Of a DNA stretch of 64,000 bases, positions 1 through 64,000 are shown piece after piece. The notes beneath the pieces are model-generated. The model did no database searches. It saw nothing but the letters and a program-made list of their open reading frames with translations, and was not told where the DNA came from. Position 1 is the first letter of the stretch. Every line of letters begins with the position of its first letter. Source of the stretch: Membranipora membranacea (Eukaryota; Bryozoa; Gymnolaemata; Cheilostomatida; Membraniporidae); assembly GCA_914767715.1 (NCBI GenBank), contig OU612073.1:13392001-13456000 (forward strand), written 5' to 3'. A program made the translations under genes and the position numbers.

Positions 1-24
1 ATAGTATCTGATTATAAGTGTAGA

Positions 25-1137
25 CTTCGGGTCAATAGGCCACTGCCAAAAGCCAACTGGCCATAAAGCCACTGGTTTAAAAGCTACTGGCCATAAAGCC
101 ACTGGGAGATCCGACCAACCCTTTGCAAATAAATATTTTAAATGACTCCACCCGAGCATCTTCTCACACATTTCTTCTGTACCGCAACCCAAAATTAATA
201 AATAAAACTGTATCTTGATGAACAAATTAAATTGATCACAAGCAAACATTCAAAACATTCAGCACATTTAGATTGAATCAATGCCGTTCTGAGAAGAGAA
301 AGCAGCGTAGCTTTTTTGATTTTTTTTTGTAATGTTACAATAATTCGTATTCACAGGGAAAGATTTTTAGTATCATTTTCACCCAATGCACCCTGTGATC
401 CATTTTGATTATAACATGGTTATATCGGATCTGATTCTTAACAAAAACTAAACTATCTTGCGAACAATACAAGCTTCCACCTAATTCTATCTCTGCATCC
501 ATCGAATGTTTTTTTATTATTGATGACCAACAAACCCAACCGGATCAACTTGATCGCTATTGCTTAAAGTTTTGTAACCTGATCACTGACTTTTTTGTTG
601 TTCCAAGTAGGATATGTGCTTGGCGTGTGGCATATCAAAATCAAAAAAGCTATGCCGCAGTCTCTTCCCACAGCGGCATTGCTTTGATCTAAAAGTGCTG
701 ACTGTTTGCTTGTGATGACTTTCATTTGTACATCAAGATACATTTTAAAGTATTAATTTGGTACAGTACAGAAGTAATGTGTGAGAAGATGTCCGGGTGG
801 AGTCATTTAAAATAATTATTCGCAAAGGGTGGGTGGGATCTTTTCTAACTTTGTTAAAATGGGAATCAGTGAGTAGAAATAAAAAAATCATTGATAAATG
901 GCATATCAACAGCTAGAATTTTGTGTTTTTATTATGTAACCATTGAACCAGTGGCTTTTTGGGCAGTGGTTGTTTGGACAGTGGCCTTATGACCAGTGGC
1001 TTTTTGGCCAGTGGCCTTTGGGTAGTGGCCTTTTGACCAGTGGCCTTATAACCGGTCGCCTTTTGGCCAGTGGCCTTATGACCAGTGGCCTTTTGGCCAG
1101 TGGCTTTATGGCCATTGGCTTTTTGGCAGTGGCATGA
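25..1137. mobile_element. Foldback-like element with inverted arrays of a 15-bp repeat
   Basis: The left end (about 32-118) holds imperfect 15-bp units built on CCACTGGCC/AAAAGCC. The right end (945-1137) holds about 13 units of the same motif in the opposite orientation. Just inside, 110-215 is an imperfect inverted copy of 735-845: one side reads ACTCCACCCGAGCATCTTC and the other its reverse complement with a few changes. The interior (about 250-700) has no recognisable protein. This layout fits a non-autonomous foldback or MITE-like DNA element. A second copy of the left end lies at 12,722-12,912. No target-site duplication was identified. Confidence 0.55.
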
Positions 1138-1760
1138 GTTGGTTTTAATTAGTCATCCAACACCAGCCCATACCCTTATATTCAGCGCAACAAACTATCT
1201 AGTTCAGATAAGTTCCATAAGGTACCATGATTCAATTGCCAATGCCTAACGAGAGACAGCGAATATATTATCTACATTTTGACAAAGTATTTCAGACTCT
1301 TGGGCTTGACCACTAGTTTAAGTACAATGTGTTCGCTGTAGTGGGTTATTCATTGTTAATCATGGTGGTTCATATTTTAGTGGTTGATGCTGATAGCAAA
1401 ATAAAACCATGATATTTAAACAGCTTTGACTGGCATGCAAAGCTGAAAGCGCGGCATCAATTTTTTGCTTGTTATTCAAACCTTCCATACCGGTACTGGA
1501 AAGATCCACCATGATCTTTCATAAGATTAGGACAGGGAATAGTTCGAAACAAGCCACCCTGCTGACACAATGATAATCTTTACAAAAATTCTGTTTTTTG
1601 TGAAACACTTAGGTCAATGATAGATTGCAGAAGGAATGCAAGAATATCATATTTTGTTCACTACTAATCCCTGCATCCTCTTACTAATTACAACAATCCT
1701 GGTTGAAGTAATTTTCTGGAGTGTCAGTAGAGCTGCCTTGTAACTGTCCTAGGCATGTCT
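1138..1760. repeat. Duplicated noncoding block, copy 1
   Basis: This stretch is nearly collinear, in direct orientation, with 12,990-13,625. Both begin with a TTGGTTTTAATTAGTCATCC segment and share the same order of landmarks (AGCGCAACAAACTATCTAG, TTGACAAAGTAT). No gene is visible. In both places it follows a copy of the 15-bp-repeat element, so element and flank were probably duplicated together. Confidence 0.6.
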
Positions 1761-1984
1761 GGGCTAGGCTTGCTGTTATACTGTGGATCAACATTTTAGT
1801 GTGAATCTGTTACAGGAAAGATAATATACTCTAGACCCTTATAGTCCCTGGGTTTTTCGTTCACTGCTAGGGCAAAGCCTTGATGTGAACAGAGGCTGTT
1901 TTTTGTTTCCTAACATGTTTCCTATACATCATAGAATATTGTCATGTTTCGCAATTCTTGGCAACGCTTGTAAGTATTTCGGCA

Positions 1985-2148
1985 CTGAATCTGGTACTGG
2001 CACTGGTGTATGCCTTGGTTCTAGTGTATTTACAGGTGCTGGTACTGGCACTGGTACAAGCATTGGCTCTGGTACAGGTATTAGCACTGGTGCTGCCACT
2101 GGCACTGGGGTCGGTTCTAGCACTGGTACTGGTAAAGGTAACGGTACA
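1985..2148. repeat. GGTACTGGCACT-type hexanucleotide minisatellite
   Basis: About 27 imperfect hexamers of the type GGTACT / GGCACT / GGTTCT. Because the period is a multiple of three, several frames on both strands stay open and give Gly-Thr or Val-Pro-like periodic peptides. This is a repeat artefact rather than evidence of a gene. Confidence 0.75.
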
Positions 2149-2244
2149 CCAAGATAAAGTTTGGTTCACTAAATGCCATTTACTTTCTATTCATAGGGCC
2201 TATTCATTTGTGGTGGTATGAGTCTAGTCATCTCCCATCTCTCT

Positions 2245-3668
2245 AGGCATCCCCAATTGTGTCGGAGGTGAAGGATTTCTCAATCATAATCTTCTGAAGA
2301 ACAATCTACACCTATTATGTGGCAGCAAAATACCACCTAATCTTCTGTATCATATGTGGGATCCTTGTTTGCAATGAATCTGGAGCAGTTTTTTGACAGC
2401 TTGCTTCCTCCTTTTATGCATAATTCTAAATAAATGTGATATTCTAGTAATATGTAGCGATATTATATTGATATGATTTATTTTGTTACAATTTTGTAGT
2501 TCATTCATCTGCTGCATTGATATTATAGTAGATATTGAAAAATGACTATAATATTTCTTTTTGAATCAATAAACTGTGATAAAAAAACTATGTATGTACC
2601 ACAAGTCACATCTCCAAGTATTTGATTTTGGCCTCAAATAAAACAGATTTAGGAAGTCAAACATAAACTCATTACTCATTAAGCAGTGTGTAAATGCTAC
2701 TCCGAAGATATTGTATTGTCATATTCATATGTGAAGGGTTAGGTTTGACATGATGATCTTGGCATACCTTCCTTTTTACAGAGATTTACACAAGGTTTTC
2801 AGTCAAAATGTTGGTCATATCAAGACAACCGCTTAATTTCTATAGTAGTGAATTTCAATGGGATGAATGATGAAATAACAGTATAAAAAGGATGGGTCAA
2901 AGGTAAGTAGTTCTATCCATAACTTAGGGCGTTACCAAGCCATCGACCATAAGAACATTCATTGTGGAGATTCAAAATTACGTCAGATGCAAAAAAATCT
3001 GAATCTACCACCTGCCTATTATCCATGAGTAGTCAAATACCTCTTGCATGGATTAAGGTAAAACCTTGACAATCCTCTAAGCCTCTTATTTTACATAAGC
3101 AGGAAACCCACAGCACGATGCGTACACAAATAAAGTCCTATTAATTTGCATGATATAATACCAGTCGACCAATCAGATGAAAGGTAAGCAGAACAAAGGA
3201 TAAAGTCCATCCTTGTATTCAGCTTGATTATTATCATAATCTGCAAAATACTTCTATCAAGAGTCATAGCTTTGGACTTTTATTATTTTTAACTACATAA
3301 CAATGCCATAATCATAGAAAATTGCCGAGACAAATACAATAAAATATTGATGCATAAATACAATGTGATGATAAATGAGATAAATATATCTTATCCATTA
3401 AGAGGTGTTACTGTGATTGACACGAGTGCACCACAAAGCTCTGGATTATTCAGATTGTGAAAACCATTTATTACGTCAACTGCAAAAAAAGTTAATTCAA
3501 CCCATCTGCTTTATCAATTGTTTTCTGGGTTTAATTATTTTACTACGCATAAATCAAGAAAAGCGATCCATTTCTTACCAAAAAAATAACTGGCAGAACA
3601 GTCAAATGAACAACTAATCAGAAGAAAAACATTTCACCTGGTAATTAGCTCAATTTTTGTCAAAAAAA
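2245..3668 (-). repeat. 3' flank of receptor module A, inverted copy of the module C flank
   Basis: Read on the minus strand, this region follows the receptor A stop codon and matches 36,594-38,545 over its length with modest divergence. An obvious anchor is TTGCTTCCTCCTTTTATGCA at about 2400, the reverse complement of about 38,030. Relative to the module C side it lacks about 300 bp, exactly the stretch that holds the last coding exon of the RhoGEF gene. A possible poly(A) signal for receptor A (AATAAA on the minus strand) lies at 3467-3472. No other gene is seen here. Confidence 0.65.
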
Positions 3669-6600
3669 CTACAGAGTTTCATGATCATCAAGAGTATAAA
3701 CTCGGTAAACACTGAGAGCGTCTTCAAAATCGCAGCTTCTAACTGGTGGTGTAGTTTTTTCTTGGTTGTTCGATTGTTGTTTTCCTTGATCAGCACTTTT
3801 TGTGATTGCCGAGCTGCTCTGTTGGTTTGCACTTGGACGTGTCTCAGACCATCTTTCGGTGACAGGTTGACGTTGATGCCTAGTTTGTAGGATTTTTTTG
3901 TGCTCTGCTTCAGAACTGTTTATGTGCACATCAGCCTCAGTTGTCTGTGGCCTCTTGGCAAAGACTTGCAAGCCTCTTGACCCCCGACAAGGCATTGGAG
4001 GTGTATTAGGCACCTTTCTTTTTGCTCCGTAATTTTGTCTCACTTTGTCAGAGAACTCCGAACACTTTAGTTTGTTCTGAATATTTACACCCCTTTGACT
4101 TAATTCTCGCGAGATAGATCCCAACAAATCTGAAGATGGAACTTTTAAATTTTCAGATATTGAGGGTTCAGATATTAAGTCTGCATTGGTGTCCTCCCAA
4201 GCTGTTGCTGCAGATCTTGTGGAATCACACAGAGAGATTCGTCGGTTCACATCACTCATCATATTGTACTCGTCTATTTCACAGTAATCCAGATAAGGAT
4301 CAGTTTTCTCTATAAATTCGTAATCTGACACAGAACTGATATTGTCTTCCATCCTGACAGTTTCTTTGTTGAAATCTAAATATAAAAAAAGAGATGTCAG
4401 TATTAAAAGAATGTTGACCTCTCATAGTGAATTAAAACGCTATCATTGCCAATGGTTAACATATATAATTTTTATTCTTTCAATTATTTTCATTCCTGCT
4501 TCAGCCAGGCACACCAACTTTTGACCAAATTTCCTCAGCCACTTACTCTTGAAGGGCTGCGCCAATACCAAAATCTTATTCCGCTCATACTGTGCAAGTC
4601 ACTCGAAATCCATTGATTAATGCTCATATACTTTTGAAAGTTAAATTCAACAACCAACAAATTGGGAATAAGTCTCAATTCGATTTCCTTTCAAAATTTA
4701 ATGCCAAAGAAAACAAATATCTTTTGCAATGCTCAGCCCTTATCTGGGGGAAAAATAGCATTTAATTCGCTGAGCTGGCTTCAGGATGTTCCGAAGTTCA
4801 ATTATATACCTGTGTTCAAATTATCTAGATGGATATCATAATTTAATCATTAGTGATTTCACCTCAATATTTACTATCTATCATATTCATCCATTAAATT
4901 ATATTCGAAATGCTATATATTTTGATACTTTCTACACCACTCATTCTAAGCTTGTGTCTCATCACGTCAACCTAGCCTTGTCATGCGCCCACAAAAGGGG
5001 TTGTAATAAAAGAATCCAAATAATCTTATATTTCGGAATACAAATAATTTGAAAAAATTGATTGCATTATTATTTAGCTTGCATGTCATAAAAATCCATG
5101 CATACCAGGATATAATGAGGTTTTAGCCATCTGCTATACTGTCCCGTTGACGTTACAATACTTGAATCTATCACCACAGACTTGTAACCTTCTTAACAAA
5201 ACCACAACGAGCACAGATCAATAAGTGATTACCATTGAGACCTAGGATTAGTCCTCCAGTGATATATAAGTGATGGCAGGAGATGCTGTGAATCACAACA
5301 TGTTGTGATCTATCGTTAATCGGAATTGATTTTATTTTCAGTTTAAGTTGGGATTTGGAATGAGGGGAGCTAGACTAATTCTTGTAGTTACTCTTCCAAT
5401 CATCTCATTACTTTATGCAGGAGCTGGGAGCATAACCACACTCCGAACTTGTAATCGATTTCCAACTAAAAATCGATTTTCTACTAAAAACCCAGGTGAG
5501 TTCTTATTGGAGCTGCATGCACGCTTTGAGAACCTAAGTCATATATGTCTACTTGGCTTGTAACACGCATTTGTTTGCTTTTACTGCTAACATACATATT
5601 TGGTATTGTTGATCTTTCACAAATTGATAATTTGAGATATTGATAACATCCTTTATTCGTTTTTAGACATGTATCGGTTGGCCCAAACAGAAAAAGTATT
5701 CATTTCACCCTGGGACTGCTTTGACAGTTGTCAAAATAATTTCGGGACCGAAGAGATAAGGATTTTTGGCTATCCATCTTTTGATCATCGCACGTGTGCC
5801 TGCAGACTCTGTCCAGAGGATTACCTGCGTGGAAATAAACTCAATCTATTGCTGAGCCTTATGGGATGCAGAGACGTTAAGAGTATGGAGAGTAATACGA
5901 AAGAATTTAGTGGCCTGCTAACATATTCCTGCAAGCCTGAGTTAGATTTATACTTCAAACATGATATTAGTTACGATATTTAGGGGAACTGTTTGTTAAA
6001 TTTAATTTTTATTAGTTTTGATGAATCAATTTTTTGACTTTTCAATCATATTGCATGATAATGATTAATTACAGAACAATACCTTACAAATACATCAAAA
6101 GTGCAATTGCTTCCTGAGAAGAGGCTTACAATGTGTGTGAGAACTACTATATGGTGTTTGAACTTATTAATAAAATCTGAAAAATATAGCTGACATACCT
6201 TGTACTCTCGGTTGGGTGTTTACTTGGCCGGCAGGTGCTTCATTCCTGACTCTAGATCTGGAAAAGATATTGCAAAAGATTAGCAAGAATTGAGACAACT
6301 TGGACGCAATAGTTTGCACAATCTAGTAAGTTTATGGAACCAACTGTAGGTATAAAGTCATGTTGTTGGTATCTTGGAGTGCCAAGTATTAAGGCCTTAG
6401 AGCTTTAGTGACTGATAGTGTCATTTTACAATATTCTCATCAAATAATACAGGCACTTGTTTGCACGCCAAATTGCTAACAAACTGAAACTGCCAAAAAT
6501 GAATTTCTGGCAAATCGATGTGGAGTAGAAATATTTGCTCAATAGTGTTTTTGTGATTAGTGTAATTCACTATTTAGATTACAGCTGACTACGCAGATAT

Positions 6601-9600
6601 TCAAATGATAATTTTTTACTTTGATGATGATAGTTATTTTCTCACCTGAGTTTATGACGGAGTAAAATGAGCACCATTGCAACAACTGTCAACAAGCTCA
6701 GAGAGGCTCCAATGATGGAAATGGTTAGAGCTGATGATGATGTGTCTGTATCACTTCTTGTTGAATTCTCGATATGGTTATTAGTTTGTTCAGTATCATG
6801 AGGCCTGTAATTGGGGTTATATCCAGAATCAGTTGTCACTGCTAAAAATCAAAGAATCATTGATTGATTGATATTCAGTTTTCGGTCTGCTCTTTCCCTC
6901 GTTTGTTCTGCTAGAATAGAATGTTGACAACTTAAATATTCAAAATATTATCAAAACTAGAGAAAAAAAGACTTTCCTTTGATAACTGCCGAATGATGAT
7001 GTGAAAGTTCCAAAATCTAAATATATAAAGCCAGTAGGTGGTGACGTATCATTTATGTAAAAGAGAGAGTCTATAACTTGTATGCATGCAACTGTATTAC
7101 ACCAAGATTTTTCATGTCATAGTACACTGTTCAAGCAACAAGGAAGGAAAAAATGAAGCACCTATACCTGTCTCATGTGTTTGGATTCTTGAGTTGTTGG
7201 AAACACCTGCATTTTTGGCAACACCAAAGCATTCCAGCGGAGGGTACCATTGCTGATCTTTGCACTGGAATGTGTTGACCTTGTGACTCAGTTGGAACCC
7301 ATCCAGACAAGAGGCTGTGTATCGCAGAGAATCCAAACTGACGAACTCATGCTTGTTCAGATGTTGTATGTTGGTATTACACGGTCTAACTAAAAATAAA
7401 AACATTCATCATAATTTAAATTTATTAAGTGATGTAAGTAATACTATAGCGCTTTTAGGTGGCAATAAATGATATATGACATTTTAAAACGGTAATATCC
7501 CTCCTAATTGTTTGCGACTCTGAGCTGTACACCTCTCCATTAAACAAGGATACAGGGTTATGATAGCGATAACATATTTCAGATAGAACAAACCTTATGA
7601 GGAAAAGTATAGTCACGCATGATACAATTAATCCAAGATATTGGCAAATGATTCCTTATATTATATAATTTGGCAACATGGTAAAGGCTTGTTATTTTGT
7701 TATAGATTATGGATGGTTGTCTTCAGTCCATAGGTTTATCAAATTTATACCATTGGGATTTGAATATTAATAGCTATAAATTGCATCACCTTGTCCAACC
7801 GTCTAACACATCAAATCTAATTAATCATGGCTACAATTTACAGTAATTTTAGACAGCTTTATGGGCAGGATCCCATTGGTTAATACATTAATTTCATTGA
7901 ATTCAATTTATGATAATTGCATTCATACATACCTGAGTATCTTATGTGTATCATTTCACCTTTCAGATAATATCCTTGTACTGTCTGATAAATCAATGAG
8001 ATTGAAGAGGGGCCAGAAAATCTCTGCATGCGTTTCTTTTCATTTCGATTCGTCAGGTCCAGCGTATTGTGTCTGTTTAAGATGTTCAGTTTCTGAAAAT
8101 TTGGTAGTATCGGATCTACCTGAAATATTTCTACAGTCACAGTCCCTGCCAATGGCAGATTAGTAAGTAGAGCCCACATTTTGCTGCTTGATGTCCCATT
8201 GTGGGCTTCTCTTCTGAAGTTGGGATCATTTGTGATGTATCCATCAGGGTATACTCTGGCATCAATCAGACCCTTAGGTTGTGAAATCGAGAACCGAAAC
8301 AAAGGATATACTGAAAGAGAATTTTCATGAGATGTTACTGAAATTGTTTGAGGTAGATATTTACACAAAAATGATGATTCTGACACTAACCAATGTCCAT
8401 CGAGGTGATATGGACTCCCTAGTGTGGGGATTATCTTGAATCATTTGCTTTGACTGATATACATGGCCAAGTTTCAGCTTTCAGATTCCTATGATTGGAA
8501 AAAACATCAAAGGCAAACCATGCTTTTTTTGCCTGGATTGACTGATATGCAGACAAGTTTCAGTTTAGATTCCTTATGTTGAAAAAGAACATTTTACAGC
8601 ATTGGGATCGGATGGTGTGAGATTAGGTCACCGCAAAGAGCTTGGCCCTACCATTTCAGGACGTCAATTTCGAATAATCCTTGAATTTTCATTAGTCATT
8701 AAAAATATACATTGACCAATTTTATTTGTACCATTAACAGGTGCTCAAAAGGGAACTTTTTGCCATAGATGGGGTTATAAAGGAATGTTAGAATTTTCAA
8801 TGTTGTGATTAGCCAAATTCTATCACTAGCTATCAATAAAATTGAAGCATTTGATGAAGTTTACGAATAGTGGCAGTGAAAAGACCTCATGTTGCTATCC
8901 TTGATATTTTCAGTTAATCTCAAAGTTGGCGACAGTGTTGTGAGTGCAGGTGCTCTTCAGAACATGTCTTGCAGCAGTCAAAGCCTTAATGCATTGTTGT
9001 GCGAGTTGTGGTGGCCTTTACCCATGCCTATACATCACCTGACTGTTGGATTGAACTAAGCACCTAAAATATGTCTTAGCACGGGCTGCACCAACAAACA
9101 TCCACTATGATCTTGTCATAAAACTGGTTACTTTTTCTGTAATGAAATTACCTGCAAATTCAATGCGGTATCCGTATTGGGTTTTGTTTTCAATCCACAG
9201 TAGTAGATCAACTTCACCACTAAAGTATTCTCTCTGTTGTGGACATGATCCATTCTCTGTATTTCTTGTTATTGTTCTGTTCAAGAGGCAGTGCCTGCTG
9301 ACATTACTCTGTTGATTGAAGACAAGAACACAGCTGTCACAGGACCCAGTTATCCGGATCTGACGCGTATCAACCTTGGTTTGTTTCTCTGAAATCCTCA
9401 CGGCACAATGTCTTACTGTCATTTGGGTTTCTGCTGTGATTTTGGTATCACTATCGTTTGATGAGCTGCAAACCTCAACATCATCTATAGCAATCCTTGT
9501 CTCTCCACTCAAACCTCCTAAAACATGGCAATAACTTAAAATATGAGCTGATTTACAGCAGCAACAATTTTGTCTGCAAAATTGATTGATTGTGACAAAG

Positions 9601-9814
9601 CACAGCTTCACCAAACCGCATGTGAAGATAGCAAAAAATCAGTTAAATGATCAATTTATGCAGCTTACATCAAGGAAAAGTTAACCACCATATTTATCTT
9701 CAATAATCAAGTTGTCATTTTTTGGTGATCACAACCACAGGGTCATAAACCTTAGAAGTGTGATATATTAGACTTACATATATAAATCAAGATTAAAACC
9801 AACCTTGTGTGCAT
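3669..9814 (-). CDS. Receptor A: type I sushi/CUB-like receptor with ITAM-like tail (most intact copy)
   Basis: Spliced exons, minus strand: 9778-9814 (candidate signal-peptide start), 9152-9514, 7933-8310, 7168-7389, 6646-6838, 6199-6257 and 3669-4375. They join in frame to 652 aa. Extracellular exons are all phase 1-1. Exon 2 is Cys-rich and begins with a GETRIAIDD segment like the end of a MAM domain. Exon 3 is a cysteine-free CUB-like beta domain ending EMIHIRYS. Exon 4 is one sushi/CCP domain with four cysteines and the WYPPLEC ending. Exon 5 is a Ser/Thr stalk plus a transmembrane helix. Exon 6 is basic juxtamembrane. Exon 7 is a 235-aa tail with YEFI-x8-YCEI (ITAM spacing), EYNMM (YxxM) and PPMPCR (PxxPxR). 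The first exon and its junction are weak; exons 3-7 are strong. The family is unknown to me beyond these domains. The secreted gene at 5360-5983 lies antisense in the last intron. Confidence 0.7.
5191..5270 (+). promoter_or_regulatory. Promoter of secreted gene S1 (conserved block plus TATA)
   Basis: A TATATAA box at 5263-5269 lies about 90 bp before the ATG. About 45 bp further upstream is a block (5191-5220) whose reverse complement contains TCTGTGCTCGTTGTGGTTTT. The same block and a TATA box recur at matching distance ahead of S2, S3 and S4, although surrounding intron sequence is less conserved. Confidence 0.5.
5360..5983 (+). CDS. S1: small secreted eight-cysteine protein nested in receptor A
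   Basis: Two exons, 5360-5495 and 5667-5983, joined at GT-AG in phase 1, give 150 aa. The start ATG opens a hydrophobic signal peptide (MRGARLILVVTLPI...) ending near Ala-Gly-Ala-Gly. There is no later membrane segment. One cysteine lies in exon 1 (RTC). Seven lie in exon 2: CFDSC, CACRLC, MGC and SCKPE. The SPWDC...CACRLC layout loosely recalls WSC-type domains, but I do not recognise the family. The linker at the exon 1 end carries an 18-bp tandem duplication (NRFPTK / NRFSTK) absent from paralogues. AATAAA occurs at 6169-6174. It lies wholly inside the last intron of receptor A, on the opposite strand. Confidence 0.8.
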
Positions 9815-10450
9815 AATACTCCATATAATGTTGTTATAAGAATGAAACTTTCAGCAATTCTGATGCACAACCTGAAATTTATATTATTATCAATCAGTTC
9901 CGGAAATGTGTACTATTGGCTCGGAATTACGGTTTGTAACAACATAGGGATCACCAATTTGCACCATTCAAACATTCTATCAATCAATGTACTCCCATAA
10001 GACACATAGCATGCATAGCATAAAGGAGGCGAGAGGTGACTCATTGGATAAAAATGGTTATCAGATAAGGCACACAAAACTACTCACATATTATTTTCGT
10101 CCGTTGTTACTGTTTATGAAATAAAAAAAGGAAAAGGTAAAGGAAAAATACTTGGAGAGACTTGATAAACTCTGATCGAAATGTTTACTGTTGTGTGAAT
10201 GATGCAGCCACCTAGCTTGAAGATAAACATACAACTGGCTTGAAAAGAAACAAACTTTCTTAGTTGTTACATAGATTAGAACAAATTTTAAATAATTCTA
10301 ACAAACTACAATGCATGATTAACAAAAAATCACATTCAAATTACATCATTTTTTCACCTGTTTCATAACAATGGCCTTCCACTTTTTCCTTGTTGCCCCT
10401 TGTTTGAATCGACAGATTATTAACACTAATCCAAACTGTGGTAAACAGTT

Positions 10451-11002
10451 CTAATTTTTTGTACATTGCAGTGTATTTTTTAGCTGATAATTGCACATTG
10501 TAATATTATGAAGTCTCAGCTGTATCGTTGAGCAGAACCTCCAAGTACAAAGGGGTGCTGCAGTTGCAGTTTTTGCCTGATGGATCGCTTGGTACCTTTC
10601 TTCAGAAAATCCTGGGTTTTCACACTGCCCTATCAATAATCTATATTGCAAACGTATTTCGACACAAATTGGAAGGAGAGGGGCAGCCTTAATTTTTGGA
10701 ATGATACTAATATTTATATTAGGTCTTAATTGAAATTCAAACAATGGCCTTGGGACAATGTTTTCCTCAAAGACTTCAATACACAGGTGTTGCGAATTAT
10801 AATTGAAGTCTGCGACATCAAAATGCAAATTTTTCGACTGTATGCTGTACTTGCCTAGATCAAAATTTCGATCAGTCCGAGGAATTTTGAAATTTCCTAG
10901 AATATACACCTGACACTTCGCTTGAGTTAGGTCTGTCAAGCCTTGATGCAAGTGAATTTCCATCCCCGTTTTGTTACTCTCTTCAAGAATACAGCATTCC
11001 AT
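10451..11002 (-). CDS. Possible exon or small gene upstream of receptor A, unrecognised
   Basis: An open frame of 183 codons, long for such AT-rich DNA, starts at ATG directly after an in-frame TAA. It reads as a beta-rich, Cys-containing ectodomain-like sequence (KCQVYIL..., CIEVFEEN, PLFEFQL) with no signal peptide or transmembrane helix. PLFEFQL resembles PLFRFSI of the CUB-like exon of receptor A, which lies downstream on the same strand. No phase-1 donor that would join it to the 9152-9514 exon was found. It could be an extra ectodomain exon with an intermediate exon I missed, a separate small gene, or a relic. Confidence 0.35.
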   Translation of the reverse strand: MECCILEESNKTGMEIHLHQGLTDLTQAKCQVYILGNFKIPRTDRNFDLGKYSIQSKNLHFDVADFNYNSQHLCIEVFEENIVPRPLFEFQLRPNINISIIPKIKAAPLLPICVEIRLQYRLLIGQCENPGFSEERYQAIHQAKTATAAPLCTWRFCSTIQLRLHNITMCNYQLKNTLQCTKN

Positions 11003-12720
11003 ACATGGTTACAATTTGATCAAACAAGCCTCTTCCTACTGCAAAACATTCCTTTCTGAATAATTGATGGCTTTTCGAAAGTCTACAAATTCATACTCTG
11101 GAATAATTCCTGTGATTGACAGTAACATAGAATGAAGAATACTAGTGAGTTCATTAAGATTAATTATGACAGATATGAATGATCACCCTGAACTCAAATA
11201 TGATGTCTTTATCCAGGGTATGTTAAAATCCCAGTATCCGCAGTAGTAAATTACACTAGCTGGTCTCTCTTCACTCATATTTGGAGCTGCTCTTGTCAAC
11301 ATTACTCAGCATATAATATTCTTCTTCATGTACTGGTGCTATGTCTCAATCTGTTCAATAACTTGATAATCTTGGCCAAACTCAACAAACTGTTTAGGAA
11401 AGTCAGCGCCGCTCCTCCTACATTTTTGCGATTCTCAACAAATATGGCTGGAGGGGAATGCTTAAGATTCAAGGCCTGGCAGTGCAGTAGAAAATATAAA
11501 AAAAATATTCACAGTGTGTGCAAGAGAAAACCTTGATCTGACATCCTCACCGCCACACCAAATAGGATAATGATGTCACAAGAATTTTCCAGAGTTTGTT
11601 ATGCAGTCGCAAATCAATTATTTTGGCAGCCAGTTATCTGCTACTTGCAAGGTAATGGCATGTCAACAAATCAGGTTGATGCAGAGGATAATTATTTGTT
11701 TCTTAACCTCATCCTCTAATAAGAAATTATTTAAATTTTCATATAGTACCTGCCTGTCATACAAAAACTAATTAAGGATTCAAACAGTTTATACAGTGGC
11801 ATATAATTGCATTTGTCTATACTTAAAATTATTGCCAATGCCTCAGAGATCTATTCCTGGTTCTTGACTTCGAATATTTAAGTAATTTGACTCCTCAACA
11901 TTTTCCCTCTTTGAAAGAAAATTAATTTACATAAATCAAAATTAAGATTGGTGGAAGTGCGATTCTACCTTCACTAACAAAAGTAAAAAGCCACTTATAT
12001 CATTTTAAACCAAAAGTTATGGCAAACTATATCAGCAAGAATAAACATAACCTGTTTTGAAATTTCTGGTAATCAAATTTGCTCAGCCATTCCACATTTG
12101 ATAAAATGACGCAACGTCATCCAATCACATTTTTGATGAGCTATCAATCATCAGTAGCTCCGCAACTTTTGTACAGTATATATGGTAAATATTTGCTGAC
12201 CCCTGTGTCTCTACAAGCATATCATGTGGAATCAAAGAACTTCCAACTCCAACTTCCAATTTCCGACTGTTTACCTACTCTCAGGTTTTTCAAGTGTTCA
12301 TACTGTGTTAACTCTCTCTATACAAGACTATCAAAACATTAGGTAAGTTCATGCGTATCAGGAGGGTTTGTGCAGGTAGAAAATTAGAGATGAATTATTC
12401 TAGATACGAAAATATTATGCAGCAAAACTGTCACTAACCTTTAGAGGCAAATCATGTTTATCAACTTTCTTAACGTCTTCAAAGTTTCAAACTTTGCTTA
12501 CTCAGGGCAGCATAGCCAATGCGTTTGCTCTGATTGTTTGAATTGGCATCAGAGCCAATGGCAGGTCATATGGTACTTTTCTGAAGGTACCTTATCAGTT
12601 GCAGAAAGAAGCATTGAATAGAAGTCACTGGAGGGAGAACAAGGGGCATCCATACTGAAGTTTTTCCCCGGTTTTTTTAACTTGATACTTGATTGGTTGC
12701 CAAAAAGTAGTACTTACTAA
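11003..12720. other. Intergenic stretch between head-to-head receptor modules A and B
   Basis: I see no convincing exon, RNA gene or element here. Open frames are short, lack family features and have no good splice sites. Promoters of the two divergent receptors may lie in or near this interval, but no clear motif was recognised. Confidence 0.4.
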
Positions 12721-12721
12721 C

Positions 12722-12912
12722 AGAGACTTCGGGTCAATAGGCCACTGCCAAAAACCCACTGGCCATCACGCCACTGGTCTAAAAGCTACTGGCCATAAAG
12801 CCACTGGAAGATCCCACCCACCCTTTGCAAATAAATATTTTAATTGACTCCACCCGAGCATCTTCTCACACATTTTTTCTGTACCGCAACCCAAAATTAA
12901 TAAATAAAATTG
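12722..12912. mobile_element. Second copy of the 15-bp-repeat foldback-like element (left end only)
   Basis: This matches 25-215 in direct orientation, including the GACTTCGGGTCAATAGGCCA start and the ACTCCACCCGAGCATCTTCT segment. The interior and the right-hand repeat array are missing, so it is a truncated copy. Confidence 0.6.
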
Positions 12913-12989
12913 GGTGATCACCATATGAGTAATTTGATTGAAGTGCTAGGCTTCAGACTCTTTACTATAGGCATATATTGAAAGAAGGT

Positions 12990-13625
12990 TTAAGTTGGTT
13001 TTAATTAGTCATCCAACACCAGCCCATGCCCTTATATTCAGCGCAACAAACTATCTAGTTCAGATAAGTTCCATAAGGTACCATGATTCAACTGCATATG
13101 CCTAACGAGAGACAGCGAATATATTATCTACTCCATTTTGACAAAGTATATCAGATTCTTCGGCTTGACCAATAGTTTAAGTACAATGTGTTCGCTGTGG
13201 TGGGTTATTCATTGCTAATCATGTTGGTTCATAGTAGTGGTTGATGCTGATAGCAAAATACAACCATGATATTTAAACAGCTTTGATACACCACATGGCA
13301 TGCAAAGCTGAAAGTGCTGCATCAATTTTTTGCTTGTTATTCAAACCTTCCATACTGGAAAGATCCACCATGATCTTTCATAAGATTAGGACAAGGAAAC
13401 AAGCCACCCTGCTGACACCATGATCATCTTTACAAAAATTCTGTCATAAAACATTTTTTATTGTTCATCAAAACATAATATTTTTGTGAAACACTTAGGT
13501 CAATGATAGATTGCAGAATGAATGCCAGAACGTCATTTTTTGTTCACTACTAATCAGTGCACGCTATTAATCATTACACTAATCCTGGTTGAAGTGATTT
13601 TCTGGAGGGTTACGCCATTGCGATG
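12990..13625. repeat. Duplicated noncoding block, copy 2
   Basis: Direct-orientation match to 1138-1760 with small indels. It ends where the reverse-transcriptase relic begins. No gene is seen in it. Confidence 0.6.
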
Positions 13626-13629
13626 GGCT

Positions 13630-13880
13630 AGGCTCCTTACTCTCACTGTGACATATTTCCTCCGATGCCGCAAGCCTTCAACTTATTGTGTAGTAAAACA
13701 TGGGATACACAGTCAAATGCCTGTTTAAAATCCAGAAAAAGTAATGTCTTAACATTTCCATTAATTTTCTCCACCTAAGAGACTGAAATAATTTTAAATA
13801 AACTGTCTGAACAAGAATGGCCTTTTCTAAATCCACATTGAAGCTCATGGATCCTGTCTAGGCTTATTATCAAGCATAGA
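13630..13880 (-). pseudogene. Non-LTR retrotransposon reverse-transcriptase fragment
   Basis: Read on the minus strand, the fragment contains QCGFRKGHSCSD followed by LDFKQAFDCVSHVLLHNKL and GIGG. These are the conserved LINE reverse-transcriptase blocks (Q-GFR-G and the first catalytic Asp in LDFKQAFD). An in-frame TAG between the two blocks and a stop soon after show it is dead. It lies about 0.5 kb upstream of the first surviving exon of receptor B, where the CUB-like exon would be expected. Confidence 0.75.
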
Positions 13881-14138
13881 CATAATTATAAACCTAGACT
13901 GGACACTTAATTGAGCATAAACATTGACGCACTGAGATTTCTTTACCATTGATTTTATTCATAACCCATTCACTTTTATTACTTGGTCATTTTTGTTTGG
14001 GTTTTGAGTTTGAAAACGGTTATAATCACAAGAATGAACATTTATAGCAATATTTTAATTCAAAGTCTGATTGAAAATGACCTAGTAAACAAACATAGAA
14101 CTGGATTGAAGCCTGGAAATCAATGATAACATCATTGC

Positions 14139-14164
14139 TACTACGTAACTACGTAACTACGTAA
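14139..14164. repeat. Short CTACGTAA tandem repeat
   Basis: Three head-to-tail copies of an 8-bp unit (CTACGTAA) in the otherwise featureless 13,900-14,400 stretch. Confidence 0.6.
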
Positions 14165-14414
14165 CAATCATGTCATAACCTCACCCGCAATCAAGACTTG
14201 TCTCAGATTAGCTGTTTATGACATCCTGTCTAGGCTTATTATTAATTACGCGATGATTGCATTTTTCTATTGAGTTTGCCTGCATGGCATCTGAAAGAGA
14301 TCGAGCAATAATTTTCATACCATTATAATAAATATGTTATTGTTATAAAAATATTCCATAATCTCACTTCATAAGATGTATACCAAAATATGATGAATAA
14401 TATTTATTTTTTAG

Positions 14415-17400
14415 TCCAACAGTGCAATACCAACATAAAACATTTGGACAAGCTACAGTTTAGAAGTTTTGGTCTTCTAAATTACAAAGCCTCTTGTCTC
14501 AAAGGGTTCGAATTACTTCACAAAATCGATTCTTTCCTCTGCAAAAATCAGCGATGGGATCCTCCGCTTGAATGTGTTGATGTCCCCAATAACATTACAG
14601 ATGCAGGTAATAAATTTATTTCAAGAATTCTTATTCTCTAACCTATCCCTAATTGTCAACTGGACTGATTGACTCAGAATTACTTGGCATAGTATTTTGT
14701 TGATCGTTATTTCAAGTAATTGATTTAGCCCAAATTATCAATGCACTATGTTTAAATCCTTCATTATCTTACCCTACCAGTCTACACCCTTGATATATAA
14801 TGTGTTGACAATCAATGACTAGGTAAAGGTATTAACCTTCACTGATTAGTTTGTAGCTCTCAAAAAAAAACTTGATGTAATTTCCTTTTATTTTATAGGT
14901 GACTTTCTTCTGACGACAACTGATTCGAGCTTTAAAAGCGATCATAGGACACACGTTCGAGAAAAATCGGAAACTCGTAATGATTCTCAAATGAAAGTAG
15001 TTACTGATTCATCAACTGCCATTATTTCTATTATCGCAATCACTCTGAGTTTGGTGACAGCTATTACGATGATACTAATCATATACTTCAAATTTAGGCA
15101 AGTAAATATATTTCAGTGCTTGAAACAAGAGTTTTGACAATTAGATCTTTCTCTGTAGTCAAAACTTGAGCTTTAGTGAAATATTCCATGCTGTCGACAG
15201 ATAGTCAACTTCTACTGTTTCGGTCGATGAATAGCTAGGACAAAGTTAAAAGAGAGTTTACACAGTCTCTTTACTCTGAGGAAAGTATGGTATTCCAAGT
15301 CACAAACATCCATTGTATTCAACCAATCGGATTAGGATGTATGTATGTATGTGTTCATTTCACAACCAAAATATCATTTTCCAGTGAAAGAAATGATAAA
15401 ACTAGGTTGGTTATAGAAAAAAAGTATTTCATGCATTATAATGCCAATTGAAAAACTGAATAAAACTCTTCTTGCGCTTCTCAGTTCGATTACATATTGT
15501 ACTATTGCTTACATCATGCTTCAAATCATTTTGATAATGTGATATAGGTCTGGTGTTATTCTCATATTTTTCACTTCTAGGGCGAGAACTCTAATACCTG
15601 CCAGAAAACAACTAACCCAACCAAGAGTAAAAGGTTTGTTATTTATCAACACATATATTTATATAATGAGGTCAGGATGATTTAAACCCTGTATCGATGA
15701 ACTTACATGACACTCATTGATTGATTGATGAATACATCTTGTTCAGAAGCAATAGAGTTATTTATATATTCTTTATTTACCACAGTGGTTAATTAGTTAG
15801 GCGTGATGTCATCCCTAAATGGAAAATGAATACAAAATATGGAATGATCATTTGATAGGCCTAACGGCCTTCTAAGGCTGTCTCAGATATGTCTATAGCC
15901 AACAAAAAAACATAAGTAAACAAAGGGGATGAAAAACCTGGTACAATCTGGCCTGAAAGATATTTCAACATTTAACGGCTACCCAAAGATCATTGCATGT
16001 TATAGTCAGCCAGTTATTTATGATAAAGTCATTTCAGATTTGCACGTTACAAAATTTCAATGTTCTACATTGCATGAATTATTGATGGCAGAAAGAGAGT
16101 CTTCCATAAGGGAAGGAAATTCACGTTCTCTCAGGATGTACAATTAAAGAAATACTGGTAGTTGGCGATAGTGTTATAATTTATTGAAATGTTGTCCTGA
16201 GGTGTCTGTGGGCTGTTTACCTTTTTGCTGTGGGCTTAGTAAGATATGGACTGAGATAAAACAAGTTACATCGCCATTGCCAACGGTCAAACATAATGTA
16301 CCAAACAATATTAAATTTTGCACTGATCACCTTAATATCATCCAATGATGATTGAGCGAGTGCTAACTTCTGTCAACCTTTCTTTTATAATAATACTTCA
16401 TATATGTAGGCTGCTCAGGCTTGCAATGATATGATAGAAGAGGCGCAAATGTGTCTTCTGTTTCACTTTCCATACTACTGGCATCCTTGCATCCCATTTT
16501 GTTCAGCAGTAGGTTCAGCTTATCACCACGCATGTAATCCTCTGGACAGAGCCGGCAGGCACACCTTACCTCATCATCAGCCGCATAGGCAAATATATCC
16601 GTCTCATTAGTAGAGAACTGTTGACATAAGTCTACGCAGTCAAAAGGTGATATAAATTTTTCTTCTGTTGTTGCCAGCCAATACATATCTAAAATTGAAA
16701 TGTTAGAATACACATCACCATCAACATCTTTTAAGATCAAGCAGTGAAAGATCTAGATTAGCAAATTTGGAATTTATAGCAATGAATGATATCAAATTCA
16801 CTCTACAAGTTTAACAATCTAATTCAAGATGAATCTTTTTACATCATGACGTGTAGATCCAACTCATCTCACCTGGGTACTTAGGAGAAGGCCATGTACA
16901 CGTCCGGATTTGGGTAACGCTGTAAGCTGCAGCACGAAATAATGAAAAGATTACAAGATTAACCAAGAAAATGAGTTTAGCGTCCTTCATTCTAATTCTA
17001 AGCTGACACAAACTATATCAGAACAGCTTTGACTTGCTGTGTAAAACTTCACTTCTTTTATACCGCTAGCAAATTAATCCTATAACCTTAAAAGTTATCA
17101 TGTATTAATCTGTGCTCATTGTGGTTTTGTCAAGATGGTTGCGCATTTGTGGTAAAAAAGTCAAGTATCATATTGTCAAAAGGGACAGTTTGACAGATGC
17201 CTCATCATTAATATTCCTAGTTTGCAGTGAAACTAGCAGCGCTCATCTGATTAATCACTATGGAATGTGATAACATGATGGATAAAGAGAAAATGCAGTC
17301 GACTTTTACTACTGCCTGATCCCCCTTCTCAGCTTCATTATACCAATAGCATAATTTATTATCAATTTCATGTTACCCATCAAATGGGGATGAAACAGCG

Positions 17401-18172
17401 AATGAATTCTGTTTTGTGACCGGTACATTTTAGTATAGGTTAAACTCAGCAAAGCCTGATCCAAATCATTCTGATTGTACTCTTTGATTTTCTATTTAAT
17501 CTAGATTGTGATGAGGAGGCTGTCTTGACCGAGGCAAACATCAATTCTCTGTCAGATTATGAATTCATCCAGCGAACTGATCCCTATCTGGATTATTGTG
17601 AGATAGACGATATGTTAAGTGATCTGGACCGAAATATCTCTGATAAAGGCACCAAAACATCTGCAATAAGTCGAGCATCTAAAGAAGCAACTAATACAAA
17701 CATGATGTCTGAGACCTCATTCACTGAAAACTTGGAAATTCCTTCTGCCGATTTGCTGGGATCTATTTCTCGAGAATTTAGCAAAAGGGGGATAAATCTG
17801 CAAAACAAAGTGAAGTGTTCAGATTTCTCTAACAAAAAAACAACCAACTATGGTGCCGAAAGAAAAAAACCTCCTAATACGCCTCCGATGCCTTGTCGGG
17901 GATTTAGGGGTATGAGAGTCTTCTCCCAGCGACCACAAACAGCTGAAGCTGAAGTACACAGAGACAGTTCTCTAGAAAACAATAAATCTCTGCAAACAAG
18001 ACATCAACATCAACATGATCAGAAAAGCGTGTCTGAAAATTGTTGTAGTGCAGTCCACAACGGGACGATTACAAAAAATGCTGATCATGACAATCCGCAG
18101 CCAAAAAAAACATCAAAAACTACTCCACCAGTTGTAAGCTGTGATTTTGAAGATGCTCTCAGTGTTTACTGA
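14415..18172 (+). CDS. Receptor B: sushi-TM-ITAM-like tail, 5' end missing, tail cut short
   Basis: Exons 14,415-14,606 (sushi/CCP, four cysteines, RWDPPLEC), 14,899-15,097 (stalk and transmembrane helix), 15,581-15,633 (juxtamembrane) and 17,505-18,172 (cytoplasmic) keep one open frame with matching phases. The transmembrane exon uses a GC donor (AG|GCAAGT), where paralogues have GT. The tail keeps YEFI-x8-YCEI and PPMPCR but lacks the YxxM of copies A and C. It stops at TGA (18,170-18,172), where paralogues read CGA and run about 11 codons further. No CUB-like exon or signal exon is visible upstream, and a LINE relic occupies that place. It could be a 5'-truncated gene using a distant start, or a decaying copy. 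S2 is nested antisense in the 15,634-17,504 intron. Confidence 0.6.
16363..16990 (-). CDS. S2: small secreted eight-cysteine protein nested in receptor B
   Basis: Exons 16,873-16,990 and 16,363-16,688 (minus) join in phase 1 to 147 aa. MKDAKLIFLVNLVIFSLF... is a clear signal peptide; the mature part begins near Ala-Tyr-Ser. Cysteines: RTC in exon 1, then CVDLC, CACRLC, MGC and YHCKPE, eight in all. The C-terminus is basic (KYYYKRKVDRS). No membrane helix or known domain is certain. Exons are nearly identical to S4 at 34.8-35.4 kb and more distant from S1 and S3. AATAAA on the minus strand lies at 16,180-16,185, about 180 bp past the stop. It is transcribed opposite to its host receptor. Confidence 0.8.
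17056..17140 (-). promoter_or_regulatory. Promoter of secreted gene S2 (TATA plus conserved block)
   Basis: A TATAAAA box (plus-strand 17,056-17,062) lies about 66 bp before the ATG at 16,990. The conserved upstream block containing TGTGCTCATTGTGGTTTTGT is at 17,111-17,137. Both are shared with S4 at the same spacing, and with S1 and S3 more loosely. Confidence 0.55.
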
Positions 18173-19180
18173 GTTTATACCCTTGATGATCATGAAATTA
18201 TGTAGTTTTTTGTTACAAAATCACCAGACTACATCATGTACTGTTTTGGTACCGAATTGGCATATAGCATTTGGCAAGTCTGAAGTGCAAATTATTTGGT
18301 AAGAACTGTTTGCCTTTTCTGATTTATACATTATATAGTAATTCAGCCCAGAAAACACTTGATAAAGCAGATGGGTTGAATCACATTTTTTACAGTTGAC
18401 GTAATAAGTGGTTTTCACAATCTTACTAATCCAGAGATTTGTGGTGCACTCGGTGTCAATCACTGTAACACCTCTTTATTGATTAGAAATACTTGTCTCC
18501 ACATCATATCCCCCCCCCCCCCATCTATTTTGCATCCTTTTATGTATTTGTCTTGGTAATTTTCTTTGATCATGGCATTGTTATGTAGCTAAAAATAATT
18601 AAAATCCAAGGCTATTAAATCGGGGCAATACTCTTTCAGGGTGTCAGGGTACAAAATTCCTTATTTGATACCCTCTGTCTATCTCATAGCGTCCGAAGCA
18701 ACTCCAATCAAAACAAATCCGCTAGTCAAAAACTGTATTCACAAACACAGTGCTAACCCAACACTTGATGACTATGACTTTTGATTGCAGTTTTTTGCAG
18801 TTTACGATAATAATTAAGCTGAATACAAGGATGTGCTTTATCCTTTGTTCTGCTTACCATTCATCTGATTGGTTGACTGGTATTGTTGTTATGCAAATCA
18901 ATAGGAATTTATTTGAATAGCATTGTGCTGCGGGTTTCCTGCTAATGCAAAATAAGAGGCTTAGAAGAGCGTCAAGGTTTCACCTTAATCCATGCAACAG
19001 GTATTTGACTGCTCATGGTTAATAGGCAGGTGGTGAATTCAGAATTTTTGCATTTGACGTCATTGTGAATTTTCACAATGAATGTACTTATGGTCGATGG
19101 TTTGGTAGCACCTACTAGAACTAGAACTACTTATCTTTGTCCCATCCTGTTGATACTGTCATTTCATTATTCATCACACC
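18173..19180 (+). repeat. 3' flank of module B, paralogous to the module C and A flanks
   Basis: The 1 kb after receptor B matches 36,594-37,565 in direct orientation and 2.9-3.67 kb in inverse orientation. Shared features include the downstream remainder of the tail codons, GATGGGTTGAATCACA and GCTGAATACAAGGATGTGCT. A 12-C run at about 18,511 is private. No gene is seen. Confidence 0.6.
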
Positions 19181-19700
19181 ACCAAAAGAGGCTAAGTGAC
19201 ACATATTATATGGAATAGAGCAACATATCTGATCCAGACAACCACAAGGAAATTTACCTCGAATTTAGGGAATGCCTTTCTCTTCTTCAATCAGTCCACA
19301 AGTCCAGTAATGCATCACAGCTACCGCTTGTTAACTTTCATAAAGCACCTTGATACTGGCATTCCAACAATGAATAACATAAAAGCTGCCCAATAACTGA
19401 ATCCAATTGCTGACGCAAAGGTTTTTACTGATAGATTTTCTCCATTAACAGTCATACTGTGTATTTTACATCTGATCCATTTATTAGTTTCAGTGTTTAA
19501 TCACTCACATTAATGTACCATGAAATATTTTTTATAATTTTAGGTGCATTGCATAGTAATCCGCAAACTAGGGTGAGATTACCTGAAAGACCTACATGTG
19601 AAGTAGCTGCAGCAACAATTTATATAATACAATTTTGTTATGTATGTTGTTCCCTACTTTAATTGATAAATGTATGTATTGGTGAATGTATTTTTTATAG
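19181..19700. other. Intergenic stretch between modules B and D
   Basis: No CUB-like exon or signal exon was found ahead of the receptor D sushi exon. A possible acceptor precedes GTGCATTGCATAGTAATCC at about 19,545, but the short piece could not be tied to a protein. Confidence 0.35.
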
Positions 19701-22700
19701 TACAGTCATGTGATACCAACATCAGACATTTGAACAAGACAGCCTTACAGAATGTCGGTTATCAACAATACAATCTCTTGTCTGAATGGGTTCGAACTAC
19801 TTCACAAGGTCAGAACGTTCCGCTGCAAAGATCAGAAATGGGATCCTCCTCTTGAGTGTACTTTGGCCAATAACTCAGATGCTCAAACACCAGTGACAGG
19901 TAAAGTTACCTCAACTTTCCTTTGCTCTTTTTTTATTCACTTGAACACCGTATGTCGTAGACATTAATGACATGTTTAAAGGCCAGTTTGTCTTGTTTTT
20001 TTTATGGAAAAAGAGAAGCTGTAATGATCATTTTATGTGGAAATGGAATGTGCTGATGCAGAATATTGTGATAATTATGGTAGCAGAGAACAAATTCTTA
20101 TATAGCACACTTGACCACTGAGAAATATCGTTGTTCTATTTATGGAAATTTTAAAAGCAACAAACAGGAGGGGGTAGGCTGTAAAAGGGGGACAAGTATG
20201 GCATTACATTTATTAACCATTGGTTTTGCTTGTCACCAGCTGTTGCCAGTATGATTTATCCTCATGCACCATCTGCTTTGCCTAGACCTTTAAATATAAA
20301 TTTTAAACTCACCAACTCATATACAGGACACTGAAATTTTGCCTGGTTCACATAACTAAAAATAGATCACCATCTCTTATCAAAAGAAAGACTGAGAACT
20401 GTATCCTCTTACTGTATGAATAACAATAAATAAGGAATACATTTTTGTTTCAGACAATCATATTTTCTTTGATTTTATTCGAATCTAAAAATAACTTTTT
20501 TTTCTTCAAGAGAATGAGCATTCTAACATTCTCTTGCTGTTCACTTCTTTGCAGTGACAACTAATACTCCAAATGATGGAGATCATAGAGCTCATGATGG
20601 GGAACAATATTCAAACACTAATGAGGATAATACAAAAAGTGGTACTGATTCAGCCGTGCCATAATCAGCTCTGATTTTATCAATTATTGCAATCACTCTG
20701 AACTTGATGGCAGTTGCTGCTGTGTTGCTGATTTCGTACTGTTTTATAAAAAGGTGAGTAAATAAATTAGAAATAATCAAGCATTTTCATTTGCCTATCT
20801 GTGTAGTCAGCAAAGTTTAATACAAATGGCACTAGACACAAAAGCAATACTTAGCAAAGACTTCCACTCAAGAAATTCAGTTTCAAATTTGGCTTTTTAG
20901 GAGCTTGTTGTAAAGTTGGTGGGGGGAGGGTTAAAATATGGAGAGATATTCCACTGTTGCTGTCAGTGGCCAAATAGGAAGGTAAATGCATTTATTAAGT
21001 TAATTCAGGATATCAAGTACTTTGGTAGATAGACATGTACACCATTTACTCTGGTAATATTTGCAATCAAATCAGCAAAAATTAAATGAGTAAAGATGCC
21101 AGACTGTGGTCCCAAATGAAATGAAAGGAAAGATTTGACATTTGGGCACATCAACAACATGCCCGCGTATTTCCAATTCAGTTACAATACTTAGTTGTGC
21201 AAGCTTATGATCACAGGAAAGAAACTATCTGGATGAAGTTATACGGTGATTCTCACATTCTTTCAGATCTAAGAGCAGAGAGAAACTACCTGCCAGTCTA
21301 GGACTGACCCAACCAAATGTGCAAGATTCGTTAGCTACCAATACTTGTTCGCAATTACATATCCTTCTATTCATTTTTGTAAATAAAACATAGACTTTAT
21401 CCCCATCCTAAAATCGAAAATATGTAGTATTGAAGGCAGTACTGGGTAGCATATGAGAAATTCCTCATAGGGGCCTTCAGAGGATTTATGTGGTTTCTAA
21501 GCCCCAATTTGTCACACAAAAAACAGTACAATTTTTCCCATCCAGCTTCAATCACTGTATATTATACTAGATCCATATCCCTTCCTCTCTTTAGGAACAG
21601 TACGAATGCAAGAAGTGAATGCAATCACATAGGATATTGTCGACACCTGCACATCAAGTCACCTAACCAAATTGGTTTTTGTGAACCATTATTTTGTTAT
21701 CATTAACTATTTCAACCTCCATCCCTCATAGAAAAGTAGTCAAAGTGCCAGGCCAAAGGTTTCCTTGAGATAGATTTCTTTGGTTCAATGGCTAATCTCT
21801 AAGAGAAGAGTCATACAATACATTTTGCTGAACTTTAAACTCTGGCGTACCACACCGAAAATAGAATTTACAGCCGCAGATGGCCCGTTGCAATGCTTCA
21901 TCGGTTTCACTTTGATCAATTGGAACCATAACTGTAACAAACTATCTAAACTCACTTGCAATGATGGTTTTGTTTGACCTCAAAATATTGATTTGTAGAG
22001 AGTTTTAAATCTATAATAGATCATAAATCTACATGCTGTACGCCATTGAATATGGCTCAATGTGGCTTTTTTTGACAAGACATGCTAGGCTCGACGGAAT
22101 TTTCCACAAGTATCGCCTTTAGTGAATTATTAAATAATTGGAGGATAACTTTAAACATGATATGTGGGTGGAAGTGAGTCACATGCGATATTTTAAAGTC
22201 TATAGCATTACTCCTTGCCCATGTTAACCTCCATGATTGGGAGTCTCTATAATCAACGCTGGATCTGAAGGGAACTTCTCCTATCTGGCTTTGTCAAGAT
22301 TTTATTGTCCAAAAACCCCTGTCAAGATTGAACAAGATCGGTTACACACAATTCAATAGTGTGATGTTTTATAGAATTGTCATGTTCTCTATGCCTCGAT
22401 GCTAATGCTCCTTCAGTATCCTGTCTGGTTTACTATTATTAAGTATACAAGTTTAGCCCAGTATCAATGAACTTACATTGCACTCACAAGTCCTGTCGTA
22501 CATACCGATGTTTGAAAGTTTTCAATATTGTATTGGTGATCATGTCTAGAAGTTACTTGCACAGTTTAAACCTCCCAAATATTTGACATCGAGTCGCAGC
22601 AGTGACCCCTAAAATTTCATTTTAGGGCAAAATGTGCCCTTTTTAAATTGAGCCCTTTGTGCATTTTTATTGAGGCATTTGATTAGTTTTTGCTTTCACT

Positions 22701-23515
22701 ATATAGAGGAGGCATAGCATTAAATGGAGGAGTGACATTTTAGTAAAACTTTATGTTTTTAGGTACTGGTATCCTGTCTTTGAGTCATAAACTTGATTTT
22801 TGTAATAGTAATAGGGCCGTTTTTAACCCCTCATTCAATGCGACCCCGATAATGCAAGAACTTAAATTTCCAGTTCATTACATCATGTTGGTCTTGTACT
22901 TCTGTCACTTCCATCAATAATCTTACCAGCCTACAGGTTTGCATTGCATTTTCACACAACAATTCAGAAAGATGTCTGTCAAATTTGTGGTCAGCATGAC
23001 AAACAGCAGGAGATTGTCTAGATTTTGATTCAAGCGACTATTGATTATGGCTTTAAATCTTGAGATATTTGACTTTTTGTGACTAAACAAGCTTTATTTG
23101 GTCCAAAACATAGTTAATTCAGTTAATGTACAATTAATCAAGTTAGAAGCGGGCAGTTTAAAAAGTGTCGTGGTGTGAAACTTGAGTCAGACTAATAGCG
23201 GCGTGTCAGTGAAGGAATTTTTGAGATGGGACTGAAAATGCGATATATCACATTAAGAATATGCAGTACGTCTCATTTTTATTATTTAGAGTGGTATTTG
23301 TTAGACTCTATTGGAAAAAAATTAATTTCAGCATGCAGTTATACTGTAAATTTATTGTACTGTAAAGAATCCAATAGTTACTCATCATAACAGCAATAAA
23401 ATCACCTAATTCTTTAACATAAAACATGGCTAAAAAACTTAATTTATAATTGAAAAATATTATGTAAAATTGAAAATATTCAATCCATACGAAAATTTGC
23501 CTCCAATTAAAGAAT

Positions 23516-24183
23516 TCAGCTTTTGAAGAATATATCCAACTCAGGCTTGCAGGAATATGTTGTGTACCAGGAGAATTCATCTGTATTACTCATCAAACTT
23601 TTGTAATCCCTGCAACCCATTAGACTCAACAATAAGGTAACTTTATCACCACGCATGTAATCTTCTGGACAGAGACGGCAGGCACACCTGCGTTCATCAT
23701 AAGATGGATATGCAGCTATCCATGTCTCATCAGTGCCGAAATTCAGTTGACAATTGTCCATACAGTCAATGATTGAGATAAATTTTTCATCTGTTTGGGC
23801 CATCCAAAACATGTCTAAAAACGATAAAATAAAAAGTAGAAAATTTAGATTCCCTCGCACTTCAATCATAAGCATATCGTGAATAATCCATTTGTGAAAA
23901 ATTCACATGACCAAATTTGAATGCCAACATATATCATCAAATGAACAATACAGGTTTCACCATAAACATATAAATACTTTATATTTTTATGTTTATGGGT
24001 TTAACAGTCAAGCAGATACCGGTGACTATTTGCTCCAAAAGCATGCCCACAGCTCTGGCACAACTCACCTGGATTTTTTTGATGAGGTTGATTACAGATT
24101 CGGAAACGCTGGCCCTGAGCTCCATCACGAGGGAATGAGATGATGACAAGAGTTACCACACAAATCAGTTTGGCTCCTCTCAT
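23516..24183 (-). CDS. S3: small secreted eight-cysteine protein nested in dead receptor D
   Basis: Exons 24,069-24,183 and 23,516-23,814 (minus) join in phase 1 to 137 aa. Signal peptide MRGAKLICVVTLVIISF..., then RIC in exon 1, then CMDNC, CACRLC, MGC and SCKPELD in exon 2. The signal peptide carries one extra cysteine. The mature eight-cysteine plan and the DYMRGD segment match the other copies. The C-terminus is short (IFFKS) and resembles S1 more than S2/S4. AATAAA on the minus strand is near 23,278. Its open frame and splice sites are preserved although the surrounding receptor is a pseudogene, which suggests independent selection or recent decay of the host. Confidence 0.8.
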
Positions 24184-24271
24184 GATAGATTCGAGATTGA
24201 TCTGGAAAAAAATGTATTCTTACCAATGACTCCCACATTAAGTTGTGATCCATTTAGTCCCATCGCATTAC

Positions 24272-24360
24272 TTTTATATCACTCGAAGACTAATCCTAGG
24301 TCCTTATTGGTAATCACTTGATCAATTTCAACAATCTGTGCTCATTGTGGTTTTGTTAAG
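24272..24360 (-). promoter_or_regulatory. Promoter of secreted gene S3 (TATA plus conserved block)
   Basis: TATAAAA (plus-strand 24,272-24,278) is about 90 bp before the ATG at 24,183. The conserved block with TCTGTGCTCATTGTGGTTTT lies at 24,335-24,360. A TAATCCTAGG element between them is shared, inverted, with S1. Confidence 0.5.
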
Positions 24361-25493
24361 ATTGTGACGGCATGTGGTGAAAGAGTCAAGTATCATGTTG
24401 CCAACAGAGACAGATTTACAGATGTCTAAAACCCCATGATTTGCCAATCTTATTTTGACTTGTATTATATGCTAGTTTGAGGTTAAAACAATAATGGTGA
24501 TGTCAAGATCATTTGGTGTTTCAGATGATCTCAATCTTAGATTATTATCAATTATTGATTAATATTATCCCAATTTTGTGAAAATAATTTGAAATTATTC
24601 GTCCCAATGATAATCTAAATAACTTATACACTGGGTGATGAATGCCTCATATATTTGCATCATTGTACAACTATTGGCTGTAATCAAATTCTATTCCCTA
24701 TAAACTTCTCACAGCAATGCTTTTTGGAGACACATTTTACCGCTAATGTTTAACTATCAACACAATAGGGTACTCATTTAAATTATAAATTTGGAGTGAA
24801 AAGACTGATACATAGTATTTCCTGCACTTTTACAATGGTTCGACTTCACAAATCTTCAATTTAAACACCTTCATTTTACTCACAAATGTTTGTTCAATTT
24901 AGATTACAAAGAAGAGGCTGACATCAACCCTGTGTCAGATTATCTGGATTATTGTAAGACAGATGTGTATGATATACGACTAGTGATCTGGACAAAAAAA
25001 ATGATATACATAGATTACCTAAGGGCCCTGAGTCAAGTTTGGGGTCTGTACCTTCACTAATTGAGAACTTCAAATTTCCTTCATTGGACTTGTTGAGATT
25101 GATTTCTAGAGAATTATGTGAAAGGGAGAAAAAACTTTGGTGGGAAGGGAAAAAAGACCTCATACACCTCAAATGATGGGGGCCTAAGGGCATGAGGCTA
25201 CTCTCCCAGGCAATGCACGCACACAACTGAGGTTGAGGGGCAAAGAGAGAGAGAGCCGATTGAGTTCTGCTAACAAAATATCAAGCATATCCTGTTTAGG
25301 AAAGAAGGTCAGAAGACCTTCTTAGAACAAGCCATCATAGCAGCGGGACAATTAAAAAAAGTGCTGATCATGACAATCTAGAAATCAATCAGGAAGTCAA
25401 GTAAAAACTACCAGTTTGAAGCTGTGATTTTAAAGATGATCTCAGCGTATATCAAGTGTACGCGTTTGTAGGTGACGAATCTCATATCTGTTG

Positions 25494-28400
25494 AATGAAT
25501 TCTGTATTTGTTTGCCTGCTCTGCAAATTTGGCATGAAAATTATATTGTTCACAGAATCCTCATGTGCATTTCCTTGTTTATCCATAACAATAACAATAA
25601 CCTCAGGAACACTTGAACAAGCAGACGGGTTAATTCAATTTTTTTGCTTCTGATGTAACAATCTGTTTTCACAATCATAATAATCCAAAGAATTGTGGTA
25701 CACTTTGTGTCAATCACCATATCACCTCTCTGTATTCATGGTCAGAAAAAAACAGTGACCTCTAACATAAACTGAGCACTAACCTAACCTCAAAATTGGA
25801 GACAATGAATGATGTTTAGTTTTTTTGTAATTTGTGCTAAAATTTGAGCTGAAGATATGAATAAATGTGTATCACTTGTTTTGCTTGCCATTTAACTGAT
25901 GGTTGACTTGTATTATTGTTCTGCAAATTGTGAGGACTTAATATGTTTTCATTCAAAACAAAAGGTTTAAATTAACAGCAAGATTTCACCTTTGTCCTTT
26001 GTCCACTTGCTCATGAGAAACGAGCAGGTGGCAAATTCAGTTTCATTTTGCATTTAACATAATCATAAGTTTTACAACAAATATATTTTTTCTCATGTCA
26101 ATTATTGCTGCATAATCAATCAACGGGCTGCAACTTCATCATTTGATTCAGGTATTCATTTATACAACACATCAAAACATTCCAGTAAAAGGTCATCATT
26201 TTTGAATAAATATAATTCTGAGTAAGGTATTTTGGCGAAGAATAGGACGCCGACATTTTGGTGAATACCATTTCACCCCAGCTGTGACAAATTAAATCTT
26301 AGTGATTGTTAGTCACTGGCTTCAAGATTGGTCTCCAAACGCAACTGTTGATCTCTAGATCGTGGGGATGATCAACCTTCAAACAGGATAAGTAGTAGTC
26401 TCTAAATCATTTAAATTAATCTGACTCCCAAATGGTGTCAAAAGAGATTTACTAGGGGAAAATCCGGCTATAAAATCTCAGGCAATTTTTAGTGGTAACG
26501 AAAAAATTTCCCCCATAACTTTGCACTATGTCACAGTGGCCTTGATAAGTTTCCGTTAGCTTTCAACGTTATATCATCTTTTGTCACCAACAAATTGCGC
26601 CAGTCAAAAGCAATGTCGTACTGGAAAGTAACCAGCTTCCTAGAGTGGAAATCCTTTGGCTTAAATGATCATTTTGGGCCAAAGTTTACTGAGTAAGAAA
26701 ACCGGACCAGCCAATTTGAGGTGGTGAAAGTTTCAAAATTTTCGAACAGATATTCTGTTAGATGAACAACCTTGTATATTGAATCATCGATAGGCACCAT
26801 AGACATGATGCCATAGTCAGCCACTTCTGTTTGAAAGCTCAAGTACATGCTGTTTTGACGCAATAGTCAATTTTTATAAAAATATTGTCAAATTCGACAT
26901 CAAAATACAGGCGCTCTGGTTTGTAGTGCGGTACCAATAGGTGTCAATTGCCTCATCTAGCGAGAGGAACATGGCTCAGTATCATGGTGTACAAAACACA
27001 TCCCAAGTGGGTTTGTAACTTTATAATTTCATCACTGTGAAACAGGTATTGTGGGAAACTTGTTTGTCAAATAGCATGATCATGTACGTAATATCGAAAC
27101 TTTTGATCTCACAAGGGGATGTGCCGCAAATTTTGATTCAACTGACATTAAGCAATCGGGATTTATGATCAAGAGTCATGACGAACATGTTCCGCATGAA
27201 AAACTCCCAATTGCAAAACTGAGCAGGGTATTTCCCATTTACCTTTAAATCACTGCGTGTATTCTACGGGAATCATTTCAAAGCATATGACTAGAGGTTG
27301 ATGTAACTTTACATTTCAATTGTACCATCCAGTATGTTAATGATGGGCCGTTGAACAAATTTTAACATCATTTGTAAAGGCTTTTTTTTTCTTCTTTAGT
27401 ACCTGCTTGATTTGAATCACGTTACCAGGAAAGGACCCGATATTTTATGCTCATAGGCACTTCACCTGGAATCTGTACTGATCCAAAAAAAGAAATTATT
27501 CAAATCACCGGCTGTGAAAGTCTAAAACAATATACTAACATATGGAGTACAATTCAAAGACTTGAAAGGTAAAAATTAAGATTTTCGCAGTACATGTGAT
27601 GAAAAGCGTCCTTCAATTGGGTCTTTCATTACATTTTGTCACTTCCAATGCTATCAGCAATCAACCTGACTCAAAACATTTATCTGGTTTTTCAGCCTTT
27701 GGACTGGTTTTGTGATGATGACCCATCTTGGCAAAGCAAACATATAATTCCGCTTGAAAAACTTAGGCTAAACGCCACAGTTTGCATAAACGGCAAAAAT
27801 TGTTCACTATCGCTGCCATTTGTGCCCAGAATTAGTTTCTCAGACGCCATTCCATGCAAAAATTTATTTCATGTACTATTGTTAATGACCACCTTAATGC
27901 TAATTGATAATGTACTATCTTAATGATGTACTTTTGCAAGGAATCCAAACATCACGAAATAAGCCATTCCATACACATTGGAAAATGTTGCCATAAAAAG
28001 AGGTCAAAGTCAGCCACCTATGAGAGCTGGCCAATGACGATAAAAAATTGCTACAAAATCCCTTTCAAACGTACATGGTTAGTGGCAATTGCATGGTACA
28101 AATTCATTTGTGTAGGACATGACAAACTTTCGCACCAACTTTGCACCGGGAAGGCTATCGTACTTGGCAAGCTATTGTACCTAGCAAGCTTTCGAACCTG
28201 GCACACTTTTTTCCAACTCGGCAAATTTATCAGCTTTGGTCAAAACTCCAACGGCTTGCTGATGCTAAAATTTGTAAATGACACCTGCTCCACAGATTCC
28301 ACTCTATTGTACATCCAATTGTTTGCAATGGTGGTGACTTTTGGTTGACTATTAAATTTTTTTTTGTTTTAAAGTATGGCTCTTTGCGCCAGCTTCATAG

Positions 28401-29470
28401 CTTTCATGCGCTGTTTTGTTAAGCTTAGGTAATTCTATACCTTTAAACCGAAAGCCTTCCAACTCAATTTATTTTAGTGTTTAGCAAGCTACACAGGTCT
28501 CGCTTAACAGCTTAGCTACCAAAATGCAAATTAAAGGCAGGCCAATGAATGCAACAAATGGACAAAGCTTCCAAATGATCTAAACTTTGTTTGGAAGATC
28601 ACCTATACAGTAAACCTATAGAACTCTGCATGCGATAACACTATGTTCCCTTGTAAAGAGAATAAACAGCACTTATGCTCATGCTATCGAGAATTTATGT
28701 GCTGGCCCCATTGAATTCCATATCTGGAATAGCATCATTAGCTTTCTTTTGCAAAACAAAGGGCTTGCAAAAATAGCCAGTCCCTAGTAGCAATCTAGAA
28801 ATGCCCTAATCATTGACACTGTATGGGGTATAATTACTGTTTGCAATTTTGTAAACAAGACAATTTCTCAGGCTAATTATTCATGCTACTAGGGACAGCC
28901 AATCAGATAACAGCCAGATGGGTCCCTGTGTTTAGTGTCCTAACCGTATAACGCTATGATACTATTTCCATTCTAAGAGAAGAATCTAATTCAGTGGCTG
29001 GCCCCTAGATATTTTGGATACAAGATTCAGGAAACAGGATAAGCGTTGGTCTCCAAATCGTTCAATAAGGGTCTTTCACTCCACAAGGTGTTCCAATGAC
29101 ACTCTTTCCACTCTATCTACAACTATACAAAACAAAATGTGGGTACAGACGTGTAGGGTGGTAAACGGGGAGGCTGGAGGGTTTTTCAATATTCTGAGCT
29201 CCACTGTCACTTGGTCAGAGGTATAGCAATGAAAGGAAGGTAATGACCTTTGCACCTCAATATGTATGTAGTTTGTTAGCCAATCAGGACCACATACCAG
29301 ACTTCAAAGTAAGTTTTTAGACATAAGTCTACATGGACTGTGCTCCATTACAGACACGTATATCAGGAGGGGGGGCCTGTGAATCAAGGATGGCCAACTC
29401 CAAAATATACAACAATTTAAATCTAAAAAATCCATTTTGCAAAATGTTAATTTATAGATGCCGGCTTGAT
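25494..29470. other. Gene-poor stretch with degenerate module flank
   Basis: The first 0.6 kb (to about 26,070) is a weak copy of the module 3' flank (GCAGACGGGTTAATTCA, AGCAGGTGGCAAATTCAG). Beyond that I see no recognisable gene. The longest open frames (27,636-27,923 and 27,923-28,348, plus; 26,669-26,863, minus) have no family features, no convincing splice context and biased composition, so I do not call them. Confidence 0.4.
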
Positions 29471-29474
29471 GTAA

Positions 29475-29600
29475 CATCTTAATTACAAAAAGGAAAGGGA
29501 AGATATGCCAAGGTAATCACGGCAAACAATATCCTTTCACATATAAGGAGATATGGGATCATACAACATTCAAGCATAGGATTCGAACAATATATGATAC
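29475..29600. repeat. Fragment of module flank
   Basis: AGATATGCCAAGGTAATCAC and its surroundings match 37,655-37,770 of the module C flank in direct orientation. This shows that another, now mostly lost, module copy once extended here. Confidence 0.45.
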
Positions 29601-30117
29601 CTGTTTCTGTCTAGCGAAGAATACATTTTACGCCAGAAATTACGAAAAATGTGTAAAAATTCTTTAAAAATTTCAATATAAGATGCATGTTTTGGTGTGA
29701 CAAACAATACTAAGCTTAAAATCGTCTTTCTTTTCATGGAAATTATAACTTTAATAAGAAGTGTATATCCTCTGGGAGAGAGGTTCTTCAAACACTACCA
29801 TTTTTGCTATGAAGTTAAATTGAGCAGTGCCCTCTAAATTAACATACATAATGGTTTTGAGTTGATCTATTTCGCCTATATCTTCTATGAACTCATTAAC
29901 AGTAAACATAATTATTTTAACTGTAACTGATGGCTTGATCTCAATTACTCTCTAATTTTGTATTTGAACTTAAACTTGAACTATATATCGCCCTGAAAAT
30001 GGATGAGCTGAAAAAAACCCATATTGAATTAGTGACAAAAATATAAGATAATATCTCACTAGCTACCAAGTGCTTGTCTATCAAAGCTGGTAAATTATTG
30101 AACATCCTAGGTTATCA

Positions 30118-30320
30118 GGTTAGCCTAGTAGTGGATAGCGAGTTGGATCATTGATTTGACGACCGGAGTTCGATACCAGGTTCTCGTTATCCAAGGTTGG
30201 CTATGGAGTGGTTGGACCCAGTGTCCGGGCGATAATGATGTAGTGGAAAACTGTTTAGAGGTACCCATAGTGGCTTACATTGAGAGGTATATAAAGAAAC
30301 TCATTAATATTATCTAATTT
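30118..30320 (+). mobile_element. tRNA-derived SINE-like element
   Basis: The head contains an A-box-like GTTAGCCTAGTAGTGGATAG and a B-box-like GGAGTTCGATACC about 40 bp later, as in a tRNA. An unrelated body follows (GGTTGGACCCAGTGTCCGGG). This is typical of a Pol III-transcribed SINE rather than a working tRNA gene. Confidence 0.5.
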
Positions 30321-30478
30321 ACATTAAAGCATATTCATTTACAAATTTATAATAAATTATATTACAAAATATAAATCACATTATAATAAAGAAAATTTTA
30401 ACAGCCAACATGATAAATATTTTGTACAAATCTCAATTTCAATGGTGCTGTCCTGCTCGCTGTTTTCCAAAAAGTTAC

Positions 30479-30596
30479 CTGCATGGTGCTTTAATAAATG
30501 TTTACATGTCCGAACTTTGGTTATGCTTTGAGCTCCTGCATGATGTAATGAGATGATGACAAGTGTGATCACAAAATGTAGTATGGCTTCCCTTAT
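30479..30596 (-). pseudogene. S5: relic of the secreted-gene signal-peptide exon
   Basis: The exon reads IREAILHF, then VITLVIISLHHAGAQS, then RTC, and ends in a good phase-1 donor, like exon 1 of S1-S4. However, the start codon is ATA instead of ATG, and no second exon is found at 29.6-30.4 kb. Weak remains of the TATA region (about 30,675) and of the conserved block (TCTGTTGTGGTTTTATTAAG, 30,732-30,751) lie upstream. It is a dead fragment of a fifth module. Confidence 0.7.
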
Positions 30597-31393
30597 TCTG
30601 AATCCCAGCTTATATTGACTGCAAAAACTTTTGACGAAGCCTGATGTGTTTTGATTTACGGACGCTCTTTACATTACTTTTGTATCGCTTTACATCCTAA
30701 ACCCTTATAAGTTTTAGTGTATTGATCCATATCTGTTGTGGTTTTATTAAGTTATTGAAGGTAAAAAAGCCAAATATAATTTGCACTCATGTATGTGGGT
30801 ATGTTATGTCCCTTCCCTCCTCCGGAAAAAATGACATGGAATATTCTTTTGTAAAGCTCAACAATCAATACCTGATTACCGATCACACATGTGGTTGTTT
30901 AAGTTTTGTTAAAACAGACACATTCTTCAGAGGTATCTTGGCAAAATGGAAATTAAAAAATGAACAATAAAAGGGTCAATACAATTAAGACAGTTCATAA
31001 ATAATTGTAGCATATATAACCAAATGAATTTGGATAAAATAATCAATATTGTATACCAATTATATCAACCCAGAATTACTGTGTGTCAAGGTGAGAGATG
31101 ACCCACTCTCTGTAATAATCTGGTTTTTGCACTAGATGTTGAAATTGTCTTTTTTTGCTGCTCATGTCTGATTTGCCGATGGATATCATTGTGACGCAAA
31201 TCTTGAGGTCTTTATTGAAGCAATTTGGGTTTTCCACGCGATGTTAATTAAGAACTTAGATGGACGCCAATGTTATCCTTAATCCCTGTAAGAAAGCTGT
31301 GAGCATCTAAAACATAGCGGGTGGCAAATTCAGACTTTTTTTCACAGTTCACGTAAGCATGAATGTGATAAATGAAATTTCTTTTATAATCAG

Positions 31394-31599
31394 GCTGCGT
31401 AATACCAACACACGACTATTATTAAGCAAAAGTTAAACAGTGTGGCCTCTTGAGGTTACCCACAATCCAGTCTGGAACAGGTCTAACTTTGTAGCAATTT
31501 CTATGCATTCTGCTGTTAAGATCAGCAATGGCACTTTCCCACTTGAATGTGTCACATTGTTGATGATGCCAACAACTCAAGTGTTCATCAAAATGTCAG
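31394..31599 (+). pseudogene. Relic of a sushi/CCP receptor exon
   Basis: AATACCAACACACGACTATT aligns with the start of the receptor D sushi exon, and AATGGCACTTTCCCACTTGA with its W-PPLEC end, but the frame is broken and cysteine codons are lost. The preceding 31,190-31,350 is a degenerate copy of the module 3' flank. With S5 it marks a fifth, largely erased module. Confidence 0.5.
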
Positions 31600-34500
31600 G
31601 CCCGGGTATGACAAATTTCTTTCAGCCCTATTCGCTTACTAGTTGCTCATTGCAAAAGGAACTGACACTTTCAATCGCCTGTGGACCACAGCCGGCCATT
31701 TAGGTTTATGGGGAAGTCGATTGCGGCAGTTGGAGGTCGTTAAGGGAGAGGGGTAAGGGAAGCTAGGACCCTCAGTTTTTCACAATTTATCATAATTTCA
31801 CTTTAACAGTCCTGTACAGTTTACAGTTATACAATGGTTCAACCCAATTTTCTTCAAGATTCAGCATGCCCATGTGATTTCTTCGGAAAAAATTTGATTT
31901 TGTGTTCGAGTTGACAGCAGATTTTGAAAATGGGATTGTGATAATTCTATGTACAAACATTTGACCAATCAGTTGGCAACATTTAACCATTTTGATTAGT
32001 TTGCTAACAATTTGTTACGCCCTATGTTGATCCAATTGCAAAGAAATCACTAGTAGAAATGGAAGAATAAACAAATTAATTATAGTCACAGATAATCAGG
32101 ACCTACTGTTTTTAACATTGAATAGATAGGCAAAAGGTGACTATTTGATTCACTCTTTTGAATTCGCAAGAATGAGGGAAGTCTACAACGGGAAGCAAAC
32201 GGCGAAATTAACCAACCAATCTGACATAAATGAGCTGTTGATGTTTTCTAGCGCTGATGAAACAATTTTGGCCTGCCAAACTAAACAAGGGTATGATCTG
32301 CAAAGTGAGATGATCCATATCAGATACTCAGGTATGTATAAATGACCACAATATTTCTTAGAGGGTCTGATCAAGTTAATGTTAAACAAAAACAATATGA
32401 TAAACTTAGACAGGAGACTATATTGAGCAATAAGAATAGAGGGGTTGAGGCACTGAGACATTGAATTCATTAGTAGCAATGTTTATCATTGATTTTTATT
32501 CATTATTCAATTAATTGTATGACTTTGTCAATTTTGTTTAGGAACATTATATATTAAATCATACGAATGAACATGTAGCATTTTAATTCCAGATCAGATC
32601 TAAACTGACCATGTAACAAATATGAAACAGGAAAGTAACTACATTATTATTTACATAATGCTGACATCTTCTTTTGTGTCGACTGTACACGAGACTCAAA
32701 TTAAAATGAATTTACCTGCATGGCATCTGATAGAGATAGAGCAATAATTTTCATATCATAATATAACATGCTATTGTTATATTATTCCATATTCTCACTT
32801 CATAAACTTATATGAATAATATTTATTTTTTCAGTCCAGAGGTGCGATATCAACATAAAACATTTGGACAAGCAGGAGTTTAGAAGTCTTGGTCTTCTAA
32901 AATACGAAGCCTCTTGTCTCAAAGGGTTCGAATTACTTAACAAGGCTGATTCTTTCCTCTGCAAAGCTCAGAAATGGGATCCTCCGCTTGAGTGTGTCGA
33001 TGCCGCTAATAACATGACAGATACAGGTAATACATTTATTTTAATAGTCATTATTACCTATCATATCCCTGATTAGTACTCGACTATTTGAAAATTTTGA
33101 ACAGGTCAGAATGAATGAAAGAATTACTTCGTATATTATTTTAAATTTATTTTCTATATTTAAATATGATTGAATCTCTTGATTAAGTTTGAATTATCTA
33201 TGCATTATATTTATAGCTTCCTCAGGACGTAAATGACACTGCGTTGTCTTACCATATGGGCCTACACCCTTGATATATAATGTTTTGATTATCAATGAAT
33301 AGAAAACGATCTTAACCACTATTAACTTATAAGTTTGCAGCTTTCATGGAAAAGTAAGAGTTGTTTCCTCTCGTTTTATAGATGAATTTATTCCGCTGAC
33401 AACCGGTTCGAGCAATAAAGGAGATCATCAGACACATTATGTATATCAATCAGAAGGTCATATTGAGTCCGATTCATCAGCTTCCATTATTTCTATAATC
33501 GCAATCACTATGAGTTTGTTGACAGCTGTTGCGATGTTACTGATTGTCTACTACTTCAAATTCAGGTACGTAAATATATTTCAGTGTTAAAACAAGCATT
33601 TTCACAATAATGTCTATCTCTGTAGTCAGAAAACTTAAGCATAAATGAAACATTCCATGCCATTGCAGGTAGTCAACTGCTACTGTTTTGGTTGATGAAT
33701 AGCTACGTCAAAATTTAAAAAAGCTCTTGCTTACGCAATGCTTCAATTCATTTTGATTATGAAAGAGGTCTGGTGTGATTCTTGTATTTTTCACTTTTAG
33801 GGCAAGAGATGAAACACCTGCCAGAAAACAGCTAACCCAACAAAGATTACAAGGTTTGCCATTTATCAATACTTATCTTTATACAACTAGGTCACAGCGG
33901 TTTGAACCCGGTACCGACAATTGTTACTGAAGTTTAATAATACATCTTGTTCACAGGCAAAAGAGTAATTTAGATATTCATGATTTATCACAGTGGTTTA
34001 TTAGGTAGGCCTGATGTCATTCACAAATTGAAATTGAATATGAAATGATCATTTAAAAGGCCGGATAGCCTGCTCAAGCTGTCTCAGATATGTCTATAGC
34101 CAGCAAAAAACATAAATAAACAATGGCGATGAAAAGCCTGTCACAATCTGGCTTGAAAGAAATTTAAACATGTGAATGTCGGCTAATTTTACTGTAATTT
34201 GGCGATATTTGTTAGAAGTTATTGAAAGGTTGTTTTGATTTGACTATGCGCTGTTTACCTTTTCGCCGTGGATAAAGTTTGATATTAACTGAGAACGAAC
34301 AAGTTACATCCCCATTATCATCGGTCACACAGAATGTTTCAAACGTTAGCATTTTTGGACTGAACACCTTTATATCCTGCCGATGATGACGGAGTGAGTG
34401 CAAAATTCTTTTAATTTTATTTTATTTTGCCAGAGCATTATAGGAAATCACTTGTGTGTATGCGGAATGCTTCAAACCATAAACAATAATATGATGAAAA

Positions 34501-34835
34501 GAGAATATTTTAGTAATCAGTGATTCAGTTTGGAATCCGGTAATTTATCTATCTATGAGCATGGTAGTTGAACAATATAAACATAGATCGGAAAGTGTGA
34601 AAATGGTCCGATAGAAATTATGGCTATGGGAAATTAATTCTTGAAAATGGCTACTCAATAGTTTTAAAATTCCATATCAAAAAACAAAAATTTTTCCATT
34701 TCGTATAGAATATCAAGTATTCCATACCTTTTTCATTATGAACCAAAAATTTGAACCTTGTTGAGAGAACTATGGTCGAGAAATCTAATTAATCCATAAT
34801 TTCTTTGAGAAATTAAAAAAAAACAAGGGTTCTAG

Positions 34836-35404
34836 TCACCATATCACTTTTTTATAATAATACTTGACATGTGTAGGTTGCTCAGGCTTGCAATAATATG
34901 ATAGAAGGGGTGCAAACCTGTCTTCTATTTTACTTTCCATACTACTGGCATCCCTGCATCCCATTTTGTCCAGCAGTATGTTCATATTATTGCCACGCAT
35001 GTAATCCTCTGGACAGAGACGGCATGCACACCTGACTTGATCGTTGCTCGGATAGGCAAATATATCTGTCTCAGTAGAGAACTGTTGACATAAGTCCATG
35101 CAGTCAAAAGGTGATATAAATTTCTCTTCTGTTGTGGCCAACCAATACATGTCTAAAAAATGAAATAATAGAGTACATGTCACCATGGATAGCAATGAAT
35201 GAAACAAAAATAATTCAACAATTTATTTGAAAAGATTCAAAATGAATGCTCTTTATAACATGATATGCAGATCAAACTCAACTCACCTGGGTACTTAGGA
35301 GAAGGCCATGTACACGTCCGGATTTCAAAAATGCTGTATGCTTCAGCATGAAGTAGTGAAATAATAACAAGATTTACCAAGTAAATGACTTTAGCTTCCT
35401 TCAT
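34836..35404 (-). CDS. S4: small secreted eight-cysteine protein nested in receptor C
   Basis: Exons 35,287-35,404 and 34,836-35,152 (minus) join in phase 1 to 144 aa. Signal peptide MKEAKVIYLVNLVIISLLHA, then RTCTWPSPKYP, nearly identical to S2. Exon 2 carries CMDLC, CACRLC, MGC and YYCKPE, giving eight cysteines, and ends KYYYKKVIW, differing from S2 only at the tip. No membrane helix follows. It occupies the last intron of receptor C in antisense, as in the other modules. Confidence 0.8.
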
Positions 35405-35468
35405 TCTATAACCCAGCTGACACAAGACAGATCACAAGGCTTTGACTTGCTGCATAAAGTTTCTTTTC

Positions 35469-35550
35469 TTTTATACCTCCGGAGATTTAATCCTAGAATC
35501 TTAAAAGTTATCATGTATTAATCTGTGCTCATTGTGGTTTTGTCAAGATG
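35469..35550 (-). promoter_or_regulatory. Promoter of secreted gene S4 (TATA plus conserved block)
   Basis: TATAAAA (plus-strand 35,469-35,475) is about 65 bp before the ATG at 35,404. TGTGCTCATTGTGGTTTTGT with flanking bases is at about 35,524-35,550. Position and sequence match S2 almost exactly. Confidence 0.55.
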
Positions 35551-36593
35551 GTTACGTGTTTGTGGTAAAAAAGTCAAGTATCATATTGTCAACAGGGATA
35601 GCTTAACAGATGCCCCATCATTAATATTCCTAGTTTGCAGGGTAGTTAGCAATGCTCATCGGATTAATCACCATGGAATGCCAAAACATTTTGGTTGGAG
35701 CAAAAATGCAGTCAGTTTTTTATTTACTATCCCATTTTTAGCTTCAAAATATCATTTTCATCTTATGATGAAACGGCCAATGATTTCAGTTTTGGTCCAT
35801 GTACATATTAGTGTTGGGAAACTTAGAAAAGCTTGATCCCAATCATTCTTGATTTTAATCATCGATTTTCTATTCAATCTAGATTGTGGTGAAATTACCG
35901 GAGAGAACATCAATTCCGAGACTCAAAGTCAGATTATGAATTCATCGAACGAACTGATCCCTATCTGGATTATTGTGAGATAGATGAGTATGATATGATG
36001 AGCGATATGAACCGAAATATCTCTGATAACGGCACCAAAACATCTGTAATAAGTCAGGTATCTAAAGAAGAAACTAGTAAAAACATGATGTCTGAACCCT
36101 CATTCACTAAAAACTTAGAAATTCCTCCTGCCGATTTGCTGGGGTCTATTTCTCGAGAATTTAGCAAACGGGGGATAAATCTGCAAAATAAAGTGAAGTG
36201 TTCAGATTTCTCTAACAAAAAAAGAACCAACTATAGTGGCAAAAGAAAAAAACCTCCTAATACACCTCCGATGCCTTGTCGGGGATTTAGGGGTATGAAA
36301 GGCTTCTCCGAGAAACCACAAACAACTAAAGCTGAAGTACACAGAGACAGTTCTGTAGGAGACAATGATTTTCTGCAAACACAATCTCAAAATCATCATG
36401 TTCAGGAAAGCATGTCTGAAAATTGTCATAGTGCAGTCAACAATGGCAACGGGACAATTACAAAAAGTGCTGATCATGACAATATGCAGTCAAAAAAACA
36501 TCGAAAACTACTCCACCAGATGTAAGCTGTGATTTTGAATATGCTCTCAGTGTTTACCGAGTTTATACCCTTGATGATCATGAAACTCTGTAG

Positions 36594-38178
36594 TTTTTAG
36601 TTACAAAATCAGCAGAATACAACATGTAATGTTTTTGTTCCGAATTGGCATCTAGTATTTGGCAAGTCTGAAGTGCAAATTGTTTGGTAAGAACTGTTTC
36701 GCTTTTCCTGATTTATGCATAATAAAGTAATTCAACCCAGAAAACACTTGATAAAGCAGATGGGTTGAATCACATTTTTTGCAGATGACGTAATAAGGGG
36801 TTTTCACAATCTTACTAATCCAGAGAATTGTGGTGCACTCGGTGACAATCACTGTTACACCTCTTTATTGATTAGACATATTTATCTCCACATCATATTT
36901 CTGTATCTATTTTGCATCTTTTTATGTATATGTCTGGGCAATTTTCTATGATTATGGCTTTGTTACGTAGCTAAAAATAATAAAAAATCTAAGGCTATTT
37001 AATCGGTCAATACTCTTTCAGGGTGTCAGGGTACAAAATTCCTCATTTGGTACCCTCAGTCTATCTCATAGCTTTTGAAGCAACTCAAATCAAAACGAAT
37101 CCGCTAGTCACAATCTGTATTCATAAGCACAGTGCTAACCTAACACTTGATGACTATTACTTTTGATTGAAATTTTTAGCAGATTACGATACAAATTAAG
37201 CTGAATACAAGGATGTGCTTTATCCTTTGTTCTGCTTACCATTATATCTGATTGGTCAACTGGTATTATTGTTATGCAAATTAATAGGACTTTATTCGAA
37301 TAATAATTTTGCTGTGGGTTTCCTGCTTATGCAAAATAAAAGGCTTAGAAGAGCGGCAAGGTTTTACCTTAATCCATGCAACAGGTATTTGACTGCACAT
37401 GGTTAATAGGCAGGTGGTAAATTAGGAACTTTTTTGCATCTGACGTGATCGATAATTTACACAATGAATGTACTTATGGTCGATGGTTTGGTAACGCCCT
37501 AAGTTATGGATAGAACTAATTATCTTAGTCCCATCTTGTTGATACCGTTATTTCATTATTCATCACGTTGAAATTCATCACGTTGTGGCAAATAAGCCAT
37601 TGTCTTGAAATGGTCAACATTTTGACTGAAAACCTTGTGTAAATCTCTGTTAAAAGGAAGGTATGCCAAGATAATCATGGCAAACATAACCCTCCACATA
37701 TTAAAATACATACAGGCCGATGATAATGCAAGATTTTAGGCGTATCATTTGCACACTGTTTAATGAGTAACGAGTTGATGTTTGACTTCCTAAATCAGTT
37801 TTTTTGACACAAAAATTAAATACTTAATGTGACTTGCTGTGCATATACATAGTTTATTGATCACAGTTAATGGATACAAAAATAAATATTATAGTCATTT
37901 TTTAATATCTACTGTAATATCAATGCAGCAGCTTAAAATGAACTATAAAATTGTAATAAAATAAATCATATCAATATAATATCGCTACATATTACTAGAA
38001 TATCACATTCATTTAGAATTATGCATAAAAGGAGGAAGCAAGCTATCAAAAGACTGCTCTAGATTTATTATTGTATGCTACAATCAAGGGGTTATAGTTC
38101 TAGGTACTCACTTAAACGGATGGATTTAATATACCTTGGGGAGAAACTAATAAAATGTATCATGCGTGATGTCTAGGT
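36594..38178. repeat. 3' flank of module C, tail-to-tail with the RhoGEF gene
   Basis: Shared with the module B flank (to about 37,565) and, inverted, with 2.25-3.67 kb. Sequence homologous to the A side continues through the last RhoGEF exon region to about 38,545, so the duplication unit overlaps the 3' end of a neighbouring housekeeping gene. Confidence 0.6.
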
Positions 38179-41100
38179 TTATTTTTCTGATGAATCTGAA
38201 TATTTAAAAATTTTTAGCCAGTGACGAGGCGCATTCACCTCAGAAATAGAAGGCTCGCAGTCAGGATAAGGTATGTGAGTTTCACTATACGATGATGGTT
38301 GCAATAACCTAAAGGAAAATCAAAACCTTTTGAAAATCTGAATATGTAATCTAGCGGTGCAAACTATTACCGCTGATCTGCTCTCGGAACTGTGTTTATG
38401 CAAACAAGGATCCCACATATGTTACAGAAGATTAGGTGGTATTTTGCTGCCACATAATAAGTGTAGATTGTTCTTCAGGCAGCGAATCAGGAAGATTGAG
38501 ATTGAGAAATCCTTCGCCCCCGGACACAATCAGGGATGCCTAAAACATAAATGAACTTACATCAACACAAATCGATGGGCGCTACAAATGGAAATTTTTC
38601 AGTTGCATGATATCATGTTACATAACTTGGAGTAAGGTGTGATGTTGAGAGCCTGCATGAGACAATTATGTGCTACAACACATGTACTTGATTTCCTGGT
38701 AGATTTATTTTTTACCGTCTTACCTTCAAAAAGTTTGTTATTATACAAGCATCTCGTGTCTGCTCATAGGAGCTGTCACCTACTTCCCCGCTAAAAAATA
38801 TACAAAAGTAAATTCACATTGCTGTGACAACAAAGGGAAGTGATGTTTTGCTTCCACAGGGAGTTCAAACCTTCACATTCCAAAAAAACTACTGTTCATT
38901 GGTCGAAGGTTGTTGGCAGTTGAGTTGAAAACAACGGAAGATTTGAGCTGGCCCTTAAGAGGATGAAAAATTCCCAAAATCCTCTTAGAGACAAGGATGC
39001 ATGCTGGTTAGGGTATTGCATCATTGAGTCAGCACTAGGTTGTGGTGGGACTTTGTTTTGTTTAATACCTGCTCACTCATACATATCAGTTGCACAACCA
39101 ATGAAGTTGAAGTTGAAGTATATTATCATGTCCTAGACAAATTACAATGTTTGTACCTGAAAACTTTCTGTCATCTAATTTTCACATTGACAGCGTTCAA
39201 AGCCTTGATACTTTGGAGGATAAAAGTGCAGTCTCACATGTTCCCGTACCAGATAACCGACCAGTACATGTTACATGTTACATGTACATGTACATGTACA
39301 TGTTACACACAGCTAGCATCTAGGGTGACTTGATCCAGTCCTGATTGATGCCAAAACCAAAATACCCAACCCAGTTCTGATTACCCGTACCCGTTCCAGC
39401 CCTAATCTGGAAATGTGATGCAATACGTATCCTTCAAGTCTTTGAGTGTGTGGCAAGCTGTCAAAATCTAATGAGCACATTCGACACGCTGAAAAATACA
39501 TCACCCCATGTCAAAATTACTATGAAACAATCTATTTTATTACCATTGTAGGTATGTTGCACATGCAATTTAATCAAATGGATTGAGATTATGGAATATT
39601 AACCTTTCATTAAGTGTATCATTGCTCTGTTCAAATTCCTCAGATTCCTCAAGTATAGACAAATCATCATAATCCTCAATATACTCTTCATCTTCAGCCA
39701 CTTGTGATAGCACAGAGTTGATAGAGAGTGGACGCGACTCCCTGAACCGACCGCCAAGCTTTGCTGCAATACAAAAATAGGGAAATCTCATAACAGAACA
39801 TTTCATTTATGTCTAAAAATATTCAAAGAACAGGATTTGCTGATTCTCGGTGCTGTTTTCGTATTTATATATTATGAAAAAAACTAACTCACAGCAAGAA
39901 TATCATGATAAAAATTATCACACAACAATCATTATCAATATTGGCCACAATAACATTCAACAAAGTAAAGCCATTTTATGAGTGAAATACTATCTCTTGT
40001 CTGGCTGTCTTACAAGCAAAATCCATATGTTAGGACACGCTATGACAACTGCAACAAAAATACATGTAAAACAACCTTCACCCTGCTAGACTGTTAAAAC
40101 AAAGGGGTAGGAGTGGTGATTGTTAATTGCACAGAAAGTCTAGATTTAGCATCGAAGATGAGCATCGAAGTTAGTGCTGGACCATTCCCCACAATGAGTG
40201 TAATGTGTTTAGTTGTTATCTATTACAATTTCCAATCATACTTACATGAGTTGGCATAATGGCTAGCAAAAGGCACAGCCCTGTCCGGTTCATCAAGAGA
40301 ATATGGTTCTATTGAAATAATACACAATTAGAGAGATTTTGGAGACTCAACCAAATAGTATCTGGAAACAATTTGATTGCATTAATGGGGTTAGTATCAG
40401 CTTACAGTATGACTCCAATTTATATTTTACTTACACCGAAAATCTTATTTACGTAACACAATCGAGGAAACTCTTGAACTCACTTCTAAGCTCCACATTG
40501 ACATCTACAAAAGCCTGGTCGATTTCCTCACTTCTTCTTTTTGATGTTTTGTCCTCAACGTTTATGTATTCTGATGCTACAGAGTGGGAAGTTGTAGAGT
40601 TCAAATTCCACATGCTCTGAACACCGGTTCTGCAATAATATTCATAATATTATACTAATACTAGACTTGAGTTTACCATCAGAGTTTGTAAGTTTTATAC
40701 GTTGTAAACTTTGTACCAATGTGCTTCATTTCTTTAAGCTCATCCAATGACAGGAAGACTGTAGTTATATCATTCATAAGGGTCGCAAACGTTTAGTAGT
40801 TGGAAAACCTAATTTCATAACTGTAAACAAACCTTCTGTTATGAGAGCTGTTGGGTCTTAGGATACTTGGGGCCAGGTTAGAAATACTGGAAGACTTTGT
40901 GACTTTAACAGTTCCCTTCGTAGTTGATATTTTAGACATAGTGTATTGTTTCTCTACAGGAGCCTGGTTTGTCGGCACCAGGCTGTTTATCAAAGCTGTT
41001 GTAGATACATTGTCATCTAAATCATCTAGTCTCATCAGGCTGTCATATATACCAGCTGTGGACCGCTGTAAACCGCCCCCTAACCGTATCTCACTGCCCC

Positions 41101-42212
41101 GTTTGAAGGCCAAGTTAGGGGTAGATGCTGCCATTGACCGATTCGGTTTCTGAAGATTACCACCTAGCCTGTCCATCATCTGGTGAGAAATATTGAGATG
41201 AATAGTGAATAGGTGGAGTTTTGCTAGCCATAAGTTAGGACGATCAAGGTCACCACAGTTGTTGGACAAGGGAAAATATATAGTCATGAGTTTGGAGGAC
41301 TCTGAGTTATGTTGAACTTTTATAGATAACCATAAGATGGGTTCATTCAGGTACAACAGCTCTTATCCACATGAAAATTTAAATGTTGGGGGATTCTCTC
41401 ATCAATGAACTCACTCTAACAATAAACCATCAAAATACAAGGGTGCATTGCTATTCACATCATCAATAACACTACCATCTGGTATACTGGACAAGTGATG
41501 CAGCTAGGGTAAAATGTTTTCTTGAGGTACAACTAATAGTGGTTGATGCAATATTGATTTCATCACTTGGCGGTCATTTTTATTTTCACAGATATCCAAG
41601 ACAGAGCTCAAGCGATACTGATTGCTGATTGGTCAATATCATTATGTTGTTCTTCCTTGGGGAGAGGGAGTTCATTTCTCTCATTATGGAAAGCTTTGCA
41701 GAATTCAACTAATAAATGTCTTACCTTGCTTTTGATTTTAGCAAACGATCCTCTCTTAGCTTTTATATCAGGCCGATGATGATCGTCGAATGGATCAGAC
41801 TCAGATTCTAGTGAATCTATAGATACTGTACTCTGAGCACCGAGTACAGATAGTCTGTTATCCTGGTATCGACTCAGTGTGTTGTCTTCACTATAACTCA
41901 CGGAATCAAAGTCCTCTGTGAATTGAAAATTTTGCAATATCATCAGAATGCTTTATCTCAAAACCCATTCTGAATTCTGATACAGCTTAATACTTTGATG
42001 TTTCCTATCAACAGTGCTTGGTGACTTTCGAAGTGCTGTGTTACATGAGCTGAGTTCAAAAATATTCATAATGACAAACCTGAGTCATCACCTACAGGCT
42101 GTGTAGCAAATGTAAGGCTACATTGTATGGATGATATGAACTTAACAGGTCCAGTGTGACATAAAGCAGATAGGCTGACTTTACCCGACCTCATGGGTAT
42201 CCCATCGAGAAC
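38179..42212 (-). CDS. RhoGEF exons 21-27: last propeller strand and C-terminal tail
   Basis: Exons 42,080-42,212 (LDGIPMRSGKV...GPVKFI, the last propeller strand typical of ARHGEF10), 41,725-41,915, 40,833-41,179, 40,484-40,629, 40,246-40,308, 39,604-39,763 and 38,179-38,308. The tail is Ser-, Asp- and Glu-rich with no recognised domain. Exon 26 could read on to a stop at 39,570 (adding LIFHNLNPFD). A GTTAAT donor there and a TTTTCCTTTAG acceptor at 38,309 instead join in phase to 43 further codons ending HWLKIFKYSDSSEK, which I prefer. Confidence 0.7.
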
Positions 42213-45200
42213 CTGGAACAGAAGAAGCGATGGGGAGATACTTTGGGAATTTACCTTTATTTGGTGTAGTAACATATGCACTATATGATTATCATGCAGT
42301 GTGAATACTAAATGTATTCTATAATTTTAGCAGCATTACATTGTGCAGTAGTTGGATGATGTTATATTATCATCCAACTACTGCACAATGTAATTCTGCC
42401 AAAATTATTAAATAATCGACCATGTTTTGTAGTGACAGAAAATACAGCTGATACACAGTATATGTGTATGAACGTATGGTATAGTGTATGTATGACAGAC
42501 TGACCGGTACGGGTATGGTAAGTATATGTCCTGTGCTTGTCCCGACCCACACCAATCCTTGTGAGGCACACAGAGTGGTTATGAATACTTTGCTGCTGTC
42601 TATAGAACCTGTGAGATAACATTAAGAATTTCAGAGCCTTCCACTGATGGTGAGAGAGATCGCTCGAAGACAGCTTCCCAAGAAGGGAGAACTAGTGAGA
42701 CTAGCTCAATATGTAAGTAAGATGACGATGACAAAAAGCATAATCACTATGTCAACTACTCTGACTTGCACTTCTCATGCTGACAAGCTGAACAAACAGC
42801 TAAACAGTACAGATAGGCCATGTAGTTCAGATAACAGTGGTTGAACGGAATTAACTGAACAGAACTAGCAGTGAATGGCATAGATTGCTAAATAGTGCCA
42901 TATACCTGATATTTTTGGGAATTGCAAGAATGCTTTGTAGGAGCATCAATGGTTGATTGTTCCAGCCCCCTCTCCATGTCCTACATTCTCTTATGATTAA
43001 TCAATGACTGCAGTTGGACATGAGGATGTAAAATATCTTACCATCCGGGTGGAGTCTGGTTAGGGTTTTACCGATGTCCATCTCTTGTATAATGTTGAAG
43101 GTCTCAGCGTGGACGAGTCGTAGATTAGTATTTCCAACACACGAGAACCAGATACCAGATCCTACTCTGACCATCTTATCGATACATAGCGGTAAGCCTT
43201 TCAACTCTTTCAACTCACACTTATCCTAAAAAATTAGGAATGCGCAGCTTGTAAGATATCAATGTAATCGCGACATCAACTAATGTTTTTTTAGCAGTAA
43301 GCTGTGCCTACAGTTGACAAAAGTAGCGTTGGTTTGGAGTCACCAAATAGAACTGGTTTAGGTTGTTTCACTTTGGCAAGGGACACATCATATAGATTGT
43401 TAAAATTGTATTAAAGCTGATGTAATGAACCAGAGACTATAGATATATTATCTATAGTCTCTGATGTAACTTCCATCAAAGCAAACTAAAATTAAGTTTC
43501 TCTCTACTAGATGTGTCCTCAATTAATACGCAACAAAACATCATCATAAAATTTAAGATGTCTGAAATAAGCCGCTGTCCAGATTTCAACCCACCAGTAC
43601 ATTGAGATCTTTGACAGCACTGAGTATGAAGAAAGTGTTACCACAGGCGGCCAGAATTTTACTGTTATCATATGGCATAAGAGCATTGACAGATGAGTTC
43701 AGTAATTGTCTCTCCATCGGCTCTGTGTATAGACTACTTCCTGTAAGGCAATAACATGAGGTCAGTTTCTACGCATGTTTTGCGAGTTGAGCTGACTCTG
43801 ATTCGAAATTGCAATTAGGTTTCTCAATTAAAAAGTCGACATTAGGATAGTAAGGATATACCATTCATTTTCAAAGTGTCATGCCACTAAATCCTTCTGT
43901 TTGAGAAATATGGAATTGGGGATCTGAGAAGATTTCAAGTCATAGAAAATGACTTTTCAAATCATATAGTCGTGCATGTTGAACTCAAATGCTCCAAATA
44001 AAACAAGCAAACAAAGCTCCCATCCCATGCAACCATATTCAATAAGAGCATGCAACATAAAAACATTGCTCACTGAGTTACCGTACATGCAACTACACAG
44101 CCAGCACCCTGAGAGCACTGGTGTTAGATACTACTAGCTTGGTTCATACAATGAACTCCTTCATCCTAAGGAAGAACCGCAGAGCAATATTGACCAATCA
44201 GCAATCAGTGTTGCTTTTGGAAGTTCATTGGTCTATAATACCTGCAAAGCCCAGCAGGTAAATGAGCTTAGAGGTTGTTAGTCAACTAATTGGATGACAG
44301 TATTCACCCTTAGTCTATGTTTACCTCTGAGATGGCTGGAAATGTCAATAGATTCCTGAGATTCTGGTTGGCCCTTCGCTGAGAATTTGATTCATAGTTG
44401 AAATATCATAAGCATAATATTCGAAAACATGCCCGGTGAAAGTGATAAAAGTGTGAAGCCTGGGTTCAGTGATTGGTCAAAGTGCCTCAAAATTAACTAA
44501 AACATGGTGAAAAGCCTCAAAAAACACAGCAGCGGTGTGCACATGGATGATACAATGATTATTAAAACACATACCTTTTCGTTTGGCATATTTGAGCACA
44601 GTGCCATTGGCTAATGCCAGGTACACATGGTTGCCCAGGCAACACATTTCGTTGACCCGAGCAGCAACTTCAAACACTCTACGGTGAGTACGCCATTCTC
44701 CATCACGTAGTCCGTGTACAAACACATGATTGGTCGAATCTGACATCCATATGTGATCCAGTGATGAGTGAACGTTGGACGGAACTAAAATGCAGCTTGT
44801 TACTTCCCCCTCACAAGCTATAATATAATATATATTATATAAACAATTTATAATATACATTATATATCTCATAAAAGTATACAATAATAGCTTGATGGGT
44901 GATACCGGTGATATGCATAAGAAACATTGTTTCATGACAACCTCAACTGCTCAATTCATCAACTAAAATTTGTTTCGTATCTCATTCTTATAAACTTCAT
45001 ACAATTTCCTGGTTATCATTACCTAAATCTGGAAGAGGGGTAAACATTAGGGAAAGCAGAAAAAATCTTTAGCTATCAAATGAGACACCTGGGCTTTTCA
45101 CAGGCTAAAAATCAGGCTGCATTACTTTAGTTCTAAAATAACTACTGATATAAACAAAGTTTTCTTTTCTGTTTCCATGAGCATACAACTCCAGGAGACA

Positions 45201-48200
45201 ATCAACACAAAGCAGGGAGGGTGCTCAAGATGATAGGAGGGATGAAATAGAGGACAGCATACCTTTAAATGATTCGATAATCTGGGGCTGATTGGAATGT
45301 ATAGAGAGTAAAGTTATCTGCCCATGTGATTCGTTGCTAGAACACACCCATAAATACTGTAATCCAATACCACCACTGGAGTTGGTGAGAAATATTGGTG
45401 TAGCACAGCATACCTATGAACAACAAGAGACAATACAGTGAGAATTGTAGGACGAGAAACTAAGATGATAATAATAGATAAATTTCTTTAATGAAATTAT
45501 TGGTTGCGGCTTGATGTATGATTTGATATAGATGTGACCTTCAAATGCTGTCAATGATATCACTTGAGGAGAAGTGACCTTGTTTTCTATCAAGTCTGAT
45601 TTCTTTGAATATAGTTATAGAATAACCACAGTCCGCTTTTGCCAAAAGTGTTTTGCAAGAACCTGGTTGCCGAACAAGCCTGCTTACCTGTGTTGACTGG
45701 CTTGTTACGTCCACATTGATATTTCTAACTATCAGAGGTGCTTTGATCACGTGGTCTGCTTCCGATATCCAGGGTGTTTTGTTTATTTTCTCTGCAATAA
45801 AAAACAACTCACATTAGTCCATACAGCATTGGTTCTACTACGCTGCTGGCATTGAATATGCCATGTATGCTGATTTATGTGTTAAGAGTAGGCACTTTCT
45901 CATAATATACATGTTTACACCCATTATCTTAGCAACTCTTCCATGCCTCCTGGCAATGAATAAGCTAGTACCCAATCAGGTGGTTATACTTACTATTATG
46001 GCTATACTTATATACAATATTTACTTACCATGTGCCAGTTTGACAGCCCTGAAGTCCATCACCCAATCTTGTTTAGCCTCTGGAGATGACATGAGGAACA
46101 CAGTCTTCACCCTTTGCCCGTTTCTATTTCCTGCTTGCTGACTGAGTACTATAGAACAACTATCGGACATCTGTAGCTGCTCGTCTCTCAGTTTTATCGA
46201 TGTCTGGACATTCTTGAGTTGTTCCTGGATGGCTTCTGCATTCAATCCCTAATGGAAATATTTTGCATTAGATTACAAAGTTGTGAAAATCAGCCTCCTA
46301 GAGATTGAGCACAGAAGTTGGTTTTATAAAAATTTATCACCTCAATTTGTTTTTGCATGAGATAACCTCCAATTATGATTATATGTGTGTGAGACGGACT
46401 TTTGATCTAATCGGGCAAATGATCGCAAAATATAATCATCAGTGAGAGTAATATGTATTCACAATAAATTTAAAACTTTCTGTTTCATAAATTTCAAATG
46501 AACAAATTATCCCCAATACTAGAACAGAACATACAGGAAGGAAATATGATTAGCTTTGCAAATATTTTTATCCTGTTTAGAGAGACAACGTCTACTCACA
46601 TTGTAATTGTGTCTGAGAGAAGAGACAAGAAACATGATCTGACTCAGAACCGCCTGATCATGTTCAAAATCATCTAGTTCCTTTCTGACAAGAGCCGTCG
46701 TAGACTCCAGAGAGTTTCTCGACTCTACCAACGAAATTATAATTAATTTTGATCCATTATCAGTTATGAATGATCTCTGTTATAACTTTCATATTCATGT
46801 GAAATATAAAACTGTTAGTATGTTGATTCAGCCGTCGTAATTTCAGACATAACTGATTTCTCAAGCCTTTACACCTCAGCAAAAAGTTTGTTTAGAGTCA
46901 ATTTCTTAGACATGCCCCATGACAGAATATTATAAAAAAAAAGACAGCAGGTACAAAATAATAATTATAAGAGAAAGCCATGCATACACAAAACCCCGGT
47001 CCCCTCTAAAACCGAACACCTATATGTCCCTATTTGCATTAGCATTCACAACGTAGATGCAGGTTCAGTAAACAAAGCAAGCGGAATCTGATGACAAGGT
47101 CTTACCTAGGCGCCTGTGCCTCGGCTGACAGACAGGCAGGCTTTGATATGAAGGTATGGAAGCTTTTAAATACAATGTAATTAGATCAGCAAGTTTGGGA
47201 ATAGATTCCCAATTTGGTACCAAGGTGTTAAGTCAGCTGCGACTGACTACATAAGAAGTTCATCTTATCATCCAAGGAGATGTCGATGGCAGTATATACT
47301 TTGATACAAAGTTATGCCCACAGCTACAACTATATCTTGGGACAAATTAACCCCTTAATATAAGTTTTCAAACATTCTTTGCATAGTGGTGGTGGCAGTC
47401 CACTATCATCATTCCAGCTTAAAATAATTTATTAGGGACGTTCATTCAGTAGGTTGAAGTTAAGGTATAGGCTTATGCTCGATAATTGCGTCTCAAATGG
47501 TAAAAAGAACCCGGGTCAAACCTAGATCAAGTGTGATTAATTTGCCTGCATTTAGAGTTGCTCCCCTTTGGCACACCTTCAGAATGGGAAAACAAGAATG
47601 CAGAAAAATTGGATCAAAATTTTTATCAAAATAAAACCATACAGAGTACTGTATACAGCCTGTGATGAGAAGTGAATCTATATTCTGTAAGTTGATACTG
47701 TAGAGCTGCAGACTCACCGCCGCTGGTGCTGCCCAGTCTAGGATAAGTACTGCTCTCTATAACCACACTTCCTGTGGTACCTCGAGTTAGCGATTTAGTG
47801 TACTCTGATCCAGCACTCTCGTGGTACTCTACATCAGTGACAGGACACCTCCACTTCTGTGTAATCTTCTCTTCTGAAGTACCCGTCGCCCTGAAGAGGT
47901 TAGACATATCATACAGCATCTTGGTGATTGGTGATTCCATGGAAAGTAATTAGATTTGTTAACATAATGGCTTGCAAATGTTTGAAGGTCAATCGTAAAA
48001 AGGCATACAAATACGATAGAAATCAATCAGCTGTTACTTTAATACTCTTCTCTCAATTTCGGTGAAAAGACAGAGGCTTGTTTAATAGTTTCATTAATTG
48101 AGAGGGGTAGCCTTCAGTAGTGATCGGAAATAATCTGAATTTCCAACACAAAAAAATTAAATTGCTTACGTTTTATCAATTTTGATGAGGCATATGAGAT

Positions 48201-51200
48201 CATCAAACAATAGCAGCCTTCTGTCCTTCTGCTCCACTACTTCACCACGAATTCCATATGTCTATAAGCAACAAAATTACAGTAGTCATTATAAAGTACA
48301 TACCCAAAAGTGTAATGTTATGACCCCATATCAGTCTCATGCAGGTATGAGAGAAAAAGAAGTCATCACATATACCATGTGAGGGCAATAATCCTCTCAA
48401 ATGATTTTGGTTCAATAATGGCGTCGATAAGACCTTTTGATTATCTTTGCTGGGAAATGTTCTGAGAAAAAAAAACTAATAACTTCATGAGGGCACGTCT
48501 TGATTATTTTGCAGTAGATTCAGACAGAATGCATCTCATCTACCAGGGCCGTAGTTTAGAAAAAATGGTTGGGGTAGCAAGGGTAAAAGTCCGAGGCGAG
48601 TCCATTGCATCACCAGGAGGGGTGCTGTAATCTCCTCCCTAAGTATATTAAGGAATTTCTGACATGAAATATTTGATTATAGTGTTTTAGGCCACTGTTA
48701 TTGGCTTTCTACGGGAGGCAGTGCCTCCTTGCCTTACTAGAACTACGGGCCTGTCTATACATACCTATGAACTGTTGTGAATGAGTTGACCAGACATGAA
48801 AATGAGATACTTAGGTCTCTCATTGTTAACAAGTTGTGCTTCATAAAGCAAATAATGACATTGCTCGAAATCATTGCTCGTCCCGGTCTTTCAACTAAAC
48901 AAATTTGTTCCCAATTTGTTCACTCAAAATTTAGCAGGTTTTGCTCACTCAGCTAGGAGCGGTCAGATAATGTGTTTGGCAGGTTTTTATTGAAAGACTC
49001 CCTCCCCCACCTGAGTTCCCTGAAGTCTAGGATACCAGAGAGGGTCATACTTTAGTGTGTATGGTTAGATAACCACCAATAATACCCTTTTTAACTGCTT
49101 CAACTCACCACTTCTGACACATCATCCTGTCGCAGAAGAATGCTGTTTGGGTTTTTCATCTTTAATTTGGTAAGGATAACTTTAGCTGCATGCCGAGTTT
49201 CACTATTTCTCTTTTTCTCGTTGAGCTGGTACGCAACATTTTCAAGTTTAGATAGAGCCATGTGAAGCTGTAGATAATCTGCATGCTCGGTTGATGTGTG
49301 CTTTATCAAATCCTATAAACAACAAAATAAGGTGACATGTAAAAGGCTACCTATCAAACTGTAGTTAGAATATATCTGCCACAAAACAATCAATTGCTAT
49401 ACGCAAAAATGCAATAAATATGCTCAAGTTAGTTATATTTCTATGATCAAAATGAATGAAAAATACACCTGAAACAAAACCAATACAAACAGTAGCTCAC
49501 TAACCTTAATCTGGAGAATATACTGTGGAAATCTCTGTACGACTTTTATCATCAAGCCATGAGGTCCGAGGTGGTCACCAATCTCTTTCATCCGAGTCTA
49601 AATAAGTCAATAGAGATTATTGACCACGGAACACAATCTGGGGTAGGCACGAAAAGAGACCTTTGTTGTTATCTAATACTATTGAGAAAGTAGGACTTTG
49701 CTTCTCTGAAAACAAGGGTTTGATAATGGTATGCCAGAAAATCTTACTGTCAGCCAGGTAGTATTAGAATGAAACTAGATGGCTTAGGCACCTTAGCCAT
49801 GGCATCTCATTATCAACTACCCACCAAAGATAGTTTGATAGGTTGATGATGAAAAGCCACTACCTTCGACCCGGGTAAAGTTTTAGATCGAGGTTTAGTG
49901 CATAGAAAAATAGTTTACCTTCAAAAAGTCGGATACTGATGATTTCTCTTTAATATGCTTCTTAAGTAGTTCTGTGGCTGCCATGAAATTGTTGATAAAG
50001 TCGCTGTACCGATCAAGAACAATCTCCTTTGAGAACTGGAAACCAGAAAGTGGATTATTACACAAAATACCATTTGGCGAACCTCAATTTCAGTTTGGCT
50101 GTAGCCTATTGATTAACAAGAATTCTTATCCTGAAAACCCAAATATGAAAACATGACAGTTAAACCCCCAGCTGAACAGGTACTTGTGAGTGAAATTTTA
50201 ATTATTATTAATATATTTCAACCCTACATTTTCGAGAAAGTCGCCTCCCAGGCTCTCGTGCTCATCCCAGTTAGAGATCTTGTCATGTAGGGCGATTTGA
50301 AACCATAAATGTCCTTCAAGAATCTCCTCCAGTTTGTAGAATATCTTGTCGACTGATTCCTTAGGTAGAAATCCGGTGGCTATCATGGGTTTCTTGTAAT
50401 CCTATACAACAAACAAAATAAAAATACATAATTGATACGGAGACGGCATCCAAAATATTATTACCCTCAATTGTCAATTGTGAGAAGTAAAGATATGTGA
50501 TTCAACCTCTACATCCCAAACTTGTTAATAAATGTCATTTCATTGATCCTTGATTGATTGAGGTTTGCAAAGAATGGCCTTTGACCAAAAAACTATTTTA
50601 TGCCATATGGAAACAGCCAATGTGTTGACTCTAATTGGCTGAAATAGCCGATCATATCAGTGCCAAAACAAATTGGCTAACATCGTAAAAATTGCTAGAA
50701 TAGAACTAAATATGGCACTTGGCTCACTGGTCTTCTAGTTGTAAGTCCTGTCAAGCCAGCATAATGGGACAGCTGATTGGACAACTATTCCGCTAAAAGG
50801 TGAAAAATGAATAATTTGATTATTTTTGGGTGACTGCTAGAGCAACACACAAACTGATAGACCAGCTTCATGGCTTGTTTTGAGAAACCTTGGAGGGAGT
50901 TATGGTTCGTGCATTCAGTATTGATACTTACATTGATGAGCATGATCAAAGAGTTTACATATGAATTTTCTATGCCTATCATATCAGCAACCACATATCT
51001 TCTCTTCTCCTAAAAGAAGCCACATCAGGGTTAGTTACAGCACGCGATCAACGAATGTATGTGTGGCTAATTATTGTTCATCAATGGCTCTCTCTTTTTT
51101 ATGGACAGCCAGTATCGATGAAGTCAATGGATGCGCACTATTATGATAGGCTGCTGGGATCCCACCCACCAGCCAATCAGAGCCAACACATTGGCTAGTA

Positions 51201-54200
51201 TTAATGTGAAAACTAATATCTGGTGTGAAAATGTGACTACACATGGTATTACTTTATATGAGGTCTAGGCAGCAGGTAACAGTAGAGCTTTGACATAAAT
51301 ATACAATGGTTCTGGTTTATCTAGAATCCGGAAAACTAAAAAGCCTGATCAACCCGTAGTTGTGGTCACCTGTACGCGTATACTACTGCTAGCGAAATAC
51401 TGTTTTCTTGTTTGAAAAATAGGAAAAGAAGAGTGTGTTACTATTTCTATGGATGCGAATATAAATGAGAAACTCGTTTGTAAAGAAGTTCAGGCAAAAA
51501 CTAGAACTAGCCCCATGTGTTAAGTGTAGTATCACAATGCACTAAAGTTTTCATTGCGAGCACTGATTCTGTCAGACATGGCTGATAAGTAACTGATAAC
51601 GACCTACGTCTAAATAAAGGTCAAGGAACTCAATGAGTCGATTTAAAAATAGTCATCATTCCCAGCAGGAAAAATCTAACGGAATACACTCAATTCTCTC
51701 AAACTTTTCAAGCAATGAAACTTCCCCGATATTTTACAACTTCCTCCTCTTTGTCCTCTATTTGTGGAGATTAAAATGGTTGACTGAAATCAGATGGTCA
51801 TATCACATGCAACCTACCGGAGCATGGACGGCGAAACATTATTCCAGATTTCTCCACAAGGTTGTTCTGTTTGCAGGCAGGTCGGTGCACACCTGGCCTC
51901 CAACAAAAACCCAGTAGTCGATGGACAGCAGTAGGATTCGAGCACAGACTTTCAACACTTGTATGCTGAAGGACCGGGCTCTAACCAACTGAGCCACCTC
52001 CTACTCCTAAATGGCTTCATCACAATTTTTATCTCAACTTGGATAAACACACTTGTCTGGTACTGTACCTGGTTAGCATTGAGATCTTTGGGCCATTCAG
52101 GCAGTTGAGGAGGAGGATGCCGTGATCTGTCAAAGCGAAACGATTCACTTGCAAAGATCTGACTCTTGGTCCTTGTCTCACCCAGAGTTGATTTCATGAT
52201 GTTTTTTATTGCTTTAATCTAAAAAAGAGGACAGTAATTTATTTCATTTAAGAGAGTAAGCCCAGAAACCATAGATAGTTGTGACAGATATTTCTGGTCT
52301 TAAGCAAGCCTTTATGAGATGAGAAAATGTCTACTAATTTTCCCACACCACAAATAGAGTGCACTGCACTCCACCTGTCATCAGACAATCAAAGTTTAAA
52401 ATGACCTAATCTCAATATGGGATATCCGAAAGTTTACATCATAGAATGCACTATTGCTTGAACTCAGCTTGTGCCATCACCGCAAAATGTAGTGACACAT
52501 ATTTTTTTGAAGAATGTTACTTGGAGCGATACTGCCAAGGGAGGCAACTCAATTCAAAGATTAAAAGGTCAATTTTGATGAAATAGCCTGTAGCAAAAAG
52601 GTTTACCCTTTGATCAAGGAGTCTTCAACTCCTTGCTTTGATTGACGACACACCACTGTTACACGCTAAGTTGTGAGTGTGAATATACAGAAGAGTTCTA
52701 TGGTGTTGACATAGATCAAGTGTGATCCAATTTTCCTGCATTTTCATGCTAGCCGGTGGTGGCTCCCAGTAGAATGGAAACAGCTGGAGTGTGGAAGATT
52801 GGATCAAACTTGATCTAGTGCTGATGTTAGTTACAGAATGAATCCCAAAACCGATATGCCAGGTAAGCTCACGCAGCAGAGCAGCACCCGAATACTTATA
52901 TTTTATATTATGTATATTATAAATTCAAAAAATCTAACCATTGATGAGGGAGCAGAAATGAAAGTTATTTTGCCAAAGTTATCTTGTTACAGGTGATCAA
53001 ACTCAAAGACAGTAAATGATCACCTACTGTCTCTGAGTGAACTATATGTTTATATTATGTAGTATGCGTTGTATAAGTGGTGTGTGGTGTTTGATCTGAT
53101 GGGAATCATCGACAAAGAATAGACAGTTTTCTGAGCACTGATTTAGGCCTCAATTCGGAGTTGTCCTCTCTCCAGTTTGGTACTTTTAACCCACCGCCGC
53201 ATAGGAAAAACGTGCTGAAAAGAGGGTTATCTTGAAAACCGCTTATAATAAGATAAAAATCATGTTTGATTCAGAATCTGCAACATTGAAAACTCATATG
53301 GACATAGTTTGGGAAATAATTTTAGTAATTTGATAGTCAATTATAGCATTTTCTGCCTGTTTTGCGGGAAATTTGGCAGAATTTTTCATGAGTTTCGTCT
53401 CTAAAATTAAGAATTATCAACATTCAAGCTTCCAATGATTTGGAAACGCTGTCTCACAGGGTTTTCAATGGTGCAGACTTTGAATCAAAAATCATTTGTA
53501 TCCTATCATAAGCGGTTTTCAAGATAACCCTCTTTCAGCAGGTTTTTCCTATGCGGCTTGGGTTAAAAGTACCAAACTGGAGAGAGGACAACTCCGAATT
53601 GAGGCATAATTAAGAGCTCATAAAAAATTGTCTATTAGAATGATACACAGTAGGAGGATGAGGATACCCTGCAATACCACAAGAAGTTAGAAACAGTCAA
53701 ACCCAAACTGATTATGTTCTCTAGACTGAGTTCTTAGACAGGGTTCTAGTGGCATTCAGTTGTCAGCGAAGTGTCATAAATTAATGCACCAAACCTGTCT
53801 AGTCACTCAGACTAAATGCTTTGAGTACTCACCGGTTCATCTGCAGCCTGGACCTATTTGTAAATCAGGAAGGGATTGTTATGGGAAAAGGTCGTGGACT
53901 TATAAAATGATTGCAATTTTTTCCTTCCTTTGTCAGAAAAAATAAAGCAAATAAAATAAAAAGGTTATAACCTAGCAGACTAGCAGGGTCTTCAACGAAT
54001 CATAGGGGATGGTAGAAAGAAAGTTGCAAGCAACACAACAGCTAATAATGTAAGCACAAGTATGAAATTTGACAGGGCAGCACAACTCACCACAGAGCCA
54101 TCGACCTGGTCACACTGCTCCTCATATTGCTCGAACTCCTCCTCACTAAATGAGTCGTCATAGTAGGATTCCTCGAGTTCTGAGTTATTTATAGCTACAG

Positions 54201-57200
54201 GTTCATATATTCCTGATTCTAGTGTGGCTGTCCGGGGGTCACCTGAGGTCTCCGCAGTCTCTAGGAGATGATAATCTCCTGGATCCTCTACAACATCAGG
54301 TTAAAGTGCGTAAAACATAGCTCTATCTTTATAGACGCCATGGTGTCTTATATCTTTAACGGTAACTCCAGATTTTCAGTTGAGTAGACTTGTCATGACT
54401 AGCATCAGAATGATATAAGATTCTGTATCAAAATTGGTGAATCTTACAATGCCTATTACTGCCAGACATCGCTGTGGCTCGATCAAACCAACTACAGGAT
54501 TGGAAAATTAAATTTCAAGTGAACAGCTGTAAGGTCCTTCCATACACAAAGTGCTCTGCCTATGGGTATTACTCATCTGCACATAATCAAATTTAGCAGA
54601 TGGGGTTGTCAAAAAATAAAAAATTTGATGTCAAATTCCACATTTAAAAGCTGCTCAGTTTTCTTTTTAAAACTGAGCCGCCTTTAAAAGTTCATCGCCT
54701 AGTCCAGTATGTACTAATGTACCTGCTGTTCACTAGATTCTCGGATGCCACATTAAAACTATAATTGCAATCGCAAAACAAAATCCGTTAAAGAACTTAT
54801 ATATTCTTCCATTGAACAAAAATCTTACCTGCAGTTGGCACATCATCATAATCCACTTCTCCGGAATCATCGGGAGTTGTCTGTTCTGTACTGATGGGAG
54901 TGTCAATCGACACCTCATCATAGAACACAGAGTTACCCCTCTCCTTACGGATAACCTGCCGCCTTCGGCTGTCGGCGGGGTTTGTGGTTGGCACTGGGGG
55001 AGGATTGTTGGAGCTTGAAGCCCCTAGTCTTTCTGAAAGTTCATCTATCACAGGCTCATGGGCAGGGGAAGCCGGATGGTTGGATTTGAAAGACCTGTTT
55101 GCTTCGCGTTGCCACTTAGAATTCTGACTTGCTTCTAGTTCTAGTTCAGTTTCAGAAGTTAGCTCCTGAGTAGGACTACGTTTGATTGTGCCTGTCTGTG
55201 CCTCTTCAGCTGAGGATTCAAAGGAGGAGTCATGTCCGTCTGATTCTATGGCGGAGTTTGCAAAGTGACCTGATTTGAAGTTTGCATTAATATCATTAGG
55301 CGCCATGGCCTGTAAGGGAAATATACCAAGTATTGTGAATGAGGAGATAGCAATCTTTGAATGAACAACTTCGTAACAAGTACATTGATAAGAGTGAAAA
55401 TGTACCCCATGCTAGAAAAAAAGTAATCTATGCATCATTTTAAATGAAACCATTGAGCAGCCAACACTGCTACTAACTTTAGAGCAACATAAAAGCTAGG
55501 CAAGTTTGAAATGAACAAACAATATATGCTCCACTAATTTTCAAAGAACAAATCCAAAGGACCCTGGTACAGACAGTAGCACTGATCAATAATAAGAGAC
55601 AATCAATTTGACAAATGTTCTAGAGATGAGTACTCACAACCAAAATTACTCACAACTTACAAACAACACCAAACGTTTTCTCCAAATTGTCCCCAAAATA
55701 TTGTTTTGGTTATCAGCACCACAGGAACTGACAACATGCTGGAAATTCAATTAATAAATTCAATCATTTAAATTTAAATTTCAACAACAAAAAATTCAAA
55801 CAAGGAAGTTGCACAAAGCTGTCAAATCAGATACTAAAAACTTATCTGACCCGCAGACAGTAAGTACTCTGACAAGTACTCAAGTGCATACTGTCTACGT
55901 AACCTAGAGCCTAGAGGAGGCTACAAATAGATAAAAAGCAAGCACCAATTTTAGCTAGCTGAGGGGGGGGGGAGTTATTATTAGGACGTGAGGTTGTTAA
56001 AATTTTAATGCAAGCCGAACATTTCTCTAGACCTACTTCAAGCCGCTCAAATCAGAGCTTTTCCCGGTGCGAGTGTTATGAGAATAGTGAATCCCTTGCT
56101 AGACAGTCTGATGGTATGATAGACCCCCTAAAGTATGCCTATATCAGAATGGCTGCTCAAATATCAATATGTCGGATAACAAAACCATATAAACAACTAG
56201 CTATAATTTAATTTTAATTAACAAATATTAGATTCTTCTCGAACTACAATTTCCAAACTGAGGGGGAAGGAAACTGCCACAGATTTGACAGAACCAGGCA
56301 TATTTGTGACAACCTTCTGTCAACTCAGGTCAACAAAGGTTATCAAAGTCATAGCTCACCTCACAATCCACTAGCCAAAACAAAATGTTAGGAAAGGTGA
56401 GCTTTTGTTGATATTACCCTGTTCTTTTTAATTGCAATTGAGTAGGCCAGGACAGAACATGGAGAATGGCTGATACATCTTGTAGTAAAACTGCATTGAC
56501 AGCAAGTTTAACTTCTGGGTGACAAATACCAGCAGCCTGGAGAGAAAAGTCAACCTGCAGTCATGTTAAACTTTACAGTAACTCTTTGAGCAGTCATGGA
56601 TACATGCTTGAGGAAACTGACCTGATTGTCTCGAGTTAGAGTGGCCGGGTCATCGGTTCCTTCAGATGGAGTAAAAGATACATCATCATATATAGGTACA
56701 GTTTTAGTCTCCTCTGTCATGTCTGCTACAAAACATTTAAAGTTCTATGTTTTTTTTTCTGGAATGGAGCAACCAACACACTTGTAGTAGTAGCCCTGTG
56801 AATTACTATCGCTTTCACAGCGATCAAAGTCCATGCAACCTTATCAAGAATACAATCTTATAAAACAGTCTTTGGTTTTTAGATAATACGCCAGCAATAT
56901 AAGTGTGATGTTGTGTCTAGAAGAGGATGACTTAGGTCCAGCTAGCAGGAGGCGCAACCAAACCTGCTCTTATCAAACTAGATAATCCAAAGCAAAACTT
57001 CTGACCCGCTCCCGACTACACCATTGATCATTTGATACACCGTCCTCGTCATCCTGCTCACACTTTCAGACTAAATGATTGATGGCAAGGAATGACCTAA
57101 CAAAGCGTGATTGCAAGTTGGTTAAGTATGCAGCCTACACTTCAGATATTTATATACTGGCAATCATTCAAGAGAATGTTTCATGGTTGATGGAGTGCAA

Positions 57201-59269
57201 TAAAAAACAACAGGGCGTTGCCTGGAGACCATTAAAACGAGATAAAAAACAAAACTATCACATGGCCATCATAAGCTATAACAGACACATTGGCTGTGAT
57301 TTGTTTGTTGATTTGGGAACGATTCTTTCCTCATCTCTCATGAGTGATGGACTTGTAGCTTATAACTTACTATCCAATTGATACTGAGTCCCAATACTGA
57401 TGGCAGTATTTGAATAACACCATGTTATACAAGACAGGTGTATGTCTAATCCAGACATTCCGGCATAGAGTTTTATAAATGACTGAACTGTACCCGTGAC
57501 CAGGGACTGATGACAGTGTTTGGATAGTGCAGCTGTGTTATTCAAGACAGTCTGATTGAGACTCTCGGGCGTATATAGTTTCCTCCAGGAGGTCATGTTA
57601 AAGTTTTAGCATAGATGATGAGGATCACCTTAATCGTAAGCTTATAAAAGGTCAGGAATAACAAGAGAGAGGACAAATTTTCACCACACACTATCAGCTG
57701 TAGCCTGTACCCTTTACTAGTAGCTTTGATAAGATAAGAAAGTGATATATGGTGTGGGTATGACTATGAGTAAGCGTGTTAATCCATACTCAACTACTCA
57801 ATGGGCGAATGCTAACTAGAAGTACAAACTCTTAGATGGTATTTTTGGGTCTTCTGTTACACACAACATTCCTCCACCACTTAGAAACTTCTAAACTCCT
57901 TGTCCTGGTATTCATTGCACCTTATGAAATTCTAGCAGAGAAAACACTTCTAATAAGGGAAATAAATAGAACACCGATCGATGCCGACTAAAACGCTAAA
58001 CTAAAATGTGGAACCTTTCCACCTGACATTATATTTAATGTTGGAGCTGTCAAAGTTTAGATTCAGGCATGTTTGCTGTCACTCTGGCTATTATAGTGGC
58101 TATCTGACACACATCAAGTTATCAGGTAACTGATAGAAAAAAACAGGTCTGAGGTTTGTCCAAAAGTAATTGCATCAATGTTGCAACTTTCATTTCAGTA
58201 AATATTTATGCTGGGTTTATTATCGGGTGACTTCTACTATTCAAATCCGAATTATACATCAGTTTCTCGTTTTAGGGGAAATTTACATCTTTGTAGGGAT
58301 TAGGTCAGCCGCTACACTGTGATTAATAGCGATACAGAAAGAAAACATCCGACAAAAATTATCTCTCAAATTTCCTAAGCCCAGACAAATAAAAGCAGAT
58401 TTTGCAATCCTAATATGGCACTACTGACAAAAATCCAGAGAGGTAATTCTATGTCCTGTTCATTGAACAGTCAGGTAATAATTACACCTTTTACCCTATC
58501 TTTACCTACACAATCAAGCGCTGTATGATCAATAATGAACTCAAAGGCAAAGCATGACCTAATACCTGTATGCCTGCTCACATGACAAATACCTTTGTTA
58601 GAGGATTTAGTGGATTTCCCGTGTTTTGTTTGGCAGTTGCTTTTCAAGCAGCAGCAATCAGACAGGCTGACCTGATGCCGCTTACGTATGGCGTAACGCA
58701 AACAATAATATGGTCGTTGGCAGCATCAGTAGTAGCTGCCATGGCCAAACATTAAATTGCATTCATGTTATTTGAAGCTGACCCTGTGTCACTAGTTATG
58801 AATTTGATCTTTCAATAATCATTTTCTGCCTACTGACTGAAGTATTTTACTCCCACGATAACCTTTGATTATCTAGTAAAGCGACTAATGGTATCAACAG
58901 TATGTAAATCAAAACTTTTAGTATGTGAATTAACGAGTTCAAAGTAGTTTGACACCGCTTACAAGGTTTCCTTCGTGGGTTATCCTTCGTGCAAAGCAGG
59001 TATACCATCTAATGTAATGCAGCCGCGCCATGAATATTTATAAATGCAGAATACAGGAACTAACCTCTTCCAGTGGATGGTTCTATTAGAGTAGGCACAT
59101 GCCCTGGTTGTTGTCTCACCGAAGTCTGCTCTTGAACTGTGTTTACAGTCTGAGATGGTTTGTAGGCCTCAAGCGTGCCAGTCTGCCTTGTCCCATCAGT
59201 GACCGCTTGGCGATATGAGCTTTGTCTAGCTACTCCGCCTCCACCAGCGTTATTTTTCCTGGAGTTCAT
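38179..59269 (-). CDS. ARHGEF10-like: RhoGEF of the ARHGEF10/ARHGEF10L/ARHGEF17 family
   Basis: I assembled 27 coding exons (minus strand) with consistent phases into 4506 nt, 1501 aa, from ATG at 59,269 to TAA at 38,181-38,179. Order: acidic, Ser-rich N-terminus (1-378), DH domain (about 379-600), PH-like region (about 601-838), beta-propeller (about 839-1156), low-complexity Ser/Asp/Glu tail to 1501. The family activates Rho GTPases, mainly RhoA-type, by nucleotide exchange at the cytoskeleton; DH gives catalysis and the propeller is the family hallmark. Length fits ARHGEF10 (about 1370) with a longer tail. The start is the first ATG of the first exon found; upstream 5' UTR exons are possible. 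TBCC lies upstream on the same strand. Nothing suggests a broken gene. Confidence 0.85.
39268..39306. repeat. ACATGT palindromic microsatellite
   Basis: ACATGT/GTACATGT units run for about 40 bp within RhoGEF intron 26. The sequence is self-complementary and could form hairpins. No function is evident. Confidence 0.65.
42322..42407. repeat. Hairpin with about 39-bp arms in RhoGEF intron 20
   Basis: Arm 42,322-42,360 and its inverted copy 42,369-42,407 differ at about two to three positions around an 8-nt loop; CATTGTGCAGTAGTTGGATG is the core of arm 1. It lies 100 bp downstream of exon 20. It may be a tiny foldback element or an RNA hairpin. Confidence 0.7.
42505..45413 (-). CDS. RhoGEF exons 16-20: beta-propeller
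   Basis: Exons 45,263-45,413 (LQYLWVCSSNESHGQITLLS), 44,575-44,817 (HIWMSDSTNHVFVHG, VYLALANGTVLKY), 43,601-43,740, 43,042-43,225 (IWFSCVGNTNLRLVH) and 42,505-42,608 (LVWVGTSTGHILTIPVP). The repeated W-V/S-G-hydrophobic strands are the WD40-like propeller shared by ARHGEF10, ARHGEF10L and ARHGEF17. The apparent longer frame at 44,818-44,935 is intron read-through. Confidence 0.8.
45688..48261 (-). CDS. RhoGEF exons 11-15: PH-like region
   Basis: Exons 48,170-48,261 (EQKDRRLLLFDDLICLIKI, the PH beta strands), 47,718-47,890 (KWRCPVTDVEY), 46,600-46,724 (a helical insert), 46,029-46,248 (IKLRDEQLQ; VFLMSSPEAKQDWVMDFRAV, the PH C-terminal helix with its Trp) and 45,688-45,791. Exon 12 starts at 47,890 after TCTAACCTCTTCAG, not at the upstream ATG, because only this joins in frame with exon 11. 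Confidence 0.8.
48544..48756. mobile_element. MITE-like element with CAGGGCCGTAGTT ends
   Basis: The ends CAGGGCCGTAGTT and AACTACGGGCCTG are inverted repeats about 210 bp apart in RhoGEF intron 10. No coding capacity is present. Short similar flanks could be a target duplication but are unclear. Confidence 0.5.
49109..51009 (-). CDS. RhoGEF exons 6-10: DH catalytic domain
   Basis: Exons 50,932-51,009 (RRYVVADMIGIENSYVNSL, conserved region 1), 50,228-50,401 (DYKKPM...IFYKLEEILEGHLWF), 49,919-50,035 (FSKEIVLDRYSDFINNF), 49,505-49,597 (GLMIKVVQRFPQYILQIK, conserved region 3) and 49,109-49,312 (DLIKHTSTEHADYLQL, ending EKKRN...). The key CR1 Glu and the QRFPQYIL motif are present, so exchange activity is expected. 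The 50,228 exon ends at AAT|GTAGGG, chosen by phase. Confidence 0.88.
51921..52005 (-). mobile_element. tRNA-like sequence, probably a SINE head
   Basis: Minus-strand TGGCTCAGTTGGTTAGAGC is a good A-box region, and TGCTCGAATCC resembles a B box. The acceptor stem is poorly formed, and the similarity runs into an unrelated body (51,860-51,920). A SINE or degenerate tRNA is likelier than a functional tRNA gene. Confidence 0.45.
52069..59269 (-). CDS. RhoGEF exons 1-5: acidic N-terminal region
   Basis: Exons 59,065-59,269 (from MNSRKN), 56,622-56,722 (MTEETKTVPIYDDVSF), 54,829-55,309 (contains AMAPNDINANF; Ser-rich; ends EVDYDDVPTA), 54,091-54,287 (acidic: ESYYDDSFSEEEFEQYEEQ) and 52,069-52,218 (IKAIKNIM...PQLPEWPKDLNANQ). 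Phases match across all joins. Repeated Y-D-D segments could be phosphotyrosine sites. Exon 3 has its own ATG just after its acceptor, so a shorter isoform could start there. Confidence 0.72.
53143..53612. mobile_element. Foldback element with about 170-bp inverted arms in RhoGEF intron 4
   Basis: The arm at 53,143-53,310 (CGGAGTTGTCCTCTCTCCAG, AGGGTTATCTTGAAAACCGC) recurs inverted at 53,445-53,612 with roughly a tenth of positions changed. A spacer of about 130 bp separates them. No coding capacity; a non-autonomous foldback/MITE. Confidence 0.7.
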
Positions 59270-61126
59270 CGCTACAGTTGAGGTGAAGTGATGCACTTGA
59301 CCCAATCTCAAGTCTTAATCAAGATAAAGTAAAAGAAACAATAAGACAATTATCACATGACTAGTTTCGAGATAGATAATACGGAATGTACGGTCTGAAA
59401 GACCGACCACACACATGTAGTGCATGTAATTTCCTGCTAGTTGACCGTGGGTCAGGCTGCAGATACCATCGATTTCGTGTTGAAGCTGAAAGCATACTGG
59501 TCAAAACCAGAGGCATAAAACTATCTTATATGGCATACATTGTGCGTGTGGGAGTTTAGCTATGCTATGGTATTCACATTAAAAGCTGTTAAATATAATT
59601 AATCACTCACCATAGCTTGGAGGAGAATGCACTGGAATTAATAATTATGTAAAACAACTTCCACTGATAAAATTGGAGATATCAATCAAGCCAACTAAAT
59701 CTACTAACAAATCAGCTGAAATGTTTTAGTTGACATAGTGCAGCCAAATTTGCTTGATAAATGGCTTTATATCCAAGTCACTGCATTCAGAATAATAGGT
59801 GATTATTCAACAAGTGATAAAAGAATTTGAGCCTGAGAAACCTATTCAATAAGCAGCATTGGTGATTGCATGAATAATCAGTAGCCCGTGATTTATAACC
59901 AGGAACTTAATAGAAACCAAGGCTATAGCATAACATCAAGAAAGGGGATATACAGTGTGGTCATAACTACTGAAATGATACTGAGTTAGATTGGTACTCA
60001 GCAGCAATGACAGTTAGCATCATATAATATAAGTAACCCAATAGCTAGTACTCTCCCCACCAGGTGTTATTAGTGAAGGATAACAAACCTAATATAACGT
60101 GGTTTAAGAGGTGATACAATACAATTCAAACAAAATAATCTGACAGAGTTAACATAATTGATGGGATTACATGTCTCAGGCTACTATGTTATGATGGGTT
60201 TTATTTCCTGCCGAGTATAGGAGAGCCCAATTTATTGCAAACAGAATATTGCCATGAAGACTAACAGCCATTGCACACAGTCTACCACTCGTCATTGCCA
60301 ATATGTGTTTCAATTAGAAGTTTGCATTGCAAGACGCTAAGAAGCCTTACAAAAAGAGTTTTAACCGACTCCAACTGGAAAGGTTAGGAATTGACTTATG
60401 ATGACGTTTTTGATACAAAACCTTCCTAAACTGCAATCAGCGATTGTATCCAAGCATCAGTGATATTTCCAGTAATCAAACAAGTTGCATGATGGCGGAA
60501 TGGTCATTTGTGTTGTAACTGATCGGTTTATATTGATACACAATATAGAAATACAAATAAATTATACCAAGAGTTTTCTCCTCATAATATGTGGTAGCGC
60601 AACTTCATTATAATCAAATAATCACAGATATATTGTTTTTTATCTTTGCCTGTGTGGCGAGTTCAAAACTATAATTGGTAATCCTAGAGCGCTCGTAAGC
60701 AGCAACATAATTGTGCAAAATTAAATGTTCGATTCCATTCAATTACTTTCCCAAGGTGCGGGTGCAGGTACTGTTGTCCATCTTCATGACCGACATGAAT
60801 AATCATTAAAACAAGTTTGTTCCCTCTGTGCTGGCGGAAGGATATTGTACTAAACATTTGCAATATCCCTCAGCCACCACAGAGAAAATAAACTTGTTCT
60901 TAGCAATCATGACACAACTCACAAAGATGAAGTGATTTGGCACAAATTAGTCATGATTTTAAAGGTAAATGTCTTTCCTAAGAATGACTCATCAACTAAC
61001 AAACTAAGTCCGTATAATTTTGTCAGGATATGAGGGGAAGGATTGCCCAACCTTCAAATCATTTTAGTGCAATGCAAAGTCCATTGTTAGCTCCGTTAAA
61101 GTCGATTCAAACCTTGTCCCTTAATG
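59270..61126. other. Intergenic region between TBCC and the RhoGEF gene
   Basis: It probably holds the RhoGEF promoter and the TBCC 3' UTR. No coding exon is seen. A hairpin of two roughly 38-bp arms occupies 60,810-60,847 and 60,861-60,899 (GGAAGGATATTG against its inverted copy); it resembles a small MITE. Confidence 0.4.
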
Positions 61127-62719
61127 TTATAAGGTGTGCGGAATTTGATAATTTTCTCCCATCGTGTTCCAGTGAGGCGACTGTTTATCTTTCACTAACC
61201 AGTTGAAATCATCGACAGCATCCCAGTTATTGACCTCTCTGCTCAGACCCGACTCAGTGTAATGGTCATCTATATCTTCATAAGACAGCTTGTAGGGTGC
61301 GAAAAGCAAATCTGAAATGAATAGACATTGAAAGTGCTGATAATCTGAGCAGCATCAAGAGGTATAATCCATAACTTATTCCTCAATCCTGACAGACAAG
61401 CCTAAAATGGTGGCCATCCAGGGTATATCACCAGCAGAGGGTTGAAGTTTGAACAGTTGAACAAAAACCAAGAAAAAAATGAAACAGGTGAAAACAGACC
61501 ATTTGGAAATCTCCTAGACAGAGTCTACGGTCAGACAATTTCAACTGATAGTTTGCTGATGGTTGAAAACACGGGATCAAATAATGAATATAGGACAAAT
61601 TATTATTTTTTGAACAAATCAGGTATCAAACTAATGGATGCAACTTATCCCCAAACTTCCATGATATCAAAAAAACCAGGCGGTGATATCATTACCTTTA
61701 CTGTCTTCGATGATGGCTTTACTTGTCACATGAATGTGAAATCTTGAATGTACAGCTTCATGTATCCTGAGTTGCTGACAAGCCAAAACAAAAGTCGACT
61801 TCTCACATCTCTCGATAAACACAGACCTAGAAAATAGCAATCCATATAGGTATCACATAATAGAGAAAAGTTTGGCATAAGGATGTTAGGAGAATAAAAT
61901 AAAAAGTTTAGGCCTATCTGGATTAACAGTAGGTGCTATTGTCAGTGGATGCATAAATACCTATACCTCTGTCAGCAGACGCATAAATACCTATAACTCA
62001 TTGTTAAGAAAAGCGAGATATACCCACCTTGCGCAAGGTCCGCATATAAAATTTGAGCTCTTTACATCAGTAAGGTGCATGGCACTTGGAACCCCTTTGA
62101 GCTTGATAGTACAGTTTGTCAGCTTTGTCATAATCACATCCTTGTTTTTGATATCATCAGCACTTATTTCTATCGTGCAGTCAGTTTTGTTGTCGACACG
62201 ATATTCGTTGGCGGAGTTATCATAGGATACAGCTGAACCAGAAGTAGACGATTGCTGTGGCTCACTGGGCTTTTGGTCGCCAGCAGAGGGTTTCGTTGCA
62301 TTCTGTTTCTTACGGTTCTTGAAAGCAAATTTCTTCTTTGGCATGAGCTCATCTCTTCTCAGGGATATCTCAACTTGAATTTCCTTAAGTAGATTTTGGC
62401 TTTGGCCCAAGTCAAAGGCAGTCAGGAACATTGTTGAATCTGATACAAATTTCTGCAGTGTGGACAGCTTACAAGAAAGCTCATCAAAGAAGGCAGCCAA
62501 TGTATTTTGAGCTTGATCACCTGCAGCACCAAGTCCATCTCTTATCTCTTGAGCACCAGAATCTACTGTTTTCTTGTAAAATTCTGTGCTTTCATTTTCA
62601 GAGGAGTATTTTTCAGACTCTTCTCTTCTTTGGTTGGCTACTTTCAGCCTCTCCTCTTCCCTCTCTTGAAGTTTTTTACTAATATTGTCTCTTTTTCCTT
62701 GAAGATCTACCTCAGACAT
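61127..62719 (-). CDS. TBCC: Tubulin-folding cofactor C
   Basis: Three exons (minus): 62,028-62,719, 61,696-61,826 and 61,127-61,311, phases matching, 335 aa (human about 346). The N-terminal third is a charged helical, spectrin-like region; a linker has PKKKFAFKNRKK, as in vertebrate TBCC. The C-terminal beta-helix C-CAP/cofactor C domain spans about 180-320. Exon 2 (short, easily missed) carries FVLACQQLRIHEA, including the conserved QQLR arginine (about residue 251) used as the GAP arginine finger on beta-tubulin. LLFAPYKLSY and NNWDAVDDFNWL finish the domain. TBCC triggers GTP hydrolysis in the cofactor D/E/tubulin complex and releases folded alpha/beta-tubulin in the cytosol. The start is the first ATG of a long frame and aligns with the family N-terminus. 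Confidence 0.93.
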
Positions 62720-64000
62720 GGTGTATGTGTATAGCTTGGGACTATCTATGAAACTATTAAAGCAGCAAGATGAAACAATGACTCATAGAGTTCTTGATGT
62801 CCAATATGATGATGAATAATCTGGAAGAAAATAATTTGTTTTATTTTATACAAATTGAACTAGTTGATTCGCTGATTGACCTGCTCATTGAGAGCTTAGG
62901 TTTTCTTCATCAGAATTCTAGCAGAAGGTTTCAGAAGATATCAATGTGACCTTTTGACTTACAAAACTCGGTGCTGAACCTGGTTGAATCTTCCAAGTGG
63001 ACCACAGGTCTACTCCAAAACCTGGGATTTTGGCAATGTTTGACTGCCCCCCTTGAGTTTTTGTTGTTTTGTTGTTAAAACAACAAAAACTCAAGGGGGG
63101 CAATCAAACATTGCCAAAATCCCAGGTTTTGGAGTAGACCTGTGCTTTTTTGTTATATTATTTATGAACACATCCCTGCTGGTCACATCCAATCATCTTC
63201 ACCAGCCAAGCCCAACCAATGTGTAGTGTAGGGAAAGAGAGGATTTCTCCTGGTTTAGACTAGGTAGCGACAAGCCATCTCCTGTAGTATGTGAAAGTCC
63301 AGTGGCTGAGTCTCCCTGTTCATCAAGGACTAAACCTCTGGGGCACTCAACAACTTGGGCTTGCACAAACTATGTAGGCCACAGAAGGGGTGGTTGCCAA
63401 CAAGTCTAGTATCAGTGGTCCTGTACGCATTGTATAGGTCGGGCTGGCAAAGTAAGTAAGAAGGCATGTAAGTCCTAGAGTGTGGCCAGGCAGAGTGAAA
63501 TGAGTGCAAGTGAATGTGACAGTTAGTTTGATGAGGCCTAAAGGAAGATCCAGCAGCAATGGATGGCTATGAGTATGAGCAATCCAACCCAATGCCAACC
63601 CCTATTTAATCTGTCAAGACTGCTACAAGCGAGGACTCTCTGAGATGTGCTAGAATTCCTGGTGGGTATGGTAGTCTACTGCAAGAAAATATCCAGTATA
63701 TGTTGATGGCTAGGCTTGTTTGTGCTTCATGGAAGACATACTTGCAAGCTTGCAAACTTCAGGCTATGGACCACTCTGGTTTTCTAACAACCGTGCCATC
63801 TGTCTGTCCAATAGGCTGTAAGTTGTATGTCCCATGTGCGTGGCAGGGGGAGTGTGAGACAAAATGGCTTGACCATTATGCTTATAACAACCTCGTAGGG
63901 AGTCTGTGTGTTGGTCTCTAACTGATACGACTCTTGCATTAGACTTTTATGCTTGTAGCACAGCTCATCATCATGTCAATGAAAGATTTGGTTGGTGCAG
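62720..64000. other. Upstream region of TBCC
   Basis: It contains the palindrome described separately. Otherwise there are only short, unsupported open frames on both strands (63,347-63,598 minus; 63,700-63,921 plus) without family features. The TBCC promoter presumably lies in the first few hundred bases. Confidence 0.4.
63003..63144. repeat. Near-perfect palindrome, 68-bp arms
   Basis: Arm 63,003-63,070 and inverted arm 63,077-63,144 differ at a single base around a 6-nt loop (GTTGTT). Sampled arm sequence: GGTCTACTCCAAAACCTGGG. It lies about 280 bp upstream of the TBCC start codon. Options are a very young foldback element, a hairpin RNA source, or a cloning/assembly fold-back. Confidence 0.85.

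Follow-up and report, generated by a model that had tools for sequence, protein, structure and literature searches.

The question raised by this locus is why a small gene for a secreted, cysteine-rich protein (S) should lie on the opposite strand inside the last intron of a membrane receptor gene, and whether the two genes belong together. The window, i.e. the whole 64,000-nucleotide stretch of DNA that was analysed (C9:13392001-13456000; 339-Mb assembly, 18 contigs), holds four modules (A to D), and in 4/4 the initial annotation, which had placed S antisense between the juxtamembrane (JM) and cytoplasmic exons, was borne out: S lies there between the JM exon and the ITAM-tail exon. The annotation had also given each module a receptor; nesting and tail exons were present in A-D, but the receptor is complete only in A, 5'-truncated in B and broken in C and D. 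The features, in coordinates of the window, are as follows.

10088..10117, minus strand: receptor A exon 1, 5' end not fixed, ending in AT of a start codon split AT/G by the first intron; donor and split codon conserved in six aligned modules
9804..9871, minus strand: receptor A exon 2, signal peptide (by reading), (M)LCIRIAESFILITTLYGVLCTQ
9152..9517, minus strand: receptor A exon 3, extracellular e1, no Pfam match above cut-off
7933..8310, minus strand: receptor A exon 4, extracellular e2, no Pfam match, poor structure model
7168..7389, minus strand: receptor A exon 5, sushi-like domain (PF00084, E 8.6e-4, 20.1 bits, cut-off 20.7)
6646..6841, minus strand: receptor A exon 6, transmembrane (TM) segment (by reading)
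6199..6257, minus strand: receptor A exon 7, JM
3669..4375, minus strand: receptor A exon 8, cytoplasmic tail, ITAM YEFI-x8-YCEI
5099..5359, plus strand: S gene A upstream block, conserved across modules, TATA box at -97
5360..5495, plus strand: S gene A exon 1 (signal peptide, Cys 1), within receptor A intron 6198-4376
5667..5983, plus strand: S gene A exon 2 (Cys 2-8), AATAAA 186 bp past the stop
14415..14606, plus strand: receptor B sushi exon, none found 5' (ends by reading)
14899..15097, plus strand: receptor B TM exon, GC-AG intron next (ends by reading)
15581..15633, plus strand: receptor B JM exon (ends by reading)
17505..18172, plus strand: receptor B ITAM-tail exon, stop 11 codons ahead of that of A
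16363..16990, minus strand: S gene B, exon 1 16873-16990, exon 2 16363-16688, TATA at -72
19702..25482, plus strand: receptor C pseudogene, sushi ~19702-19899 (frameshift), TM 20555-20753 (in-frame TAA), JM ~21267-21325 (donor lost), tail remnant 24902-25482 (ends by reading)
23516..24183, minus strand: S gene C, open, exon 1 24069-24183, exon 2 23516-23814, TATA at -95
30480..30596, minus strand: fifth S relic, exon 1 only, start codon ATA
32181..32331, plus strand: receptor D e2-exon remnant
32835..33026, plus strand: receptor D sushi exon (ends by reading)
33382..33565, plus strand: receptor D TM exon (ends by reading)
33801..33853, plus strand: receptor D JM exon (ends by reading)
35883..36593, plus strand: receptor D ITAM-tail exon, frameshifts near start (by reading) and near end
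34836..35404, minus strand: S gene D, exon 1 35287-35404, exon 2 34836-35152, TATA at -71

Receptor A (665 aa, eight exons, internal splice sites GT-AG) was the only complete receptor in the window, with the layout of a type I protein: signal peptide, e1, e2, one sushi-like domain, one TM segment and an ITAM tail. The exons e1 and e2, ahead of the sushi exon, were absent from the earlier description. The sushi exons of A and of module c1 (19.7 bits) both scored below the Pfam cut-off, and no sushi match was obtained for the c9b exon or, at E<=1, for full-length A, for which DUF6377 (E 0.009) and TMEM154 (E 0.02) were returned, both far below cut-off. Neither e1, e2 nor S gave anything above the Pfam cut-off; an Ig match was likewise absent for e1 and e2, which may still have an Ig-like fold. 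A first impression, by eye, of e1 and e2 as CUB domains was dropped, Pfam giving no match above cut-off, and the e2 structure model (pLDDT 46) was too poor for a structure search. An ITAM is defined as YxxL/I-x6-12-YxxL/I in a cytoplasmic tail, and the predicted receptor tail fits this definition: the pattern was read in 15/17 fetched tails (lost in C and M5) and in 5/5 database tails, and the cassette form of it is YE(F/V)I-x8-Y(C/T)EI. The ITAM-like tail claimed earlier is real as a motif.

The other receptors of the window showed different degrees of damage. Within module B no exon was found 5' of the sushi exon, and a repeat copy (12724-13610; another near 22-1724) lies upstream, ahead of the start of homology to the upstream intron of D. 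In addition to the lesions listed above, the tail of C carries stops and frameshifts. An open frame upstream of A ("u", 10451-11008) was weighed as a receptor exon and ruled out by stops in the other modules. Rfam and tRNA searches gave no match.

The S genes proved to be as first described, i.e. two-exon genes for a secreted protein with eight cysteines: each has a GT-AG intron, and the open reading frames of A, B, C and D encode 150, 147, 137 and 144 aa with 8, 8, 9 and 8 Cys, the ninth Cys of C sitting in the signal peptide (by reading). The N-terminus is hydrophobic and eight Cys are conserved in the four window genes. In 4/4 S genes the 350 bp ahead of the start hold a single TATA match, placed at -71 to -97 (the window rate predicts about 0.38 such matches per 350 bp), and AATAAA lies 160-186 bp past the stop in A, B and C but 410 bp past it in D. 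When B was compared with D, identity over the 250 bp preceding S was 84% with 1 gap, as against 85-86% in the S exons and 60-77% in the flanking pieces of intron; farther off, the TM-JM intron showed 82% identity with 252 gapped columns. By sequence, S is a real gene with its own putative promoter and poly(A) signal.

The fold of S was only weakly predicted. The CSalphabeta fold pairs a CxxxC helix with a CxC strand in a beta-alpha-beta-beta order, and the modelled core of S may be defensin-like or CSalphabeta-like; the best Foldseek match of the model had E 0.62. PAN/apple and WSC folds, weighed by eye, were not among the Foldseek matches listed and are not thereby excluded. The single match in a PDB sequence search (E 1.1) was attributed to chance, Pfam gave only HPS6_C (E 0.12, 2/9) for S exon 2 of nine members, and no S relatives were found in IMG/VR and GTDB contigs.

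The same arrangement was found far beyond the window. The S protein of module A gave 75 genomic matches (60 exon-2 loci, and 15 exon-1 matches that were left out), and the tail query gave 100 matches merged into 80 loci, these genome-wide counts being lower bounds. A tail lay on the opposite strand, on the expected side and at 0.9-2.1 kb (median 1.5 kb) for 50/60 S loci (contigs C1, C2, C3, C4, C6 and C9), but controls on the first 60 S loci in the same distance band gave 0 same-strand pairs and 2 opposite-strand pairs on the wrong side, so the nesting is beyond chance. A diverged S query from C3 added 3 further loci, 3/3 paired and one at 0.7 kb (running total 53/63), and a third, still more diverged query (C9:7.06 Mb) added 4, one of them paired (C9:18.744 Mb, 1.5 kb) and the others partial matches without a listed tail (C2:7.58, C3:3.31 and C8:25.57 Mb). 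In total, the three queries yielded at least 67 S loci, 54 of them paired at 0.7-2.1 kb on six contigs. The 13 unpaired loci were eight in C9:13.247-13.340 Mb, two at C4:24.196 Mb and the three partial matches; at C9:13.247 and 13.274 Mb the unpaired S exons were open with all Cys kept. No S was found for 26/80 tail loci, an upper bound because some of the 80 are second fragments of one exon (e.g. C3:4698112).

In fetched DNA, 17/25 S loci (two split rows merged) sat between the tail and other receptor exons. The exon order was e1-e2-sushi-TM-S-tail at C1:19.32, C3:4.70 and C9:17.92 Mb and in the C2 cluster, and TM-JM-S-tail at C4:2.02 Mb, where the fetched stretch begins at TM. Pairing persisted, over six contigs, even where S identity had fallen to about 30%, and the nested receptor/S pair is thus an old cassette with dozens of copies spread over six or more contigs. 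Among database relatives, P0002 and P0004 were 99% identical to S copies of this genome, P0001 was near-identical to the unpaired S at C9:13.274 Mb, and P0006 and P0011 resembled, by reading, near-alleles of the M3 tail and R1 e2; the database relatives of S, tail and e2 probably come from the same or a close species, and so give no independent test of age.

The reading favoured here is that S is a co-inherited secreted partner of the ITAM receptor, to which, from the sequence, a probability of about 0.5 may be given. The main evidence is what travels with S. In partial Mantel tests (distances not independent, pseudogenes included, near-duplicate R4 left out), S was correlated with e2 given the tail (r 0.75, p 0.0002, n 11) and given TM (0.61, p 0.0002), with sushi given the tail (0.63, p 0.0004, n 14) and with TM given the tail (0.76, n 16), but weakly with the tail given e2 (r 0.15, p 0.19), TM (0.23, p 0.09) or sushi (0.26, p 0.10); only the tail given e1 went in the opposite direction (r 0.59, p 0.019, n 9). 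S divergence therefore tracks e2, sushi and TM more than the tail, and distance alone does not explain this, since S is nearer to the tail (0.9-2.1 kb) than to e2 (2.1-3.1 kb). Single modules suggest that tail exons were exchanged between modules: the tail of R5 is 98% like that of R3, but in S, TM and sushi R5 is closest to M7 (87, 71 and 84%; runners-up 85, 67 and 77%), and M6 has its nearest S and TM in c4 (86 and 77%) but its nearest tail in M7 and A (84 and 81%). The pattern fits a matched S/ectodomain unit with a swappable tail, though tail-biased gene conversion for other reasons would look alike.

As a mechanism, the outer gene would encode a type I membrane receptor with an ITAM tail and the inner gene, antisense in the last intron and under its own promoter, a small, secreted, disulphide-rich protein. 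S may be the secreted partner of the receptor, either ligand or cofactor, whose binding to the matched ectodomain would trigger ITAM signalling of the Src/Syk type; nesting would keep matched S and ectodomain together and leave a generic signalling tail exchangeable. Immune or self/nonself recognition would be the likely setting. The initial annotation had described the pair as a co-inherited unit, inseparable in inheritance. The first part gained support from the pairing of 54/67 S loci and from the tracking of the ectodomain over the tail, but "inseparable" is too strong, because modules appear to have swapped tail exons, and some intact S genes now lie within decayed receptors.

This decay bears on the first rival, less probable than the co-inherited partner: S may be an independent secreted effector (e.g. 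defensin-like, antimicrobial) that lodged in an ancestral receptor intron, was carried along by block duplication and was kept for a function of its own. In codon models, omega for the four window S genes was 0.37 (p 4.5e-9 vs. 1), and 0.39 on branch C (p 0.023), where S is open though the receptor is dead. On the B and D branches, omega was 0.33 for S (p 3e-4 vs. 1) but 0.98 for the receptor (p 0.93 vs. 1), and the tail exons of B and D were no more alike (89%) than their non-coding 3' flanks (89-91%). S has thus outlived its own cis receptor on these branches, which is the strongest point for an independent S function. Disruption counts pointed the same way: detected receptor exons of 17 modules had 38 disruptions in 8042 aa against 1 in 1736 for S exon 2 (binomial p 0.005), and at least one disruption was present in 12/17 receptors vs. 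1/17 S. These disruptions are clustered (10 in module C alone), some single-base frameshifts could be assembly errors, and the contrast is weak by module and with length allowed for, so the decay argument rests on the omega tests. S matches had served to pick nine of these 17 modules, which biases the nine toward intact S (receptor 15/4140, S 1/908, p 0.19); the 8 contiguous modules gave 23/3902 for the receptor and 0/828 for S (p 0.012). No disruption was seen in the detected exons of A, of M6 at C9:13.372 Mb, of c9b at C9:17.917 Mb, and of c1 and c3, with the limits that M6 e2 aligned only from residue 16, c3 is partial and the c1 tail has three stops beyond the aligned part.

S genes open inside broken receptors, the two open S genes without a tail, the self-contained promoter and poly(A) signal (both predicted) and the weakly predicted CSalphabeta-like core would all suit an independent effector. 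Its cost is that S remains mostly paired with a tail (54/67) after many duplications on six contigs, and that its divergence tracks the ectodomain. Stops were moreover found in 4/8 tail-less S loci of the fetched DNA (three in the Cys core, one past the last Cys) vs. 1/17 nested ones (past the last Cys; Fisher p 0.023), two of the four being copies of one duplicated segment.

It is improbable that S serves chiefly to regulate the receptor, with antisense transcription toward the TM exons disturbing tail splicing and switching between ITAM-bearing and tail-less forms. That S keeps its place opposite the receptor strand, between TM/JM and the ITAM tail, agrees with this, as does the conserved upstream block with its TATA box. 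Purifying selection acts on the S protein, however, whose Cys spacing hardly varies, and a purely transcriptional role is disfavoured because it would need no conservation of the protein. Nor is passive nesting probable, by which one accidental insertion was inherited and S, a secreted protein specific to the lineage, has a function unrelated to the receptor: animal genomes hold many nested genes and one nesting event could account for all copies, but tails were apparently swapped while S stayed with the ectodomain, and pairing was kept on six contigs to about 30% S identity.

For the co-inherited partner, comparison with known recognition systems is of interest. No PKD1/REJ-type or fibrinogen-like domain was matched by Pfam in the 665-aa receptor or in S exon 2 of nine members, in agreement with the early claim that the domains are unlike those of Themis; v-Themis is fibrinogen-like. 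In Ciona, s-Themis has PKD-type domains, v-Themis lies on the egg coat, and in three pairs the partner gene sits in the first intron of its receptor in the opposite direction (PMC7018956). The likeness is a partner gene on the opposite strand of a receptor intron, in more than one pair per genome (PMC7018956); the difference is the first intron and three pairs there against the last intron, 54 paired loci, an ITAM receptor and a small Cys-rich S here. Botryllus fester/FcoR receptors, which bear sushi domains where the cassette has a sushi-like exon, resemble the cassette in being multigene, clustered and paired with a neighbouring gene, with ITIM, hemITAM or core tyrosine motifs in the FcoR tails, but FF and FcoR adjoin and are both membrane proteins with Ig domains, and fester has three TM segments (PMC12065747). 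The cassette differs in that its ITAM is complete, with two tyrosines, and its putative partner is secreted and nested. The alr genes of Hydractinia encode homophilic Ig-like receptors, in which we know of no nested secreted gene. They share with the cassette the status of invertebrate candidate allorecognition genes with ITAM/ITIM motifs (PMC12065747). The kinase feature of Brassica SRK is absent from the cassette receptor, for which Pfam gave no kinase match over 665 aa. SRK belongs to the receptor kinases, and SCR is not known to be nested. The SRK/SCR (SP11) S-locus (PMC7530648, PMC10624595) is that of a plant and not an animal. The likeness is at best convergent.

The initial annotation had framed the locus by tunicate precedents, and the Hox genes do not support that frame. 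An Antp-type homeodomain was matched at 92% in this genome. Sponges are not known to have Antp-type homeodomain genes, and a sponge origin was rejected on this match. One Hox homeodomain (L037) carries the Lox5 parapeptide KLTGP at positions 64-68, and this signature belongs to lophotrochozoans and flatworms and not to chordates, ambulacrarians, ecdysozoans or xenacoelomorphs, as given in PMC5431905; the host is therefore a lophotrochozoan or a flatworm, and not a tunicate or other chordate.

A literature search, with most subscription papers outside its scope, found no nested ITAM-receptor/secreted-protein family. To our knowledge, Themis is the only other case of nested antisense receptor/partner genes in animals, and the recognition genetics of spiralians has been little explored. 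Here, in another branch of animals, unrelated proteins seem to have come into the same layout, which has multiplied to 54 paired loci. If ITAM signalling had such a secreted partner built in, spiralians would gain a directly testable candidate recognition system, and nesting would look like a form of linkage that has served more than once to keep ligand and receptor matched. Tentatively, and with less confidence than the partnership itself, the dozens of nested cassettes may serve recognition in spiralians, be it in allorecognition, in gamete compatibility or in immunity of an NK-like kind. In each, a secreted defensin-like ligand would be locked to its ectodomain and a shared ITAM tail shuffled, i.e. 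an animal counterpart of the plant S-locus with the Themis architecture invented independently.

Evidence that S is under positive selection was weak (p 0.07). In the site models (near-duplicate R4 left out throughout, c3 also left out of the tail model and D out of the e2 model), e2, one of five parts tested, showed a site class with omega 4.6 (p 0.015, six sequences).

Eight loci for S, the small secreted 8-Cys protein, were located in the block C9:13247000-13340000 of the assembly (L009-L018), with no ITAM tail detected at any of them and, at most, juxtamembrane, transmembrane or sushi pieces of the receptor nearby. Two were open and had all their cysteines, four contained stops, and the other two had lost cysteines. 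A portion of the block was duplicated, with the copies approximately 33 kb apart.

Searching the whole assembly with the tail as query revealed further clusters of diverged receptor-type tail exons (C3:26733292-26869515, C9:18667078-18767954 and C5:10.80 Mb), and S was found for one of these exons, at C9:18.744 Mb; for the remaining ones, S may be present but diverged beyond detection. In M3, another receptor/S module on C9, exon 2 of S (L020, C9:13351427-13351732) had lost the seventh cysteine in the reference copy (GS for GC); this cysteine was retained in P0004, a database relative 99% identical to the M3 copy.

Further features of the window were as follows:

22-210/12724-12912, repeat pair (85-97% identity, range for both pairs)
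1137-1724/12993-13610, repeat pair (same range)
10451-11008 (-), open frame 5' of receptor A
42315-42414, self-inverted repeat, hairpin-type element (76-94% identity, range for all three)
53118-53636, same type
63003-63144, same type
46500-50400 (-), gene adjoining the array, RhoGEF and PH_19 domain matches
61127-62782 (-), gene for tubulin-binding cofactor C, with matches to TBCC_N and TBCC

The 3' flanks of receptors A and D (2184-3269 vs. 37154-38594) were 78-85% identical, compared with 75% for their tail exons, indicating a block that was exchanged or is repeat-derived. The open frame was rejected as a receptor exon because homologous DNA, also present upstream of other modules, was interrupted there by stops; it represents conserved 5' sequence instead. 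The two repeat pairs, upstream of truncated receptor B, were mobile-element-like.

The stretch 30110-30300 (+) resembled a tRNA-derived SINE, though by eye only; ARAGORN detected no tRNA gene. The gene adjoining the array is presumably ARHGEF10-like.
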